From positions 4,739,893-4,803,892 of the forward strand of contig NC_049997.1 in NCBI RefSeq assembly GCF_000003815.2: DNA of 64,000 bases. Reading direction: 5' to 3'. The stretch comes from Branchiostoma floridae (lineage: Eukaryota; Chordata; Leptocardii; Amphioxiformes; Branchiostomatidae). Positions 1 through 64,000 of this stretch are shown one piece after another. Each line of letters starts with the position of its first letter. Within the stretch, counting starts at the first letter, position 1. The position numbers and the translations under genes are program-made. Under the pieces are notes generated by a model. The model was given only the letters and a program-made list of their open reading frames with translations, ran no database searches and was not told where the DNA came from.

Positions 1-174
1 ACCGTATGTCAGCTTGTAAGGGTATTGTCCGGTAGCATGCGCTTCGAAGGAAATATGGTAGGGGGCGAAAATAACTACACATATACACCTACCAAGGTTT
101 TCTGCGTTATGTTTGTTGCTCATCTTTGTTTTAGATGTTTGGGTGAAGAAATTTCTCCGCCACCCGTTTTTTTT

Positions 175-745
175 TGCATTTTGCGACTTGCAGTCGCAAA
201 ATGCCTTCTGGCCAGTGTAATCGCCGTTGTGATGTTGAGATGAACGGACCTGTTCAATCCATGCCAAACATTTGTATACCTGTTAAAACAGGCATTTCTT
301 CAACATGTTCGCACTAGCGCAGTGGTAAAGTTTACGAATTCTAAACCAATGCACCCGGTTCGAATCCGGGGAGGTAGATTTTTTCCAACTTTTTTTTCTT
401 CTTTTTTACATCCATTAAAATACTAATTTTTACATCCATTTGGCCACACCAATTTATTTCTTTGGTTAACGGATTCGCCGCTTCGTTTTTTTGCCGAATA
501 GAAATAAAAATTAAAAAAAAAAACTTAAAAATGCCCCGCAACAGAGCTCACTCAAAAACAGGCAATGTGTAGTGAAATTTGCTGCAGTTCACGCAAATTT
601 TAACAGGTGGCGTCTAGATCTGCTGCAGTTCAGGCACATATGTGAATCTCTCCATGCGTTCTATTTATATGACATTCTAATAACTAGAAAAAAACGTTCA
701 CACACGCAAACATTGGCAAAATGCCAGCTTTTTTAAAAGCACTTG
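175..745. mobile_element. Left-arm-only insertion with hairpin end
   Basis: The right arm runs directly from the sequence matching about 1-174 to that matching about 746 onward (near 48120), so these roughly 570 bases are an insertion in the left arm or a deletion in the right. It starts with a perfect 13-bp hairpin (gcattttgcgact, then tgc, then its reverse complement) at about 176-204 and carries a tRNA-like Pol III unit. The element class is not clear: the hairpin recalls a Helitron end, but no CTRR end was seen. Confidence 0.5.
308..384 (+). repeat. tRNA-derived Pol III unit (SINE head or tRNA pseudogene)
   Basis: An A box (TAGCGCAGTGG, 315-325) and a B box (GGTTCGAATCC, 357-367) are well formed. 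The T arm pairs perfectly (CCCGG 354-358 with CCGGG 366-370), and a run of six T at 379-384 would end Pol III transcription. The 5' and 3' acceptor strands do not pair and no good anticodon stem is visible, so this is a SINE head or tRNA pseudogene, not a working tRNA. Confidence 0.6.
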
Positions 746-999
746 TTTATTGGGTTATGACAAAATAAATAAAAAGAAAGAAGACTAGACAAGAGGGAGG
801 TTTTTTTTTCACTGTTTTCATTTTTCTTCAACATTTCAAAGAACATACAAGAGAAGAAGGAAAGCAAAAGGGATGTGTGAAGCTACCGACTACATGCTTC
901 TTTTATCGAAATATACTGATGTCATCCTTCTACGCAGGGACATACATCAGCGAAACCGCCTGTCTGGATGTATCTTTTTAGAGCAATTTGTCCGCGCGT

Positions 1000-1268
1000 G
1001 CACAATTGCACCATCCTTTTGAAAGGAAATAACTCGGGAAGGGGTTGACGGATCATCGTGATTTTTTATATGTAGATAACTTCGGAGATGCTTTCCATAA
1101 ATTAGGGATATCAATGCAACCCAGGAGCTAGTTTGCATAATAAATGAGCACAGTTTATTAAGCCACAGTATTTCTCCAGTATGTAATTAGAAAAGAAGGA
1201 AAGATCGATAGACATCAATTATTCAAATCGTTACTTAATTCACTTAATTATGAGAGATTGTTATTATA
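1000..1268. repeat. Interspersed repeat family copy
   Basis: This contains a sequence block (ccgtcaaccccttcccgag near 1035-1055, read on the minus strand) that recurs with variation near 29875, 33730, 47810 and 48610. It is a dispersed noncoding family in this locus. The copy near 47810 is the right-arm partner of this one; the others are independent copies. Ends were not resolved. Confidence 0.5.
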
Positions 1269-1952
1269 GAGTTAATTCCAAGCCACCGAGATGGTTTTGA
1301 AATAATATTTGTAATAAGTTTGAACTATTTTGAGTAAAAGAACATTTCAGTCACTAAATTTCGAAACTGTTCAAACATTTTAAAATGAAAGTTTAAACAT
1401 GTTTGAACCTTTTTATATTTGTTGGAACATTTGGGAAAGCAATGATATAATTATCTCTTTATTTAGAACAATTTTCAAACATCTATGTGTTTTTGCTATT
1501 GTTCCAACATGTTCCAACATTTTGTGTCATTTTTTCCCTCCATAAAAACTTTTATTGACCCCATAAACAAAGCTGCTAAGCTTGGTCCTTTGTTTGGCTC
1601 TTGGAAAGGTGGCAGACAGACATAATTTCCTGCACTTGGCAGGGATGTGTGAATTGCCCTCTTCCCAGCCCACTGCTCCACTGACCCAGTTTCATCATAT
1701 TGTTTCCATGTTCGAACATGTGATTACAAATGATGCATCTATATTGGAACAGTTTAGAAACTAACAGAAATAATGTATTTGATGTTAGAAACGTTTCTAA
1801 CATGTTTGAATACTATATGAATATTTAGAACGTCACATAGATGTTATAAATAGTTCTAAACAGTTACTTATCACAGTTAGATTGTTACAAAGATTTCCAA
1901 AATGTTAGAACAAAAGGCAAGAAACACCATCTCGGTAATATGGAATCGACTC
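1269..1952. mobile_element. TA-flanked nonautonomous DNA transposon, copy 1
   Basis: The ends are inverted: GAGTTAATTCC at 1269 and GGAATCGACTC ending at 1952, flanked by TA at 1267-1268 and 1953-1954. The right arm has the empty site (about 47567) with a single TA. It is 684 bp with no transposase-like reading frame. The TA duplication suggests mobilisation by a Tc1/mariner-type transposase. A second copy lies at 12910-13637. Confidence 0.85.
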
Positions 1953-3242
1953 TAGTGTTAAGTGATGAAAAGTTCATTCTTCCAACATTTGGTAGCAACA
2001 TGTACGTTAAGTTGAACATGCGGACGTAAGTCACGCAAATTGGGGTCTCATTTATATAATTCATGAGAAAATGCTACAATAGCTTTCTTTGCTAAAACTT
2101 TCATACTTTGAACAAATTGTTATTCAGGTAGAGGAAACCAACTGACATTTTTCATGCAAATGAGTACCTCATTTGTATAATTGATGAGAAAAATTTATGA
2201 TTATAGTCACTCGTCACACAAGAGATCGCCTTTCGTGTTAACAGCAATGCCCTACAAACATCCATCGCGTAAAACAATCTTCATACATACATACAGCCAG
2301 GCGAAAGGATAGAACACAAATACAACACACCTACAGCAACAATAATTAATACTTATAAACAATAAAACCGTCACCATGGCAATAGCTTTTAATGCCACGC
2401 TTATTGTTGTTATACTTTTTAATTCAAGTTAAATTAAACCTAAAAGCAACCAATTGAATTGGTGTGAGATTATTATGAGTAACATGCTCTCCTTTCAAAA
2501 GCTGAGGGAATTTTGCTTTACAACACACTAATCAAATCAAAACAAAGTAATCAGTTCTTTATTTGCAACTACTAAGTTAACTGTTCATTACGTACTCTTC
2601 AAGAAGGAAAGAAGGGGGATTGATTGAAATGCTCACTATACTATGCTAAATGTTCCACAGAGCCAAGTTCCCACCCGAATTACAAGTCAGTTTCAAATTT
2701 CAAACTTTGTTATAACGGAATCAGCATATGGCCGTATCAGTTGTATGAAAAATTAACAAAAGAGATACATAACAAGACGCTACCATTTGCTAAATTTAGT
2801 ACTCCTAATCCCTACCAGAGTGTCAAGTAAGGTCACTGCCTGTTATTCTCGATTACTTCATCGGCCATTTTGGCGTTTTGTACTGTAACGGTCGGTGTTT
2901 CGCTCAAAGGCCACGTTATGCCTGTAAAGCAATTTACGAAAGCAATTTACGCAACTTTCTTCACTTCACTCAGGTGTAAACGTGTGCCTAGCTTTGGAAA
3001 GGGACGTCCCTCGGATGGTTTACAACAATTTTAGAAAGCAGGCGCTATATCATTAGATACAATCAGTATTTCGAATTGGAACTCCCATCACCATGTGTTC
3101 TTGAAGTGCTATACATTGTCGCTGATGAAATTGTGCAACAAAAATTAGTCATTTACTAAAGCGTTTGTGTTTTTATCCTGACCACAACAAAACATGATTT
3201 TGACTCATTCGGCTAAGCCAAAGCCAGTTTAGTTTGTACATC
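1953..3242. other. Intergenic DNA and lectin 3' flank, no further gene seen
   Basis: No coding exon was recognised. A minus-strand AATAAA (written TTTATT, 2558-2563) is a candidate poly(A) signal about 680 bases past the lectin stop; its right-arm partner is at 46968-46973. Around 2920-3020 lies a diverged piece of the SINE body also seen at 51266-51442, with a partner at about 46518-46600. The rest is AT-rich. Confidence 0.5.
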
Positions 3243-5014
3243 TCAAGCACAGGCCATCCAGTGGACACTGGCAGAGTACAGCAACGAATCTTCCCACGTG
3301 CCGAGTGCCACCATGAGGCTTGTCTTGGTGGCGCTTAACACTCGGGCTTTGACGCGGATGTTAGTATTAAGGACGTGGTCCACATGCGCCAAGCCGATGG
3401 TCACCATGGGGATTGTGCGGAAGGCCCTACTAAACGTGGCTTCCAGGTGTAGGAATCGGAGTCCAGTTGCCGAGCCGGTACTGAACACACCATCATATGG
3501 TGTTTCCATCAAACCAGACTCACCTGAAGCAACAACAACAATAACACAAACAATGAAACCTACACTAATCATGTGCTTGCAAAGACAGCAAGATTTGCTC
3601 CCCTTATTGTTATGACTCACCTATGCAATTACGACGAACGGCCATACGATTATTACTCACTGCTAAGGCTAACGTTACATTTCCAAACCGGGGCCCGGAC
3701 AGACTGTTTGTGGAAATGAAAAATAGAAATGAATACGTGAAAATATACACAAATAATGCCCATGACTATTACGTCTTGTGTACTTTGGTGTCTTTTATAT
3801 CATAGTTTTCGTTCTTTAACCCTATTCAGACCGGGCTTTTTTGGTCATCCCTGGACCGGGGGGGGGCTTTTGAGGCCCTCCACTTCTAAGTCCTATAACT
3901 CTAAAACGACGTGTCGTAGGGCAACCAAATTTTCAGGACATGATTTCGACATAATATCTGACAAGTATTTTACGTTTGACGTTACGTTGACGTAAGATGA
4001 CGTAATTATGACGTCATCAATTTGATTACATTGGCCAAACCCATGAAAAATGGGTATTCTCAGAAAACTTCAAGTTATGCTACAAAAATGTAACAACAAG
4101 AGCAGATAACAGAATAATAATGTTTGTTACGACTTGCGTTGCCAATATCAACATCAATGACGTCAATATGACGTCATAAAATGACGTCATGCACATCTAA
4201 GATACGAGTTGGGCTCCGCCATATTATATCCACCACCTTGAATTTTTAAAAATACTTTTTTTGCAACAAATAATCACAAAGGGCAATGGAAATAGACTAA
4301 ATTCATTCATTTAGATGGTTTTTGATTAAAAAATACCAGGTAGTTGCAACTTTTAAGGGATAATTTGCTTGTTTTTCATGATCTGGCCATTCCGTCCGCC
4401 ATCTTGGATTTTGGGCTGATGACGTCATCAAATTAGCATAATTTATGCATATATGATTATGAAAGATATGCTGAATAATATAAGATTTTATTTATGTAAC
4501 AAAATCACAGTAATATAGCAAATAAATTTGAAAAATACATTGTTAGAACCAAAAATAGTGATTTTTGGCAAAACTGCCTGTCAACAAACGGTTGCCATGG
4601 CAACAAGAAAAAATGGAAAATTTGTCAAACTTCGTAGAATTGTTGCCAACAATATTTTAGGAAAACTCACTAAATTTGGTGGCTCTAGCGTAAGCCGTTC
4701 TGGCATTATAGGACATCGAAGTTAGCGCGGGCCTCAAAAGCCCCCCCCCCGGTCTGAATAGGGTTAAAGCTGCCCGACCGGGTCCCAATTGGGAAATGTG
4801 ACGTAGGCAAAAACAATTATCTGCTCTCTTTATGTCTTACATCATCTCTCTCTCTCTCTCTCTGTCTGTCTCTCTCTGTCTCTTTGTCTCTCTCTCTCTT
4901 TGTCTCTCTCTCTCTCTGTTTGTCTCTCTCTGTCTCTATCTCTCTGTCTCTCTCTCTCTCACTGTCTCTCTCTGTCTCTCTTTCTCTCTCTCTCTGTCTG
5001 TCTCTCTGTCTCTG

Positions 5015-5064
<50 letters not shown>

Positions 5065-7197
5065 CCGGTGAGTCCCGCGAGGGGTATTGCCCAGTATTAC
5101 GTAGATGTAGATGTCTCTCTGTCTCTCTTTCTCTCTCTCTCTCTTTCTCTCTCGCTCACTCTCTCTCGCTCGCTCGCCCGCTCCAGACAACAACTTCTCC
5201 ACCCATTGACCACCAGTTCAATTCCCAATACTTCATTTTATACGCCTCCTTTAATGATTTTAATCATCATCACTACTTACAGCGTTCGATGTACTCCCGC
5301 TGTTCCATGCCTTCCAGAGAGCCGTGAAGGGCGCTAATGGTCGAGTTGAGCTCGCCTTGGCCCGCCTGGAGTTTTGCGATTTGGCTTTGGAAAGGCTACA
5401 TTGGCACAACCCATAATATTGAATGAATGAATGACCTTAATTGTACATTTGTGCTCAAACAAGCTAAGTACAGATCGTAGCGCTAGTGATAAGGTACAAT
5501 TTTGACAAAACGGTATCTTATCATCTCTACATATGCTAATACATTCTAGTATGTACAAGTTCAACTTCTTCTCGCTTCTTAAAACAGTTATAAACATACG
5601 GACAGATGGAATCAATAATGTCTGGTTTATCTAGTTGCACGAGAAATATGAATTTTTCCGTGGTATTCAAGTATCAGAAATTAGGATGCACTAAGCTATG
5701 GGACTGACTGACTAACTGACCACATATACGTGTGTGTGTGGGGGGGGGGGTAGTCTTTTTAGTAAGCCACGCTCACACACAATGTGCGATTTTCAGCGAG
5801 GGGCCTACGACGGTTCTACAACTGTCCGAAGAGTTCCCCTACTACTTGTTTTAAACTTGTAAATCTGTCGTGCGACGTACACGGACAAAATTACCTGCAT
5901 GTGTATGCAGTTTGCAGGTTTGACCAACATTGTGCCAAGTGCTACCTGCCTGTAAAGCGATTGGTTTCGCCAAAGACTTAAAAATGGATTTAATCGATAC
6001 AAAAATAGAAGCATGTGCGTTATTCTAAAGCTAAGGGCACAACCCGCCGTACGTACAAATACGTGCTGTCTACGTGCCAAAACGTGGGCAATCTTTTGGG
6101 ATACGAAAGTGGTAAGTACCGCCTCCGTACGAACTCGTAGGGAATCCGACGGATTTTGGAGCACGCAGAGACGCCGTAGAACTTTACGTGCAGGCAAAAC
6201 TCTGTGTGCCATCGGGCTGCGGATTCGACCCACCTACGTGCTAGTACGGGCGACGCGCCTGCCCTGTACAGCCTGAACGTTTTTAGATATACGTGGCGGA
6301 CGTGGCCTCCCATGAAAACGTACGGACAAATTGCACGTACGGCGGGTTGTGCCCTTAGGTTAAAGGACAGTTATACCGGCTCTAGGCCCCAATGAAACGG
6401 CTAATAAAATACATGTACAAATACTAACTAAAACTGACCTTCATTCTGGACAGTAGTTCATTGATGCCTTCAAATCTACCCCGGATGGTCTTCATCTCAG
6501 TGTGCAACTGTGTCACCCATCCTGTCAAGCGGAGATGTACTCTTTAATTTTTTTACAGTAAACTATTCCCGTAAATATTTCTACAAATTGGAATCTAAAT
6601 ACTTCTTTCTTGGGAACACTGAATAATTTGACATATCTTAAAGCTTTATAAACAATACGTCTAATGTGATTGTGCCAAGACATACTGAAGCTAACAACAA
6701 CCCCGATATGCATATGACTAGAAAATGATAGATTTTCTGAGAAAAAGAGGGGAATGGATCGGGCGGATTCTTTTGGACCTTCTCTTTAGTTTAAGCAGGG
6801 TTTAATTCCATTAGCCTCTTGGTACACCAATATTGATTTTTTTCCAGGTCCCATATAAGTTGAAACACGACATCGACGGATTGTCAATGACTTAAAGCAG
6901 TGCACTGTCGTCAGCGAAAAGAAAAGGGACGTTTAGTTACTATTAGAAGTTACTACTACAATTATTATGCACTGTAAAATACTCCAAAAAGGGTTAATCT
7001 ATCTATTTATAGACAACTATACAAACTGTTGCAGTGAAGCGTCATTCCTTACCGTTTATCTTTTGGACGGATTCCTTGAGAGAGTTGATATCCGACTGGA
7101 GGTTAGAGTTGCTGTTGATGCCTATGGGCGCTGTGTTGATGCCTTTGGGCGTCACCATCAACAGGAACAGTACAAGGGACGGTGACAACAGCGGCAT
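3243..7197 (-). CDS. Secreted H-type lectin with coiled-coil stalk, left copy
   Basis: Four exons: 7197-7053, 6521-6439, 5395-5281 and 3523-3243. All have GT-AG junctions, and the phases (1, 0, 1) join into one 207-residue frame. Residues 1-22 form a hydrophobic signal peptide (MPLLSPSLVLFLLMV...). Residues about 50-114 are a heptad-like helical stalk (…LHTEMKTIRGRFEGINELL…) ending in a Cys whose codon is split by intron 3. The last exon fits the H-type lectin domain: F..AF...P.V..GL..VD......R.KAR....TK.....GTW.DS..YSASV.W. This family (snail agglutinin, discoidin C-terminus) binds sugars, often GalNAc, as trimers; the specificity here is unknown. The ATG is preferred because it begins the signal peptide directly before a spliced frame. 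Intron 2 carries a 328-bp MITE, and intron 3 a CT repeat and a left-only TTAA element. Confidence 0.85.
3820..4763. mobile_element. piggyBac-type nonautonomous element (TTAA target) in lectin intron 3
   Basis: The terminal inverted repeats are CCCTATTCAGACCGGG at 3820 and CCCGGTCTGAATAGGG ending at 4763, each flanked by TTAA (3816-3819, 4764-4767). The right-arm lectin intron has one TTAA and no element, so the insertion is precisely defined. It is 944 bp, rich in tgacgtcat-like words, with no transposase frame. TTAA duplication and CCC ends are typical of piggyBac-mobilised MITEs. Confidence 0.88.
4844..5178 (+). repeat. CT/CTGT microsatellite (two blocks)
   Basis: A long impure (tc)n and tctg array spans 4844-5068, with a second block at about 5113-5178. 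It sits in lectin intron 3; the partner in the right arm, written as GA repeats, is 45418-45603 and is shorter. Long Ser/Leu reading frames across it are repeat artefacts. Confidence 0.9.
6031..6358. mobile_element. 328-bp MITE with long inverted ends, lectin intron 2 (left)
   Basis: It begins CTAAGGGCACAACCCGCCGT and ends with the reverse complement of nearly the same sequence (ACGGCGGGTTGTGCCCTTAG). The interior is rich in cacgta/cgtacg words, so reading frames appear on both strands. The same insertion is at 44238-44565 in the other lectin copy, so it predates the split of the arms. A separate copy is at 8557-8884 and a fragment at 23152-23215. The target duplication is unclear. Confidence 0.8.
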
Positions 7198-7199
7198 GT

Positions 7200-7335
7200 T
7201 GGCTCCTCTATGGTCCTGCTAGTGCTCCAATCCCTTTATGAGTTAGAAGGTCCTGGGTTCGGTTCCCGTTTTTGGTTCCATACAGTATATAGTAGAGTGG
7301 ACTCATCCCTCAGCTAACCGCACCGCAGTCAGCCC
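7200..7335 (+). repeat. tRNA-like B-box repeat near the lectin start
   Basis: A GGTTCGGTTCC box lies near 7257-7267, preceded by a T-stem-like 'cctgg' and followed by 'cagtatatagtagagtgg'. It lies directly upstream of the lectin ATG on both arms (partner about 43250-43385). It is probably a SINE fragment. It may form part of the lectin 5' region; no clear core promoter for the lectin was seen. Confidence 0.4.
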
Positions 7336-7389
7336 TCAGTAAGACATCTGGAGCCGCAAGTTTCTGAACCTTTATCCAGCCTGTAGGTC

Positions 7390-7426
7390 AAACCGGTTTC
7401 GTTGCGTACAACTTCTTCAGTGGCTA
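7390..7426 (-). ncRNA. Hammerhead-like fold (left copy)
   Basis: Read on the minus strand, this is GCCA, CTGAAGA, A, GTTG-TACG-CAAC, GAAA, CCGG, TTTGAC. The CTGANGA and GAAA core blocks of a hammerhead ribozyme flank a 4-bp stem. The closing stem I is weaker than in the right copy (43146-43183) because of one mismatch. One extra A lies between the core and stem II, so activity is doubtful. Confidence 0.35.
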
Positions 7427-7460
7427 GAGGCTAAATGACACAAGTTCGTGAAGCTCGCAC

Positions 7461-7660
7461 TTATATGCCTTTCCAGTGCATAATGCCCTGGTATCTATCC
7501 AGTGCATATCGCCCTAGTGCATGGTGCCCTACGTATACAGGGCTTTTCGTTATGTATGACCTTACTTGACTTATATACCTTTTCATTGCATAGTACTCTG
7601 GTAACTATCCAGTGCATATCGCCCTAGTGCATGCTGAACTACGTATACAGGGCTTTTCTT
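7461..7660 (-). repeat. Tandem ~110-bp promoter-like repeats (left)
   Basis: Two direct repeats each contain a 'tatataagt'-like TATA word on the minus strand, 'atgcactggatag' and 'cctagtgcatggtgccctacg'-type words. The array ends just before the hammerhead-like fold, in the orientation expected of a promoter feeding it. The partner on the right arm is 42913-43115. Confidence 0.55.
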
Positions 7661-7733
7661 ACTTGACCTCTTGTAGTGTGACTTCATCCATTGTTTTAGA
7701 ACAGTTACGTATGTCACAGAGGTTCCCTTTACA

Positions 7734-7985
7734 CTATCGAGAATAAAGAAAAACAGCCTTCTTCAGTATGTTGCCCCCTCCTTTTTGCTGTCTCATTGCT
7801 CTGGCTTGTAGCTCTGGCTTGTAGCTCTGGCTTCTCAGCATCTTGTAGGGCTTAAACAACACGTAGACGACGTTCCTGGGACTCTCTTTTCTCGATGGTG
7901 CGGTTGACGGTGGTGTCTTGGTTCCCTGTGTGGTTCGTCTTGGTGTCTTCCTTGTGTCTGATGTGGCGGCAGTGTTGTAGTCCAT
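7734..7985 (-). pseudogene. Basic low-complexity reading frame, retroelement-like remnant
   Basis: An 83-codon frame (MDYNTAATSDTRKTPRRTTQG...) rich in Thr, Arg and Lys. The right-arm partner at 42600-42779 aligns but stops earlier (…SYKPEQ). It lies upstream, on the same strand, of the TATA-containing tandem repeats and hammerhead-like fold, so it could be the tail of a retroelement protein. I do not recognise the family. Confidence 0.3.
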
Positions 7986-8556
7986 TGCGCGTCTCTGTAG
8001 AGGGCTTGACTTGCTTCTGCCTTCTTTGTCTTTATTTTAAGCACCAACTTCATTTTGTTGAGGGCTCAGGCACTGAAAGTAAAGGGGTTACTTTCTTGGG
8101 TGCAAGTGCAGGTGGTCTGTGGGACTGGTTGGAGGCTTTTGGCTCCTCGGTGGGCAGGGGCGCCGCTCCCTGACTGCCGTGTTGTTGTGTGGCGGTGAGT
8201 ACCGAGGTCAGGGTTAACACTATATTGGGTTCCACCAAAAACACATGATGTTTCATTTCCGTGCTTTATAGACATTTTAAGCAAGTGCCCCAAAAGGGAT
8301 TATTTCCTCAAACTCCGCTAAACAAGATACAGAGCACTATCCGAGTCTGTTTCCGTGTGGTTTTTGTAGGTTTTGCTTTAAGTCTAGTACACCGTAAAAG
8401 CTACTAATTAAATTGGTGTGAGGTTACACCGCGTGACGTGTTCTTCCTTTCAAAGCTGTGGGAATTTTGTTTTTATGTAACAAAAATTAAATCAAAACAA
8501 ATCCTACCCCTGACTCGTGTATAGCGGGTACGTCATGACCGAACATGCCCCTAAAG

Positions 8557-8884
8557 CTAAGGGCACAACCCGACGTACATGCAATTTGTGCGTACGTTTT
8601 TCTGGGAGGCCACGTCCGCCACGTATTTCTGGAAACGCCCAGGCTGTACAGGGCAGGCGCGTCGCCCGTATTGGTACGCACGGGGGGCAAATCCGCAGCT
8701 TGATGGCACGCAAAGTTTTGCCTGCACGTAAAGTTCTACGGCGTGTCTGCGTGCTCCAAAATCCGTCGGATTCCTTACGAGTTCGTACGGAGGCGGTACT
8801 TACCACTTGCAGATCCCAAAAGATTGCCCACGTTTTGTCACGTAGACAGCACGTATTTGCACGTACAGCGGGTTGTGCCCTTAG
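8557..8884. mobile_element. 328-bp MITE, left-only copy
   Basis: Same family and same length as 6031-6358, with inverted ends CTAAGGGCACAACCCG and its complement. The flanks are themselves inverted (acatgcc… on one side, …ggcatgt on the other), so the true ends may lie about 14 bases further out. Absent from the right arm. Confidence 0.8.
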
Positions 8885-8899
8885 CTAAAGGCATGTCAC

Positions 8900-9027
8900 T
8901 GCCACAAAGGCCTGCTACTGCCACTAGCTGCAGCTAGGTACCCAAGGGCATAAGATCGGTGACACGGCAGTCAAATTCGACCTCAGGACCGCTTGGGGCT
9001 GAGCCCAACGCGCTGTCGAATGCGCCA
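8900..9027 (-). repeat. tRNA-derived SINE fragment
   Basis: On the minus strand it starts 'gcgcattcgacagcgcgttgg' and runs to '…ggtcgaatttgac' followed by 'accgatcttatgcccttgggtacctagc'. The body words match the SINE at 51266-51442. Confidence 0.6.
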
Positions 9028-9153
9028 TGCAAACGGAAGTATATATGGCATGCACATATATATATATATATATATATATCTGCATCTGCATAGGATACCC
9101 CCAAATGACCCCGCGAGGGGCAAAAGTAGGGGGGGGAGCTGAGGCTCCCGGGT

Positions 9154-9189
<36 letters not shown>

Positions 9190-9584
9190 TGGTACAGGAT
9201 CAGCCGAAATGCAGGAGATCTAGAGAGAGGGAGAGAAAGAGAGCTACACAGACAGATCTTGATAGACAGAGGGACACACACGCGCACACACACACACTCA
9301 CAGAGAAGGTTTTCTGAACGTGTCAATATGATTGAAGTCAACTTATAAGGTCAAATAATAATTCCAAATGTAAATTATCAGTTTAGTTAATTTAAAATTA
9401 TGAAAACACATTAAATCCTTTTTTAAAGTTTTTTCGAAGTTCAAACAAAAATGCCACTGTCCTTCGTTTTGCCAACACCACCTACAAAACCAAACGACCT
9501 AATACCTTCGCCAAATGATTTAAACTTTTACAAACGATATATCAATTGTGTGTTGTTATTTATGCCAATAAGGTTCTTACTTAC

Positions 9585-9905
9585 ATAAACTATGATAGTT
9601 GACCATCTCCTCCACCAAAATTACAAACTTTCACAATCTAGTTTGTATTCTAATAATAATCTACCACTCAAAAGCCATTATTACATCTTGTCAAGAAGTA
9701 GAGATATCAGCCCAAAAGTTCCGCTGCAGTACTGTAACAAGCCGCTGTAAAGGAGGCCCAAGTTCTAATCGTTTCCAGGTCAGATACCAAATACCAAAGC
9801 AAGCCATCCGAGGTGCTCTCGAGTTATGCTGGTCTTCTATACACAACCACACATACTCACATACAGGGGTTACCCAAAATATAACCTTCTTGGCGAAGGT
9901 AGAAA
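9585..9905. repeat. Dispersed repeat ending in ACCTTCTTGGCGAAGGT
   Basis: The terminal palindromic word lies at 9884-9900, right beside the P450 stop codon. Internal blocks ('gaggtgctctcgagttatgctggtcttct', split across 9810-9840) recur near 30950, 41340 and 48880. The right-arm partner starts at about 41284. A dispersed noncoding family whose hairpin end is consistent across copies. Confidence 0.6.
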
Positions 9906-10036
9906 CTAACGCGGTATCGCACTGAACTGGAACGGATGCGGAGTCAAAGTCGGACCGAAAACGCCGTCAGTGTTTGGACGAGAAGCTCCTTCTGGCGTTT
10001 TGAATGTGAACGACTCACTTAGGCACCCTCGTCGGC
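9906..10036 (-). pseudogene. Orphan last exon of a CYP2-like P450, internally deleted (left)
   Basis: A clean acceptor (tttccag) at 10037 opens a frame reading RRGCLSESFTFKTPEG... to …FSAIPR and a stop. RRGCLxE carries the cysteine that ligates haem in P450s. Compared with 41098-41279, 16 codons after RRGCL are missing (the following helix) and one more codon is lost near the end. Both losses keep frame. No other P450 exons were found upstream, so this is a gene relic. Confidence 0.75.
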
Positions 10037-10280
10037 CTGGAAACAACAAATACCCAGTTGTGAGATCACTCACTTTTGGAATAGCTGTTTATTTGTTTTG
10101 CGTACCCGGTCAGCCTCCTTTTGGCTCAACACATCACGTTTGTACGTAAGTACAAGACAATTTCGGGGCAGATTTATTTGATCCACTCACACTAGGAAAG
10201 ACCCTTACGCTTTTTTATAAGTGATGTTGGTTCTTAAAAGTGCTCGCAGTGTGGTTCTCCTCAAACACAGGACCTCTATA

Positions 10281-10808
10281 GTATGAGGGGTGAATAAGTC
10301 CTTGGCCTCACCCAGAAATAATAAGCATAACTCAGATTTTGAGCATAGATGTCAAGTATAAAGTCTAATATAACTGGCACCGAAATTCAAATTATCGTGA
10401 TCACTACTTTGCAGGAGACACCCAGTAACGTTAGGTAAGGGAGAAGGGAAAAAAGTGGACAATTGAGCTGCGACCTGAGGTGTGTGCGTCAATTTGCGCT
10501 GCTGGAAGTCAGACACCATCTTCTTTCTACTTGAAATACGAAGTAAATCATTATCAAACATTTTGAAAATGTCTGTTGTTAATGACAAAGAATTTATAAA
10601 TGTCTGATCATAATTCACCCCTGTTTTTCTCGCCACTTACCTTCTGATTTAGAAAAAACGAATGCCTGGAAAGTAATGACTGCAATGATTTGCAATTTGG
10701 AGGATATTGATAAAAGGCTTCATACTATGAAGTTGTGCCTCAAAATTTGAGTTGTTCTTATCATTTCTGGGTGAGGCCGAGAACTTATTGATCAACACTC
10801 ATACCTAG
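10281..10808. mobile_element. Inverted-end element (ctcaccc…gggtgag family), left version
   Basis: Ends: about 45 bases around 10281-10325 (tatgaggggtgaataagtcc…cctcacccagaaat) are inverted at about 10765-10808. The right arm has the same ends at about 40047-40853, but the interior is largely different and longer. No recognisable transposase. Confidence 0.6.
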
Positions 10809-10998
10809 GGCCATTAAACGTCACCTGCATTGGCATTTCCGTTCATAAATCCAACTGCGCATGTGCAGGTCAAAGGTGAAAGCACGAAGATATAAAGAAA
10901 ACACGTCTGGACATTAGTATGCAAACCGGCTGCCACGGACGAGGTTTTTTTTTTTGGTGACAAGTCCTAATTGTAGCGTTGGAATGACTTAACTGGTA

Positions 10999-11195
10999 AC
11001 GCTAGTTCACCTTTATTCGCGGAGTAACTTATATCCGTTGTTTCTAAAAACGACAGATGATGGTTTCAAATGGCATCATTTGAAACTAAAGATATTGTAA
11101 TTTGAAACCACCATTGGATTAATATGAATATCCTTAAACCGTGTTCGGATAAACAACGGATATAGGACACCACGCGGAAAAAGGTGAACTAGCGT
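10999..11195. mobile_element. 197-bp MITE with TA target (left)
   Basis: Inverted ends ACGCTAGTTCACCTTT and AAAGGTGAACTAGCGT extend imperfectly to about 45 bp (…atatccgttgttt). TA flanks at 10997-10998 and 11196-11197. The partner is at 39667-39867, so the insertion is older than the arm divergence. Confidence 0.85.
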
Positions 11196-12794
11196 TAGAG
11201 CATTTATCAAAACTAGATTTGTAGTCATCGCGACCATTCGGGGCACGTTGCCCTTTTTGCGGGTTTCTAAGGTATTGCAGCGGAACGTCCTGTTTTAATA
11301 TCTCGTTTCATTTATAACATTCTGTATTAAACAATAATCACAGAGACAAAATCGGTAATAAGCTAATTGTACCCCAGATTTTTAACTTATCAATAGTTTC
11401 CAGTTGCCAAGTGTTATTGAATATCAAGGAAGTAGTGAAGCGTGACGGGCCGTTCTCTGTGTATGTAATGTTTCCCCTAGCCCTAGTCGGGATTCATTGT
11501 GTGTACTGTGAATCAAAGATAAGCCTTACCATTAAGATAGATTTACATTTTTGATAAACAAAACTGCACATTCAGCATATACAAGGTGAGACCTATTCTC
11601 TCAACTAGTTCCTTTTACTTCTATACAAAATTTACGTTCGAAATACAAGTGTATAATTGTATAACAACATGCATTGTAATAAGTGACATTTTTTTTTATG
11701 TTTCTTTCAAAAAGAATTCAAAGCAATCCTCACTTGGTAGCACGGTGGTACATAAGACCAGTACTAGAGACACACACTCTGCAAAATGACTCATATAGCA
11801 AATGCTATGAGGAATTGAGTGGATTTTGTCAAATGTTGTTGAAGTAGATAAATTCGGACAACATCACATCTCCACTCAGAGCTTGTGAAGAACATAATTG
11901 CTTCAATTTTGTGTTGTAAATTACAGTTAAACTAGTTCAAGAAGATAATTGCTTAGTTTACCTCCGCTGTAATACGTCTTTCAAGATTCCATGAAAAAGC
12001 AGTATATTAATAATTTCTCTGCTTGTGTCTGACCTGAAACATATCATAGTGCTGTACATACAATATATTTTATGAAGTATCCTTTGTTTTCTGAAAACAA
12101 GTACATCAATGTTGGTAATAAAAGAGTAATACAGATGACATTTCATAATAAAGAAAATCTCATGCTAGTAGCAACATCATGACTCCTATTTGGCCATATA
12201 AGCAATTTACGTATCATACTTTCCAAGCCACAAATTCTAGATCTTTTCATGATAAGTACTATTTGTCGTACACAACTGAATGTATTCAATAAAATACAAA
12301 TCAAATGTATGGCTACTGAAGAGCAATAATACATGCTTGGTATGCAGACACACAATACAACAGTGTTGCGGGAGGATCTAAGGTCTAAGGTAAGGTACGG
12401 TATACACACTCAGTATGCCTGCCAATTTCAGATCACATATGTACATATTTCATACACTCTGGGAGAAATACTAAGGAACAAGTTTACTTAATTCAAAATC
12501 TTCAGAAATACATCATTCTTCGGGTAATAATTGCTACGGTATAAATAAAATCACATCAAGAATAATGGAAATACCCTGTTAGTTTTCAAAGTACATATTA
12601 TGAGACATAACAATCATACAACATCAAATAATAAGCATAAGTAGTAAGTTGTTTAGGAGAATATGTTCAGGGATACGTCCATATATTTTGCTAGAAAATC
12701 AGTTACGACAAGAACCTTTGACGGACAGTGTCAATCAGGTTTCACCTTTAAGTTACAAGCTTAAGATATTGTTTTACTTGACATTGTTGTTGCT
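11196..12794. other. AT-rich intergenic DNA
   Basis: No coding exon, RNA gene or element end was recognised. The stretch is conserved with 38092-39666 of the right arm apart from small indels. It lies beyond the LRR receptor gene's candidate poly(A) signal. Confidence 0.45.
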
Positions 12795-12800
12795 TTTATT
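12795..12800 (-). promoter_or_regulatory. Candidate poly(A) signal of left LRR receptor
   Basis: AATAAA on the minus strand, about 1026 bases past the stop. The partner signal at 38086-38091 is 299 bases past its stop. The difference (about 727) equals the TA-flanked element that sits between stop and signal in the left arm only. Confidence 0.5.
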
Positions 12801-12909
12801 TCTTTATCAGTGTAAGCTCCCATCAGTAACAAACACTGATTTTCATGGAGGCCCTGGATACGTATACAATAAAAAAATACATAAAATACAATACAATATT
12901 TACATAATA

Positions 12910-13637
12910 GAGTCGATTCCGAGTCACCGAGAGGGTTTTGAAATAATATTTGTAGTATGTTTGAACTATTCTAAGTAAAAGAATATGTCAGCCACTAAAG
13001 TTCTAAACCGTTCAAACAATTGAAAATGAAAGTTTGAACATGTTTGAACCTATCTTTATATGTTGGAAAAATCGGAAATCAATAGTACAAATATCTCTTT
13101 ATTCAAAACAATTTTGAAACATCTATGTGTTTTGTTATTGTTGGAACATGTGATCAAATGTTCCAACAATTTCCATCATTTTTTTTCCTCCATAAAAACT
13201 TTTATTACCACCATAAACCAACCTGCTAGCTGGGCATTTTGTTTAGGTCTTGTATTTTTAGATTCTCTTTAGTAGACACTGGTGACTCTTTTGTGAGAAG
13301 GTGCCAGACAGACACAATTCCCTGTGCTTGGCAGGGATGTGTGAATTGCCCTCTCCCCAGCCCACTGACCCAGTTTTACCATTTTGTTTCCATGTTCGAA
13401 CATGTGATCACAAATGATGAATCTATGTTGGAACAGTTTAGAAACTAACAGAAATAATGTATTTGATGTAAGAAATGTTTTTGACATGTATGAACACTGT
13501 AGAAAATATTTAGAACATCACAATGATGTTATAAATAGTTCTAAACAGTTACTTATCACAACTAGAATGTTATAAAGATTTCCAAAATGTTGGAACAAAA
13601 GGCAAGAAACACCCTCTTGGTAATGTGGAATCGACTC
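12910..13637. mobile_element. TA-flanked nonautonomous DNA transposon, copy 2 (3' region of LRR gene)
   Basis: Ends GAGTCGATTCC and GGAATCGACTC, TA at 12908-12909 and 13638-13639. 728 bp, clearly the same family as 1269-1952 along its length. The right arm has the empty TA site at about 37985. The interior is full of short 'tgttcgaacatg'-like palindromes. Nonautonomous. Confidence 0.87.
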
Positions 13638-13825
13638 TACCAAAAAAAACATGTCACTTATATTCATTTTTACACACACGCTATCATTCCAAAAGAAGTT
13701 TGGAAATGCAATCTCTCAAAATTCAAATGAGTATCTCACTTTGGTTACAGTGGGTAGCAACAATTCTAAACCAAAGGCTTTAGTTGCAAAGCTGAAAGAA
13801 TGTTGTGTATCCTTCAAATTCTATT

Positions 13826-16558
13826 CTATGACATTTCTTCGTAAATGTTCGAATTGTCTTGGGTTTGTTTTTCAGACAGGGCAACAACACCCTTGCGTTT
13901 GGGAGGAAGGGGAGGTGGCTCGTCTAGAGGGGGTTTACTTCCTTGAGGGGTTTCAGGGACCTTATTTTCAGTAATGGCATATGACTGGTCCTGTTCTGTG
14001 TGGTCATGACCACTAGCCATTACAGTAGTAGTAGTGTTTGTGTTGGACTCAGTGATGGCATGTGACTGGTCCTGTACTGTGTGGTCATGACCACTAACCA
14101 TTACAGTAGCAGTAGTGTTTGTGTTGGACTCAGTGATGGCATGTGACTGGTCCTGTACTGTGTGGTCATGACCACTAACCATTACAGTAGTAGTAGTGTT
14201 TGTGTTCGACTCAGTAAAGCTCTGAGACTGAATCTGCCCTGTCTCATCATGACCACTAAGCATTGTAGTACTTCCTATGTTTTCGCTGTGTTCAGTTACA
14301 ATTTGAAACTGATTCTGCCCTTTTTTGTCATGAATATTTTTCATTGGAACAGCTAAGGTGTTTATGTCGGAACTATTGGTGTTTTCAGACTGGTCCTGCA
14401 CTGTCTGACCATTGCCATTGTTGACTGCCGCAGCTGCGGTAGTTGTGTTAGATGTAGTGTTGGTCAGACACTGGCCCTGCAATAGCTGATAATGTTGGCT
14501 ATCCATATTTTTATACAGGCCAGCATGGCCGCTAGTCTTTACAGTTGTTGTGTACATTGCTCGGGCAGACTGAGACTGATCCTGCCCTGACTGGACATGG
14601 CCACTAGCTATTGCAGCATATGAACTACTTGTGTTAGATACAATAGCGGCCTGACACTGATCCTGCAATGCCTGATAATTTTGTTCATCCATATCTTCAT
14701 ACAGATGAGTAGCACCACAAGTCTTAACAGCAGATGTGGTGTGCGTGTATGTTTCTCGGGTTGCTTGATAATCATCACTTGTTATTTCAGGACATGTAGT
14801 TTTTGGAGGATTTGATTGTGTACCATTATACATAGGATTTGGCTGAAAGGCTACAGGCAGTTCATTTGGAGACAACCCTCGCCATGTTTGACCATGGCTA
14901 CTTGTTACTACAGTAGATGTGTTGTTTGAGGTGCTCAAAACAACTTCAGGACTTGGACCTGGTGTATTACCAATGCCACGGTTTTGATATCGAATGGAAT
15001 CCTGATACTGACCCTGGCCGGCCTGACCGCTTGCAATCATGGAAACTGTTACACTAGCAGTAGTGTTTGTAACATTTGGAAACTGAGTACTTGTCGCCTG
15101 GAGCCGGCCCTGCACTGTTTCATTCTGAATACTGGTTTTTGCAGCAGCTGGGCACGAAGGGGTTTTCTTAGCCCTCCTCGTCCTTCGTATTGTGAGAATG
15201 ATTGTAACAATGATGGCGGTACCAGCTATTGAACCACAGTTAGATCCAATAACAACAGATAGTGGGGGGCTCGGGGGAGATTCAATGGAATTGTTACTTT
15301 CAGTCGTTGTTTCAGATGGTAACCCTTCCCATTTCGCATCATCTGCTGGACGTGGCTGAGATCCAGCATTGTGTTTAAAGTACCAATGATAACAGAAGGT
15401 TGCATCGTTGGATCGGCTATTAGCACTGTCAAATTGGTTACCAACAAACCTTGTCGAGCCAACATTATTTGCTGAATCAGTATTTCTCTCTGTATTGCCA
15501 GATGGAAAAGATGTAGACACTGGAGATGAGGTAAATGGGGTTTTGGTATCAAACATCGTTGATGTAGTTTGTTCTTCACAGATCAGGTCTTCTGGTTTGA
15601 TATTTTTCAGCATTTTGTTCACTAAGTTAGCAGGTCGGGCACATGCTATCTGACTTTCAAATGAATGAGTCCCGGTCATTTTAAGCCTGAATGGAACCAT
15701 GTTGCAGTCACACTGCCATGGGTTGTAGTACATTTCTACATTAGAAGTTACTGACAGGATTTTATAAATTGACGATGGAAGGGTGGATATCTGGTTGTCA
15801 CTCAGCGTCAAAGACTGGAGTTTGGGTAGATTTGAAAAAGTACCAGCCTGAATATTAGGTATCTTGTTTACGTTCAGAAACAGAGTTTGAAGCCTGGGTA
15901 AGTCTGAAAATGTGTCAGATTGAATTTCCTTTATCTGGTTGGACTGCAGATGCAACGTTTGGAGGTGTGGGAGATTTAAGAAAGCACAAGCCTGAATTTT
16001 GAATATCTGGTTGTGAGCCAGGCTCAAATATCGGAGCAATGGTAGGTATGAGAATGTGCCACATTGAACGATAGTTATGTTATTGTAGGCAATGTACAAT
16101 TCTTTGAGTTTGGTTAATCTTGAAAATGTCCCAGGATGAATGTTTGCTATCTGGTTTTTCATCAGATACAAAACTACGAGTCTTGGTAGATTTAGAAATG
16201 TCTCTTTGTGAAGATAGGTAATCTTGTTCTTAATAAAGCTCAACCATCGAAGCTGGAATAGAGGGGGGAAACGATCTACGGTCGCTATACGATTTTCAGC
16301 AAAGTTTAGACTCCCCAAGTTCTTATATCTCGCCAGCACATTCATCTCTGGCTTACTTAAAGTTGTTATTGTATTATATCTCAGGTCCATGTTCATTATC
16401 AATTTTGGTAGGTTCTGGGGGATACTGGTGAGTTTCAAACTGCGACTGTCACTGACACAGGAGAAGCCCGGTCTGCATTCAGCCCCTGCATCTGGCATGT
16501 CGAGCTCAATCATGAAGATAAGAAGGAAAATAACCATTTCCTGTAACTTTCTGCCCAT
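13826..16558 (-). CDS. LRR transmembrane receptor with tyrosine-motif tail, left copy
   Basis: One uninterrupted 910-residue frame. Signal peptide 1-26 (MVIFLLIFMIEL core). A Cys-rich LRR N-cap follows (ECRPGFSC), then nine leucine-rich repeats (about 50-275, e.g. HLQTLHLQSNQI, KLQSLTLSDNQI). An LRR C-cap (NPWQCDC… LICEE) covers about 279-327. Residues 328-431 are a Ser/Thr-rich stalk; one transmembrane helix is at about 432-459, followed by RRTRR. The long tail has NPMY, YEDM (about 619), YQAL, SSYAAI (ITIM-like, about 643), YKNM (about 680), YQLL, three near-identical 27-residue repeats (about 779-856, GHDHTVQDQS core), PPPLPPKR (about 881) and a final YEEM. An acceptor-like 'ttattttttag' lies 8 bases before the ATG, suggesting a 5' UTR intron. 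Family-level reading: cell-surface recognition receptor signalling through SH2/SH3 partners; the ligand is unknown. Confidence 0.88.
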   Translation of the reverse strand: MGRKLQEMVIFLLIFMIELDMPDAGAECRPGFSCVSDSRSLKLTSIPQNLPKLIMNMDLRYNTITTLSKPEMNVLARYKNLGSLNFAENRIATVDRFPPLFQLRWLSFIKNKITYLHKETFLNLPRLVVLYLMKNQIANIHPGTFSRLTKLKELYIAYNNITIVQCGTFSYLPLLRYLSLAHNQIFKIQACAFLNLPHLQTLHLQSNQIKEIQSDTFSDLPRLQTLFLNVNKIPNIQAGTFSNLPKLQSLTLSDNQISTLPSSIYKILSVTSNVEMYYNPWQCDCNMVPFRLKMTGTHSFESQIACARPANLVNKMLKNIKPEDLICEEQTTSTMFDTKTPFTSSPVSTSFPSGNTERNTDSANNVGSTRFVGNQFDSANSRSNDATFCYHWYFKHNAGSQPRPADDAKWEGLPSETTTESNNSIESPPSPPLSVVIGSNCGSIAGTAIIVTIILTIRRTRRAKKTPSCPAAAKTSIQNETVQGRLQATSTQFPNVTNTTASVTVSMIASGQAGQGQYQDSIRYQNRGIGNTPGPSPEVVLSTSNNTSTVVTSSHGQTWRGLSPNELPVAFQPNPMYNGTQSNPPKTTCPEITSDDYQATRETYTHTTSAVKTCGATHLYEDMDEQNYQALQDQCQAAIVSNTSSSYAAIASGHVQSGQDQSQSARAMYTTTVKTSGHAGLYKNMDSQHYQLLQGQCLTNTTSNTTTAAAAVNNGNGQTVQDQSENTNSSDINTLAVPMKNIHDKKGQNQFQIVTEHSENIGSTTMLSGHDETGQIQSQSFTESNTNTTTTVMVSGHDHTVQDQSHAITESNTNTTATVMVSGHDHTVQDQSHAITESNTNTTTTVMASGHDHTEQDQSYAITENKVPETPQGSKPPLDEPPPLPPKRKGVVALSEKQTQDNSNIYEEMS

Positions 16559-17539
16559 GTTGTCACCTAAAAAATAACAAGTAGAAGGGTTTGATTTGAT
16601 ATGTTACAGCTTTTCAAAGCAATCGCATTTGTATATGCTCGGAAGATGTGTCAAGTGTCCTTATATAAGTTCACATTTCGCCAAGTGGTGTCGAATTTTA
16701 AGTATACATTCACCAACCAGACGAATAGCATTTGTTTCTAGCTTGGCGTTGTTACAACAATGAGAGAGAAATACTTCTGTAAAAGTATAAAATGACTCTG
16801 ATATAAGCTAAACTCCATTAACGTGTGTAAACCAGGCATTTCCCTAGCGTGAGGCTTTCGACAGAAAGGAAAAAGACCATAGATGAAACCCACCATGAAA
16901 ATTGCGCACACAGATGTTACGCGCATGTATCGAAGCTCGTACGATCGAAGGGTAAGTTATCAACAAAGAATGGGCAAATAAAATGGACAAAGCAATGAAA
17001 AAAAGTAGAATGAATTGAAACATGTACCTTTTTTTAGATACATAGCAGTAATGTCATTTTCAAAACTAATTCCCAAGGGAATATACCCAGGTGATCCTAC
17101 TACGCACGCGCAAAAATATCCCACACATGCCTGTACATTTGGGGAATTCTTGACAAACGGACGCACACTATTCTATTAGGGTAGCCCCTGAGGCGTCGCC
17201 AAAAACATAAGAAAACGATTAAATAAAAACGCCCACATTGTCACATCACAGAATCGAATCCAGTTATCATCATGCTATGTAATTGTGCGACTAAGAATTC
17301 ACCAACAAGTAAACAACTAGAAGTATTAATTCTCTACTGTCTACCGATTGCACTTTTTTAGCACAGACTGCATTCCGTTTTGTCGATACCCTTTTCTTGA
17401 CAGAGCACTCAAAGGATACGTGCTTACTTACCTAAAGCGTTGTTTAGTTTAACAAACAGTTTTCAATTAAACATATATGTATACATAGGAGGTACTGATT
17501 GTCTGAAGTCGGCTATTTGCATATCAACATTTAGAATTT
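16559..17539. other. Upstream region of left LRR gene
   Basis: A minus-strand TATATAA lies at 16661-16669, about 105 bases before the ATG. Further out, 17090-17215 is a copy of a dispersed repeat ending 'ctgaggcgtcgccaaaaac' (also at 33860-33890 and 34297-34400). No other gene seen. Confidence 0.45.
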
Positions 17540-18718
17540 GAATAATAATGATTTACAGACTTTCAAGGCCACAGTTGTGAATGGATCCGTAACTGATTCC
17601 AAACATCGAGATTGTTGGTTTTCTTTTTACTTCTAAACGTCACGAAATATTCCAGGAGGTTAGAAATCTGCACATCAGAATCTGGCCGTCAGTGACGCAT
17701 TGCATGCCATTTGTTACATGCAGCACTCTTTACATTAGGGTGTATTTACTGTTTAAAGCTACTTATTTGCATAACAAAACCGGCTCCACACATAGATTGC
17801 TTTTCAGATCTGAGCCTCAAAAAATATACACAGAGGTTAGATATCTGTGCATCTAGATCTGACTATTCAATATTACAATTTTGCTCAAGGTTGCATTTAC
17901 TCATCTGATGAATAGAGAAACAATTGTAGAGAAAAAACATTCGCACTCAAAATATTTGTCTGTTACCCAAGTAGGGCTTACCGGTTTCACAGATTGCTCT
18001 AAACGTCAAGGAATCCAAAGAGGTGAAAGGTCTATGCATCAAAATCTGTCCGTCATTTAAGCACAACACGTCATATGTTACCCCCGGTACTTTTAACATC
18101 AGGGTGCCGTAATTGTCTAGATCTGCCTATTGATGCTATTCAGTATTAGAATTAAGCAATTCATTTGCTCAAGGTTGCCCTTTTCTCATCTGATGAATAG
18201 AGAGAGGCAACATTTGTAGAGAAACAAAACATTCGCACTCAAAATATTTGGCTGTTACTCAAGTAGGGCTTACCGGTTTTACACATCGAGATTGCTTTTA
18301 CTTCTAAACGTCACGAAATATCCACAGAGGTTAAAAATTTGTACATCAAAATCTGGCCGTCAGCGACGCACTACATGCCATTTTTTTACACCCAGCACTA
18401 TTAACATTAGGGTGTATTGATTGTTTAAAGCTACCTATTGGCATATGAAAACTCAAAATGATCAAGGTCTCCACATATCGAGAATAAGATCTAAGTGTCA
18501 AGAAATATCCAGAGAAGTTAAAGATCTGTGCATCAAAATCTGACCGTCATTGAAACCCAACATGTCATGTTACACCCAGTACTTTTAACATCAGGGTGTC
18601 TTAATTGTCTAGATCTGCCTTTTCAATATTAACATTTAGCGATTCGTTTGCCCAAGGCTCCCTTTTTCTCATCTAAAGAATAGAGAGTCAACGGTTCCAC
18701 ACGTCAAGATTCGTTTAA

Positions 18719-18957
18719 CCGTTGTAGTGCTGCGCCCAAAATATGTTGGGAAGCATATGTTGGTATTGTTTTCACTATGCTACTTTTTTTGTTACTTTCC
18801 TTCCCAATAACCCCATAAAGTTATCCATCATTACAAAGCTTACGGTCTCTACAATTAAAATGTAGCATAGTGAAAGCAGTATCCCTTCTTTCCAAAGGGT
18901 CTAAAACGCCCAGAATTGGGAAAATGTATAGTGAAAAATCTGCCAGCACCACAAGGG
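18719..18957. mobile_element. 239-bp TTAA MITE, nested copy 1
   Basis: Ends CCGTTGTAGTGCTG and CAGCACCACAAGGG between TTAA at 18715-18718 and 18958-18961. The interior begins with cccaa-atatgttggg and carries a near-palindromic tttcactatgctac…gtagcatagtgaaa. piggyBac-type by target only; a different family from 3820-4763. Confidence 0.75.
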
Positions 18958-19495
18958 TTAAGAACTAAACGTCAAGAAATATTCACAGAGGTTAAAGATC
19001 TGTGCATCAAAATCTGACCGTCATTGAAGCACAACATGTCATTTGCTACACTCAGTAATTTTAATATCAGGGGGTCTTAATTGTCTAGATCTGCCTATTC
19101 AATATTAAGATTGAGCGGGTTGTTTGCTCAAGGTTGCGTTTTACTCATCTTATGTATAGAGAGGGGCAACAACTGTAGAGAAAAAAAAACATTCGCACTC
19201 AAAATATTTGGCTGTTAGCCAGGTAGCGACTACCAGCTCAACGCATCGAGAATACTTTTAAGATCTAAACTTCGAGAATTATCCACAGAGGTTAAAGATC
19301 TGTTCATCAAAATCTGACCGTCATTGAAACAAAACATGTCATTTGCTACACTCAGTACTTTTAACATCAGAGCGTCTTAATTGTCTAGATCTACCTTTTC
19401 AATATTAAAATTTAGCGATTCGTTTGCCCAAGGCTCCCTTTTCCTCATCTAAAGAATAGAGAGTCCCCGGTTCCACACGTCAAGATTCTTTTTAA

Positions 19496-19733
19496 CCGTT
19501 GTAGTGCTGTGCCCAACATATGTTGGGAAGCATATGTTGGTATTGTTTTCACTATGCTACTTTTTTGTTACTTTCCTTCCAAATAACCTAATGAAACTAT
19601 ACATTATTACAAAGCTGAAGGTCGCTACTCTTTAAAAGTGTAGCATAGTGAAAACAGTACCCCTACTTTCCAAAGGGTCTAAAACGCCCAGCATTGGGAA
19701 GATGTATTGTGAAAATTTTGCAGCACCACAAGG
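19496..19733. mobile_element. TTAA MITE, nested copy 2
   Basis: Same family as 18719-18957. The TTAA is kept on the left (19492-19495), but the other end reads cagcaccacaaggtttat, so the second TTAA has decayed. Confidence 0.7.
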
Positions 19734-20090
19734 TTTATATCTTCGTCTTCGTCTTGAATACCCTCTAAAAACCCCTACTGGGGTGTCGCTGAGGGGGGAA
19801 ATCGTAATGTCAAGAAATATCCACAGAGGTATGTGCATATATACCACAAATATCCACAGACGTAATAATCTGACCGTCATTGAAGCACATGTCATATGTT
19901 ACAGCCAGTACTTTTAACATAAGGGTGCCGTAATTGTTAGATAAGATATTCAATATTAAAGTTTAGCGGTTTGTTTGCTCAAGGTTGTATTTTTCTCATC
20001 TCATGAATAGAGAGAGGCCACAATTGTAGAGAAAACATTCGCTTCCAAAATATTTGGCTGTGCCCCAAGTAGGGTTGGTGCCTAAAACTC

Positions 20091-21887
20091 TACAAGCCAT
20101 ACTCGAAGATCAAAATAGAAAAAAAATGAAAGCTGTTGTTTTCATGAACATTTTCACAATGACAGTAAAACCATGGTCCAAATTCTTCTTCCAATTGATT
20201 TTTCCCTGTATTTAACCGATACGGTTGAATGAGATGAAAAATGATACTTTCCTACCATGTTGCCATATCAAATAATCATCTTATAAAGTAATTAGATAAA
20301 TTTGTAAGGAATTTGGCAGCAAACGTAAGACAAATTCCTTCCCCCGAATGGGCGTATTGTACGGAACTGCCGCAGAGGCTATATAGTAGCTAAATCTTTC
20401 TTACTTGTGAAGAAAGTGAATTTTTAGATAAGCAGGTTGTATCTATGCTAGTTAGTTCTACATAGGCGAATAAGCATGAAACTTGATCTCACCTTATCTT
20501 ACCTTTTAATCTTTAAAAGCGGTTTTCAGTCGGCCACCATCTTTCCAACTGTGTGACTGGAACTTTTATCCCCTGTTGTTGCTGTCTTGCTTGTTGCCCA
20601 TCTGCTCTGTGTAGCTGTTTTGTTTGTAGCTTTTGTTTATACGGGCGTGTCACATTACAATGTATCAATCCGCGACCCGTGAAAAGTAGTTCCCTGGAAA
20701 AGTCGCAGAGACTCTTATGTGTAAATTGTGCTGAATAATTGAGGAGCTTTGTATCAGTTTTTAAAAACATTGGAATCTGCTTTGTAAATTTGCGCTAGAA
20801 CAATTTCATTTTAGACGATATATATATAACAGGTTGTCAAAAGCGAACAATTTAGCAATTTCGATTCAATGCCTTTGCCAAGAAATGTAATGGTTTGGTA
20901 GCGTTTGTCTGTGGTTTGGCATCAGGAATCAAGAAAATTCTGATTCATTGCCATCATATTTAGTAAAAAACTAGATCTTGATCTATGAAAGAAATTACTA
21001 TTTTGGGCCCCGGGCGCTTTCCGGCATAAACCACCTCACACAGCCTCCAAGATCAGTGACAGTAACAATCTGGCGTGATCGTTCAGAGGGCCTATCATTC
21101 TGGAAACTGAATTGTTACATTTTTGGATACTATTCAAATTCTTCGTGTCTCCTCAGGCGACAGCCATTTTTTAGAGGGTGAAATCCCACCTGTGGCTATA
21201 ATAAGCTTCTGAGCCATCAACCAATATGAATGTTGTGGTGCATTTTTTGTAAAACGGTACAGGGGTTGTGGAAAAACGAAGTGACCAGTCATGCTGTCTA
21301 TAATTTGCTCCGTATCAAGTCGTAAAGGCAGGCAACAGCATTTTTGACATTTCAATGAAAACGAGCCGTATACGCCTCGTCACAAATAGTATGTTTACCT
21401 GACCCCTAGTCTTTAGGATAAATTCCACAGACTTATGTAAACACAGGTGTGATCAAAGGGGGAAAACATTGAAGGCTACTCTTTGATGCCATCTTTTTAT
21501 GAAGAAAATGCAAAATACTTACTATGTTTGATAGAATTCCTGAACTGGCCAAATGTGATAACTTTCTTACCTTCATTAATAGCTTGGAAAGAGCGTATTC
21601 TGGATGAAAAAGGGAGCAACAACTATCATATGGTGTGTTTGGCATGCAAGCTGAAAATGTTGAAACAAATGTCCTTACCTTCCAACCAATGTCCAAATCA
21701 TTGATAAAACAAATTCCAAAGTTTATCTACGTTACACTGTTTTACATCGTTATTTAGATAAAATAAATCTTATCAGTGCTTATATACAACAATTTGGAAT
21801 TTTTAGTTTCAAGCAGTTGACCTAAGGCATCTTTGGGACTCAATTTGATCGAAGACTAAACATAAACAGAACTGTTTGCAGTTAAGC
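20091..21887. other. Noncoding DNA, partly left-only
   Basis: 20091-20825 matches 26770-27420 of the right arm. From about 20830 to 22230 there is no right-arm partner (junction near 26683). At 21028-21125 lies a second, shorter copy of the block that closes the arm (22738-22860: 'agcctccaagatcagtgac'). No gene was recognised. Confidence 0.5.
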
Positions 21888-22312
21888 CCCCTTCGCACGA
21901 GAGCAAGAATGAGCCGGAATGCCGTCAGAATGAAAACTATTTTCTCTTCCTAGCAATTCGTAGTGTATTCTAGAAATTTTCACTGCATTCCATATATTTG
22001 TGTCCGTTCTTTTGGCTGTCCCGAAATGCCATTTGAAGTGGAGAAATATCGAATGGCATTCAAAGTGTATGCTAAGTGTATTTTAACTGCAGTATAACAG
22101 CATGCTACGACATTCCAACATCATTCGAAACATTCTTATCCCATTCGATGGAGAAACAAAACGGCAACCGACTTCGAATCCTGCCAGAATGTGGCAAAAA
22201 GAATATCTCGAATGCAGTGACCATACCTAGAATACACTATGAATTCCCAAGATTAGAAAAGAATTTTCATTCTGACTGCATTTTGGCTCATTCCTTCTGG
22301 TGTGAAGGGATA
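21888..22312. mobile_element. Inverted-end element (gaatgagcc family)
   Basis: About 54 bases at 21888 (ccccttcgcacgagagcaag… aatgagccggaatgc) are repeated in inverted form at about 22258-22312 (gcattttggctcattcc…gtgtgaaggg). In the right arm only one end remains (26595-26683) before the arms diverge, so a deletion or replacement there removed the rest. Confidence 0.6.
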
Positions 22313-23007
22313 TAAGGTCCATTTGAAATTCCCACCCGAATGATCCCGAATGTGGCATGAATTTTGCAAATACTTCATTCCAAGGACCATATACCAGCTG
22401 TTACTTTTGATATTATATCTTTTGATATTATATCTTTTAAAAACCATCGAGGAATTTCGGAGAAAACAAGGTCGTTGACTGATTTATGTACCGTGAAAAG
22501 CCAAAACAACATTTGTACTCAAAAGGAAAACAACATTTTGCGAAGGCCGTACCTCTTTTGTTGTTCCAACCAAGGATTTTAAGAATATGCATTTAAAATA
22601 GCTGTCTTTATGTGAACATTTTGATCAATTGTCGTACAATAGCTTTCAAAATTGTTATTCTGACTCACATCTATGTCATTGACAGGGTGCTTATACTGGT
22701 GCTTCTTGCTTAATGTAACTGTAACAATTCAGTCGCCAGGCATAAACCACCTTACACAGCCTCCAAGATCAGTGACAGTAACAATCTGGCGGGATCGGTC
22801 AGAAGGCCTACCTGCCGAACAATCATTCTGGAAACTGAATTATTACATTTTTGGCAGAAGGAACAAAATATACTTCAGAGATTTTAATCAACTACCAAAT
22901 CCGTGTACATGTGTATTTTTTATGCGTTTGCCTGTCTGTGCTTCCTAAGTTGGTTCCATATCATCGCGGATATATGGTGGCTGTGTGTGTTTCCATGGTG
23001 GTATAGA

Positions 23008-23150
23008 TCAACCTTCGAATACAGGCGGCAGAGAGGAGACATGATCCAGGTGTTCAAAATCATGAAAGGTCTTGACAGGATACCGGTCTACAGTTTCTTC
23101 ACTCCTGTTGAGCAGACAGGTAATAGAGGGCAAAGTCTTCTCTGCTAAGG
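23008..23150 (+). pseudogene. LINE reverse-transcriptase C-terminal fragment
   Basis: The plus frame reads YRRQRGDMIQVFKIMKGLDR followed by …FFTPVEQTGNRGQSL. The 'YRR.RGDMI..yKi..G' signature followed by 'tRG' is common near the end of CR1/L2-type LINE reverse transcriptases. Only about 45 codons remain and no start or upstream domain is present. Confidence 0.6.
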
Positions 23151-23151
23151 G

Positions 23152-23215
23152 CACAACCCGCCGTACGTGCAATTTGTCCATACGTTTTGGGTTTTTTCGG
23201 AGGCCACGTCCATTT
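23152..23215 (+). mobile_element. Truncated copy of the 328-bp MITE
   Basis: Starts CTAAGGGCACAACCCGCCGT as in 6031-6358 and runs for about 60 bases to '…ggaggccacgtcc'. The other end is missing. Confidence 0.75.
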
Positions 23216-23997
23216 TGACAATGTTTTTTGTTAATGACAAATAAGTTACTCTGTTGAGCTAAGACGGCCCAGGCACTCTCGATTTGTGTCCGAGTTCGGG
23301 CGCGTGTTCCCTTGTCCAGCCGAATTCGAACACGTGTTCCATGATGTTCCATTACGTAATTCGAACCGAACGCGCGTTCGAACCTGCATGTGTGGTTATT
23401 TGCAACTTTTCAACGTAAACAGGCACCGTAAGGACCATTTATCCTTGGTGGGTGTCAGTGAGGTCAAGTTATGACATTTACGGCTTTAGTCCCAGCTCAA
23501 AATAAGAGTACTGATCTTTTTTGTACTCAAGATTTACCTATTATCCCTTTCTTATCAAAATTGTCCGAGGTTATTTTGTTTAATTATTTTATGTTTTTGA
23601 CTATGGTGCATTTTCAACGAAAAAATTGACAAAAAAAAATGGTCGTTTCTGATGTTTTCGTCAAAAAAAAAACAATATAATCCTAATTTAAAACAAAATA
23701 GCCGCGGATAAAAATGATAAGTTTAAGGTTACCTTTCATCCTTTAGAATATCATAATTTAAAGTGTTGTTTCCAGCTGGGACTAGACTCATGAAATAAAC
23801 AACACTTTTTTTAACCAAAATGTTCATTTCTAACCCAAAATCCGACATGTACAAAAAAAATCACAAGTATTCAATGTGTTTAAAGAAGTACTAAAACTGT
23901 GTGAAGTTTCATCGTAGTGCGACCGAGCAATCAAAAGTTACGATCGATGTATAGAATACTACTTTATTCCAGGCCATGGCCGTCTTTAGCCAACAGA

Positions 23998-25736
23998 GCG
24001 ATTGTAGCTTGGGCNNNNNNNNNNNNNNNNNNNNNNNNNNNNNNNNNNNNNNNNNNNNNNNNNNNNNNNNNNNNNNNNNNNNNNNNNNNNNNNNNNNNNN
24101 NNNNNNNNNNNNNNGAAAGGTCCCTTAGCAAGAAATCGAACGATGCAAACCGCAAAATGTTGTGATACTTTCTTCTCGAGATATTCTTGAGCAGATGGGC
24201 TCTGTTTAGGCGCAACCGCTAGCTCCTTTTTTTGGAACACCGCCGGTGACGGCACCGGGTAGGGGGGTGACTTGCGGACGCGATTGTAGCTTGGGCTTCA
24301 AGTTCCGGCCGTGCAAGCTTGGTATGGTTGGAAAGGTCCCTTAGCAAGAAATCGAACGATGCAAACCGCAAAATGTTGTGATACTTCCTTCTCGAGATAT
24401 TCTTGAGCATATGGGCTCTGTTTAGGCGCAACCGCTAGCTCCTTTTTTTGGAACACCGCCGGTGACGGCACCGGGTAGGGGGGTGACTTGCGGACGCGAT
24501 TGTAGCTTGGGCTTCAAGTTCCGGCCGTGCAAGCTTGGTATGGTTGGAAAGGTCCCTTAGCAAGAAATCGAACGATGCAAACCGCAAAATGTTGTGATAC
24601 TTCCTTCTCGAGATATTCTTGAGCATATGGGCTCTGTTTAGGCGCAACCGCTAGCTCCTTTTTTTGGAACACCGCCGGTGACGGCACCGGGTAGGGGGGT
24701 GACTTACGCACGCGATTGTAGCTTGGGCTTCAAGTTCCGCCCGTGCAAGCTTGGTATGGTTGGAAAGGTCCTTTAGCAAGGAATCGAAAGATGCAAACCG
24801 CAAAATGTTGTGATACTTCCTTCTCGAGATATTCTTGAGCATATGGGCTCTGTTTAGGCGCAACCGCTAGCTCCTTTTTTCGGAACACCGCCGGTGACGG
24901 CACCGGGTAGGGGGGTGACTTAGGGACGCGATTGTAGCTTGGGCTTCAAGTTCCGGCCGTGCAAGCTTGGTATGGTTGGAAACTTTAAGGTCCTTTAGCA
25001 AGAAATCGAAAGATGCAAACCGCAAAATGTTGTGATACTTCCTTCTCGAGATATTCTTGAGCATATGGGCTCTGTTTAGGCGCAACCGCTAGCTCCTTTT
25101 TTTGGAACACCGCCGGTCACGGCACCGGGTAGGGGGGTGACTTAGGGACGCGATTGTAGCTTGGGCTTCAAGTTCCGGCCGTGCAAGCTTGGTATGGTTG
25201 GAAACTTTAAGGTCCTTTAGCAAGAAATCGAAAGATGCAAACCGCAAAATGTTGTGATACTTCCTTCTCGAGATATTCTTGAGCATATGGGCTCTAGTTA
25301 GGCGCAACCGCTAGCTCCTTTTTTTGGAACACCGCCGGTCACGGCACCGGGTAGGGGGGTGACTTACGGACGCGATTGTAGCTTGGGCTTCAAGTTCCGG
25401 ACGTGCAAGCTTGGTATGGTTGGAAAGGTCCCTTAGCAAGGAATCGAACGATGCAAACCGCAAAATGTTGTGATACTTTCTTCTCGAGATATTCTTGAGC
25501 ATATGGGCTCTGTTTAGGCGCAACCGCTAGCTCCTTTTTTTGGTACACCGCCGGTGACGGCACCGGGTAGGGTGGTGACTTGGGGACGCGATTGTAGCTT
25601 GGGCTTCAAGTTCCGGCCGTGCAAGCTTGGTATGGTTTGAAAGGTCCTTTAGCAAGGAATCGAACGATGCAAACCGCAAAATGTTGTGATACTTCCTTCT
25701 CGAGATATTCTTGAGCATATGGGCTCTGTTTAGGCG
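23998..25736. repeat. Tandem array of 216/222-bp units in the spacer
   Basis: About eight units with spacing 216, 216, 216, 222, 222 and 216 bp, plus 17 bases (23998-24014) of another before the gap. Units differ by scattered substitutions and a 6-bp indel. On the minus strand each unit holds a 70-72-codon open frame ending in one stop, and unit lengths stay multiples of three. I could not identify a protein, so coding is unproven; an amplified exon is one possible origin. Confidence 0.9.
24015..24114. other. Assembly gap (100 N)
   Basis: Exactly 100 N inside the tandem array. The round length suggests a placeholder, so the number of array units and the physical join of the two arms are not proven by sequence. 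Confidence 0.99.
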
Positions 25737-25918
25737 CACCCTGATACTGGACAACCAGGACCTGCTAGAAGCCAACGAGAAGGCCGTGGCCTGGCTGCAG
25801 TACTGGTACGGAACGATATGATGATGATCTGGGCCCGGCAGCTGCTTGGCCGCGACTGGTCTGAGGCGGTTAGGTGACCGGTGCAGTTCCTTGCTATCTC
25901 GCCTGATGGCGCGGCACC
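25737..25918. other. Unique sequence between array and right arm
   Basis: About 180 bases, GC-richer than the neighbours, with a short open stretch on the plus strand (LLEANEKAVAWLQYWYGTI then stop) that may be a gene or retroelement scrap. No match to the left side of the spacer. Confidence 0.4.
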
Positions 25919-26594
25919 ACCATAAATCCGCGATGATATGGATCCAACTTAGGAAGCACAGACAGGCAGACACTTCGAAAAGATACATCTGTACCCGGAT
26001 TTGGTAGTTGATTACAATCTCTGAGGTATATTTTGTTCCTTCTGCCAAAAATGTAACAATTCAGTTTCCAGAATGATTGTTCGGCAGGCCAGGTAGGCCT
26101 TCTGACCGATCACGCCAGATTGTTACTGTCACTGATCTTGGAGGCTGTGTAAGGTGGTTTATGCCTGGCGACTGAATTGTTACAGTTACATTAAACAAGA
26201 AGCACCAGTATAAGCACCCTGTCAATGACATAGATGTGAGTCAGAGTAACAATTTTGAAAGCTATTATACGACAATTGATCAAAATGTTCACATAAAGAC
26301 AGCTATTTTAAATGCATATTCTTAAAATCCTTGGTTGGAACAACAAAAGAGGTACGGCCTTCGCAAAATGTTGTTTTCCTTTTGAGTGCAAATGTTGTTT
26401 TGGCCTTTCACGGTACATAAATCAGTCAACGACCTTGTTTACTCCGAAATTCCTCGATAGTTTTTAAAAGATATAATATCAAAAGATATAATATCAAAAG
26501 TAACAGCTGGTATACGGTCCTTGGAATGAAGTATTTGCAAAATTCATGCCACATTCGGGGCCATTCGGCTGGGAATTCCAAATGGACCTTATAT

Positions 26595-26683
26595 CCCTTC
26601 ACACGAGAAGGAATGAGCCAAAATGCCTTCAGAATGAAAATTCTTTTCTAATCTTGGGAATTCATAGTGTATTCTATCCTTTT
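26595..26683. mobile_element. One-ended remnant of the gaatgagcc element (right)
   Basis: Matches one end of 21888-22312 in inverse orientation, then stops at a junction where about 1.4 kb of left-arm sequence is missing. Confidence 0.6.
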
Positions 26684-27419
26684 GACGCCCTTTTAGATAT
26701 AGCATCTAAAATGAAATTGTTCTGGCGCAAATTTTCAAAGCATATTCCATTTTTTTAAGATTCATACCAAGTTCCTGATTATTCAGTACAATTTACACAT
26801 AAGAGTCTCTACGACTTTTCCAGGGAACTACTTTTCACCCGAGGGTCGCGGATTGATACAATGTAATGTGACACGCCCGTATAAACAAAAGCTACAAACA
26901 AAACGACCACACAGAGCAGATGGGCAACAAGCAAGATAGCAACAACAGCGGATAAAAGACGTTCCAGTCACACAGTTGGAAAGATGGTGGCCGACTGAAA
27001 ACCGCTTTTAAAGATTAAAAGGTAAGATAAGGTGAGATCAAGTTTCATGCTTATTCGCCTATGTAGAACTAACTAGCATAGATACAACTTGTTTATCTAA
27101 AAATTCACTTTCTTCACAAGTAAGAAAGATTTGGCTACTATATAGCCTCTAAGGCAGTTCCGTACAATACGCCCAATCGGGGAAAGGAATTTCTCTTACA
27201 TTTGTTGCCAAATTCATTACACATTTATCTAATTACTTCATAAGATGATTATTTGATTATGGTTGGAAAGTATCATTTTTCATCTCATACAATCGTGTCG
27301 GTTGAAAATAGGGAAACATCAATTGGAAGAAGAATTCGGAGCATGGTTTTACCGTCTTTGTGAAAATATTCATGAAAACAACAGCTTTCGTTTTTTTCTA
27401 TTTTGATCTTCGAGTATTT

Positions 27420-29290
27420 CTTGTAGATGTAAGCACCAATCCTACTTGGGGGACAGCCAAATATTTGGGAAGCAATTTTTTTTTATAACTGTTGCCTCTC
27501 TCTAGTCAACAGATGAGTAAAAGGCAACCTTGAGCAAACGAATCGCTAAATTTCAATATTGAAAAGGCAGATCTAGACAATTAAGACGCTCTGATGTTAA
27601 AAGTACTGGGTGTAACTGTAACATATGACATGTTTTGTTTCAATGACGAACAGATTTTGATGCACAGATCTTTAACCTTTTTAGATATTTCTTGGCGTTT
27701 AGATATTAAAAACAATCTCGATGTGTAGAACCGGTAAGGTCTACTTGGGTAACAGCCAAATATTTTGAGCGCGAATGTTTTTTTCTTTTATTGTTGCCTC
27801 TCTCTAATCATCAGATGAGTAAAATACAACCTTGAGTATAGTAAACAACCCGCTAAATCGTAATATGAAAAGGCAGATCTAGACAATTAAGACACCCTGA
27901 TGTTAAAAGTACTGGGTGTAACATATGACATGTTTGTTTCAAGGACGGTCAGATTTTAATGCACAGATCTTTAACCTCTGTGGATATTTCTTGACGTTTA
28001 GTTCTTAACTCTTGTGGTGCTGGCAAATTTTTCACTATACATTTTCCCAATTCTGGGCGTTTTAGACCATTTGGAAAGAAGGGATACTGCTTTCACTATA
28101 CTACATTTTTTAATTGTAGCGACCTTCAGCTTTGTAATAATGTATAGTTTCATTAGGTTATTTGGAAGGAAAGTAACAAAAAAGTAGCATAGTGAAAACA
28201 ATACCAACATATGCTTCCCAACATATGTTGGGCACAGCACTACAACGGTTAAAAAGAATCTTGACGTGTGGAACCGTTGACTCTCTATTCTTTAGATGAG
28301 AAAAGGGGAGCCTTGGGCAAACGAATCGCTAAATTTCAATATTGAATAGGCAGATCTAGACAATTAAGACGCTCTGATGTTAAAAGTACTGCGTGTAACA
28401 TATGACATGTTGTGATTCAATGACGGTCAGATTTTGATGCACAGATCTTTAACTTCTCTGGATATTTCTTTACGTTTAGATCCTAAAAGTATTCTCGATG
28501 TGTGGAGACCTTGATCATTTTGAGTTCTGATATGCCAATAGGTAACTTTAAACAATCAATACACCCTAATGTTAATAGTGCTGGGTGTAACAAATGACAT
28601 GTAGTGCGTCACTGACGGCCAGACTTTGATGTACAAATTTTTAAACTCTCTGGATATTTCTTGACGTTTAGAAGTGAAATCAATCTCGATGTGTGGACCC
28701 GGTAAGCCCTACTTGAGTAACAGCCAAATATTTTGAGAGCGAATGTTTCTTTTTCTCTACAAATGTTGCCGCTCTCTATTCATCAGATGAGAAAAAGGCA
28801 ACCTTGAGCAAACGAATTGCTTAATTCTAATACTGAATAGGCAGATATAGACAATTACGGCACCCTGATGTTAAAAGTACCGGGGGTAACATATGACGTG
28901 TTGTGCTTAAATGACGGACAGATTTTGATGCATAGACCTTTCACCTCTTTGGATATTCCTTGACGTTTAGAGCAATCTGTGAAACCGGCAAGCCCTACTT
29001 GGGTAACAGCCAAATATTTTGAGTGCGAATGTTTTTTCTCAAAATTTTAATATTGAATAGTCAGATCTAGATGCACAGATATCTAACCTCTGTGGATATT
29101 TCTTGAGGCTCAGATCTTAAAAGAGCCGGTTATCCTTTTAAGTTTTCTTATGCAAATAGGTAGCTTTAAACAATCAATACACCCTAATGTAAAGAGTGCT
29201 GGATGTAACATATGACATGAACTGCGTCACTGACGGCCAGACTTTGATGTGCAGATTTCTAACCTCCTTGAACATTTCGTTACGTTTAGA
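27420..29290. repeat. Tandem-like array of ~300-bp units (right)
   Basis: Inverse partner of 17540-20090 with the same unit blocks but fewer units. One TTAA MITE is nested (28009-28248) against two in the left arm. Confidence 0.75.
28009..28248. mobile_element. 240-bp TTAA MITE nested in array (right)
   Basis: Flanked by TTAA at 28005-28008 and 28249-28252, with ends CTCTTGTGGTGCTGG and CAGCACTACAACGG. Same family as 18719-18957. Confidence 0.75.
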
Positions 29291-29304
29291 AGCAAAAATA
29301 AAAA

Positions 29305-32300
29305 AGCGTGGCAATTAAAACTATTGCCATGGCGACGGTTTTCTTGTTTATAAGTATCAATGCTCGTTGTTGCAGGTGTGTTCTACTTCTAGTATTCATT
29401 TTCTGGCTGTAACGTCATGTATGAAAATTGTTTTGCACTATGGATTTTTGTATGGCATTGCTGTCAACAAAGAAGACTTTCATTGATTATACATTTTTCA
29501 CAGAAATCATATCAGTTATCTTTTCTACTTTAACTTGGCGACAATTTGGCGAATTCTAACTGCACCCATGATCTAGTAACACTAAACAGGACCAGAACAG
29601 CAAAGGGGAAAACAGAAGCATTGTGCACAAGAATAAAATCCTCATTCAAACTCATGCTATCATATCAATTTCTCATTGATTATGCAAATTAGGTAATGAT
29701 TTGCATACTTGGTATTTCTGTCTTTTTCAGTTACATGTCATATGTTTGGGTGTGCTAATATCGTGGATTTATAAAATGTCCTCATTAATTTTGCAAATTG
29801 GCTACTGATTTACATGATTACCATTGAATTGTGTAAGGTATCTCCAAAGCTATGTACATTCCAAATATCATGACAATCCGTCAATTACCTTCCCGATTTA
29901 CTCCCCACAAAAGGATGATGCAACTACGCAGAAGCGTATACTATACTGGCAGGCTAGCCCTTGCGGCGTCGACAAAAATGCACTCCATTATTTGATACAG
30001 TTATGAATTTTGAGGGCCATCTAAGGCTTGAACATTACTCTATGATCATAATGTGATGACACACACTCAATAACTTTCTTCAATAAAACTTCATATGTAT
30101 TACTTTCATGTATGCCAAATTTACAACAAAATAATATACTTACTTTGTACATATAATGACAAGGAACATTTACAATGAATTAACATATGTACAGTGCAAT
30201 ACAATACTATAGACTTATGCATAGGCCATACACATGTATACATATTTCAACTTAAGATACATCTGACACATACAGTATAGCATTAATATTGACAAATACA
30301 TACATTTAACATAAAGTTCTTGTGAAATGTGGACTATTGGTGAAGGGGACTCTAAACATAACACATTATGCATCTAGTGTTCAAGACATGATTTTATGTA
30401 CTTTGATTTTAACAACAAATCACATATAACATAAGTCATTTGTGCACATGTGTTACAGGTGTATTAGAAGGTGGTTGGTAGCTAACCAATACAGCAGCAA
30501 AGAAGTGTGGCATCACCAGACTAACAACGTATACTTTACACAATATTGGTGATTTTCTGACATTCAAATACATATAGAACACTTCTGAATCAACAGAATT
30601 CCATCTAATACATATTTTTGTTTCGGTACTAGAAAGCGAGCATGAAGAGGATTGAATAAGAAGCTTACGTTTCACGACCCCATACATACTCCAAATGGCT
30701 TTAATCTTTACAACTGATGTCTCGTGTGTGTTTGTCATTAAGTATGCACATAAGGTCCCCCTTGCATAAATTCCAATGATGTTCACCTGTATTTGCATAA
30801 TAACTATCTATCAACATTCTTCTCTTTATCAGTTACACATGTCACATGTTGGAATAATCCTAGAATGCAACAGAAGATGCTAGGGGGCCCAACATCAGAC
30901 TGTTTCAGGGTCTCATCAAGACCGGATCACATACCGTGTATCAATACACCCACCTAGGCATTCTCGAATTATGCTCGTCTTCTACATACATAATACTTAT
31001 AATAAGTTACATGTACAAATAAAACAATCTTCTTGGCAAAGGTAATGAGGCGTTTGTTGTTCATAACATATAATCGTTATATCACGGTGCATTTACGAAA
31101 ACAATACTGAAGTCTGAAGTGGTAGCTATCGTCAAGATTTGTCGCAGGCCAATCAGCAGCCAGATTGCAAATTTTGAAGAAACGGCATATGGCATGGTGT
31201 GCACCTGTTTATTTTTGCCTAATGATAATGGTTACTTCGTATGCTCGGTTGGTATTTGGTGGTGCTGTGGTGCCCTCTTCCCACAGAACTGACAAATTTT
31301 AAATTCGGTATCTGATGAACAAGTCTGACGCTGAAAGAACTGTATTACGTTATGTCAGCACTGTCATCATGCTCTTGAATATTATTGAAGTGCCTTATAT
31401 GGTGCCTTTGGACCACACAAAGACATTTCTCTGATTGGCTGTCAGTTGGTTAGGTGCCATGCCCTAACACCATTTTTCTGAGGCTGAAAGGCATGGTTGA
31501 TATCATTTGGTATTGATGAAAGATTGACACACAATTTATAGAAATATGACCAACATTTGCAAGATGGCATGTGTCGATTCACTTTGTGCATGAGGTTGGC
31601 TTCTCACGACACCGTGTGGGTGGCACCATGGATTACTTTTTGCAGGAACATTAATTGGCCTTTGAAAGACAATCTTAATCTTTATTGCTTTGGAGGATGC
31701 AGAAAGATTGCAGGTCTTCTATTAAGTTTTAGCGGGGGCAAACATGATCTTCACGACATAAAAACCTGGCCCATAAATGTTGAAAATCTTAAATCAGCCC
31801 TCTCCCCAACAAAATAACCGCCAGCACTCGTGGAAGGCTGAGAAGGAGGTTAGCACCCTGATCATGCTCGTATCCTATCCAGGAAGTCTCTTGTTCGGAA
31901 GCCTTACGGGATCAACCCACACATACTTATTCTTATTCTGTAGCAAGTGGCTGTCCTTCCTATATATTGAAACACTCATCATCAATGTGGTTCTCACAAA
32001 CATGTCTCAGCATCTTGCCATCCGCTACTGTGCTCTTGTTATCTTTTCCCTGGAATGATAGAATATTTCAGATTTAGTACTGCTGTGTAGTGCTGTTAAG
32101 GGGTGCCCAACTTATAGCCACCACCAAACAGAAACTACAGCAACAAAATATACAGTAAGAGCGGGATTAAAAGAGAATTTAAATGAGGCACTATTTCATA
32201 AAAACATCAGTCCAGTAGAAACCGAAATATACAAAATGTACTGCAAGAAGCTGGTGGCAAGAAAAAAGTCCATAGTTATCAGTTTACGTTAATTCGTCTG

Positions 32301-33884
32301 CAGATGTTCTCCACAATTTCCTATCTTTCCTCGCTAATAACACGCCTTCACAAATATATCAGACGTCTTCTTCACCTTCTTAGACTAGACCCCCATGCGG
32401 CAACCAAGTACTGTTTTTATGGAATAAACAGTGTTTTGGGCGAGAATTTATAAAGGTGACCCCATGGCCCTACAGGCCAAGTTGTTTGAAATTTAAGCTA
32501 CCACTGATCAAAAAGTAAAGCTTGGGACAATACGTGACCACTCTCGTTACTTGTCCATTTCAAGGGCTTCAATTTGGTGGAAACAAAATTCAAATCTGTT
32601 AACTTTAAGCCCAACTAAGTCCAAATTCTGACAGGAAGCCAGGGACAATTTCCACATTTTCCCGTCTTATCAGCACATCCAAATTTAAGATATTTTTCCA
32701 ATCTCTTACCCACTGATGGTCTGTGCGTCTGTGCTGAGTTGCTTCTTGGTGCAGAAATTATTTCCAAAAGAAATCTAACGTGTCTAAAGAGGCCCGTTTC
32801 CCCAATAATACTTATAAGTTATAGTAACGTTACTGTAACGTTATAAGGACGTATTTACGTAACATGATTTGTTTACATCAACTTGACGTCCTCATCGATG
32901 GATAACTGAAGCATGGAATAAAACGTGACTAGCGTCGTTACATTTCCATTTTATGGGCTTTACTTGTGTGGAGACAAAATTCAAATCGGACAAGTTTTAG
33001 CCAACATATGTCAAAAACCCTGCGAGAACATCTTGCGCCCCCCTCCCATCCTACAGTAAATAATTTGTGCGCATATATCTCGTCGATTTCCACATTTTCC
33101 CGACTTACCAGCCCATGCACATTTACAAGATATCTTCCTTACCTCCTTCCAACTGAAACGTAGGTGTTGGTGACTTTTTCTTGACTGTCTGGGGGCAGAA
33201 AGTTTCCAAAACGTGCGCTCGGGAAATCGGCGTGGTCTGTTGAAATTGGTCTTGCCCATTTACGACAAAATGACCGAATTGCGGCAAAGGCGGATTCAAA
33301 CTTCCTGCGAAGCTTTAAACGGGCCGTTAACGTTCATGATAACGTTAGAAAATTTCTCGTTGTAACTAAAATCAGATTAATATCATAGGTAGGCAGATTA
33401 GTGACGAAGAAGATGCCGAAATTCGCACGTTGCTTCCGTTTCGAGAAAAGCTGGGAAAGGTCCGAAAGTGCGGTCCGTTCGGTATCACCCGATGAGTGGG
33501 TGCTGGATTTACAAATTGCGAGTTTACGACAAAAACGCCGACTGATGGCACACTCTCGCCATGCGCTGCGCACGTAACCAAATTCTCACAGGGCCTATGA
33601 GGTAAGTTTGCGAGTGCGCGGGCTTGTTAAAGTTCTGTACATTCTTGCAAATTAGCCCATTGTCTGAATGATTAGCATTTAATTATGTAAGGCATCTCTG
33701 AAGCCATCTATATTCCAAATACCATGAAGATCCGTCAATCCATTTCCGAGTTATTCCCCTCTAAAGGGATGATGCAACTGTGCATGCGTGTAAAAATTCT
33801 TGACATGCCTGCGGAATTCTGGGAATTTTTGTCAAACGGTCGTACACTATAATATTAGGCGAAGCGCCTGAGGCGTCGCCAAAA
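29305..33884. mobile_element. Right-arm-only 4.6-kb block
   Basis: The left arm passes directly across this point near 17625. The block opens with a repeat (aagcgtggcaattaaaactattgccatgg) whose relatives lie at 47125 and about 2390, and closes with a repeat ending 'ctgaggcgtcgccaaaaac' (33640-33884). Inside, about 32460-32830 and 32890-33200 are diverged direct repeats sharing 'tttccacattttcccg'. No confident coding exon was found. It may be a composite of several insertions. Confidence 0.65.
30000..32455. other. Noncoding part of right-only block
   Basis: AT-rich; open frames are short and look random. Near 30890-31045 lies a copy of the repeat that ends in a 'cttcttggcaaaggta' hairpin. Nothing else is supported. 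Confidence 0.4.
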
Positions 33885-33890
33885 ACAATC
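33200..33890. other. GC-richer stretch and repeat end
   Basis: 33400-33600 is richer in CG than its surroundings and has short open frames on both strands, none with a recognisable domain. 33640-33884 is the dispersed repeat that bounds the right-only block. Confidence 0.35.
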
Positions 33891-34880
33891 TCGATGTCTG
33901 GAATCAGTTACGGATCCAGTCACAACTGTGGCCTTGAAAGTCTGTAAATCATTATTATTCAAATTCTAAATGTTGATATGCAAATAGCCGACTTCAGACA
34001 ATCAGTACCTCCTATGTATACATATATGTTTAATTGAAAACCGTTTGTTAAACTAAACAACGCTTTAGGTAAGTAAGCACGTATCCTCTGAGTGCTCTGT
34101 CAAGAAAAGGGTATCGACAAAACGGAATGCAGTGCTAAAAAAGTGCAAACTAAAGACATTCAGCAGACAATAGAGAATTTAATACTTGTAGTTGTGTACT
34201 TTGGGTGAATTCTCAATCGCACATATGCATGATAATAACTGGATTCGATTCTGTGATGTGACAATGTGGGCGTTTTTATTTAATCGTTTTCTTATGTTTT
34301 TGGCGACGCCTCAGGGGCTATCCTAATAGAATAATTCGCGTCCGTTTGTCAGGAATTCCCCAAATGTACAGGCATGTGTGGGATATTTTTGCGCGTGCGT
34401 AGTAGGATCACCTGCATGAGTATTTCCTTGGGACTTTGTTTTGATGCAGGTTTAATTTTGTGTGATATATTCATTTCGTACAGAAAATGCCCTTACTGCT
34501 ATGTATCTAAAAAAAAAGATACATGTTTCAATTCATTCTACTTTTTTTCATTGCTTTGTCCATTTTATTTGCCCATTCTTTGTTGATAACTTACCCTTCG
34601 ATCGTACAAGCTTCCATACATTCGTGTAACATCTGTGTGCGCAATTTTCATGGTGGGTTTCATCTATGGTCTTTTTCCTTTCTGTCGAAAGCCTCACGCT
34701 GGGGAAACGGTTTACTGGTTTACACACGTAAATGGAGTTTAGCTTATATTAGAGTTATTTTATACTTTTACAGAAGTATTTCTCTCTCATTGTTGTAACA
34801 ACGCCAAGCTAGCAACAAATGCCATTCGTCTGGTTTGTGAATGTATACTTAAAATTCGACACCACTTGGCGAAATGTGAA
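33891..34880. other. Upstream region of right LRR gene
   Basis: Inverse partner of 16672-17540. It contains a dispersed-repeat copy at 34297-34400 ('gacgcctcaggggctatcc'). No gene recognised. Confidence 0.4.
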
Positions 34881-34882
34881 CT

Positions 34883-34890
34883 TATATAAG
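34883..34890 (+). promoter_or_regulatory. TATA-like box upstream of right LRR gene
   Basis: TATATAAG lies about 105 bases before the ATG, and the left copy keeps it (16661-16669). If used, transcription would start near 34912 and leave no room for the intron implied by the acceptor-like 'ttattttttag' at about 34973-34983, so only one of the two signals is likely to be real. Confidence 0.35.
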
Positions 34891-34991
34891 GACACTTGAC
34901 ACATCTTCTGAGCATATACAAATGCGATTGCTTTGAAAAGCTGTAACATATCAAATCAAACCCTTCTACTTGTTATTTTTTAGGTGACAAC

Positions 34992-37787
34992 ATGGGCAGA
35001 AAGTTACAGGAAATGGTTATTTTCCTTCTTATCTTCATGATTGAGCTCGACATGCCAGATGCAGGGGCTGAATGCAGACCGGGCTTCTCCTGTGTCAGTG
35101 ACAGTCGCAGTTTGAAACTCACCAGTATCCCCAAGAACCTACCAAAATTGATAATGTCCATGGACCTGAGATATAATACAATAACAACTTTAAGTAAGCC
35201 AGAGATGAATGTGCTGGCGAGATATAAGAACTTGGGGAGTCTAAACTTTGCTGAAAATCGTATAGCGACCGTAGATCGTTTCCCCCCTCTATTCCAGCTT
35301 CGATGGTTGAGCTTTAATAAGAACAAGATTACCTATCTTCACAAAGAGACATTTCTAAATCTACCAAGACTCGTAATTTTGTATCTGATGAAAAACCAGA
35401 TAGCAAACATTCATCCTGGGACATTTTCAAGATTAACCAAACTCAAAGAATTGTACATTGACTACAATAACATAACTATCGTTCAATGTGGCACATTCTC
35501 ATACCTACCATTGCTCCGATATTTGAGCATGGCTCACAACCAGATATTCAAAATTCAGGCTTGTGCTTTCTTAAATCTCCCCCACCTCCAAACGTTGCAT
35601 CTGCAGTCCAACCAGATAAAGGGAATTCAATCTGACACATTTTCAGACTTACCCAGGCTTCAAACTCTGTTTCTGAACGTAAACAAGATACCTAATATTC
35701 AGGCTGGTACTTTTTCAAATCTACCCAAACTCCAGTCTTTGACGCTGAGTGACAACCAGATATCCGCCCTTCCCCCGTCAATTTATAAAATCCTGTCAGT
35801 AACTTCTAATGTAGAAATGTACTACAACCCTTGGCAGTGTGACTGCAACATGGTTCCATTCAGGCTTAAAATGACCGGGACTCATTCATTTGAAAGTCAG
35901 ATAGTATGTGCCCGACCTGCTAACTTAGTGAACAAAATGCTGAAAAATATCAAACCAGAAGACCTGATCTGTGAAGAACAAACTACATCAACGATGTTTG
36001 ATACCAAAACCCCATTTACCTCATCTCCAGTGTCTACATCTTTTCCATCTGGCAATACAGAGAGAAATACTGATTCAGCAAATAATGTTGGCTCGACAAG
36101 GTTTGTTGGTAACCAATTTGACAGTGCTAATAGCTGTTCTAACGATTCAACCTTCTGTTATCATTGGTACTTTAAACACAATGCTGGCTCTCAGCCACAT
36201 CCAGCAGATGATAAGAAATGGGAAGGGTTACCAACTGAAACAACGACTGAAAGTAACAATTCCATTGAATCTCCCCCGAGCCCCCCACTATTTGTTGTTA
36301 TTGGATCTAACTGTGGTTCAATAGCTGGTACCGCCATCATTGTTGCAATCATTATCACAATACGAAGGACGAGGAGGGCTTTGTGCCCAGTTGCTGCAAA
36401 AACCAGTATTCAGAATGAAACAGTTCAGGGCCGGCTCCAGGCGACAAGTACTCAGTTTCCAAATGTTACAAAAACTACTGCTAGTGTAACAGTTTCCATG
36501 ATTGCAAGCGGTCAGGCCGACCAGGGTCAGTATCAGGATACCATTCGATATCAAAACTGCGACATTGGTAACACACCAGGTCCAAGTCCTGGAATTGGTT
36601 TGAGCACCTCAAACACCACATCTACTGTAGTAACGAGTAGCCATGGTCAGACATGGCGAGGGTTGTCTCCAAAGGAACTGCCTGTAGCCTTACTGCCAAA
36701 TCCTATGTATAATGGTACACAATCAAATCCTCCAAAAACTACATGTCCTGAAATAACAGGTGATGATTATCAAGCAACCAAAGAAACATACACGCACACC
36801 ACATCTGCTGTTAAGACTTGTTTTGCTACTCATCTGTATGAAGATATGGATGAACAAAATTATCAGGCATTGCAGGATCAGTGTCAGGCCACTATTGTAT
36901 CTAACACAAGTAGTTCATATGCTGCAATAGCTAGTGGCCATGTCCAGTCAGAGCAGGATCAGTCTGCCCGAGTAATGTACACAACAACTGTAAAGACTAG
37001 CGGCCATGGTGGCTTGTATAAAAATATGGATAGCCAACATTATCAGCTATTGCAGGGCCAGTGTCTGACCAACACTACATTTAACACAAATACCACAGCT
37101 GCGGCAGTCAACAATGGCAATGGTCAGACAGTGCAGGACCAGTCTGAAACCACCAATAGTTCCTACATAAACACCTTAGCTGTTCCAATGAAAAATATTC
37201 ATGACAAAAAAGGGCAGAATCAGTTTCAAATTGTAACTGAACACAGCGAAAACATTGGAAGTACTACAATGCTTAGTGGTCATGATGAGACAGGGCAGAT
37301 TCAGTCTCATAGCTTTACTGAGTCGAACACAAACACTACTACTACTGTAATGGTTAGTGGTCATGACCACACAGTACAGGACCAGTCTCAGGCCATTACT
37401 GAGTCGAACACAAACACTACTGCTACTGTAATGGTTAGTGGTCATGACCACACAGTACAGGACCAGTCACATGCCATCACTGAGTCCAACACAAACACTA
37501 CTACTACTGTAATGGTTAGTGGTCATGACCACACAGTACAGGACCAGTCACATGCCATCACCGAGTCCAACACAAACACTACTACTACTGTAATGGCTAG
37601 TGGTCATGACCACACAGAACAGGACCAGTCATATGCCATTACTGAAAATAAGGTCCCTGAAACCCCTCAAGGAAGTAAACCCCCTCTAGACGAGCCACCT
37701 CCCCTTCCTCCCAAACGCAAATGCGTTGTCGCCCCGTCTGAAAAACAAACCCAAGACAATTCGAACATTTACGAAGAAATGACATAA
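34992..37787 (+). CDS. LRR transmembrane receptor with tyrosine-motif tail, right copy
   Basis: 931-residue uninterrupted frame with the same plan as 13826-16558: signal peptide, N-cap, nine LRRs, C-cap (NPWQCDC…LICEE), stalk, one transmembrane helix and a long tail. The ectodomain differs by about ten substitutions, some on the exposed LRR positions (YIDYN for YIAYN, IKGIQ for IKEIQ). The tail keeps YEDM, YQAL, SSYAAI, YKNM, YQLL, PPPLPPKR and YEEM, but has four copies of the 27-residue repeat rather than three. It lacks four residues after RRTRRA and two near QDQSAR, which accounts for the 21-residue length difference. NPMY is kept. The two receptors are transcribed away from each other across the palindrome centre. 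Confidence 0.88.
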   Translation: MGRKLQEMVIFLLIFMIELDMPDAGAECRPGFSCVSDSRSLKLTSIPKNLPKLIMSMDLRYNTITTLSKPEMNVLARYKNLGSLNFAENRIATVDRFPPLFQLRWLSFNKNKITYLHKETFLNLPRLVILYLMKNQIANIHPGTFSRLTKLKELYIDYNNITIVQCGTFSYLPLLRYLSMAHNQIFKIQACAFLNLPHLQTLHLQSNQIKGIQSDTFSDLPRLQTLFLNVNKIPNIQAGTFSNLPKLQSLTLSDNQISALPPSIYKILSVTSNVEMYYNPWQCDCNMVPFRLKMTGTHSFESQIVCARPANLVNKMLKNIKPEDLICEEQTTSTMFDTKTPFTSSPVSTSFPSGNTERNTDSANNVGSTRFVGNQFDSANSCSNDSTFCYHWYFKHNAGSQPHPADDKKWEGLPTETTTESNNSIESPPSPPLFVVIGSNCGSIAGTAIIVAIIITIRRTRRALCPVAAKTSIQNETVQGRLQATSTQFPNVTKTTASVTVSMIASGQADQGQYQDTIRYQNCDIGNTPGPSPGIGLSTSNTTSTVVTSSHGQTWRGLSPKELPVALLPNPMYNGTQSNPPKTTCPEITGDDYQATKETYTHTTSAVKTCFATHLYEDMDEQNYQALQDQCQATIVSNTSSSYAAIASGHVQSEQDQSARVMYTTTVKTSGHGGLYKNMDSQHYQLLQGQCLTNTTFNTNTTAAAVNNGNGQTVQDQSETTNSSYINTLAVPMKNIHDKKGQNQFQIVTEHSENIGSTTMLSGHDETGQIQSHSFTESNTNTTTTVMVSGHDHTVQDQSQAITESNTNTTATVMVSGHDHTVQDQSHAITESNTNTTTTVMVSGHDHTVQDQSHAITESNTNTTTTVMASGHDHTEQDQSYAITENKVPETPQGSKPPLDEPPPLPPKRKCVVAPSEKQTQDNSNIYEEMT

Positions 37788-39666
37788 AATAACATTCTGA
37801 AGGATACACAACATTCTTTCAGCTTTGCAAGTAAAAAAAAATGTTAAGATTTGTTTCGAAAAGCTAACCACTATGACCAAAGTGAGATGCTCATTTGAAA
37901 TTTGGGAGATTGCATTTGAAAAATTCTTTCGGATTAATTGCGTGTGTGCAAAAATGAATATTAGTGACATGTTTTTTTTGGTACTATGTAAATATTGTAT
38001 TGTATGTAAGTGTTATGTGTATACGTATCCAGGGCCCCAATGAAAAGCAGTGTTTGTCACTGATGGGGGCTTACCCTGATAAATGAATAAAAGCAACAAC
38101 AATGTCAAGTAAAACATTATCTCAAGCTTGTAACTTAAATGTGAAACCTGATTATCACTGTCCGTCCAAAGTTCTTGTCGTGACTGAATTGCTAGCAAAA
38201 TATATGGACATCTCCTGAAAATAATCTTTTAAACAAATGTTTACATCTGCTTATCGTTTTATGATTGTCATGTCTCATAATATGTACTTAAAAAACCAAC
38301 AGGGTATTTCCATTATTCTTTACGTGATTTTATCTATACCGTAGCAATTATTACCCGAAGAATGATGTATTTCTGAAGATTTTGAATTAAGTAAACTTGT
38401 TCCTTAGTATTTCTCCCAGAGTGTATGAATATGTACATATGTGATCTGAAATGGACAGGCACACTGTGTGACTGTGTACCTTACCTTAGATCCTCCATCA
38501 ATACTGTTGCATTGTGTGTGTACCAAGCATGTATTATTGCTCATCAGTAGCCATACATATGATTTGTATTTCATTGAATACATTCAGTTGTGTACGACAT
38601 ATAGTACTTATCATGAAAAGAATTTGTGGCTTGGAAAGTATGATACGTAAATTGCTTATATGGCCAAATAGAAGTCATGATGTTGCTACTAGCATTTGAT
38701 TTTCTTTATTATGAAATGTCATCTATTAAACCCTTTTGTTGTATTACTCTTTTATTATCAACATTGATGCTCTTGTTTTCACAAAACAAAGGATACTTCA
38801 TAAAATATACTGTATGTACAGCACTATGATATGTTTCAGCTCAGACACAAGCAGAGAAATTATTGTATACTGCTTTTTCATGGAATCTTGAAAGACGTAT
38901 TACAGCGGAGGTAAACTAAGCAATTATCTTCTTGAACTAGTTTAACTGTAATTTACAACACAAAAATTGAAGCAATTATGTTCTTCATAAGCTCTGAGTA
39001 GAGATGTAATGTTGTCCGAATTTATCTACTTCAACAATATTTGGCAAAATCCACTCAATTCTTCATACCATTTGCTATAATTATTGAGTCATTTTGCAGG
39101 GTGACAGTGTGTCTTTAGTACTGGTCTTATGTACCACCGTGCTACCAAGTGAGGATTGCTTTCAATTCTTTTTGGAAGAAACATAAAAAACTGTCACCTA
39201 TTAAAAGGCATGTTGTTATACAATTATAGACTTGTATTTCGAACGTACATTTTGTATAGAAGTGACAGGAAGTAGTTGAGAGAATAGGTCTCACCTTGTA
39301 TGCTGAATGTGTAGTTTCTTTTATTAAAAATGTAAATCTACATTTAATGGTAAGACTTATCTTTGATTCACAGTACACACAATGAATCCCGACTAGGGCT
39401 AGGGGACACATTACATATACAGAGAACGGCCCTTCACGCGTCCTTGATATTCAAGCACAATTTGCAACTGAAAACTATTGATAAGTAAAAAATCTGGATT
39501 ACAATTAGCTTATTACCGATTTTGTTTCTGTGGTTATTGTTTAATACAGAATGTTATAAATGAAACGAGACATTAAAACCACTGCAATTCCTTAGAAACC
39601 CGCAGAAATGGCAAAGTGCCCCGAATGGGCCCGATGACTGCAAATCTAGTTTTGATAAATGCTCTA
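37788..39666. other. 3' region of right LRR gene and AT-rich intergenic DNA
   Basis: AATAAA at 38086-38091 is the candidate poly(A) signal. At about 37985 is the single-TA empty site of the element present at 12910-13637. No gene was recognised between 38100 and 39660. Confidence 0.5.
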
Positions 39667-39867
39667 ACGCTAGTTCACCTTTTTCCGCGTGGTATCCTAT
39701 ATCCGTTGTTTTGCCGAACATGGTTTAGGGATATTCATATCAATTCGACGAATGGTGGTTTCAAATTACAATTTCCTTAATTTCAAATGATGCCATTTGA
39801 AATCATCATCTGTCGTTTTTAGAAACAACGGATATAAGTTACTCCGCGAATAAAGGTGAACTAGCGT
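39667..39867. mobile_element. 201-bp MITE with TA target (right)
   Basis: Partner of 10999-11195, with ends ACGCTAGTTCACCTTT / AAAGGTGAACTAGCGT and TA on both sides. Confidence 0.85.
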
Positions 39868-40046
39868 TACCAGTTAAGTCATTCCAACGCTACGATTAGA
39901 CATGTCAAAAAAAAAAAAAACTCGTCCGTGGCAGTCGGTTTGCATACCAATGTCCAGACGTATTTTCCCTATATCTTAGGGCTTTCACCTTTGACCTGCA
40001 CATGCGCAGTTGGATTTATGAACGTGACGTTTAATGGCGCTAGGTA

Positions 40047-40853
40047 CGAGGGGTGATAAAGAGTTCTCGGCCTCACCCAGACATGATTAGAACAACTCAA
40101 ATACAGTACAATAAAATGCTTAATTTTGGGATTTTTTTGACCAAAAACGTTCTTGTTCCCTGGTCTTATAACCAAATGACCTAAATTTTGGTAAATAGGT
40201 GCACTAGATATTCATTGAAATGACCCATGCATAGTTCTGGCATAAACCACTTCAAAATTATATATTTGGGGATTTTTTAGGTTGTACTGGAAGAGTCCAT
40301 TCTTACATGGAGGGTGAATCCATAAAATTTAGTTTTAGACGGGTGATGATTCAATATTCCACTTTTAGCGGAAGTGTTTTTGGACTGGTCTATATTACCT
40401 TTGCATGCCGTTTTTGCTTAGTTTAACTTCGGACTGTCCGCTGACTTCTACTCGGAAATCCTCCTCAAAGTAACTGGATTAAAAGTAGGACGTGGTCATA
40501 ATAAAAGGCCATGTTTTCAGTGGGAGTATTTCAGGACTGGTCTATTGTGCAAATTCACATGGGGTGCACTGGAAGAGTCCATTCTTGCACTGGGAATTTT
40601 GTAAGATTCGTTTTGGGGTGTCATTAAGTGTCATTAGTAGAAGTGACTTTTAAACAAAAGTGTTCCATTTTTGCATATGGGTGATTTTGGAATAGTCTAT
40701 TGTTGCATGGGGAGGGAGATGGCTGAAATATGCTGTATTTGCTCTCAAGCAAATGTCGGCCTTTCTAGTAGACTTTATACTTGACATCTCGAAATCTGAG
40801 ATGTGTTTATTATTTCTGGGTGAGGTCGAGGACTTATTGATCACCCCTCATAC
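40047..40853. mobile_element. Inverted-end element, right version with different interior
   Basis: Ends match 10281-10808 (tacgaggggtgataaagag…cctcaccc and ggtgaggtcgaggactt…cccctcatac). Near one end about 60 internal bases also match, but most of the interior is unrelated to the left copy and about 280 bases longer. It contains repeated 'ggactggtctat' words. Confidence 0.55.
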
Positions 40854-41097
40854 CATAGAGGTCCTGTGTTTGAGGAGATCCACACCGCGAGCACTTTTAA
40901 GAACCCACATCACTTATCAAAAAGCGTAAGAGTCTTTCCTAGTCTGAGTGGATCAAATAAGTCTGCCCCGAAATTGTATTGTACTTACGTACAAACGTGA
41001 TGTGTTGAGCCAAAAGGAGGCTGACCGGGTATGCAAAACAAATAAACAGCTATTCCAAAAGTGAGTGACCACACAACTGGGTATTTGTTGTTTCCAG

Positions 41098-41279
41098 GCC
41101 GGCGAGGGTGCCTTGGTGAGCAGCTGGGCAGGATGGAGCTTTTCCTGTTCTTTTCGACCCTGCTGCAGTCGTTCACATTCAAAACGCCAGAGGGAGCTTC
41201 TCGTCCAAACACTGACGCCGGCGTTTTCGGTCTGACTCTGACTCCGCATCCGTTCCAGTTCAGTGCGATACCGCGTTAG
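41098..41279 (+). pseudogene. Orphan last exon of a CYP2-like P450 (right)
   Basis: An acceptor (tgtttccag, ending 41097) leads into a 60-codon frame: RRGCLGEQLGRMELFLFFST… then …TLTPHPFQFSAIPR and TAG. This is the family pattern for the haem-binding loop end (RxxCLGE, Cys = haem ligand), the L helix and the C-terminal strand of CYP2-type P450s. The exon is intact, but the upstream K-helix and I-helix exons were not found in the 3 kb before it, where a MITE and noncoding DNA lie. A relic is the simplest reading; a very long intron is the alternative. Confidence 0.75.
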
Positions 41280-41283
41280 TTTC

Positions 41284-41510
41284 TACCTTCGCCAAGAAGG
41301 TTATATTTTGGGTAACCCCTGTATGTGAGTATGTGTGGTTGTGTGTAAAAGACCAGCATAACTCGAGAGCACCTCGGATGGCTTGTTTTGATATTTAGTA
41401 TCTGACCTGGAAACTATTAGAATTTGGGCCTCCTATATAGCGGCTTGTTATAGTACTGCAGTAGAACTTCTGGGTTTAATATCTCTACTTCTGGATATGA
41501 TGTGGTAATG
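41284..41510. repeat. Dispersed repeat starting ACCTTCGCCAAGAAGGT (right)
   Basis: Partner of 9585-9905. It begins four bases after the P450 stop codon. Confidence 0.6.
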
Positions 41511-41666
41511 GCTTTTGAGTTGGCTTAAATCTAGTTATGAAAAAATTAGCCAAGATTAGACTTTCTAAAGTTCCTTCTTTAGGACATATTGTTTGTAAGG
41601 CGGTGTCGGCAAAACGAAGGACAGGAGCATTTTTGTTTGAAAAAAGGATCTAGATCTGTCTGTATA

Positions 41667-41774
41667 GTTCTCTTTCTCCTCCTCTCTCTAGATCTCCTCC
41701 ATTTCGGCTGATCTTCTACCATATTTCTCTCTCAATCTCTCCATATCTCTCTTTCTCTCTTTCTCTCTGTCTCT

Positions 41775-41808
<34 letters not shown>

Positions 41809-41809
41809 A
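41667..41809 (+). repeat. CT microsatellite
   Basis: Impure (tc)n tract followed by 'acacgagtcaggggtagg'. It occupies the place of the left-only composite insertion at 8525-9165. Confidence 0.85.
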
Positions 41810-42119
41810 CACGAGTCAGGGGTAGGATTTGTTTTGATTTAATTTTTGTTACATAAAACAAAATTCCCACAGCTTTTAAAGGAAGAACACGTCACTCTGT
41901 GTAACCTCACACCAATTCAATTAGTAGCTTTTACGGTGTACTAGACTTAAAGCAAAACCTACACAAAAAACACACGGAAACAGACTCGGATAGTGCTCTG
42001 TATCTTGTTTAGCGGAGTTTGAGGAAATAATCCCTTTTTGGGCACTTGCTTAAAATGTCTATAAAGCAGGGAAATTAAACACCATGTGTTTTTGGTGGAA
42101 CCCAATATATGACCTCGGT

Positions 42120-42380
42120 CTGCTCTCAATTAGCGTGCTTCCATGTCCTTATTTCAGGTCATTCTAATTAGTTTTAATTAGTTTTGGCTAAGGCTACACA
42201 AATAGACCGAAGGCTTACGAAATGTTTAGACACATAGGATTAAAAACTGGCTGCATGGGCCTTGTCCCCTGAATGCACATTGGGACTGAACTTACATTTG
42301 CGAACAGTTTGGAGCGTTCGTTCGGTGCTTCCCAAAAAACTAAGTAATCCCGTACATCACAGGAAGACCAAAGTCTACGG
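42120..42380. mobile_element. Right-only ~260-bp insertion
   Basis: Left-arm sequence runs on directly (near 8195-8215: tgagtaccgaggtca) where the right has about 260 extra bases between 'atgacctcggt' and 'gggtactcgcc'. No clear ends or coding content. Confidence 0.5.
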
Positions 42381-42599
42381 GTACTCGCCGCCACACAACA
42401 ACACGGCGGTCAGGGAGCGACGCCCCTGCCCACTGAGGAGCCAAAAGCCTCCAACCAGTCCCACAGACCACCTGCACTTGCACCCAAGAAAATAATCCCT
42501 TTACTTTCAGTGCCTGAGCCCTCAACAAAATGAAGTTGGTGCTTAAAATAAAGACAAAGAAGGCAGAAGCAAGTCAAGCCCTCTACAGAGACGCGCAAT

Positions 42600-42779
42600 G
42601 GACTACAACACTGCCACCACATCAGACACAAGGAAGACACCAAGAAGAACCACACAGGGAACCAAGACACCACCGTCAACCACACCATCGAGAAAAGAGA
42701 ACTACAGGAACGTCGCGTACGAGTTGTTCAAGCGCTACAATATGCTGAGAAGCCAGAGCTACAAGCCAGAGCAATGATA
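42600..42779 (+). pseudogene. Basic low-complexity reading frame (right copy)
   Basis: 59 codons (MDYNTATTSDTRKTPRRTTQ… YKPEQ). Partner of 7734-7985, which runs 24 codons longer. Family not recognised. Confidence 0.3.
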
Positions 42780-42912
42780 CAGCAAGAAGGAGGGGGCAAC
42801 ATACTGAAGAAGACTGTTTTTCTTTATTCTCGATAGTGTTAAGGGAACCTCTGTGACATATGTAACTGTTTTAGAACAATGGATGAAGTCACACTATAAG
42901 AGGTCAAGTAAG

Positions 42913-43115
42913 AAAAGCCCTGTATACGTAGGGCACCATGCACTAGGGCGATATGCACTGGATAGTTACCAGAGTATTATGCAATGAAAAGGTATATAAG
43001 TCAAGTAAGGTCATACATAGCGAAAAGCCCTATATACGTAGGGCACCATGCACTAGGGCGATATGCACTGGATAGATACCAGGGCGTTCTCCACTGGAAA
43101 GGTATATAAGTGCGA
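42913..43115 (+). repeat. Tandem 108-bp promoter-like repeats (right)
   Basis: Two direct copies start 'gaaaagccctgtatacgtag' at about 42913 and 'gaaaagccctatatacgtag' at about 43021. Each ends with 'aaaggtatataagt', a TATA-like word. The second TATA lies about 40 bases before the hammerhead-like fold, as a promoter repeat of a retroelement might. Confidence 0.6.
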
Positions 43116-43145
43116 GCTTCACGAACTTGTGTCATTTAGCCTCTA

Positions 43146-43183
43146 GCCACTGAAGAAGTTGTAGGCAACGAAACCGGTTTGGC
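43146..43183 (+). ncRNA. Hammerhead-like fold (right copy)
   Basis: GCCA (43146-43149) pairs with TGGC (43180-43183) as stem I. CTGAAGA is at 43150-43156, then one extra A, GTTG-TAGG-CAAC (43158-43169) as stem II, GAAA at 43170-43173, and ACC/GGT as a loop-less stem III. This resembles the minimal hammerheads of Penelope-like elements, but the extra A and a GUU cleavage triplet would weaken it. Confidence 0.4.
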
Positions 43184-43388
43184 CGACAGACTGAATAAAC
43201 GTTCAGAAACTTGAACTATGCGGCTCCAGATGTCTTATTGAGGGATGACTGCGGTGCGATAGATGTCGTTTAGCTGAAGGATGAGTCCACTCTACTATAT
43301 ACTGTACGGAACCAAAACGGGAACCGAACCCAGGACCTTCTAACTCATAAAGGGATTGGAGCACTAGCAGGACCATAGAGGAGCCAGC

Positions 43389-46255
43389 ATGCCGCTGTTG
43401 TCACCGTTCCTTGTACTGTTCCTGTTGATGGTGACGCCCAAAGGCATCAACACAGCGCCCATAGGCATCAACAGCAACTCCAACCTCCAGTCGGATATCA
43501 ACTCTCTAAAGCAATCCGTCCAAAAGACAAACGGTAAGGAATGACGCTTCACTGCAACAATTTGTATAGTTGTCTATAAATAGATAGTCTAACCCTTTTT
43601 GGAATATTTTACAGTGCATAATTGTAGTAGTAACTTGTAATAGTAACTAAACGTCCCTTTTCTTTTCGCTGACAACAGTGCACTGCTTTAAGTCATTGGC
43701 AATCCGCCGATGTGTAGTTTCATTTATATTGGACCTGGAAAAGAAATCACTATTGGTGTACCATGTGGCTAATGGAATTAAATCTCGCTTAAACTAAAGA
43801 GAACGTCCGAAAGAATCCGTCCGATCTATTCCACTCTTTTTCTCAGAAAATCTATATCTATCATTTTCTAGTCATATGCATATCGGGGTTGTTGTTAGCT
43901 TCAGTATGTCTTGGCACAATCACGTTCGAAGTATTGTTCTTAAAGCTTTAAGATATGTCAAATTATTCAGTGTTCCCAAAAAAGAAGTATTTAGATTCCA
44001 ATCCGTAGAAATATTTACGGGAATAGTTTACTGTAAAGAAATTAAAGAGTACATCAGCATTCTCCACTTGACAGGATGGGTAACACAGTTGCACACTGAG
44101 ATGAAGACCATCCGGGGTAGACTGGAAGGCATCAATGAACTACTGTCCAGATTGAAGGTCAGTTTTAGTTAGTATTTGTACATGTATTTTATTAGCCGGT
44201 TCATTGGGGCCTAGAGCCGGTACAACTGTCCTTTAAGCTAAGGGCACAACCCGCCGTACGTGCAATTTGTCCGTACGTTTTCATGGGAGGCCACGTCCGC
44301 CACGTATATCTAAAAACGTTCAGGCTGTACAGGGCAGGCGCGTCGCCCGTACTACGAGCGTAGGTGGGTCGAATCCGCAGCCCGATGGCACACAAAGTTT
44401 TGCCTGCACGTGAAGTTCTACGGCGTCTCTGCGTGCTCCAAAATCCGTCGGATTCCACACGAGTTCGTACGGAGGCGGTACTTACCACTTTCGTATCCCA
44501 AAAGATTGCCCACGTTTTGGCACGTAGACAGCACGTATTTGCACGTACGGCGGGTTGTGCCCTCAGCTTTAGAATAACGCACAGGCTTCTATTTTTGTAT
44601 CGATTAAATCGATTTTTAAGTCTTTGGTGAAACCAATCGCTTTCCAGGTGTGTAGCACTTGGCACAATGTTGATCAAACCTGCAAACTGCATACACATGT
44701 AGGTAATTTTGTCCGTGTACGTCGCACGACAGATTTACAAGTTTTAAACAAGTAGTAGGGGAACTCTTCGGATAGTTGTAAAACCGTCGTACGTCCCTCG
44801 CTGAAAATTGCACATTGTGTGTGAGCGTGGCTTACTAAAAAGACCCCCCACACACACACACGTACATGTGGTCAGTTAGTCAGTCAGTCCCATAGCTTAG
44901 TGCATCCTAATTTCCGATACTTGAATACCACGGAAAAATTCATATTTCTCGTGCAACTAGATAAACCAGACATTATTGATTCCATCGGTCCTTATGTTTA
45001 TAACTGTTTTAAGAAGCAAGAAGAAGTTGAACTTGTACATACTAGAATGTATTAGCATATGTAGAGATGATAAGATACCTTTTTGTCAAAATTGTACATT
45101 ATCACTAGCGCTACGACCTGTACTTAGCTTGTTTGAGCACAAATGTACAATAAAGGTCATTCATTCATTCAATATTATGGTTTGTGCCAATGTAGCCTTT
45201 CCAAAGCCAAATCGCAAAACTCCAGGCGGGCCAAGGCGATCTCAACTCGACCATAAGCGCCCTGCACGGCTCTCTGGAAGACCTGGAACAGCGGGAGTAC
45301 ATCGAACGCTGTAAGTACTGATGATGATTAAAATCGTATAAGGAGACGTATAAAATGAAGTATTGGGAATTACACTGGTGGTCAATGGGTGGAGAAGTTG
45401 CTGTCAGGAGCGGGCGAGCGAGCGAGAGACAGACCGAGAGAGCGAGAGAGAGTGAACGAGAGAGAGAGAGAGAAAGAGAGACACAGAGAGAAAGTGAGAG
45501 AGAGAGAGAGAGAGAGAGAGGGAGAAAGAAAGAGAGAGAGAGACAAAGAGAGAGAGAGAGACAAAGAGACAGACAGAGAGAGAGACAGACAGAGAGAGAG
45601 ATGGTGTAAGACATAAAGAAAGCAGATAATTGTTTTTGCCTACGTCACATTTCCCAATTGGAACCCGGTCGGGCAGCTTTAAAGAACGAAAACTATGATA
45701 TAAAAGACACCGAAGTACACAACACGTAATAGTCATGGGCATTATTTGTGTATATTTTCACGTATTCATTTCTATTTTTCATTGCCACAAACAGTCTGTC
45801 CGGGCCCCGGTTTGCAAATGTAACGTAAGCCTTAGCAGTGAGTAATAATCGTATGGCCGTTCGTCGTAATTGCATAGGTAAGTCATGGCAATGAGGGGAG
45901 GAAATCTTTCTGTCTTTGCAAGCACGTGATTAGCGTGCGTTTCATTGTTTGTGTTACTGTTGTTGTTGCTTCAGGTGAGTCTGGTTTGATGGAAACACCA
46001 TATGATGGTGTGTTCAGTACCGGCTCAGCAACTGGACTCCGATTCCTACACCTGGAAGCCACGTTTAGTAGGGCCTTCCGCACAATCCCCATGGTGACCA
46101 TCGGCTTGGCGCATGTGGACCACGTCCTTAATACTAACATCCGCGTCAAAGCCCGGGTGTTTAGCGCCACCAAGACAAGCCTCATGGTGGCACTCGGCAC
46201 GTGGGAAGATTCGTTGCTGTACTCTGCCAGTGTCCACTGGATGGCCTGTGCATGA
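43389..46255 (+). CDS. Secreted H-type lectin with coiled-coil stalk, right copy
   Basis: Exons 43389-43533, 44075-44157, 45196-45310 and 45975-46255, all GT-AG with phases 1, 0, 1, giving 207 residues. Architecture as in the left copy: signal peptide (MPLLSPFLVLFLLMV), helical stalk (49-114), Cys115 at the exon 3/4 junction, H-type lectin domain (about 137-206, ending SASVHWMACA). It differs from the left copy at 9 residues, six of them in exons 2-3 and the end of exon 1 and only one in the lectin domain (F for L in KARVFSATK). A single N-glycosylation site (NST) is in the stalk. The Cys and the stalk suggest disulphide-linked oligomers. Candidate poly(A) signal at 46968-46973. Confidence 0.86.
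44238..44565. mobile_element. 328-bp MITE, lectin intron 2 (right)
   Basis: Partner of 6031-6358, same ends and length; one end has decayed to GTGCCCTCAG. Confidence 0.8.
45418..45603 (+). repeat. GA microsatellite in lectin intron 3
   Basis: Impure (ga)n with gaca steps. Inverse partner of the CT tract at 4844-5178 but about half as long. Confidence 0.9.
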
Positions 46256-48460
46256 GATGTACAAACTAAATTGGTTTTCAGGCTTAGCCGAATGAGTCAA
46301 AATCATGTCTTGCTGTAGTCAGGAAAAACAAACTTACCACTTCTGTTTTGCACTCAGCGAAGGCGTCTCGCCCAAACGCTTTAGTAAATGACTAATTTTT
46401 GTTGCACAACAATTGTATCTGTGATGTATTGCACTTCAAGTACACATGGTGATGGGAGCTCCAATTCGAAACACTGTTTGTATCTAATGATATAGTGACT
46501 CTTTTCTAACATTGTCATGTGTAATCCAAGGGACGTCCCTTTCCAATGCTAGGCACACATTTACACCTGAGTGAAGTGAAGAAAGTTGCGTAAATTGCTT
46601 TCTTGAAAGACATAACGTGGACTTTGAGCGAAACACCGACCGTTACAGTACAAGACGCCACAATGGCCGATTAAGTAATCGAGAATAACAGGCAGTGACC
46701 TTACTTGATACTCTGGTAGGGATTAGGAGTACTAAATTTAGCAAATGGTAGCGTGTTGTTATGTATCTCTTTTGTTAATTTTTCATACAGCTGATACGGC
46801 CATATGCTGATTCCGTTATAACAAAGTTTGAAATTTAAAACTGACTTGTAATTCGGGTGGGAACTTGGCTCTGTGGAACATTTAGAATAGTATAGTGAGC
46901 ATTTCAATCAATCCCTCTTCTTTCCTTTTTGAAGAGTACGTGATGAAAAGTTAACTTAGTAGTTGCAAATAAAGAACTGATTACTTTGTTTTGATTTGAT
47001 TTGTGTTTTATAAAGCAAAATTCCCACAGCTTTTGAAGGGAGAACATCTCACTCAGAATAAGCTCACACCCATTCAATTGGTTGCTTTTAGGTTTAATTT
47101 AACTTGAATTAAAAACTATAACAACAATAAGCGTGGCATTAAAAGCTATTGCCATGGTGACGGTTTTATTGTTTATAAGTATTAATTATTGTTGTTGTTG
47201 TAGGTGTGTTGTATTTGTGTTCCTTTCGCCTAGCTGTATGTATGAAGATTGTTTCACGCGATGGATGTTTGTAGGGCATTGCTGTTAACACGAAAGGCGA
47301 TCTCTTGTGTGACGAGTGACTATAATCATAAATTTTTCTCATCGATTATACAAATGAGGTCCTCATTTGCATGGAAAATATCAGTTGGCGTCCTCTACCT
47401 GAATAATAATGTATTCAAGGTATGAAAGTCTTAGCAAAGAAAGCTATTGTAGCATTTTCTCATGAATTATATAAATGAGACCCTAATTTGCATGACTTAC
47501 GTCCGCATGTCCAACTTAACGTACATGTTGCTACCACATGTTGAAAGAATGAAATTTTCATCATTTAACACTACAATAACAATATCTCATTAATTAAAGT
47601 AAATTAAGTAACGATTTGTATAATTGATGCCTATCGATCTTTCCCTCTTTTCTAGTTACATATGTTATTTTTAAATGCCCTAGTAGAAATACTGTGGCTT
47701 AATAAACTGCGTTCATTTATTATGCAAATTAGCCCCTGGTTGCATTGATATCCATAATTTATGGAAAGCATCTCCGAAGTTATCTACATATAAAAAATCA
47801 CGATGATCCGTCAACCCCTTCCCGAGCTATTTCCTTTCAAAAGGATGGTGCAATTGTGCACGCTCGGACAAATTGCTCTACAAAGATACATCCAGACAGG
47901 CTGTTTCGCTGTTGGATGTCCCTGCGTAGAAGGATGACATCAGTATATTTCGATAAAAGAAGCATGTAGTCGGTGGCTTCACACATCCCTTTTTCTTTCC
48001 TTCTTCTCTTGTATGTTTTTTGAAATGTTGAAGAAAAATGAAAACTGTCAAAAAAACCTCTCGTCCCTCTTGTCTAGCTTTCTTTCTTTTTTTGATCTTG
48101 TCATACCCCAATTAGAAAAAAACAGGAGGCGGCGAAATTGCTTCACCCAAAAATCTGAAACAAAGATGAGCAATAAGCATAACGCAGAAAACCTTGGTAG
48201 GTGTTTATGTGTAGTTAAATTCGCCCCCTACCATATTTCCTTCAAAGCGCATGCTACCGGACAATACCCTTACAAGCTGACATACGGTGGAACAAAAAGA
48301 CAATATTCGTAGCCTTACACGACGTTTTGTGAGCAGCAAAAGTTATATGCAAACTAGAGTTCCACGAACACATCTCTCCAAATAATCATGTCTTTATTCA
48401 AGACTTTATGGTGTTATTTATGCATTACTGAAGAGTACCTACCCATATAGCAAACGACTG
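46256..48460. other. Lectin 3' flank and noncoding end of the right arm
   Basis: 46518-46600 is a diverged SINE piece. 47125-47880 carries a repeat (aataagcgtggcattaaaag… to ccgtcaaccccttcccgag) related to 29311-29960. The empty TA site for 1269-1952 is near 47567. Arm homology ends at 48288 only because the window starts there. No gene recognised. Confidence 0.5.
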
Positions 48461-49110
48461 CATGAATGTGTGTTCCCCGCAAACCGACGAACGCTACCAA
48501 AAACATAACATTCCTGATTTCTCAACTTCCTTCATCGATCATGTCAATAAGCTACGGATTAACATGATTAAAACTGATTATATAATTATCACTCAAACTA
48601 TCGACACACCAACTATCATGACAATCCGTCCAACATTTCTTGAGGAATTCCCTTTTAAAGCCCCTAGGGGGCACAACCTCCGCGAATAAGTCCCTGTTCA
48701 AAGACGTATCCACTACTTAAAAATCATGAACATGGCACTTGAGGAAAATTTTACCTCTAACGTTGAACCTTTGCTACAGTACCGTAACTTGCCGCTAGGA
48801 GACCCATTATCGAACTTGACCTTCCCTTTTCCATCCCCTACGTATACCTACCAGGGATTATGCACAACCATCCGCAACGTCTCGAGCTATGCTGTCCGCA
48901 AACAAACGAACACACACTCGACCCGCTACCGTCCTGACAAAAAAAGCTACGCCAACCATTTTAGACCTCGACCTTCCTTTCCGCAACCACTACTGAAATG
49001 CCAAATATCATGAAAATTCATACACAAATTGGCGAGTTATATAGAGTTAACCTACATGAAGACTCACACACCAATGCCATAACCGAAAATATAACCTTCT
49101 TGGCGAAGGT
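48461..49110. repeat. Dispersed repeat copy outside the palindrome
   Basis: Contains 'atcatgacaatccgtcc' near 48616, 'caacgtctcgagctatgctg' near 48876 and the terminal 'aaccttcttggcgaaggta' at about 49090-49110, matching the family at 9585-9905 in order. Noncoding. Confidence 0.6.
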
Positions 49111-49639
49111 AATTACCTAGCAAAAATCGAACACACTATGTCAGATTTACAAACGTAAAACCGAGCTGTCCTTGGTACTGAACACCACACACACACACAC
49201 ACACTCACACACACACCCTGGTGCTCACGGTTACTAGCTAAACGTTGGTCAGATATGAAAAAAAAATATGTAACACTACTCTGCATCTTTCATACATTGT
49301 ATCATTAGGGGCGGTAAGCGGTACATGGAGGGCCAATATAGCCAATTTTCAGACAATTGAAAACTAGGAGTCACGACCAAGCTCCAATTTATAATTTTAC
49401 TTTAAGTACCTATTTACACCTTTTGATTATCTACTTAAATTTCTAGTTGTCCCTCCTATGCAGCGTATTGTTGTGTGATATTTTAATTGACACCTAAAAT
49501 CATACATTGTGAGATTGGAATGTCGGAAATGTCTACTTATTTGATGAAAATCTAAATGCAAGTTGGTCACCATTATGGTGGCAAACGTATTGCTGACAAT
49601 ACATAATAACAATATATTATTAATTAATGCAGTTTTACT
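49111..49639. other. Intergenic DNA with short CA repeat
   Basis: (CA)n at about 49187-49217. Otherwise AT-rich with nothing recognised. It is the 3' flank of the SLC17 gene. Confidence 0.5.
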
Positions 49640-51913
49640 TCACACTGTTGTCTCGTAAACAAGGTCTGGGCAAGAGCCTTCTTTCTCGCCATCCTCAAAC
49701 ACACGTATTAACTTGTCCCGTGTTGGCTGCAGCAGTTTATCTTCATCCGGGTCCTGTGCTTCATCCGGGACCTGTGCCTCATCCGGGTCTCGCGCCCAGG
49801 AAACCGGATCAGTCCGGAGGAACAGAAGAGCCATGACGGAACCGGAAACGGAAATGGCGGCGCCGATGTAGAAGACTTTCTGCCAGGCTGCTAGTGTTTG
49901 CTGTCCGCAGTAGAATAACATAATGATATTTTGGAGTATAAACAACTCAAGGCCAAAATTGGGATAACGTTAAAAATTACCTAGCATATTCCTCATGTGC
50001 AGCGCTATTTATGCAAATATGTGGGTATAAAGATGACTTCTGACCTATTTTAAGGTTATTGCAGCGGGCTAAAATTAAAACAAATATCTATAACAATACA
50101 CATGTCTATGCAAATATTCTTTGACACACGTTTTAAGTCTTTACTGTATGATATTTCTTTATTAAATTGATTTTTTGAAGATGTAAGAAATAATTCAAAA
50201 TTCAGTCATGGTGTGCTTTCGCGGTACTTACGTTTTCGTCTGTAATAATTCCCACCGTCAGAGGCACAATGAATCCTGCGCAGTTTGCTACTGCGTTGCT
50301 GAGTCCAAACGCTACTCCGGAGAACCCGAGTGTGAGTTCTGTGTAGCTCGGGTAAAACCCAGGAACCATCACACCTTGCATGACCGTGGCCAGACACAAC
50401 ATGGCGATGGCTGCTGTGGAGTCACATCTCACGTGACCAACAGCAACAAGGCATGCGCCAACGCCAGCTAAAGCTGCAAATTGTCGAATGTCATTTTGTA
50501 AGCACTAAACGTATTTCTTGACTTTTTTTCAGAGACATACGTCGTTTATTTAAAACAAAATCAAGTTAACACAGTTTTCTCAAACATCCTAGGACGAATT
50601 TGCAAGGACAGGAATTGTGGGTAATATGTCAAAGGTCGACGTACATGACACATAAACAAAACAGCTTTGTAGGGCATATCAAGAAAATGGTCGAAGCCAT
50701 GATTGTTTACAAGTTAGTGGCCGTTTCCTTTACACATCATTTATAATTCCTTTTGCTTCACATGCGTACTTCGGAGTTTGAAAGTTCTTTGGAAAAAAGA
50801 CATAACAGTATTTCAATAGGATACAGTGGCAAAGCATTATCGTCCAAGTTCCAGGACTTTGACAATGACCGTCTAACTCTTATCTACATCATTTACATTG
50901 TCTACATCATATACCACGCTGCATCGCAACTGTGCATGTGCTGTAAAATGTAACTTTTAATGTTTTGTGCAGAAGTATACGATAGAAAACTTTTAAAGTG
51001 TTGTAAGATAACTTTGGGATTTGATCTTGAAAGAGAGATCAAAAATGATATCTTACCTAGTAAGGATGTCTTTCTAATGTTGACCTTCTTAAACCTCGAT
51101 AGTTTAATGATGGCATCGATGATGACACTAGACAGTATCCTTGATGCCATGAGAGTCAGGTATGGCATAGCGGACAAAGCTCCATTCTGTACGTAAATAA
51201 AAACCACTGTCATTTAAATCATAGTAAGCAATTCCACACTTAAAATGCAAAGTCGTCATCTACACTTAACGTCCGAGGGACGGCCCTAGCCGAAGCTAGG
51301 TACTCATTTTGACCTGAGTTAAGTGAGGAAAGCCGTGTAAAGTGCCTTTCACAAGGGCACAAGATCGGTAACACAGCAGCCGGATTCGAACCCGCAACCT
51401 CTCGGTTCCGAGTCGAACACACTGCCACTGAGCTACGTGGTACGTATGATAATCGTTGCATCAAAGCACCAAATGTTAAAATCAACCATTTTAGGCATAC
51501 ATTGCCATTGGTAAATCCCAATTTCGTACAGTTTACTCACCGCATCAAGGTTAAAGTTGAGTATTGTATCCATGTACAACGGCAGGCAGGTTAGCATCAT
51601 GTAAAATCCCCAACCGTCAGTACAGTGGATGTAGATCAGTACCCATAAGTGTGGCGATGTGAGCATTTTGAACCAAGGGATCTCTCTTCTCTATGAATGA
51701 AAATTAATACAGAACCCAATATCAAACAAGTGTTAGCATATTTAAAAGTGGGTAGTAGATTTTCATGCCAATGACTACTAGTTCTACTTTTAAACAGAGG
51801 AATACATGTACACGATATGTATTCTCTATGAAAAGCGACCGCCAGGTCGATTGTGTGTAAATATACACAAATCCAAAGGCGCCTTGCACATGTGTACGCA
51901 CAGACATGCATGG

Positions 51914-52000
<87 letters not shown>

Positions 52001-55000
52001 CACATACACAAACGCATACATACATACATACACATACACAAATACGCGCCGACATAAGATACAATTTTTGTTTGAGTAATACGTCTTCAAACCGGTGCTG
52101 TGGATAGGCAAGAACCAGCCACCAGCTAACCATACGTTACCTTTGTTGTTGTCTCCAAATTTGACTCGATATATTTCCTTTCAACTTCAGATATCGTCGG
52201 GTGTACAGAAGGCGAGTCAAACGCTAGGAGACACCAGATAAAGCAAAACACCAGGCCAGCTCCACCTACAAGTACAATGCAGAAAGGGAAAAGAGCATCG
52301 AATTATATTGCCCTGTTATGTTGAGTGATGTAAGTGCCAGTGGGTATGAAGTAAACGCAGCATGGTAAAGGTGCGCTCCCACCGCACTGTGTGAACCCCG
52401 CAGTGACGCAAGCTTGACACGGTGCGGTGGGAGCGCACCTTAAGTCATTCTTAATCAAGATGGGGAAAATATTACGATGCATAATATATGTCGGGTAGAC
52501 AATACAGAATGAGATCTCAATTGTTTTTGAAGAGTTTGTCGATTCAACCCCCATGTAAAACCGGGACAAAGACTTGACTTACAAGTTTTCTGAAATAAAT
52601 TTATGTTGCCTTAGAGCGCCTATTAAATCCTGCGAAATAGTCGAAAATTCAGTTCGCAGTAATTTATCGACATGACCAGCGATCTAAATATAATAATGCT
52701 ACACTTTATATATCTCAATAAAATGATATTGCTGATGCTAATGCTGATGATACAAATGATGATGATAAAGGTGATAAATAAGATGTTATAAAATACCAAT
52801 GTAATGCATTGGCTACAGCTTCTGCCAGATCTGAAGTGTAAATTAAGACGATCTCAAATTGCTGCTTTTGAAGATGATACTGATTATGATGTGGAGGAGC
52901 ATAAGAGATGCATTATCATTTTGTTAAAAGGAAAATAAAAAGTTTCTTTCTTCGTATGTATGTAAAAATTTTGTATATAGACTTATAGGACTTATAAACG
53001 ATGTAACTGTATCTGTGTTATATACTTTGTCTGACCTTTGCCTCTTCCCTCATGACCTCAATGAAAAGCGGCCTGCAGGCTGATTTGAGCTTTTCATGAA
53101 TAAATAAAGGTTCAAACAAACAAACAAACAAACATACAAACAAACACTTTAAAAACGATACTGCCTCACCTGTTATGTACAGGGTAACAGCCCAGCCAAA
53201 CAGTGTGATGAGACGTGCTGTCAATGTAAAACCCACAAAGACTCCCAAGGTTTCACCTGTGTTAACGGAAAAAAATTCTTTGTATAATAATATAATATAT
53301 AATAATTGCCTCTTCGTTTACGCTAGTGTAGCTATTCTATATACAAAAGGTACATTTCTATTCTCTTATTGAGTATCGTGTATGTACACATCTATTCATT
53401 ATTCAACACTTTCTCTTCTCACATACGTTAGATGATATGCACATACATGCACAACTTAAACACACAGAAACACGCAAACAAACATAATATATTGTATAAT
53501 CATACATGTATGAATGCATACATACACACTTACACAGGCGCAAGCAAACATGAACCAATCTTAAGATAATAAACTAAAATAACGAAAGGCAGTATCTGTA
53601 ACAGTTGTTCTTGTCTGTGTGTGGTGGCTTACCGGTAGTGACAATTGTAAGAAGACGACCTCTCTCCGAAGGCGGGGCCCATCGGGACAAGATGCCAAAG
53701 ATACTCGGGTATGTCACACCCTACGAAGAATGTGGGGTAATGATGATGATGAAGAAGAACGTACAGTTAAACCTTCCCAAGACGACCACCCGGGGGACCG
53801 GGCAAAAGCGGTCGATTTGGACAGATGGTGAGTTAGAAGAGTATTGACTCACAACACGATGATGCACTAAATTATAGATAAAATTGTCCATTATTCTCTT
53901 TAAATTTGGTATCTTTATAGCGTAATGTGACGTAATTAGGACGCAATCATGCATTTTTGGGCTGAAACAGTCTGAAAAGGGCATTTCCGTTATTCTATTA
54001 AACATTTGACTATCAAAGGTATCTTACTGATCTTCAAATCTGTTAATTTTTCTGTTCCCAATGACGATGGAACTGACGTCGATGTTGCATTACATTAGGA
54101 CGAAGTAACTACATTCTTTTATTAAGTTTTACCTGCACAAATCCGACCGCCACTCGAACTACAAAAAGCCACCATTCTCCAGCGAAGGCAGCCGCGGGTG
54201 TGAGCAGAGTCAGAACGGAGGAGAGCAGGATGCTCAGGCCGAGAACTTTCTTCCCACCAAACCTGGCCTCCAGGAACCCTCCCATCACCTGACTGAAGAC
54301 GTGGCCGTACGAGTAGGCACCGATGATGCGGCCTTGCGTGATGGGGTCCCAGGAAAACTTGCCCTGAAGAAAAAGAAAGGAAATTGGTTAAATTTACAAT
54401 ATTGTCACATCATATATACAGTATTTTGCAACTATTCTGAGTCACCCTTCTTTTAACCCGAACTACCAATGAGTGCGGGGTATAATATACGGGGATGGCG
54501 GATAGAAATGTGTTATGCCACCTTAACTGACTTGAACTAAACAATATTACAACTATGAATAGAGCATTGAGATACATGTACATGTACTTTGTTAAACTGT
54601 AGGCAAACAAAACCACAAACGAAAACATTACTTGAAAGGCATATTGAACAAAAATCACTTTGGTATAACCACTTTCAATATCTAACATATCTAATATATA
54701 AGTGTGGAATTTATAATTAGAAGTTCATAAATTATGCTAATGTGATGACGTAATTGGTCAAAATTCATGAAAAAAATTGCCCTGTATGGATAGGGTTAAA
54801 AGACTGTAACAAAAGAGAGTACGGAAAAAGAGAGAACGTTAAAACTCAAATATCTTACCTGACTTTTATAATCTGTACTGTTTGCGTGCCACAATTTTCT
54901 CGTCTCGTTGTGCAGTTCAAAAGCCGTGTTGTTTTCGCGTGTAAAATTCTTTATAACCTGGGTCGTGTTTACATTAGAACACTCGTTCTCACTGGAGCTG

Positions 55001-56754
55001 TTAACTTCGTTGTTCGCAGAATTTTTCACCATAGCAACGACGATAATACTGAAGTTTGACCGCAGGCTGAAGAAGTAAATGATGAATCCCATGAGAAGGA
55101 CGGCCAACGAGTACCGGGTCGAAATACAGCCGGTCACCTAAGGGTGAAGGGCAGCAAGGGTTAAGGTGGGGTCATACATGCGTATATATTCAAGTCCGTC
55201 TAGTCTCTACCAGGCTCCACAGGTCGCGGGAAAAATAGTACAAATTGGACAAATATAGATACAAAACATGCCAGATGAGTTAGCTGACCGTATGTATTGT
55301 TAGCGACCCAGCTAACTCGTCTGACATGTTACCTTGTTTACGTTTGTCCAATTTTTATTATTTTTCCAACGACCTGTGGGGCCTGGTGGAGGTAAATACT
55401 CCCATGCGCGCCTCATACGGACTAAAACATATACGCAGGTGTGATCCCACCTTAAGGTATTGATTAAATACTCTGGGACGTAGTGCAAACATAGGCAAAG
55501 TATACGGTCAACAGAATACGCAACTTGCACGGTAAACATTGGCGGGGAAGTACTGTGGAGATATGGTTCACTTGCGGTTACCGAACGTTTCCAAATTCGC
55601 AACACATTTATCAAACCTTTAGATTACCACTAGGATACAAAACTATTAGTAGACTGTGTTCGCTGATGTTCCAGGCGACCATAACCGCTTCATACCGCCA
55701 ATACAATGTAGCGCTATGTAATGCATCCTTGCAACCGTGCGACATAAGATTTCAAAGATCATCCAATAGATTGAAAGAATTGTGTTGAAGAAAAAAACGT
55801 TCTTTTTACTTCTTTATTTATTTCTGTTGTTTTTAAACAGTGTAGGCGGCTCATTGCTTTACTGTCGTGTGCCACATACTAAAAACAAAATGAAATGAAC
55901 AAAGAAATCAGAGAAAATAAACAATAATAACAAAATAACAATATATACACAACTGAGCGTTAGAATGCTTTATCGTAGATCAAAGTCGAAGTTTCAGGGG
56001 GTCATAGATCAGCAGTCATGTTTAGTTTGAGTTATTGACTGAAAGGCCAGACTTGGTTATTATACAATACTTATACGCTTTGTGTGTTGTGTTGTCTTTT
56101 CAGTCGCACCTGCAGAATTTGTATAATATGCCCAATGTGAAATCAAAGGTTACACACATCTGTTTTTAGGTTGCAGTGAGAGAGCGCAGCGCGATCGACG
56201 TCTTGCAGAAGGGGTTTGAGCAATAATTTTTGTTTTTGTTTTTGTTAGTCTGTCTTTGCAGCTTGCCTTATCGCCGTTAAATTTCCCCGGCTTGCACTAA
56301 TGAACTAAGTGGGACACCAGCACCCAGGCACCGTAAATATCGTGGCGACGTCCCGATGGTACGATTACCAGAAAGTCAGGGTGCTCATTGTAGCTCTATT
56401 CGGACTCTAACCTCCTTAGTACCGTTATCTCAAACTCTAAACTACCGGATAGGGACCAACACACAACTAACATGCCCTTGCTCTCGTCAGAATATCAAAC
56501 TTGATTACAGGACAAGGCATATTAATAAACCATGGGGATTATTCGTAGGCTTAAGTGAACGTAGACGCATAACCGGACGGCATGACCGTTAATACCATTT
56601 GTTTTCGGCCGTCACACTCCTACCCAAGCCTTTATCAGAAATAAACGTTTCGGCATAAAGATAATCAAATCTCGGTCTGTAGAAACTAGAATACCTACAG
56701 AAAACGTCATAGTACTTGGAATGAACATACACTTACTCTCTTTGTGCACGCCAT
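49640..56754 (-). CDS. SLC17-family anion transporter (sialin / vesicular type)
   Basis: Ten exons, minus strand: 56754-56737, 55137-54859, 54363-54133, 53720-53633, 53256-53170, 52265-52141, 51690-51541, 51186-51057, 50473-50232 and 49900-49640. All junctions are GT-AG and phases are compatible, giving 536 residues, near the family's usual 500-580. Family marks in order: TM1 with LRSN (Arg32), a large first loop with six N-glycosylation sites (about 44-95), WDPITQGRIIGAYSYG, GGFLEARFGGKKVLG, GVTYPSIFGILSRWAPPSER, TM7 exon with GFYMMLTCLPLYM, and LAAWQKVFYIGAAI before a Ser/Asp-rich tail. Family members move anions (sialate, glutamate, nucleotides, phosphate) using proton or voltage gradients; the substrate here is unknown. 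The six-codon first exon (MACTKR, strong context gcaATGG, donor gtaagt) is inferred from splice phase; the rest is firm. Confidence 0.87.
51266..51442 (-). repeat. tRNA-derived SINE in SLC17 intron
   Basis: On the minus strand: A box TAGCTCAGTGGC, B box GGTTCGAATCC, then a body 'cttgtgcccttgtgaaaggc' and 'acctagcttcggctaggg', ending near 'cctcggacgttaag'. The most complete SINE in the window; other pieces are near 2920, 8900, 46518 and 58826. Confidence 0.8.
51917..52010 (+). repeat. Long CA microsatellite in SLC17 intron
   Basis: A nearly pure (ca)n run of about 75 bases (51917-51992), then cg/ta-interrupted repeats. Read on the coding strand of the gene it is (TG)n. It lies just downstream of exon 52265-52141. 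Confidence 0.95.
52368..52441. mobile_element. 74-bp hairpin (tiny foldback element) in SLC17 intron
   Basis: AAGGTGCGCTCCCACCGCAC at 52368 is perfectly inverted as GTGCGGTGGGAGCGCACCTT ending at 52441, with a 34-base loop. It is GC-rich in an AT-rich intron. It is likely a very short MITE, though a structured RNA element in the intron is possible. Confidence 0.7.
55161..55454. mobile_element. 294-bp foldback MITE in SLC17 intron 1
   Basis: Starts TTAAGGTGGGGTCATAC and ends GTGATCCCACCTTAA. Matching continues inward in pairs: 'ctccacaggtcg' with 'cgacctgtgggg', 'tagtacaaattggacaaa' with 'tttgtccaatttttatta', and 'acatgccagatgagttagct' with 'agctaactcgtctgacatgt'. Almost the whole element is therefore one imperfect palindrome centred near 55308. 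Confidence 0.85.
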
Positions 56755-57735
56755 TGCAGCAGTCTTCCCTTCTGTTATGAAGACTTGTTTGTTCGACCTT
56801 TGTACTTGGAAGAATATACCTTGCGGGGGGGGGGTAAGCTCTGAATGACATGAACTAGATTTCTAGCGAGGTCAACGCCCATGAAGTCGGTTCTTTCAGA
56901 TGCAGAGTAACTAATTAACACTAAACTAGTGGCACGCGAGGGGCAGAGAGAAATATTTCAGACATATTGTCCATCTATTACTGGCTGTCAGATACCGTCA
57001 ATACATTACAAAGGACATCTTTGTAGGGCTTATTTTAGTTTGCACCTGCTAGCAGCCATCTGATTGGTCCTGGTCCTTGTAATCGGGTCAGGATGATAAA
57101 TTGGCACCTCGACTTTGCCCTGAATTGATGTAATTGTCCATTATGCTGCATACGAGTGGGGTTTATTCTTTTATTAAGGATAAAGTTACAAACTTTCCTT
57201 TACATCAAAAGACATAGCATTCATCGAATATTGTACATGGGCTGGGTAAAGATCACTTATGTTGGCAAAAAAGCGTGAGTACGAAAATTTAGAAGTTAGA
57301 TTCGGATTTTTCTCGTTTGCTTGTTCCGGCGTACTTTATAGTAGCTGTGTTTACACAATCTCTCGCTGACTGGGGTCAATGTCCTCCTCTTAGGGCGGCG
57401 GCAATTGTAGGGCATGCCGCTAGGAGCACGAGTTTAGTCAGGCTAGACCAAAGTCTCAACACAAAAGCAAATTTGAACCAAAGGTCGATGATGACAAAGT
57501 CGGACAGGTGTCTTTAAATACAGCTTACCGGAATGTGTTACGGCGCGCTGTCGTTCGTAGGGTATTAATTAATCTACCCGGCGATCTGATATGACATCCA
57601 AGCAGATGCAAGCCTGGCGTATTTTCTTGTTGTCTTTATTGAAATATTGGAATGTACAAAATGTAAGACTTGCCCAAATGCAATATGACGTGGAACGCAG
57701 AGGTGACAACAAGTAACAATAAATCCATAAAAGTT
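56755..57735. other. Region upstream of SLC17 gene
   Basis: No coding exon was recognised. Probable 5' UTR and promoter lie on the minus strand just above 56754. 57030-57130 and 57320-57560 show no element ends that I can support. Confidence 0.35.
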
Positions 57736-57985
57736 TTTTTTTTTACTTCACACTGTGGTATCGTAAACAAGTACTGGACAACAGTTTTCTTTATCTCTAT
57801 CTGTCATTTATCAGTTTGTGCCGTGCTGGCTGGAACAGTTTGTCTACATCCGGGTCCTGCGCCCAGGAAACCGGATCAGTCCGGAGGAACCCCAGAGCCA
57901 CGACGGAACCGGAAACGGAAATGGCGGCGCTGACGTAGAAGACTTTCTGCCAGGCTGCTACAGTTTGCTGTCCGCAGTAGAATTA
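57736..57985 (-). pseudogene. Duplicate of the SLC17 terminal exon
   Basis: The minus strand keeps the acceptor (ctgcggacag) and a frame from 57967: QTVAAWQKVFYVSAAISVSG… ending …HKLINDR and TAG at 57797-57799. It matches exon 49900-49640 closely, including intronic bases before the exon and the last codons, but a frame change brings an earlier stop. Because intron sequence is copied, this is a DNA-level duplication, not a retrocopy. No partner exons were found further upstream on the minus strand. Confidence 0.8.
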
Positions 57986-58082
57986 AGAGCTACTGACCCG
58001 CCCCGAGGTGTATATGGTGTCATAACGTCTGTGCCTTCGCTATAACCACCGAATAAAACCGGTGCCCGTGTCAATGCATTCT

Positions 58083-58179
58083 GACCAATCAGAAGGAGCG
58101 ATAAACACCGGTCTGGGCCGGGCGAAATCTATATGTTACGGCGTCATAACCAACATGGAACGGGGCCTTCTGATTGGTC
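58083..58179. promoter_or_regulatory. Inverted pair of CCAAT-type boxes
   Basis: GACCAATCAGAAGG (58083-58096) is perfectly inverted as CCTTCTGATTGGTC (58166-58179), with a GC-richer 69-base centre. Each arm contains a CCAAT core. This could be a bidirectional promoter module or the ends of a small element; no adjacent first exon was found. Confidence 0.4.
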
Positions 58180-58636
58180 CGCGGCGCCTGGCTATATGAT
58201 AATATTGTTTAATTAAAAGACACCCTAAACTCATGGCATAAAGGATAAGAAGCCAACTTTAAAACAAATTTTGAAATTGAGTGTCATATAACCCAACTAA
58301 GAAACAGCAAAACACACAAAGTGTAAAAAATTTCGTTTCTTTCCTCTGCAATGCGTTGAGCGATCTTTCAAATTCAATGTCACAGAGAGAGTGTGGCGAG
58401 AGCGCCTTCCTAGTGGAAAGGGGAGATCATATAGCTGTCATTATTTTAGTAATGGACTATACCACCCTGCAATGTGCACGTGGATCAAAGTAGCAGTAGT
58501 TTTCAATATGATGTGAAGAACGCTGCAGTCAGTATGTATATAAAGCAAAAAAAAAACTGCACCGTCAAAAATGACTATACTTAAGGCAATAGTTCACATT
58601 CACCACAATACATGTTAGCGAAATTTTGACAGATGT

Positions 58637-58736
58637 NNNNNNNNNNNNNNNNNNNNNNNNNNNNNNNNNNNNNNNNNNNNNNNNNNNNNNNNNNNNNNNN
58701 NNNNNNNNNNNNNNNNNNNNNNNNNNNNNNNNNNNN
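58637..58736. other. Assembly gap (100 N)
   Basis: Exactly 100 N, again a placeholder length. Sequence either side is AT-rich and noncoding. Confidence 0.99.
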
Positions 58737-58825
58737 ATGATTTAAAAAAAAATCGTACGATCAATGATATGGATTGAACAATGCTGGACAATCAACGAAC
58801 CGACTTCATAGTTGGCCTTGTGGCA

Positions 58826-58995
58826 TCGGGCGTGCTGTAACTGGTAGAGCGTTAGGCTCGGAATCTATAGGTCCCGAATTCGATCCCCTCCGTGCCCCCG
58901 ACGTTGTGCCCTTAGGAAAGGCACTTTACACGACCTTCCTCACTTCACACAGGTGTAAAAATCGGTATCTGGCTTCGGTCGGGGAGGTAAAAGAC
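58826..58995 (+). repeat. tRNA-derived SINE
   Basis: A box region 'taactggtagagcg', B box 'gaattcgatcc', then body 'gttgtgcccttaggaaaggc' and 'tatctggcttcggtcgggg'. Same family as 51266-51442 in the opposite orientation. Confidence 0.75.
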
Positions 58996-59215
58996 TATCT
59001 TTACCTTCTGTCTGTACCCTGTATGTGGCACTGTTAAATAAGTTACAAAAAAACTTGAGTGCAGCGCCACATTGTCCTCGTCTGTCCAAAAGCAAATAGA
59101 AAAAGAATATGTTTGACCTCCGTTACTGAATTAGCAATGGCGTTGGTGAAACGAAGATACTGGATAAACAAACAAAAAACAACAACAAGACTTACAGTGA
59201 AATTGTCTTAGTAAG

Positions 59216-59461
59216 ATGTGGCGTGACTGGACATTTCAAGGACACTCAATTGAATGTTCTCGATATAATGACAAACGCACAGATCTGTTCTCATTACTTT
59301 CCACTTGCTCTAAAGAATTTGCTACTCTCTGTTCGATAGATAAACTCAACTACATTCTGGGAGGCGATAATCCACACTGTGTACAAGTAAGCAAATATAT
59401 CCACGAATGTTTATACCATAGAACAAATAGTGTAAATGACAAGCTAGACCCTATATGTTGA
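59216..59461 (+). pseudogene. LINE C-terminal remnant
   Basis: An 81-codon frame (MWRDWTFQGHSIECSRYNDK…) ending …YIHECLYHRTNSVNDKLDPI. The pattern 'YND.RTDLF… FA.L….KL.YILGG…V.KYI.E.L..R' resembles the C-terminal tail after the zinc-knuckle region of many invertebrate LINE reverse transcriptases. No catalytic domain is present. Confidence 0.5.
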
Positions 59462-60271
59462 TTTATTCATACCTATAGATATCCATTAATGTGTGTTTAG
59501 TTGTAATGTAAGTAGCTGTTATACATGTAGACCTTACGAAAGTCGCTGTACTTTTGTCGTGTCTCAATGAAGATTATTACTGATATATATCTTACGCCAC
59601 AATGGGTTAATCATCAGTAATTTACAGCAATCGACTTTCTCAGACTGAAATAGAATAAATGAATGACTCAAAGCAATGACTCATGCCCACTTACGTTAGA
59701 GGTGATAGACAATTGACTAAGTCTTCTCTTTACATAAAGCTACATTTCTGTTGTCATGGCATTACGAAAAACAAAGATACTGGACAAACAAAAAAACAAC
59801 AAGACTTACGGTGGAGTTGTCTTAAAAAGGTGTGGCCTGACTGCACATTTTCATGGACAATCTATTGTTATATATCTTACATCACAATGGACTAATCATC
59901 AGTAATTTACAGTAATTGACTTTCTCAGACTGAAATAGAATGAATGATAGATCTTCATTGTCTGTATTTCCAGTCATTTAGATTTAAACACAACGTAATA
60001 AAATAGACATAGATGGTTGTGTTAAAAGTGCGTCGCTATAGACAAAAGGTTTGTAGACAATCAAAACATATAGTACATAAAGCATCTGACTGAATTAGCA
60101 ATGGCGTTGGTTAAACAAAGATACTGAATAAACAAAAAACAAGACTTACAGTGCAATTGTCTTAGTAAGGTGTATCCTGACTGGACATTTTCAAGGACAC
60201 TTCATTGTTACATATCTTACGTCACAATCATCAGTAATTTACAGCAATTGACTGGCTCAGACTGAAATAAG

Positions 60272-62940
60272 TAAAGGCACTCGTCGGTCTCGCAGGACCA
60301 TGAGTAGTACTAATTCTACACAATGCACTTATTGTTTGTTTTTACGTTTTGAGCGTCTCTGTTCTGATGCAAGTCTCTGCTTTGCTTCCCCCCGTTTCAG
60401 TCCCTCCTTGACTTCCTGTCTCCAAAGAGTTCTGTTTGCTGCAAGTGACTCCCATGTGTTGATGCTCATGTCAAGGGCCTTTAAGTCCCGTTTGATAACA
60501 TCCTTAAAACGTAGGTGGAGACGGCCACGTGTTCTTGTCCCAGTAGCCAGTTCACTGTACAATAAATCCTTTGGAATCCTCCCATCTGGCATACGGCACA
60601 CATGCCCAATCCAGCAAAGTCTTCGCTGCGTCAGCAGTGTGTACATACTAGGAATATTAGCACGTGTGAGTACATCTACATTGGTGACATAATCACTCCA
60701 CTTGATATGAAGGATTCTACGCAAGCAACGCATGTGAAATGTGTTGAGTTTGCTTTCCTGACTTGTATATAGGGACCATGTTTCGCTACCATAAAGCAGA
60801 ACACTGAGAACGCACGCCCTATAAACAGCAATCTTTGTGTGAATTGTGAGTTTCTGATTTCCCCAGACTCTCTTTTGTAGTCTGGCAAAAGTAGTTGCTG
60901 CTCGTCCTATTTTACAATTTATTTCAGCTTCCAGGGAGAGGTTGTCTGTCACAGTGGACCCTAGGTAAGTAAACTTGGGAACTACTTCTAACTCATAATT
61001 GTTGATGGTGACTGCAGGGGGGTGATCCACTCCCTGGCACATCACTTGTGTTTTCTTTATACTTATGGTCAAGCTGAAGTCCTGACAGGCAGCAGAGAAT
61101 TTGTCCAACAGTGTTTGTAGTTTGTTCACAGAGTGAGCTGCCAGTGCAGCATCATCTGCAAATAGAAGATCTCTGATAAGTACTTCACGGATTTTGGTTT
61201 TGGCTTTAAGTCTGGCCAAGTTGAAAAGTTTCCCATCTGATCTGGTATGGAGGTAAACTCCTTCGGCTGAAGAGCCGAAAGCATGTTTCAGCATGACTGC
61301 AAAGAAAATGCCGAACAAGGTAGGGGCCAATACGCAACCCTGCTTTACCCCGCTGCGGATGTCAAAAGCTTCAGAGGACGATCCATCAAACTGGACGACT
61401 CCCTTCATACCTGTGTGAAAGGACTGGATCATTCTGAGAAGTTTTGGAGGGCATCCGATCTTGGCAAGTGTTTTGAATAGGCCATCTCTGTTGACAAGAT
61501 CAAAAGCTTTTGTTAGATCTATGAACGCAATATAAAGGGGTTGTCTCTGTTCTCTGCATTTTTCTTGTAACTGTCGGAGGGAGAATATCATGTCAATGGT
61601 GGAACGCTCCGACCTGAAGCCGCATTGGGACTCCGGATACACTCTGTCAGCAAGTCGCTGTAGCCGACCTAGGACCACCCGTGCAAAGATTTTCCCCACA
61701 ATACTGAGTAACGAAATTCCGCGATAATTATTACAATCGCTTCTATCTCCTTTATTTTTGTATAATGTGACAATGTTTGAGTCTTTCATGTCCTGTGGTA
61801 TCTCTCCCTCCTCCCAGCATTGACACAGTATATCATGCAGTTCAGGCAGCAGTACACCTTTAGCATTCTTGATGACCTCAGGAGGTATTCCATCCATACC
61901 AGGTGCTTTACCTGAGCGCAGGCTGTCGACAGCTTTGCTCATCTCTTCCAATGTTGGTACTGTATCCAGTTCCCACAAAACAGACAGAGTCTCGATGCTG
62001 TCCAGTGTTGTCTCATTTATGGTATTTTCCCTTGCATACAGCTCTGAGTAATGTTCTAGCCACCTTTCCATCTGCTTCCCTCTGTCGGTAATTGTTTCAC
62101 CAGGTAGAGACTTTAGAGGTGCGGAGCCATTTTGTGTCGGTCCAATGGCTTTCTTAATCCCCTCGTACATACCACGGATGTTGCCTGTTTCGGCTGATGA
62201 CTGAATGCTTTTGCAGAGATCAAGCCAGAATTTGTTTGCGCACTGTCGTGCCATGCGCTGGACTTTGCTCCTGGCAGTTCTCAGGACTTGCAAGGTTAGC
62301 TGACTGGGTGAGCGTTTATGCTCCAGAAGTGCAGTACGCTTTTCTTCAATGACCACATTCAGTTCACTTGCATACTCCTCAAACCAATCTTGGGTCTTTC
62401 CCTGCTTTCTTCCAAAGACACCTAATGCTGTACGGTGGAGTGTGTCTCTGAGGTAACTCCACCTCTGCTCAGCGTTTTCGCTCGCAGGTTTCTTGAGGAG
62501 AGCGGCTTCTAGAGCCTCTTCAAATTCCTCTACTTTCTCTGGAATCTGTGTTTTCCTGGCATCTATACGGATTTTACCAGGTGGTTTGGAGCGATGGATC
62601 TTTTTTTGGTGTAAGTCTGATTGTACAGCAAACCAGGGAGTGGTCAGTGTCACAGTCAGCACTGTGATAGGAGCGGGTGAGTAAGACATCGCTTAAGTGA
62701 CAGCGTCTCACAATAACCAGGTCTAGTTGGTGCCAATGTTTGGAGCGCGGGTGGCGCCAGGATACCTTGTGCTGTGGTTTTGTGTTGAAGAAGGAGTTTG
62801 TAATGCACAGATCATTGATAGTGCAGAACTCGAGCAGACGTTGCCCATTGTCATTTATGTTGCCAACACCAAATTTTCCGAGGCAATTCGGCCAGGAGTC
62901 ATAATCAGCACCCACGCGGGCATTGAAGTCGCCCAGAAAT
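60272..62940 (-). mobile_element. 5'-truncated non-LTR retrotransposon (APE endonuclease plus RT), frameshifted
   Basis: On the minus strand, the end of an AP-type endonuclease comes first (GDFNARVGADYD, SWRHPRSKHWHQLDLV, ADCDTDHSLV; 62940 to about 62610). A reverse transcriptase frame follows, from about 62610 to the stop at 60329. RT marks: GKAPGMDGIPPEVIK, YRGISLLSIVGKIFARV, FIDLTKAFD, SGVKQGCVLAPTLFG, FADDA (catalytic Asp pair), FTYLGSTVT and a late LYGSETW. Endonuclease and RT are one base out of frame, the change falling in a run of seven A near 62605, so this copy is inactive unless frameshifting occurs. Flanking agactgaaataag (60259-60271) and agactgaaagaaag (62941-62954) are the target duplication. 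The clade was not resolved (RTE or CR1-like are options). Confidence 0.87.
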
Positions 62941-63544
62941 AGACTGAAAGAAAGATCTTCATTGTCTGTATTTCCAGTCATTTAGATTTAAACACAAAGT
63001 TATAAAGTGGACATAGATGGTCGTGATAAAAATACGTCGCTATAGACAAAAGGTTTGTAATCAAAACATATAGTACATAAAGTATCTTACTGAATCAGCA
63101 ATGGCGTTGGTAAAAGGAAGATACTCGATAAACAAAAAAAAACAAGACTTACTGTGCAATTGTCTTAGTAAGGTGTGGCCTGACTGGACATTTTCGAGGA
63201 CACTCAATTGATATATATCTTACGTCACAATGGAGTAATCATCAGTAATTTACAGCTATTGATTTTCTCAGCCTGAAATTGAATAAATGAATAACTCAAA
63301 GCAATGGCTCATGCCCACTTACGTTAGAGGTGATAGACAATGGACTAAGTCTTCACTTTACGTAAAGCTGCATTTCTGTTGTCATGGCATTACGAAAAAC
63401 AAAGATACTGGATAAACAAAAAACAACAAGACTTACGGTGGAGTTGTCTTAAAAAGGTGTGGCCAGACTGGACATTTTAAAAGACACCTCATTGTTTTCA
63501 GTATCTTACATCACAATGGGATAATCATCAGTAATTTGCAGCAA

Positions 63545-63775
63545 TGGGGGTCAGAATCATCTTTATTGAGCCTTAGAATTAGACATACAAATACAAGATG
63601 AAAGATTAAAATACCTAGGTCGACCCTTTTTCTGGACTTACGACGTCCAGAGGGCGCAAGGTAAAACACATTAAAATGAACAATCGTGTGCGTCGGACTG
63701 CTGAGGTACAGACTGTTTTAAAATTCTTGAAACATATTGCACATGAAGATTGCGAAACTCATATATATATATACT
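63545..63775. other. Unrelated stretch inside the tandem field
   Basis: About 230 bases starting 'ggggtcagaatcatcttt' and ending in (AT)n at 63761-63774. Not seen in other units, so probably an insertion. No ends identified. Confidence 0.45.
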
Positions 63776-64000
63776 TTCTCAGACTGAAATAGAATGAATG
63801 ATACATATAGATATTCATTGTCTGTATTTCCAGTCATTTAAGTTAAATTCAAACACAAAGTTATAAAGTGGACATAGATGGTCGTGATAAAAATACGTCG
63901 CTATAGACAAAAGGTTTGTAATCAAAACATATAGTACATGAAACATCTTACTGAATCAGCAATGGCGTTGGTAAAATGAAGATACTCGATAAACAACAAA

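Follow-up and report, generated by a model that had tools for sequence, protein, structure and literature searches.

The gene-conversion palindromes of mammalian sex chromosomes consist of long inverted arms, more than 99% identical to each other, that carry genes and are separated by a short spacer (PMC8981503). Paired copies are also produced by genome assembly, as described for the heterotype false duplication (PMC9516828) and for the heterozygous overlap addressed by purge_dups (PMC7203741), in which two copies from a highly heterozygous diploid appear on one scaffold with a gap between them. Such a gap is one of four listed marks of false duplication, the others being half read depth in both copies, haplotype-specific (1-copy) k-mers and discordant read pairs at the join (PMC9516828). 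Heterozygous overlaps are said to be beyond what scaffolders handle (PMC7203741). In Branchiostoma floridae itself the VCBP2/5 immune-type locus, which has been checked on BAC and PAC clones, shows a difference of 8.6% between alleles, together with large indels, copy-number variation and haplotype-specific inverted repeats (PMC2632668).

For the B. floridae reference, a single diploid animal was sequenced by Sanger reads to approximately tenfold depth; its "two highly divergent haplotypes" were assembled apart before HaploMerger2 and HiRise were applied, and the resulting chromosome assembly was checked by a linkage map in 500-kb windows (PMC7269912). An assembly table for the species gives 513.46 Mb with 20,731 gaps in large sequences (PMC9673378). 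The locus considered here, on NC_049997.1 (C19), resembles each of the above systems in part. It shares long inverted arms, a short spacer and arm-borne genes with the sex-chromosome palindromes, but its arms differ by 6% and its spacer contains an N gap. Like the false duplications it comprises two copies on one scaffold of a highly heterozygous diploid, with a gap between them, although the copies are inverted, and PMC9516828 uses none of the terms 'inverted', 'opposite orientation' and 'head-to-head'. Like VCBP2/5 it is an immune-type locus, but in contrast to VCBP2/5 its symmetry is known from assembly sequence alone.

Extent of the symmetry and organisation of its centre

The window, by which we mean the whole stretch of DNA that was analysed (64,000 nucleotides), corresponds to C19:4739893-4803892 in a genome assembly of 431 sequences totalling 513,431,437 bases. 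Raw matches reveal that positions 1-22980 are colinear with the reverse complement of 25917-48288, far beyond chance. Of the 22,980 left-arm bases, 15,276 are aligned in a chain of 16 matches, with 891 mismatches; the remaining 7,704 lie outside the chain and are excluded from these counts. The initial annotation had described reverse-complement arms of 22.4-23 kb; the inverted colinearity is confirmed, but the length is not, as the window cuts both arms. In the fetched neighbourhood the colinearity extends from C19:4690001-4762872 to its inverted counterpart at 4765809-4846582, and further out the probes C19:4660280-4662500 and 4645001-4646356 pair in inverted orientation with 4873495-4875724 (97%) and 4888059-4889414 (98%), respectively. 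No inverted partner of probes C19:4632501 and 4620001 was found among the 40 candidates scored per search, the former having a direct 97% match close by, at 4627654. As judged from the probes, the outer end of the symmetry would lie between C19:4634000 and 4645001. This gives a left arm of no less than 118 kb, or approximately 118-129 kb should the negative probes define its limit, and a right arm of no less than 123 kb. A region that had been suggested as a single-copy control, 49000-56000, sits within the right arm. The features of the arms and of the region between them are as follows (window coordinates unless C19 is given; haplotype labels are those of the reading preferred below).

1..22980, + strand: left arm (probable haplotype A), extending left past the window to a total of at least 118 kb
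19064..22705, + strand: 3,642 bases exactly identical to C19:4971054-4974695
22981..23249, + strand: start of the next tandem LRR unit, with homologues at C19:4975460, 4997274 and 5010573
23249..23998, + strand: copy of a dispersed repeat, about 750 bp, found in at least 39 other places among those scored
23998..24014, + strand: the 17 bases at which the left contig ends, matching part of the 216-bp satellite unit exactly and in the same orientation
24015..24114, no strand: run of 100 N separating two different contigs, which are the arms
24115..25738, + strand: 216-bp satellite, 7.5 copies, opening the right contig
25752..25916, - strand: edge of an insertion situated where two LRR units adjoin, at a site likewise occupied at C19:4974978
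25917..48288, - strand: part of the right arm that pairs with 1-22980 (probable haplotype B)
48289..64000, - strand: further part of the right arm, with its partner left of the window at C19:4724-4740 kb and containing a tandem-repeat expansion
58637-58736: N gap in this further part of the right arm

Of the two runs of exactly 100 N in the window, one lies inside the supposed 2.9-kb spacer. The unbroken passage from arm through spacer to arm that a true palindrome needs is thus interrupted by an N gap. The errors of arm length, spacer and control region in the earlier description arise because this gap went unmentioned and because the arms are cut by the window. A gap between copies is an expected mark of a false duplication, but gaps are common in the B. 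floridae assembly (10 N runs, 4 of them exactly 100, in the 263 kb examined), and on its own this one is therefore weak evidence.

Arrays related to the satellite are dispersed on C2, C4, C5, C10, C11, C16 and C241, and its pattern had no exact match in viral contigs. The 17 satellite bases that terminate the left contig directly follow the dispersed repeat at 23249-23998. Their orientation, which is that of the satellite in the right contig, argues against simple head-to-head alleles, as these predict opposite orientation. Visual inspection shows no target duplication linking the sequences on either side of the dispersed repeat, and hence the left contig may have reached its 17 satellite bases through another copy of this repeat.

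The inner edge of the arms can be compared with a cluster of LRR genes situated approximately 0.2 Mb away (C19:4965482-5019911), which contains five further LRR units of 92-97% identity. The sequence that begins a unit, equivalent to 22981-23249, comes after the end of a unit at C19:4997274 and 5010573 and after an insertion at 4975460, and the satellite edge sequence at 25752-25916 recurs as an insertion at the borders of LRR units. Since the former is the start of the next unit and the latter an insertion edge, the junction 22980/25917 marks an insertion between tandem LRR units, and the inner duplication breakpoint expected of a true palindrome is not found there. Two of the five cluster units are oriented one way and three the other. 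Copies c2 and c5 contain long open frames with the same start and c3 a shorter open frame, and the other two are cut by N runs. Inverted units meet in the cluster at C19:4987.6-4989.3 kb with no intervening N, so that LRR units may be genuinely inverted in places, unless this junction too was made by the merging program.

Divergence between the arms

Over the left 72,872 bases, 53,907 bases could be aligned in a chain of 55 matches. Within it the arms differ by 3,236 substitutions (6.00%) and by 404 small indel events (0.75%); the 18,965 bases outside the chain are excluded from these counts. Divergence in 5-kb bins ranges from 3.9 to 10.4% (15 bins), and the non-coding, non-tandem part of the arms in the window gives 610 substitutions in 10,758 columns (5.67%) plus 80 small indels. 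All divergence figures are derived from match chains, because a global alignment was misaligned in places (windows at 21-41%) and its overall value was set aside. Identical runs between the arms in the window reach 229 bases at most. The variance-to-mean ratio of differences in 200-base windows is 2.38, as against 1 for a Poisson and 12.28 for a geometric distribution, a clustering that fits neither and does not discriminate between alleles and a duplication of a single age.

The genome-wide allelic difference in B. floridae has been cited as 6-7% when each indel is treated as a single change (PMC2632668), and the arms, at 6.00% plus 0.75%, are separated by just such an allelic distance. The identity above 99% that is expected of a gene-conversion palindrome is absent, the arms being 6.0% apart in substitutions. 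The divergence of 5.7-6.0% nevertheless exceeds the heterozygosity of 3.2-4.2% and the synonymous diversity of 3.97% given for the species in PMC12862219. Alleles of the Chinese lancelet are reported to differ by 4.39% in SNPs and 0.98% in small indels, with many large indels, and rearrangements extend across 5.15% of its genome (PMC4284660).

Several differences between the arms involve mobile elements. A transposon at 3820-4763 is flanked on both sides by TTAA, and two related transposons, at 1276-1952 and approximately 12905-13637, have TA flanks; by eye, each of the three has an empty site in the other arm, and these differences look like polymorphic insertions. The right arm also possesses a 4.6-kb segment of its own (29306-33883), which adjoins a tandem repeat of approximately 300 bp and in which the single ORF tested gave no Pfam match. 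Elsewhere in the right arm we observed a non-LTR retrotransposon-like element (60332-62981, - strand) with an open reverse-transcriptase frame of 787 codons (PF00078, 5.1e-34) and a weak endonuclease match below the cut-off, and a possible sialin-like transporter exon (54799-55137, - strand), for which the match is weak (E 0.008) and Pfam gave none.

Paired lectin and LRR receptor-like genes

The initial annotation had also noted two copies each of an LRR receptor gene and an H-type lectin gene, and this is borne out by an open LRR reading frame and a PF09458 domain in each arm, all pointing outward from the centre:

3243..3645, - strand: H-type lectin gene, left copy, two predicted exons, 101 residues
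13826..16558, - strand: LRR receptor-like gene, left copy, one open exon of 910 codons
34992..37787, + strand: LRR receptor-like gene, right copy, 931 codons, with one extra 27-residue tandem unit
45853..46255, + strand: H-type lectin gene, right copy, two predicted exons, 101 residues

The two lectin copies match H_lectin (PF09458) with E values of 1.6e-13 and 1.4e-13 (51.0 and 51.1 bits, against a cut-off of 24). Their two-exon model is drawn from the pattern of conservation; the whole 125-codon ORF was dropped as the coding sequence, since its first part is mostly diverged intron. Only 4 of 303 coding bases differ between the copies, 3 of these differences being synonymous, whereas 11 of the 97 bases of the predicted intron differ, in agreement with the earlier observation that coding sequence has stayed alike while the rest has diverged. 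A search of the genome with the lectin returned 32 matches, of which the two above 90% identity are those in the arms and the next, at C19:5050477, is 60% identical, so the lectin is probably represented by one gene per chromosome. More distant relatives form a large family at C3:4434866-4775982 (42-65% identical), and others are found on C12.

Both LRR copies score 127 bits for LRR_8 (Pfam cut-off 27) and resemble vertebrate extracellular LRR proteins, for example the acid-labile subunit and Toll-like receptors. Putative transmembrane and signalling features were recognised by eye, in the form of a hydrophobic stretch and of tyrosine and proline-rich motifs, and an immune role for the protein is plausible. 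An 81-bp (27-residue) tandem repeat is present in the region encoding the cytoplasmic side, at 14145-14225 in the left copy and 37268-37645 in the right. The pair has a dN/dS of 0.855 and a synonymous divergence of 3.0%, but dN/dS does not separate the readings considered below. Pfam gave nothing for 5 of the 10 ORFs in one set and only two matches, both below cut-off, in a second set of seven, and no Rfam match reached the gathering scores in the window.

Origin of the symmetry

Sequence at the ends of the contigs appears to have been used twice. The tract in the LRR cluster to which 19064-22705 is identical starts 28 bases into another contig. The simplest reading of this identity is an unmerged contig overlap, in which case the cluster contig, not the right arm, would be the natural continuation of the left arm. 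Identity between the left arm and the cluster contig stops at 22705, and the sequences separate at 22980, which implies either that one contig switches copies there or that the tract is a recent conversion. A separate case is an 835-bp contig located between two N runs in the left arm, outside the window (C19:4729780-4730614), which equals the right arm with 0 mismatches and 1 gap, and whose flanks match the right arm at 92.7% and 96.5%. This contig looks like a hole in one allele that was filled from the other, a step that we infer was carried out by the merging program.

What is directly observed comprises the N gap, the extent of the symmetry, the level of divergence, the reuse of sequence and the insertion at the inner edge, and on these grounds we consider it very probable that the "palindrome" is a haplotypic (heterotype) false duplication, an artefact of assembly. 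The two possibilities raised in the initial annotation accordingly part company: the head-to-head assembly of two haplotypes is supported by the allelic level of divergence, the documented haplotype-split route of assembly, the N gap and the reuse of sequence at contig ends, and a real inverted duplication of a recognition-gene pair is unsupported. A single segment of at least 118 kb, ending in the tandem LRR receptor cluster, would have been assembled separately from each parental chromosome. Both contigs would have broken at the border of the first and second LRR units, where insertions, satellite and near-identical units are found. The merging step, which we infer to be the one that failed, would have left both contigs in, and scaffolding, presumably guided by contact data, would then have set them head to head over a 100-N gap. 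Each chromosome of the animal would carry a single lectin gene and a single first LRR unit at this position, and there would be no palindrome. It weighs against such an artefact that the merging program is meant to remove copies of this kind and that the assembly was checked by linkage map, albeit in 500-kb windows. A fold-back or chimeric-read artefact was rejected, as it would leave the arms nearly identical.

If the symmetry were instead a real inverted duplication, with arms of approximately 120 kb and a spacer filled by satellite, the gap would exist only because the satellite could not be assembled. The occurrence of one satellite in one orientation on either side of the gap is consistent with this, as are the inverted LRR units that adjoin in the nearby cluster with no N between them (C19:4987.6-4989.3 kb) and the many rearrangements known in lancelets (PMC4284660). 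We nevertheless regard it as improbable, because divergence along 73 kb equals that cited for alleles (PMC2632668), the end of the left contig is duplicated at the start of the LRR-cluster contig that would form its natural continuation, the inner edge is an insertion site, and the left arm contains the allele-like 835-bp patch. A true palindrome would mean that the lectin gene and the first unit of the LRR cluster were duplicated around a satellite, with arms of approximately 118 kb or more that have diverged by 6% without homogenisation. A structural polymorphism, whereby some chromosomes carry inverted extra copies near the LRR cluster that were mixed with the normal allele in the assembly, has a precedent in the copy-number variation and haplotype-specific inverted repeats of VCBP2/5 (PMC2632668), and the nearby cluster does contain LRR units in both orientations. 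Nothing observed requires such a polymorphism, however, and four arm probes outside the LRR units each have one inverted partner (93-98%; 94% for the lectin protein), which makes it very improbable indeed.

A study of gene duplication would accept the symmetry at face value, and the segment therefore deserves a flag. Read as a false duplication, it cautions that immune-gene copy numbers and inverted "pairs" taken from the B. floridae reference can represent two alleles of a single locus. For the lectin, two genes would be recorded where there is probably one, and the LRR family would be counted as seven close copies, of which fewer may exist per chromosome.
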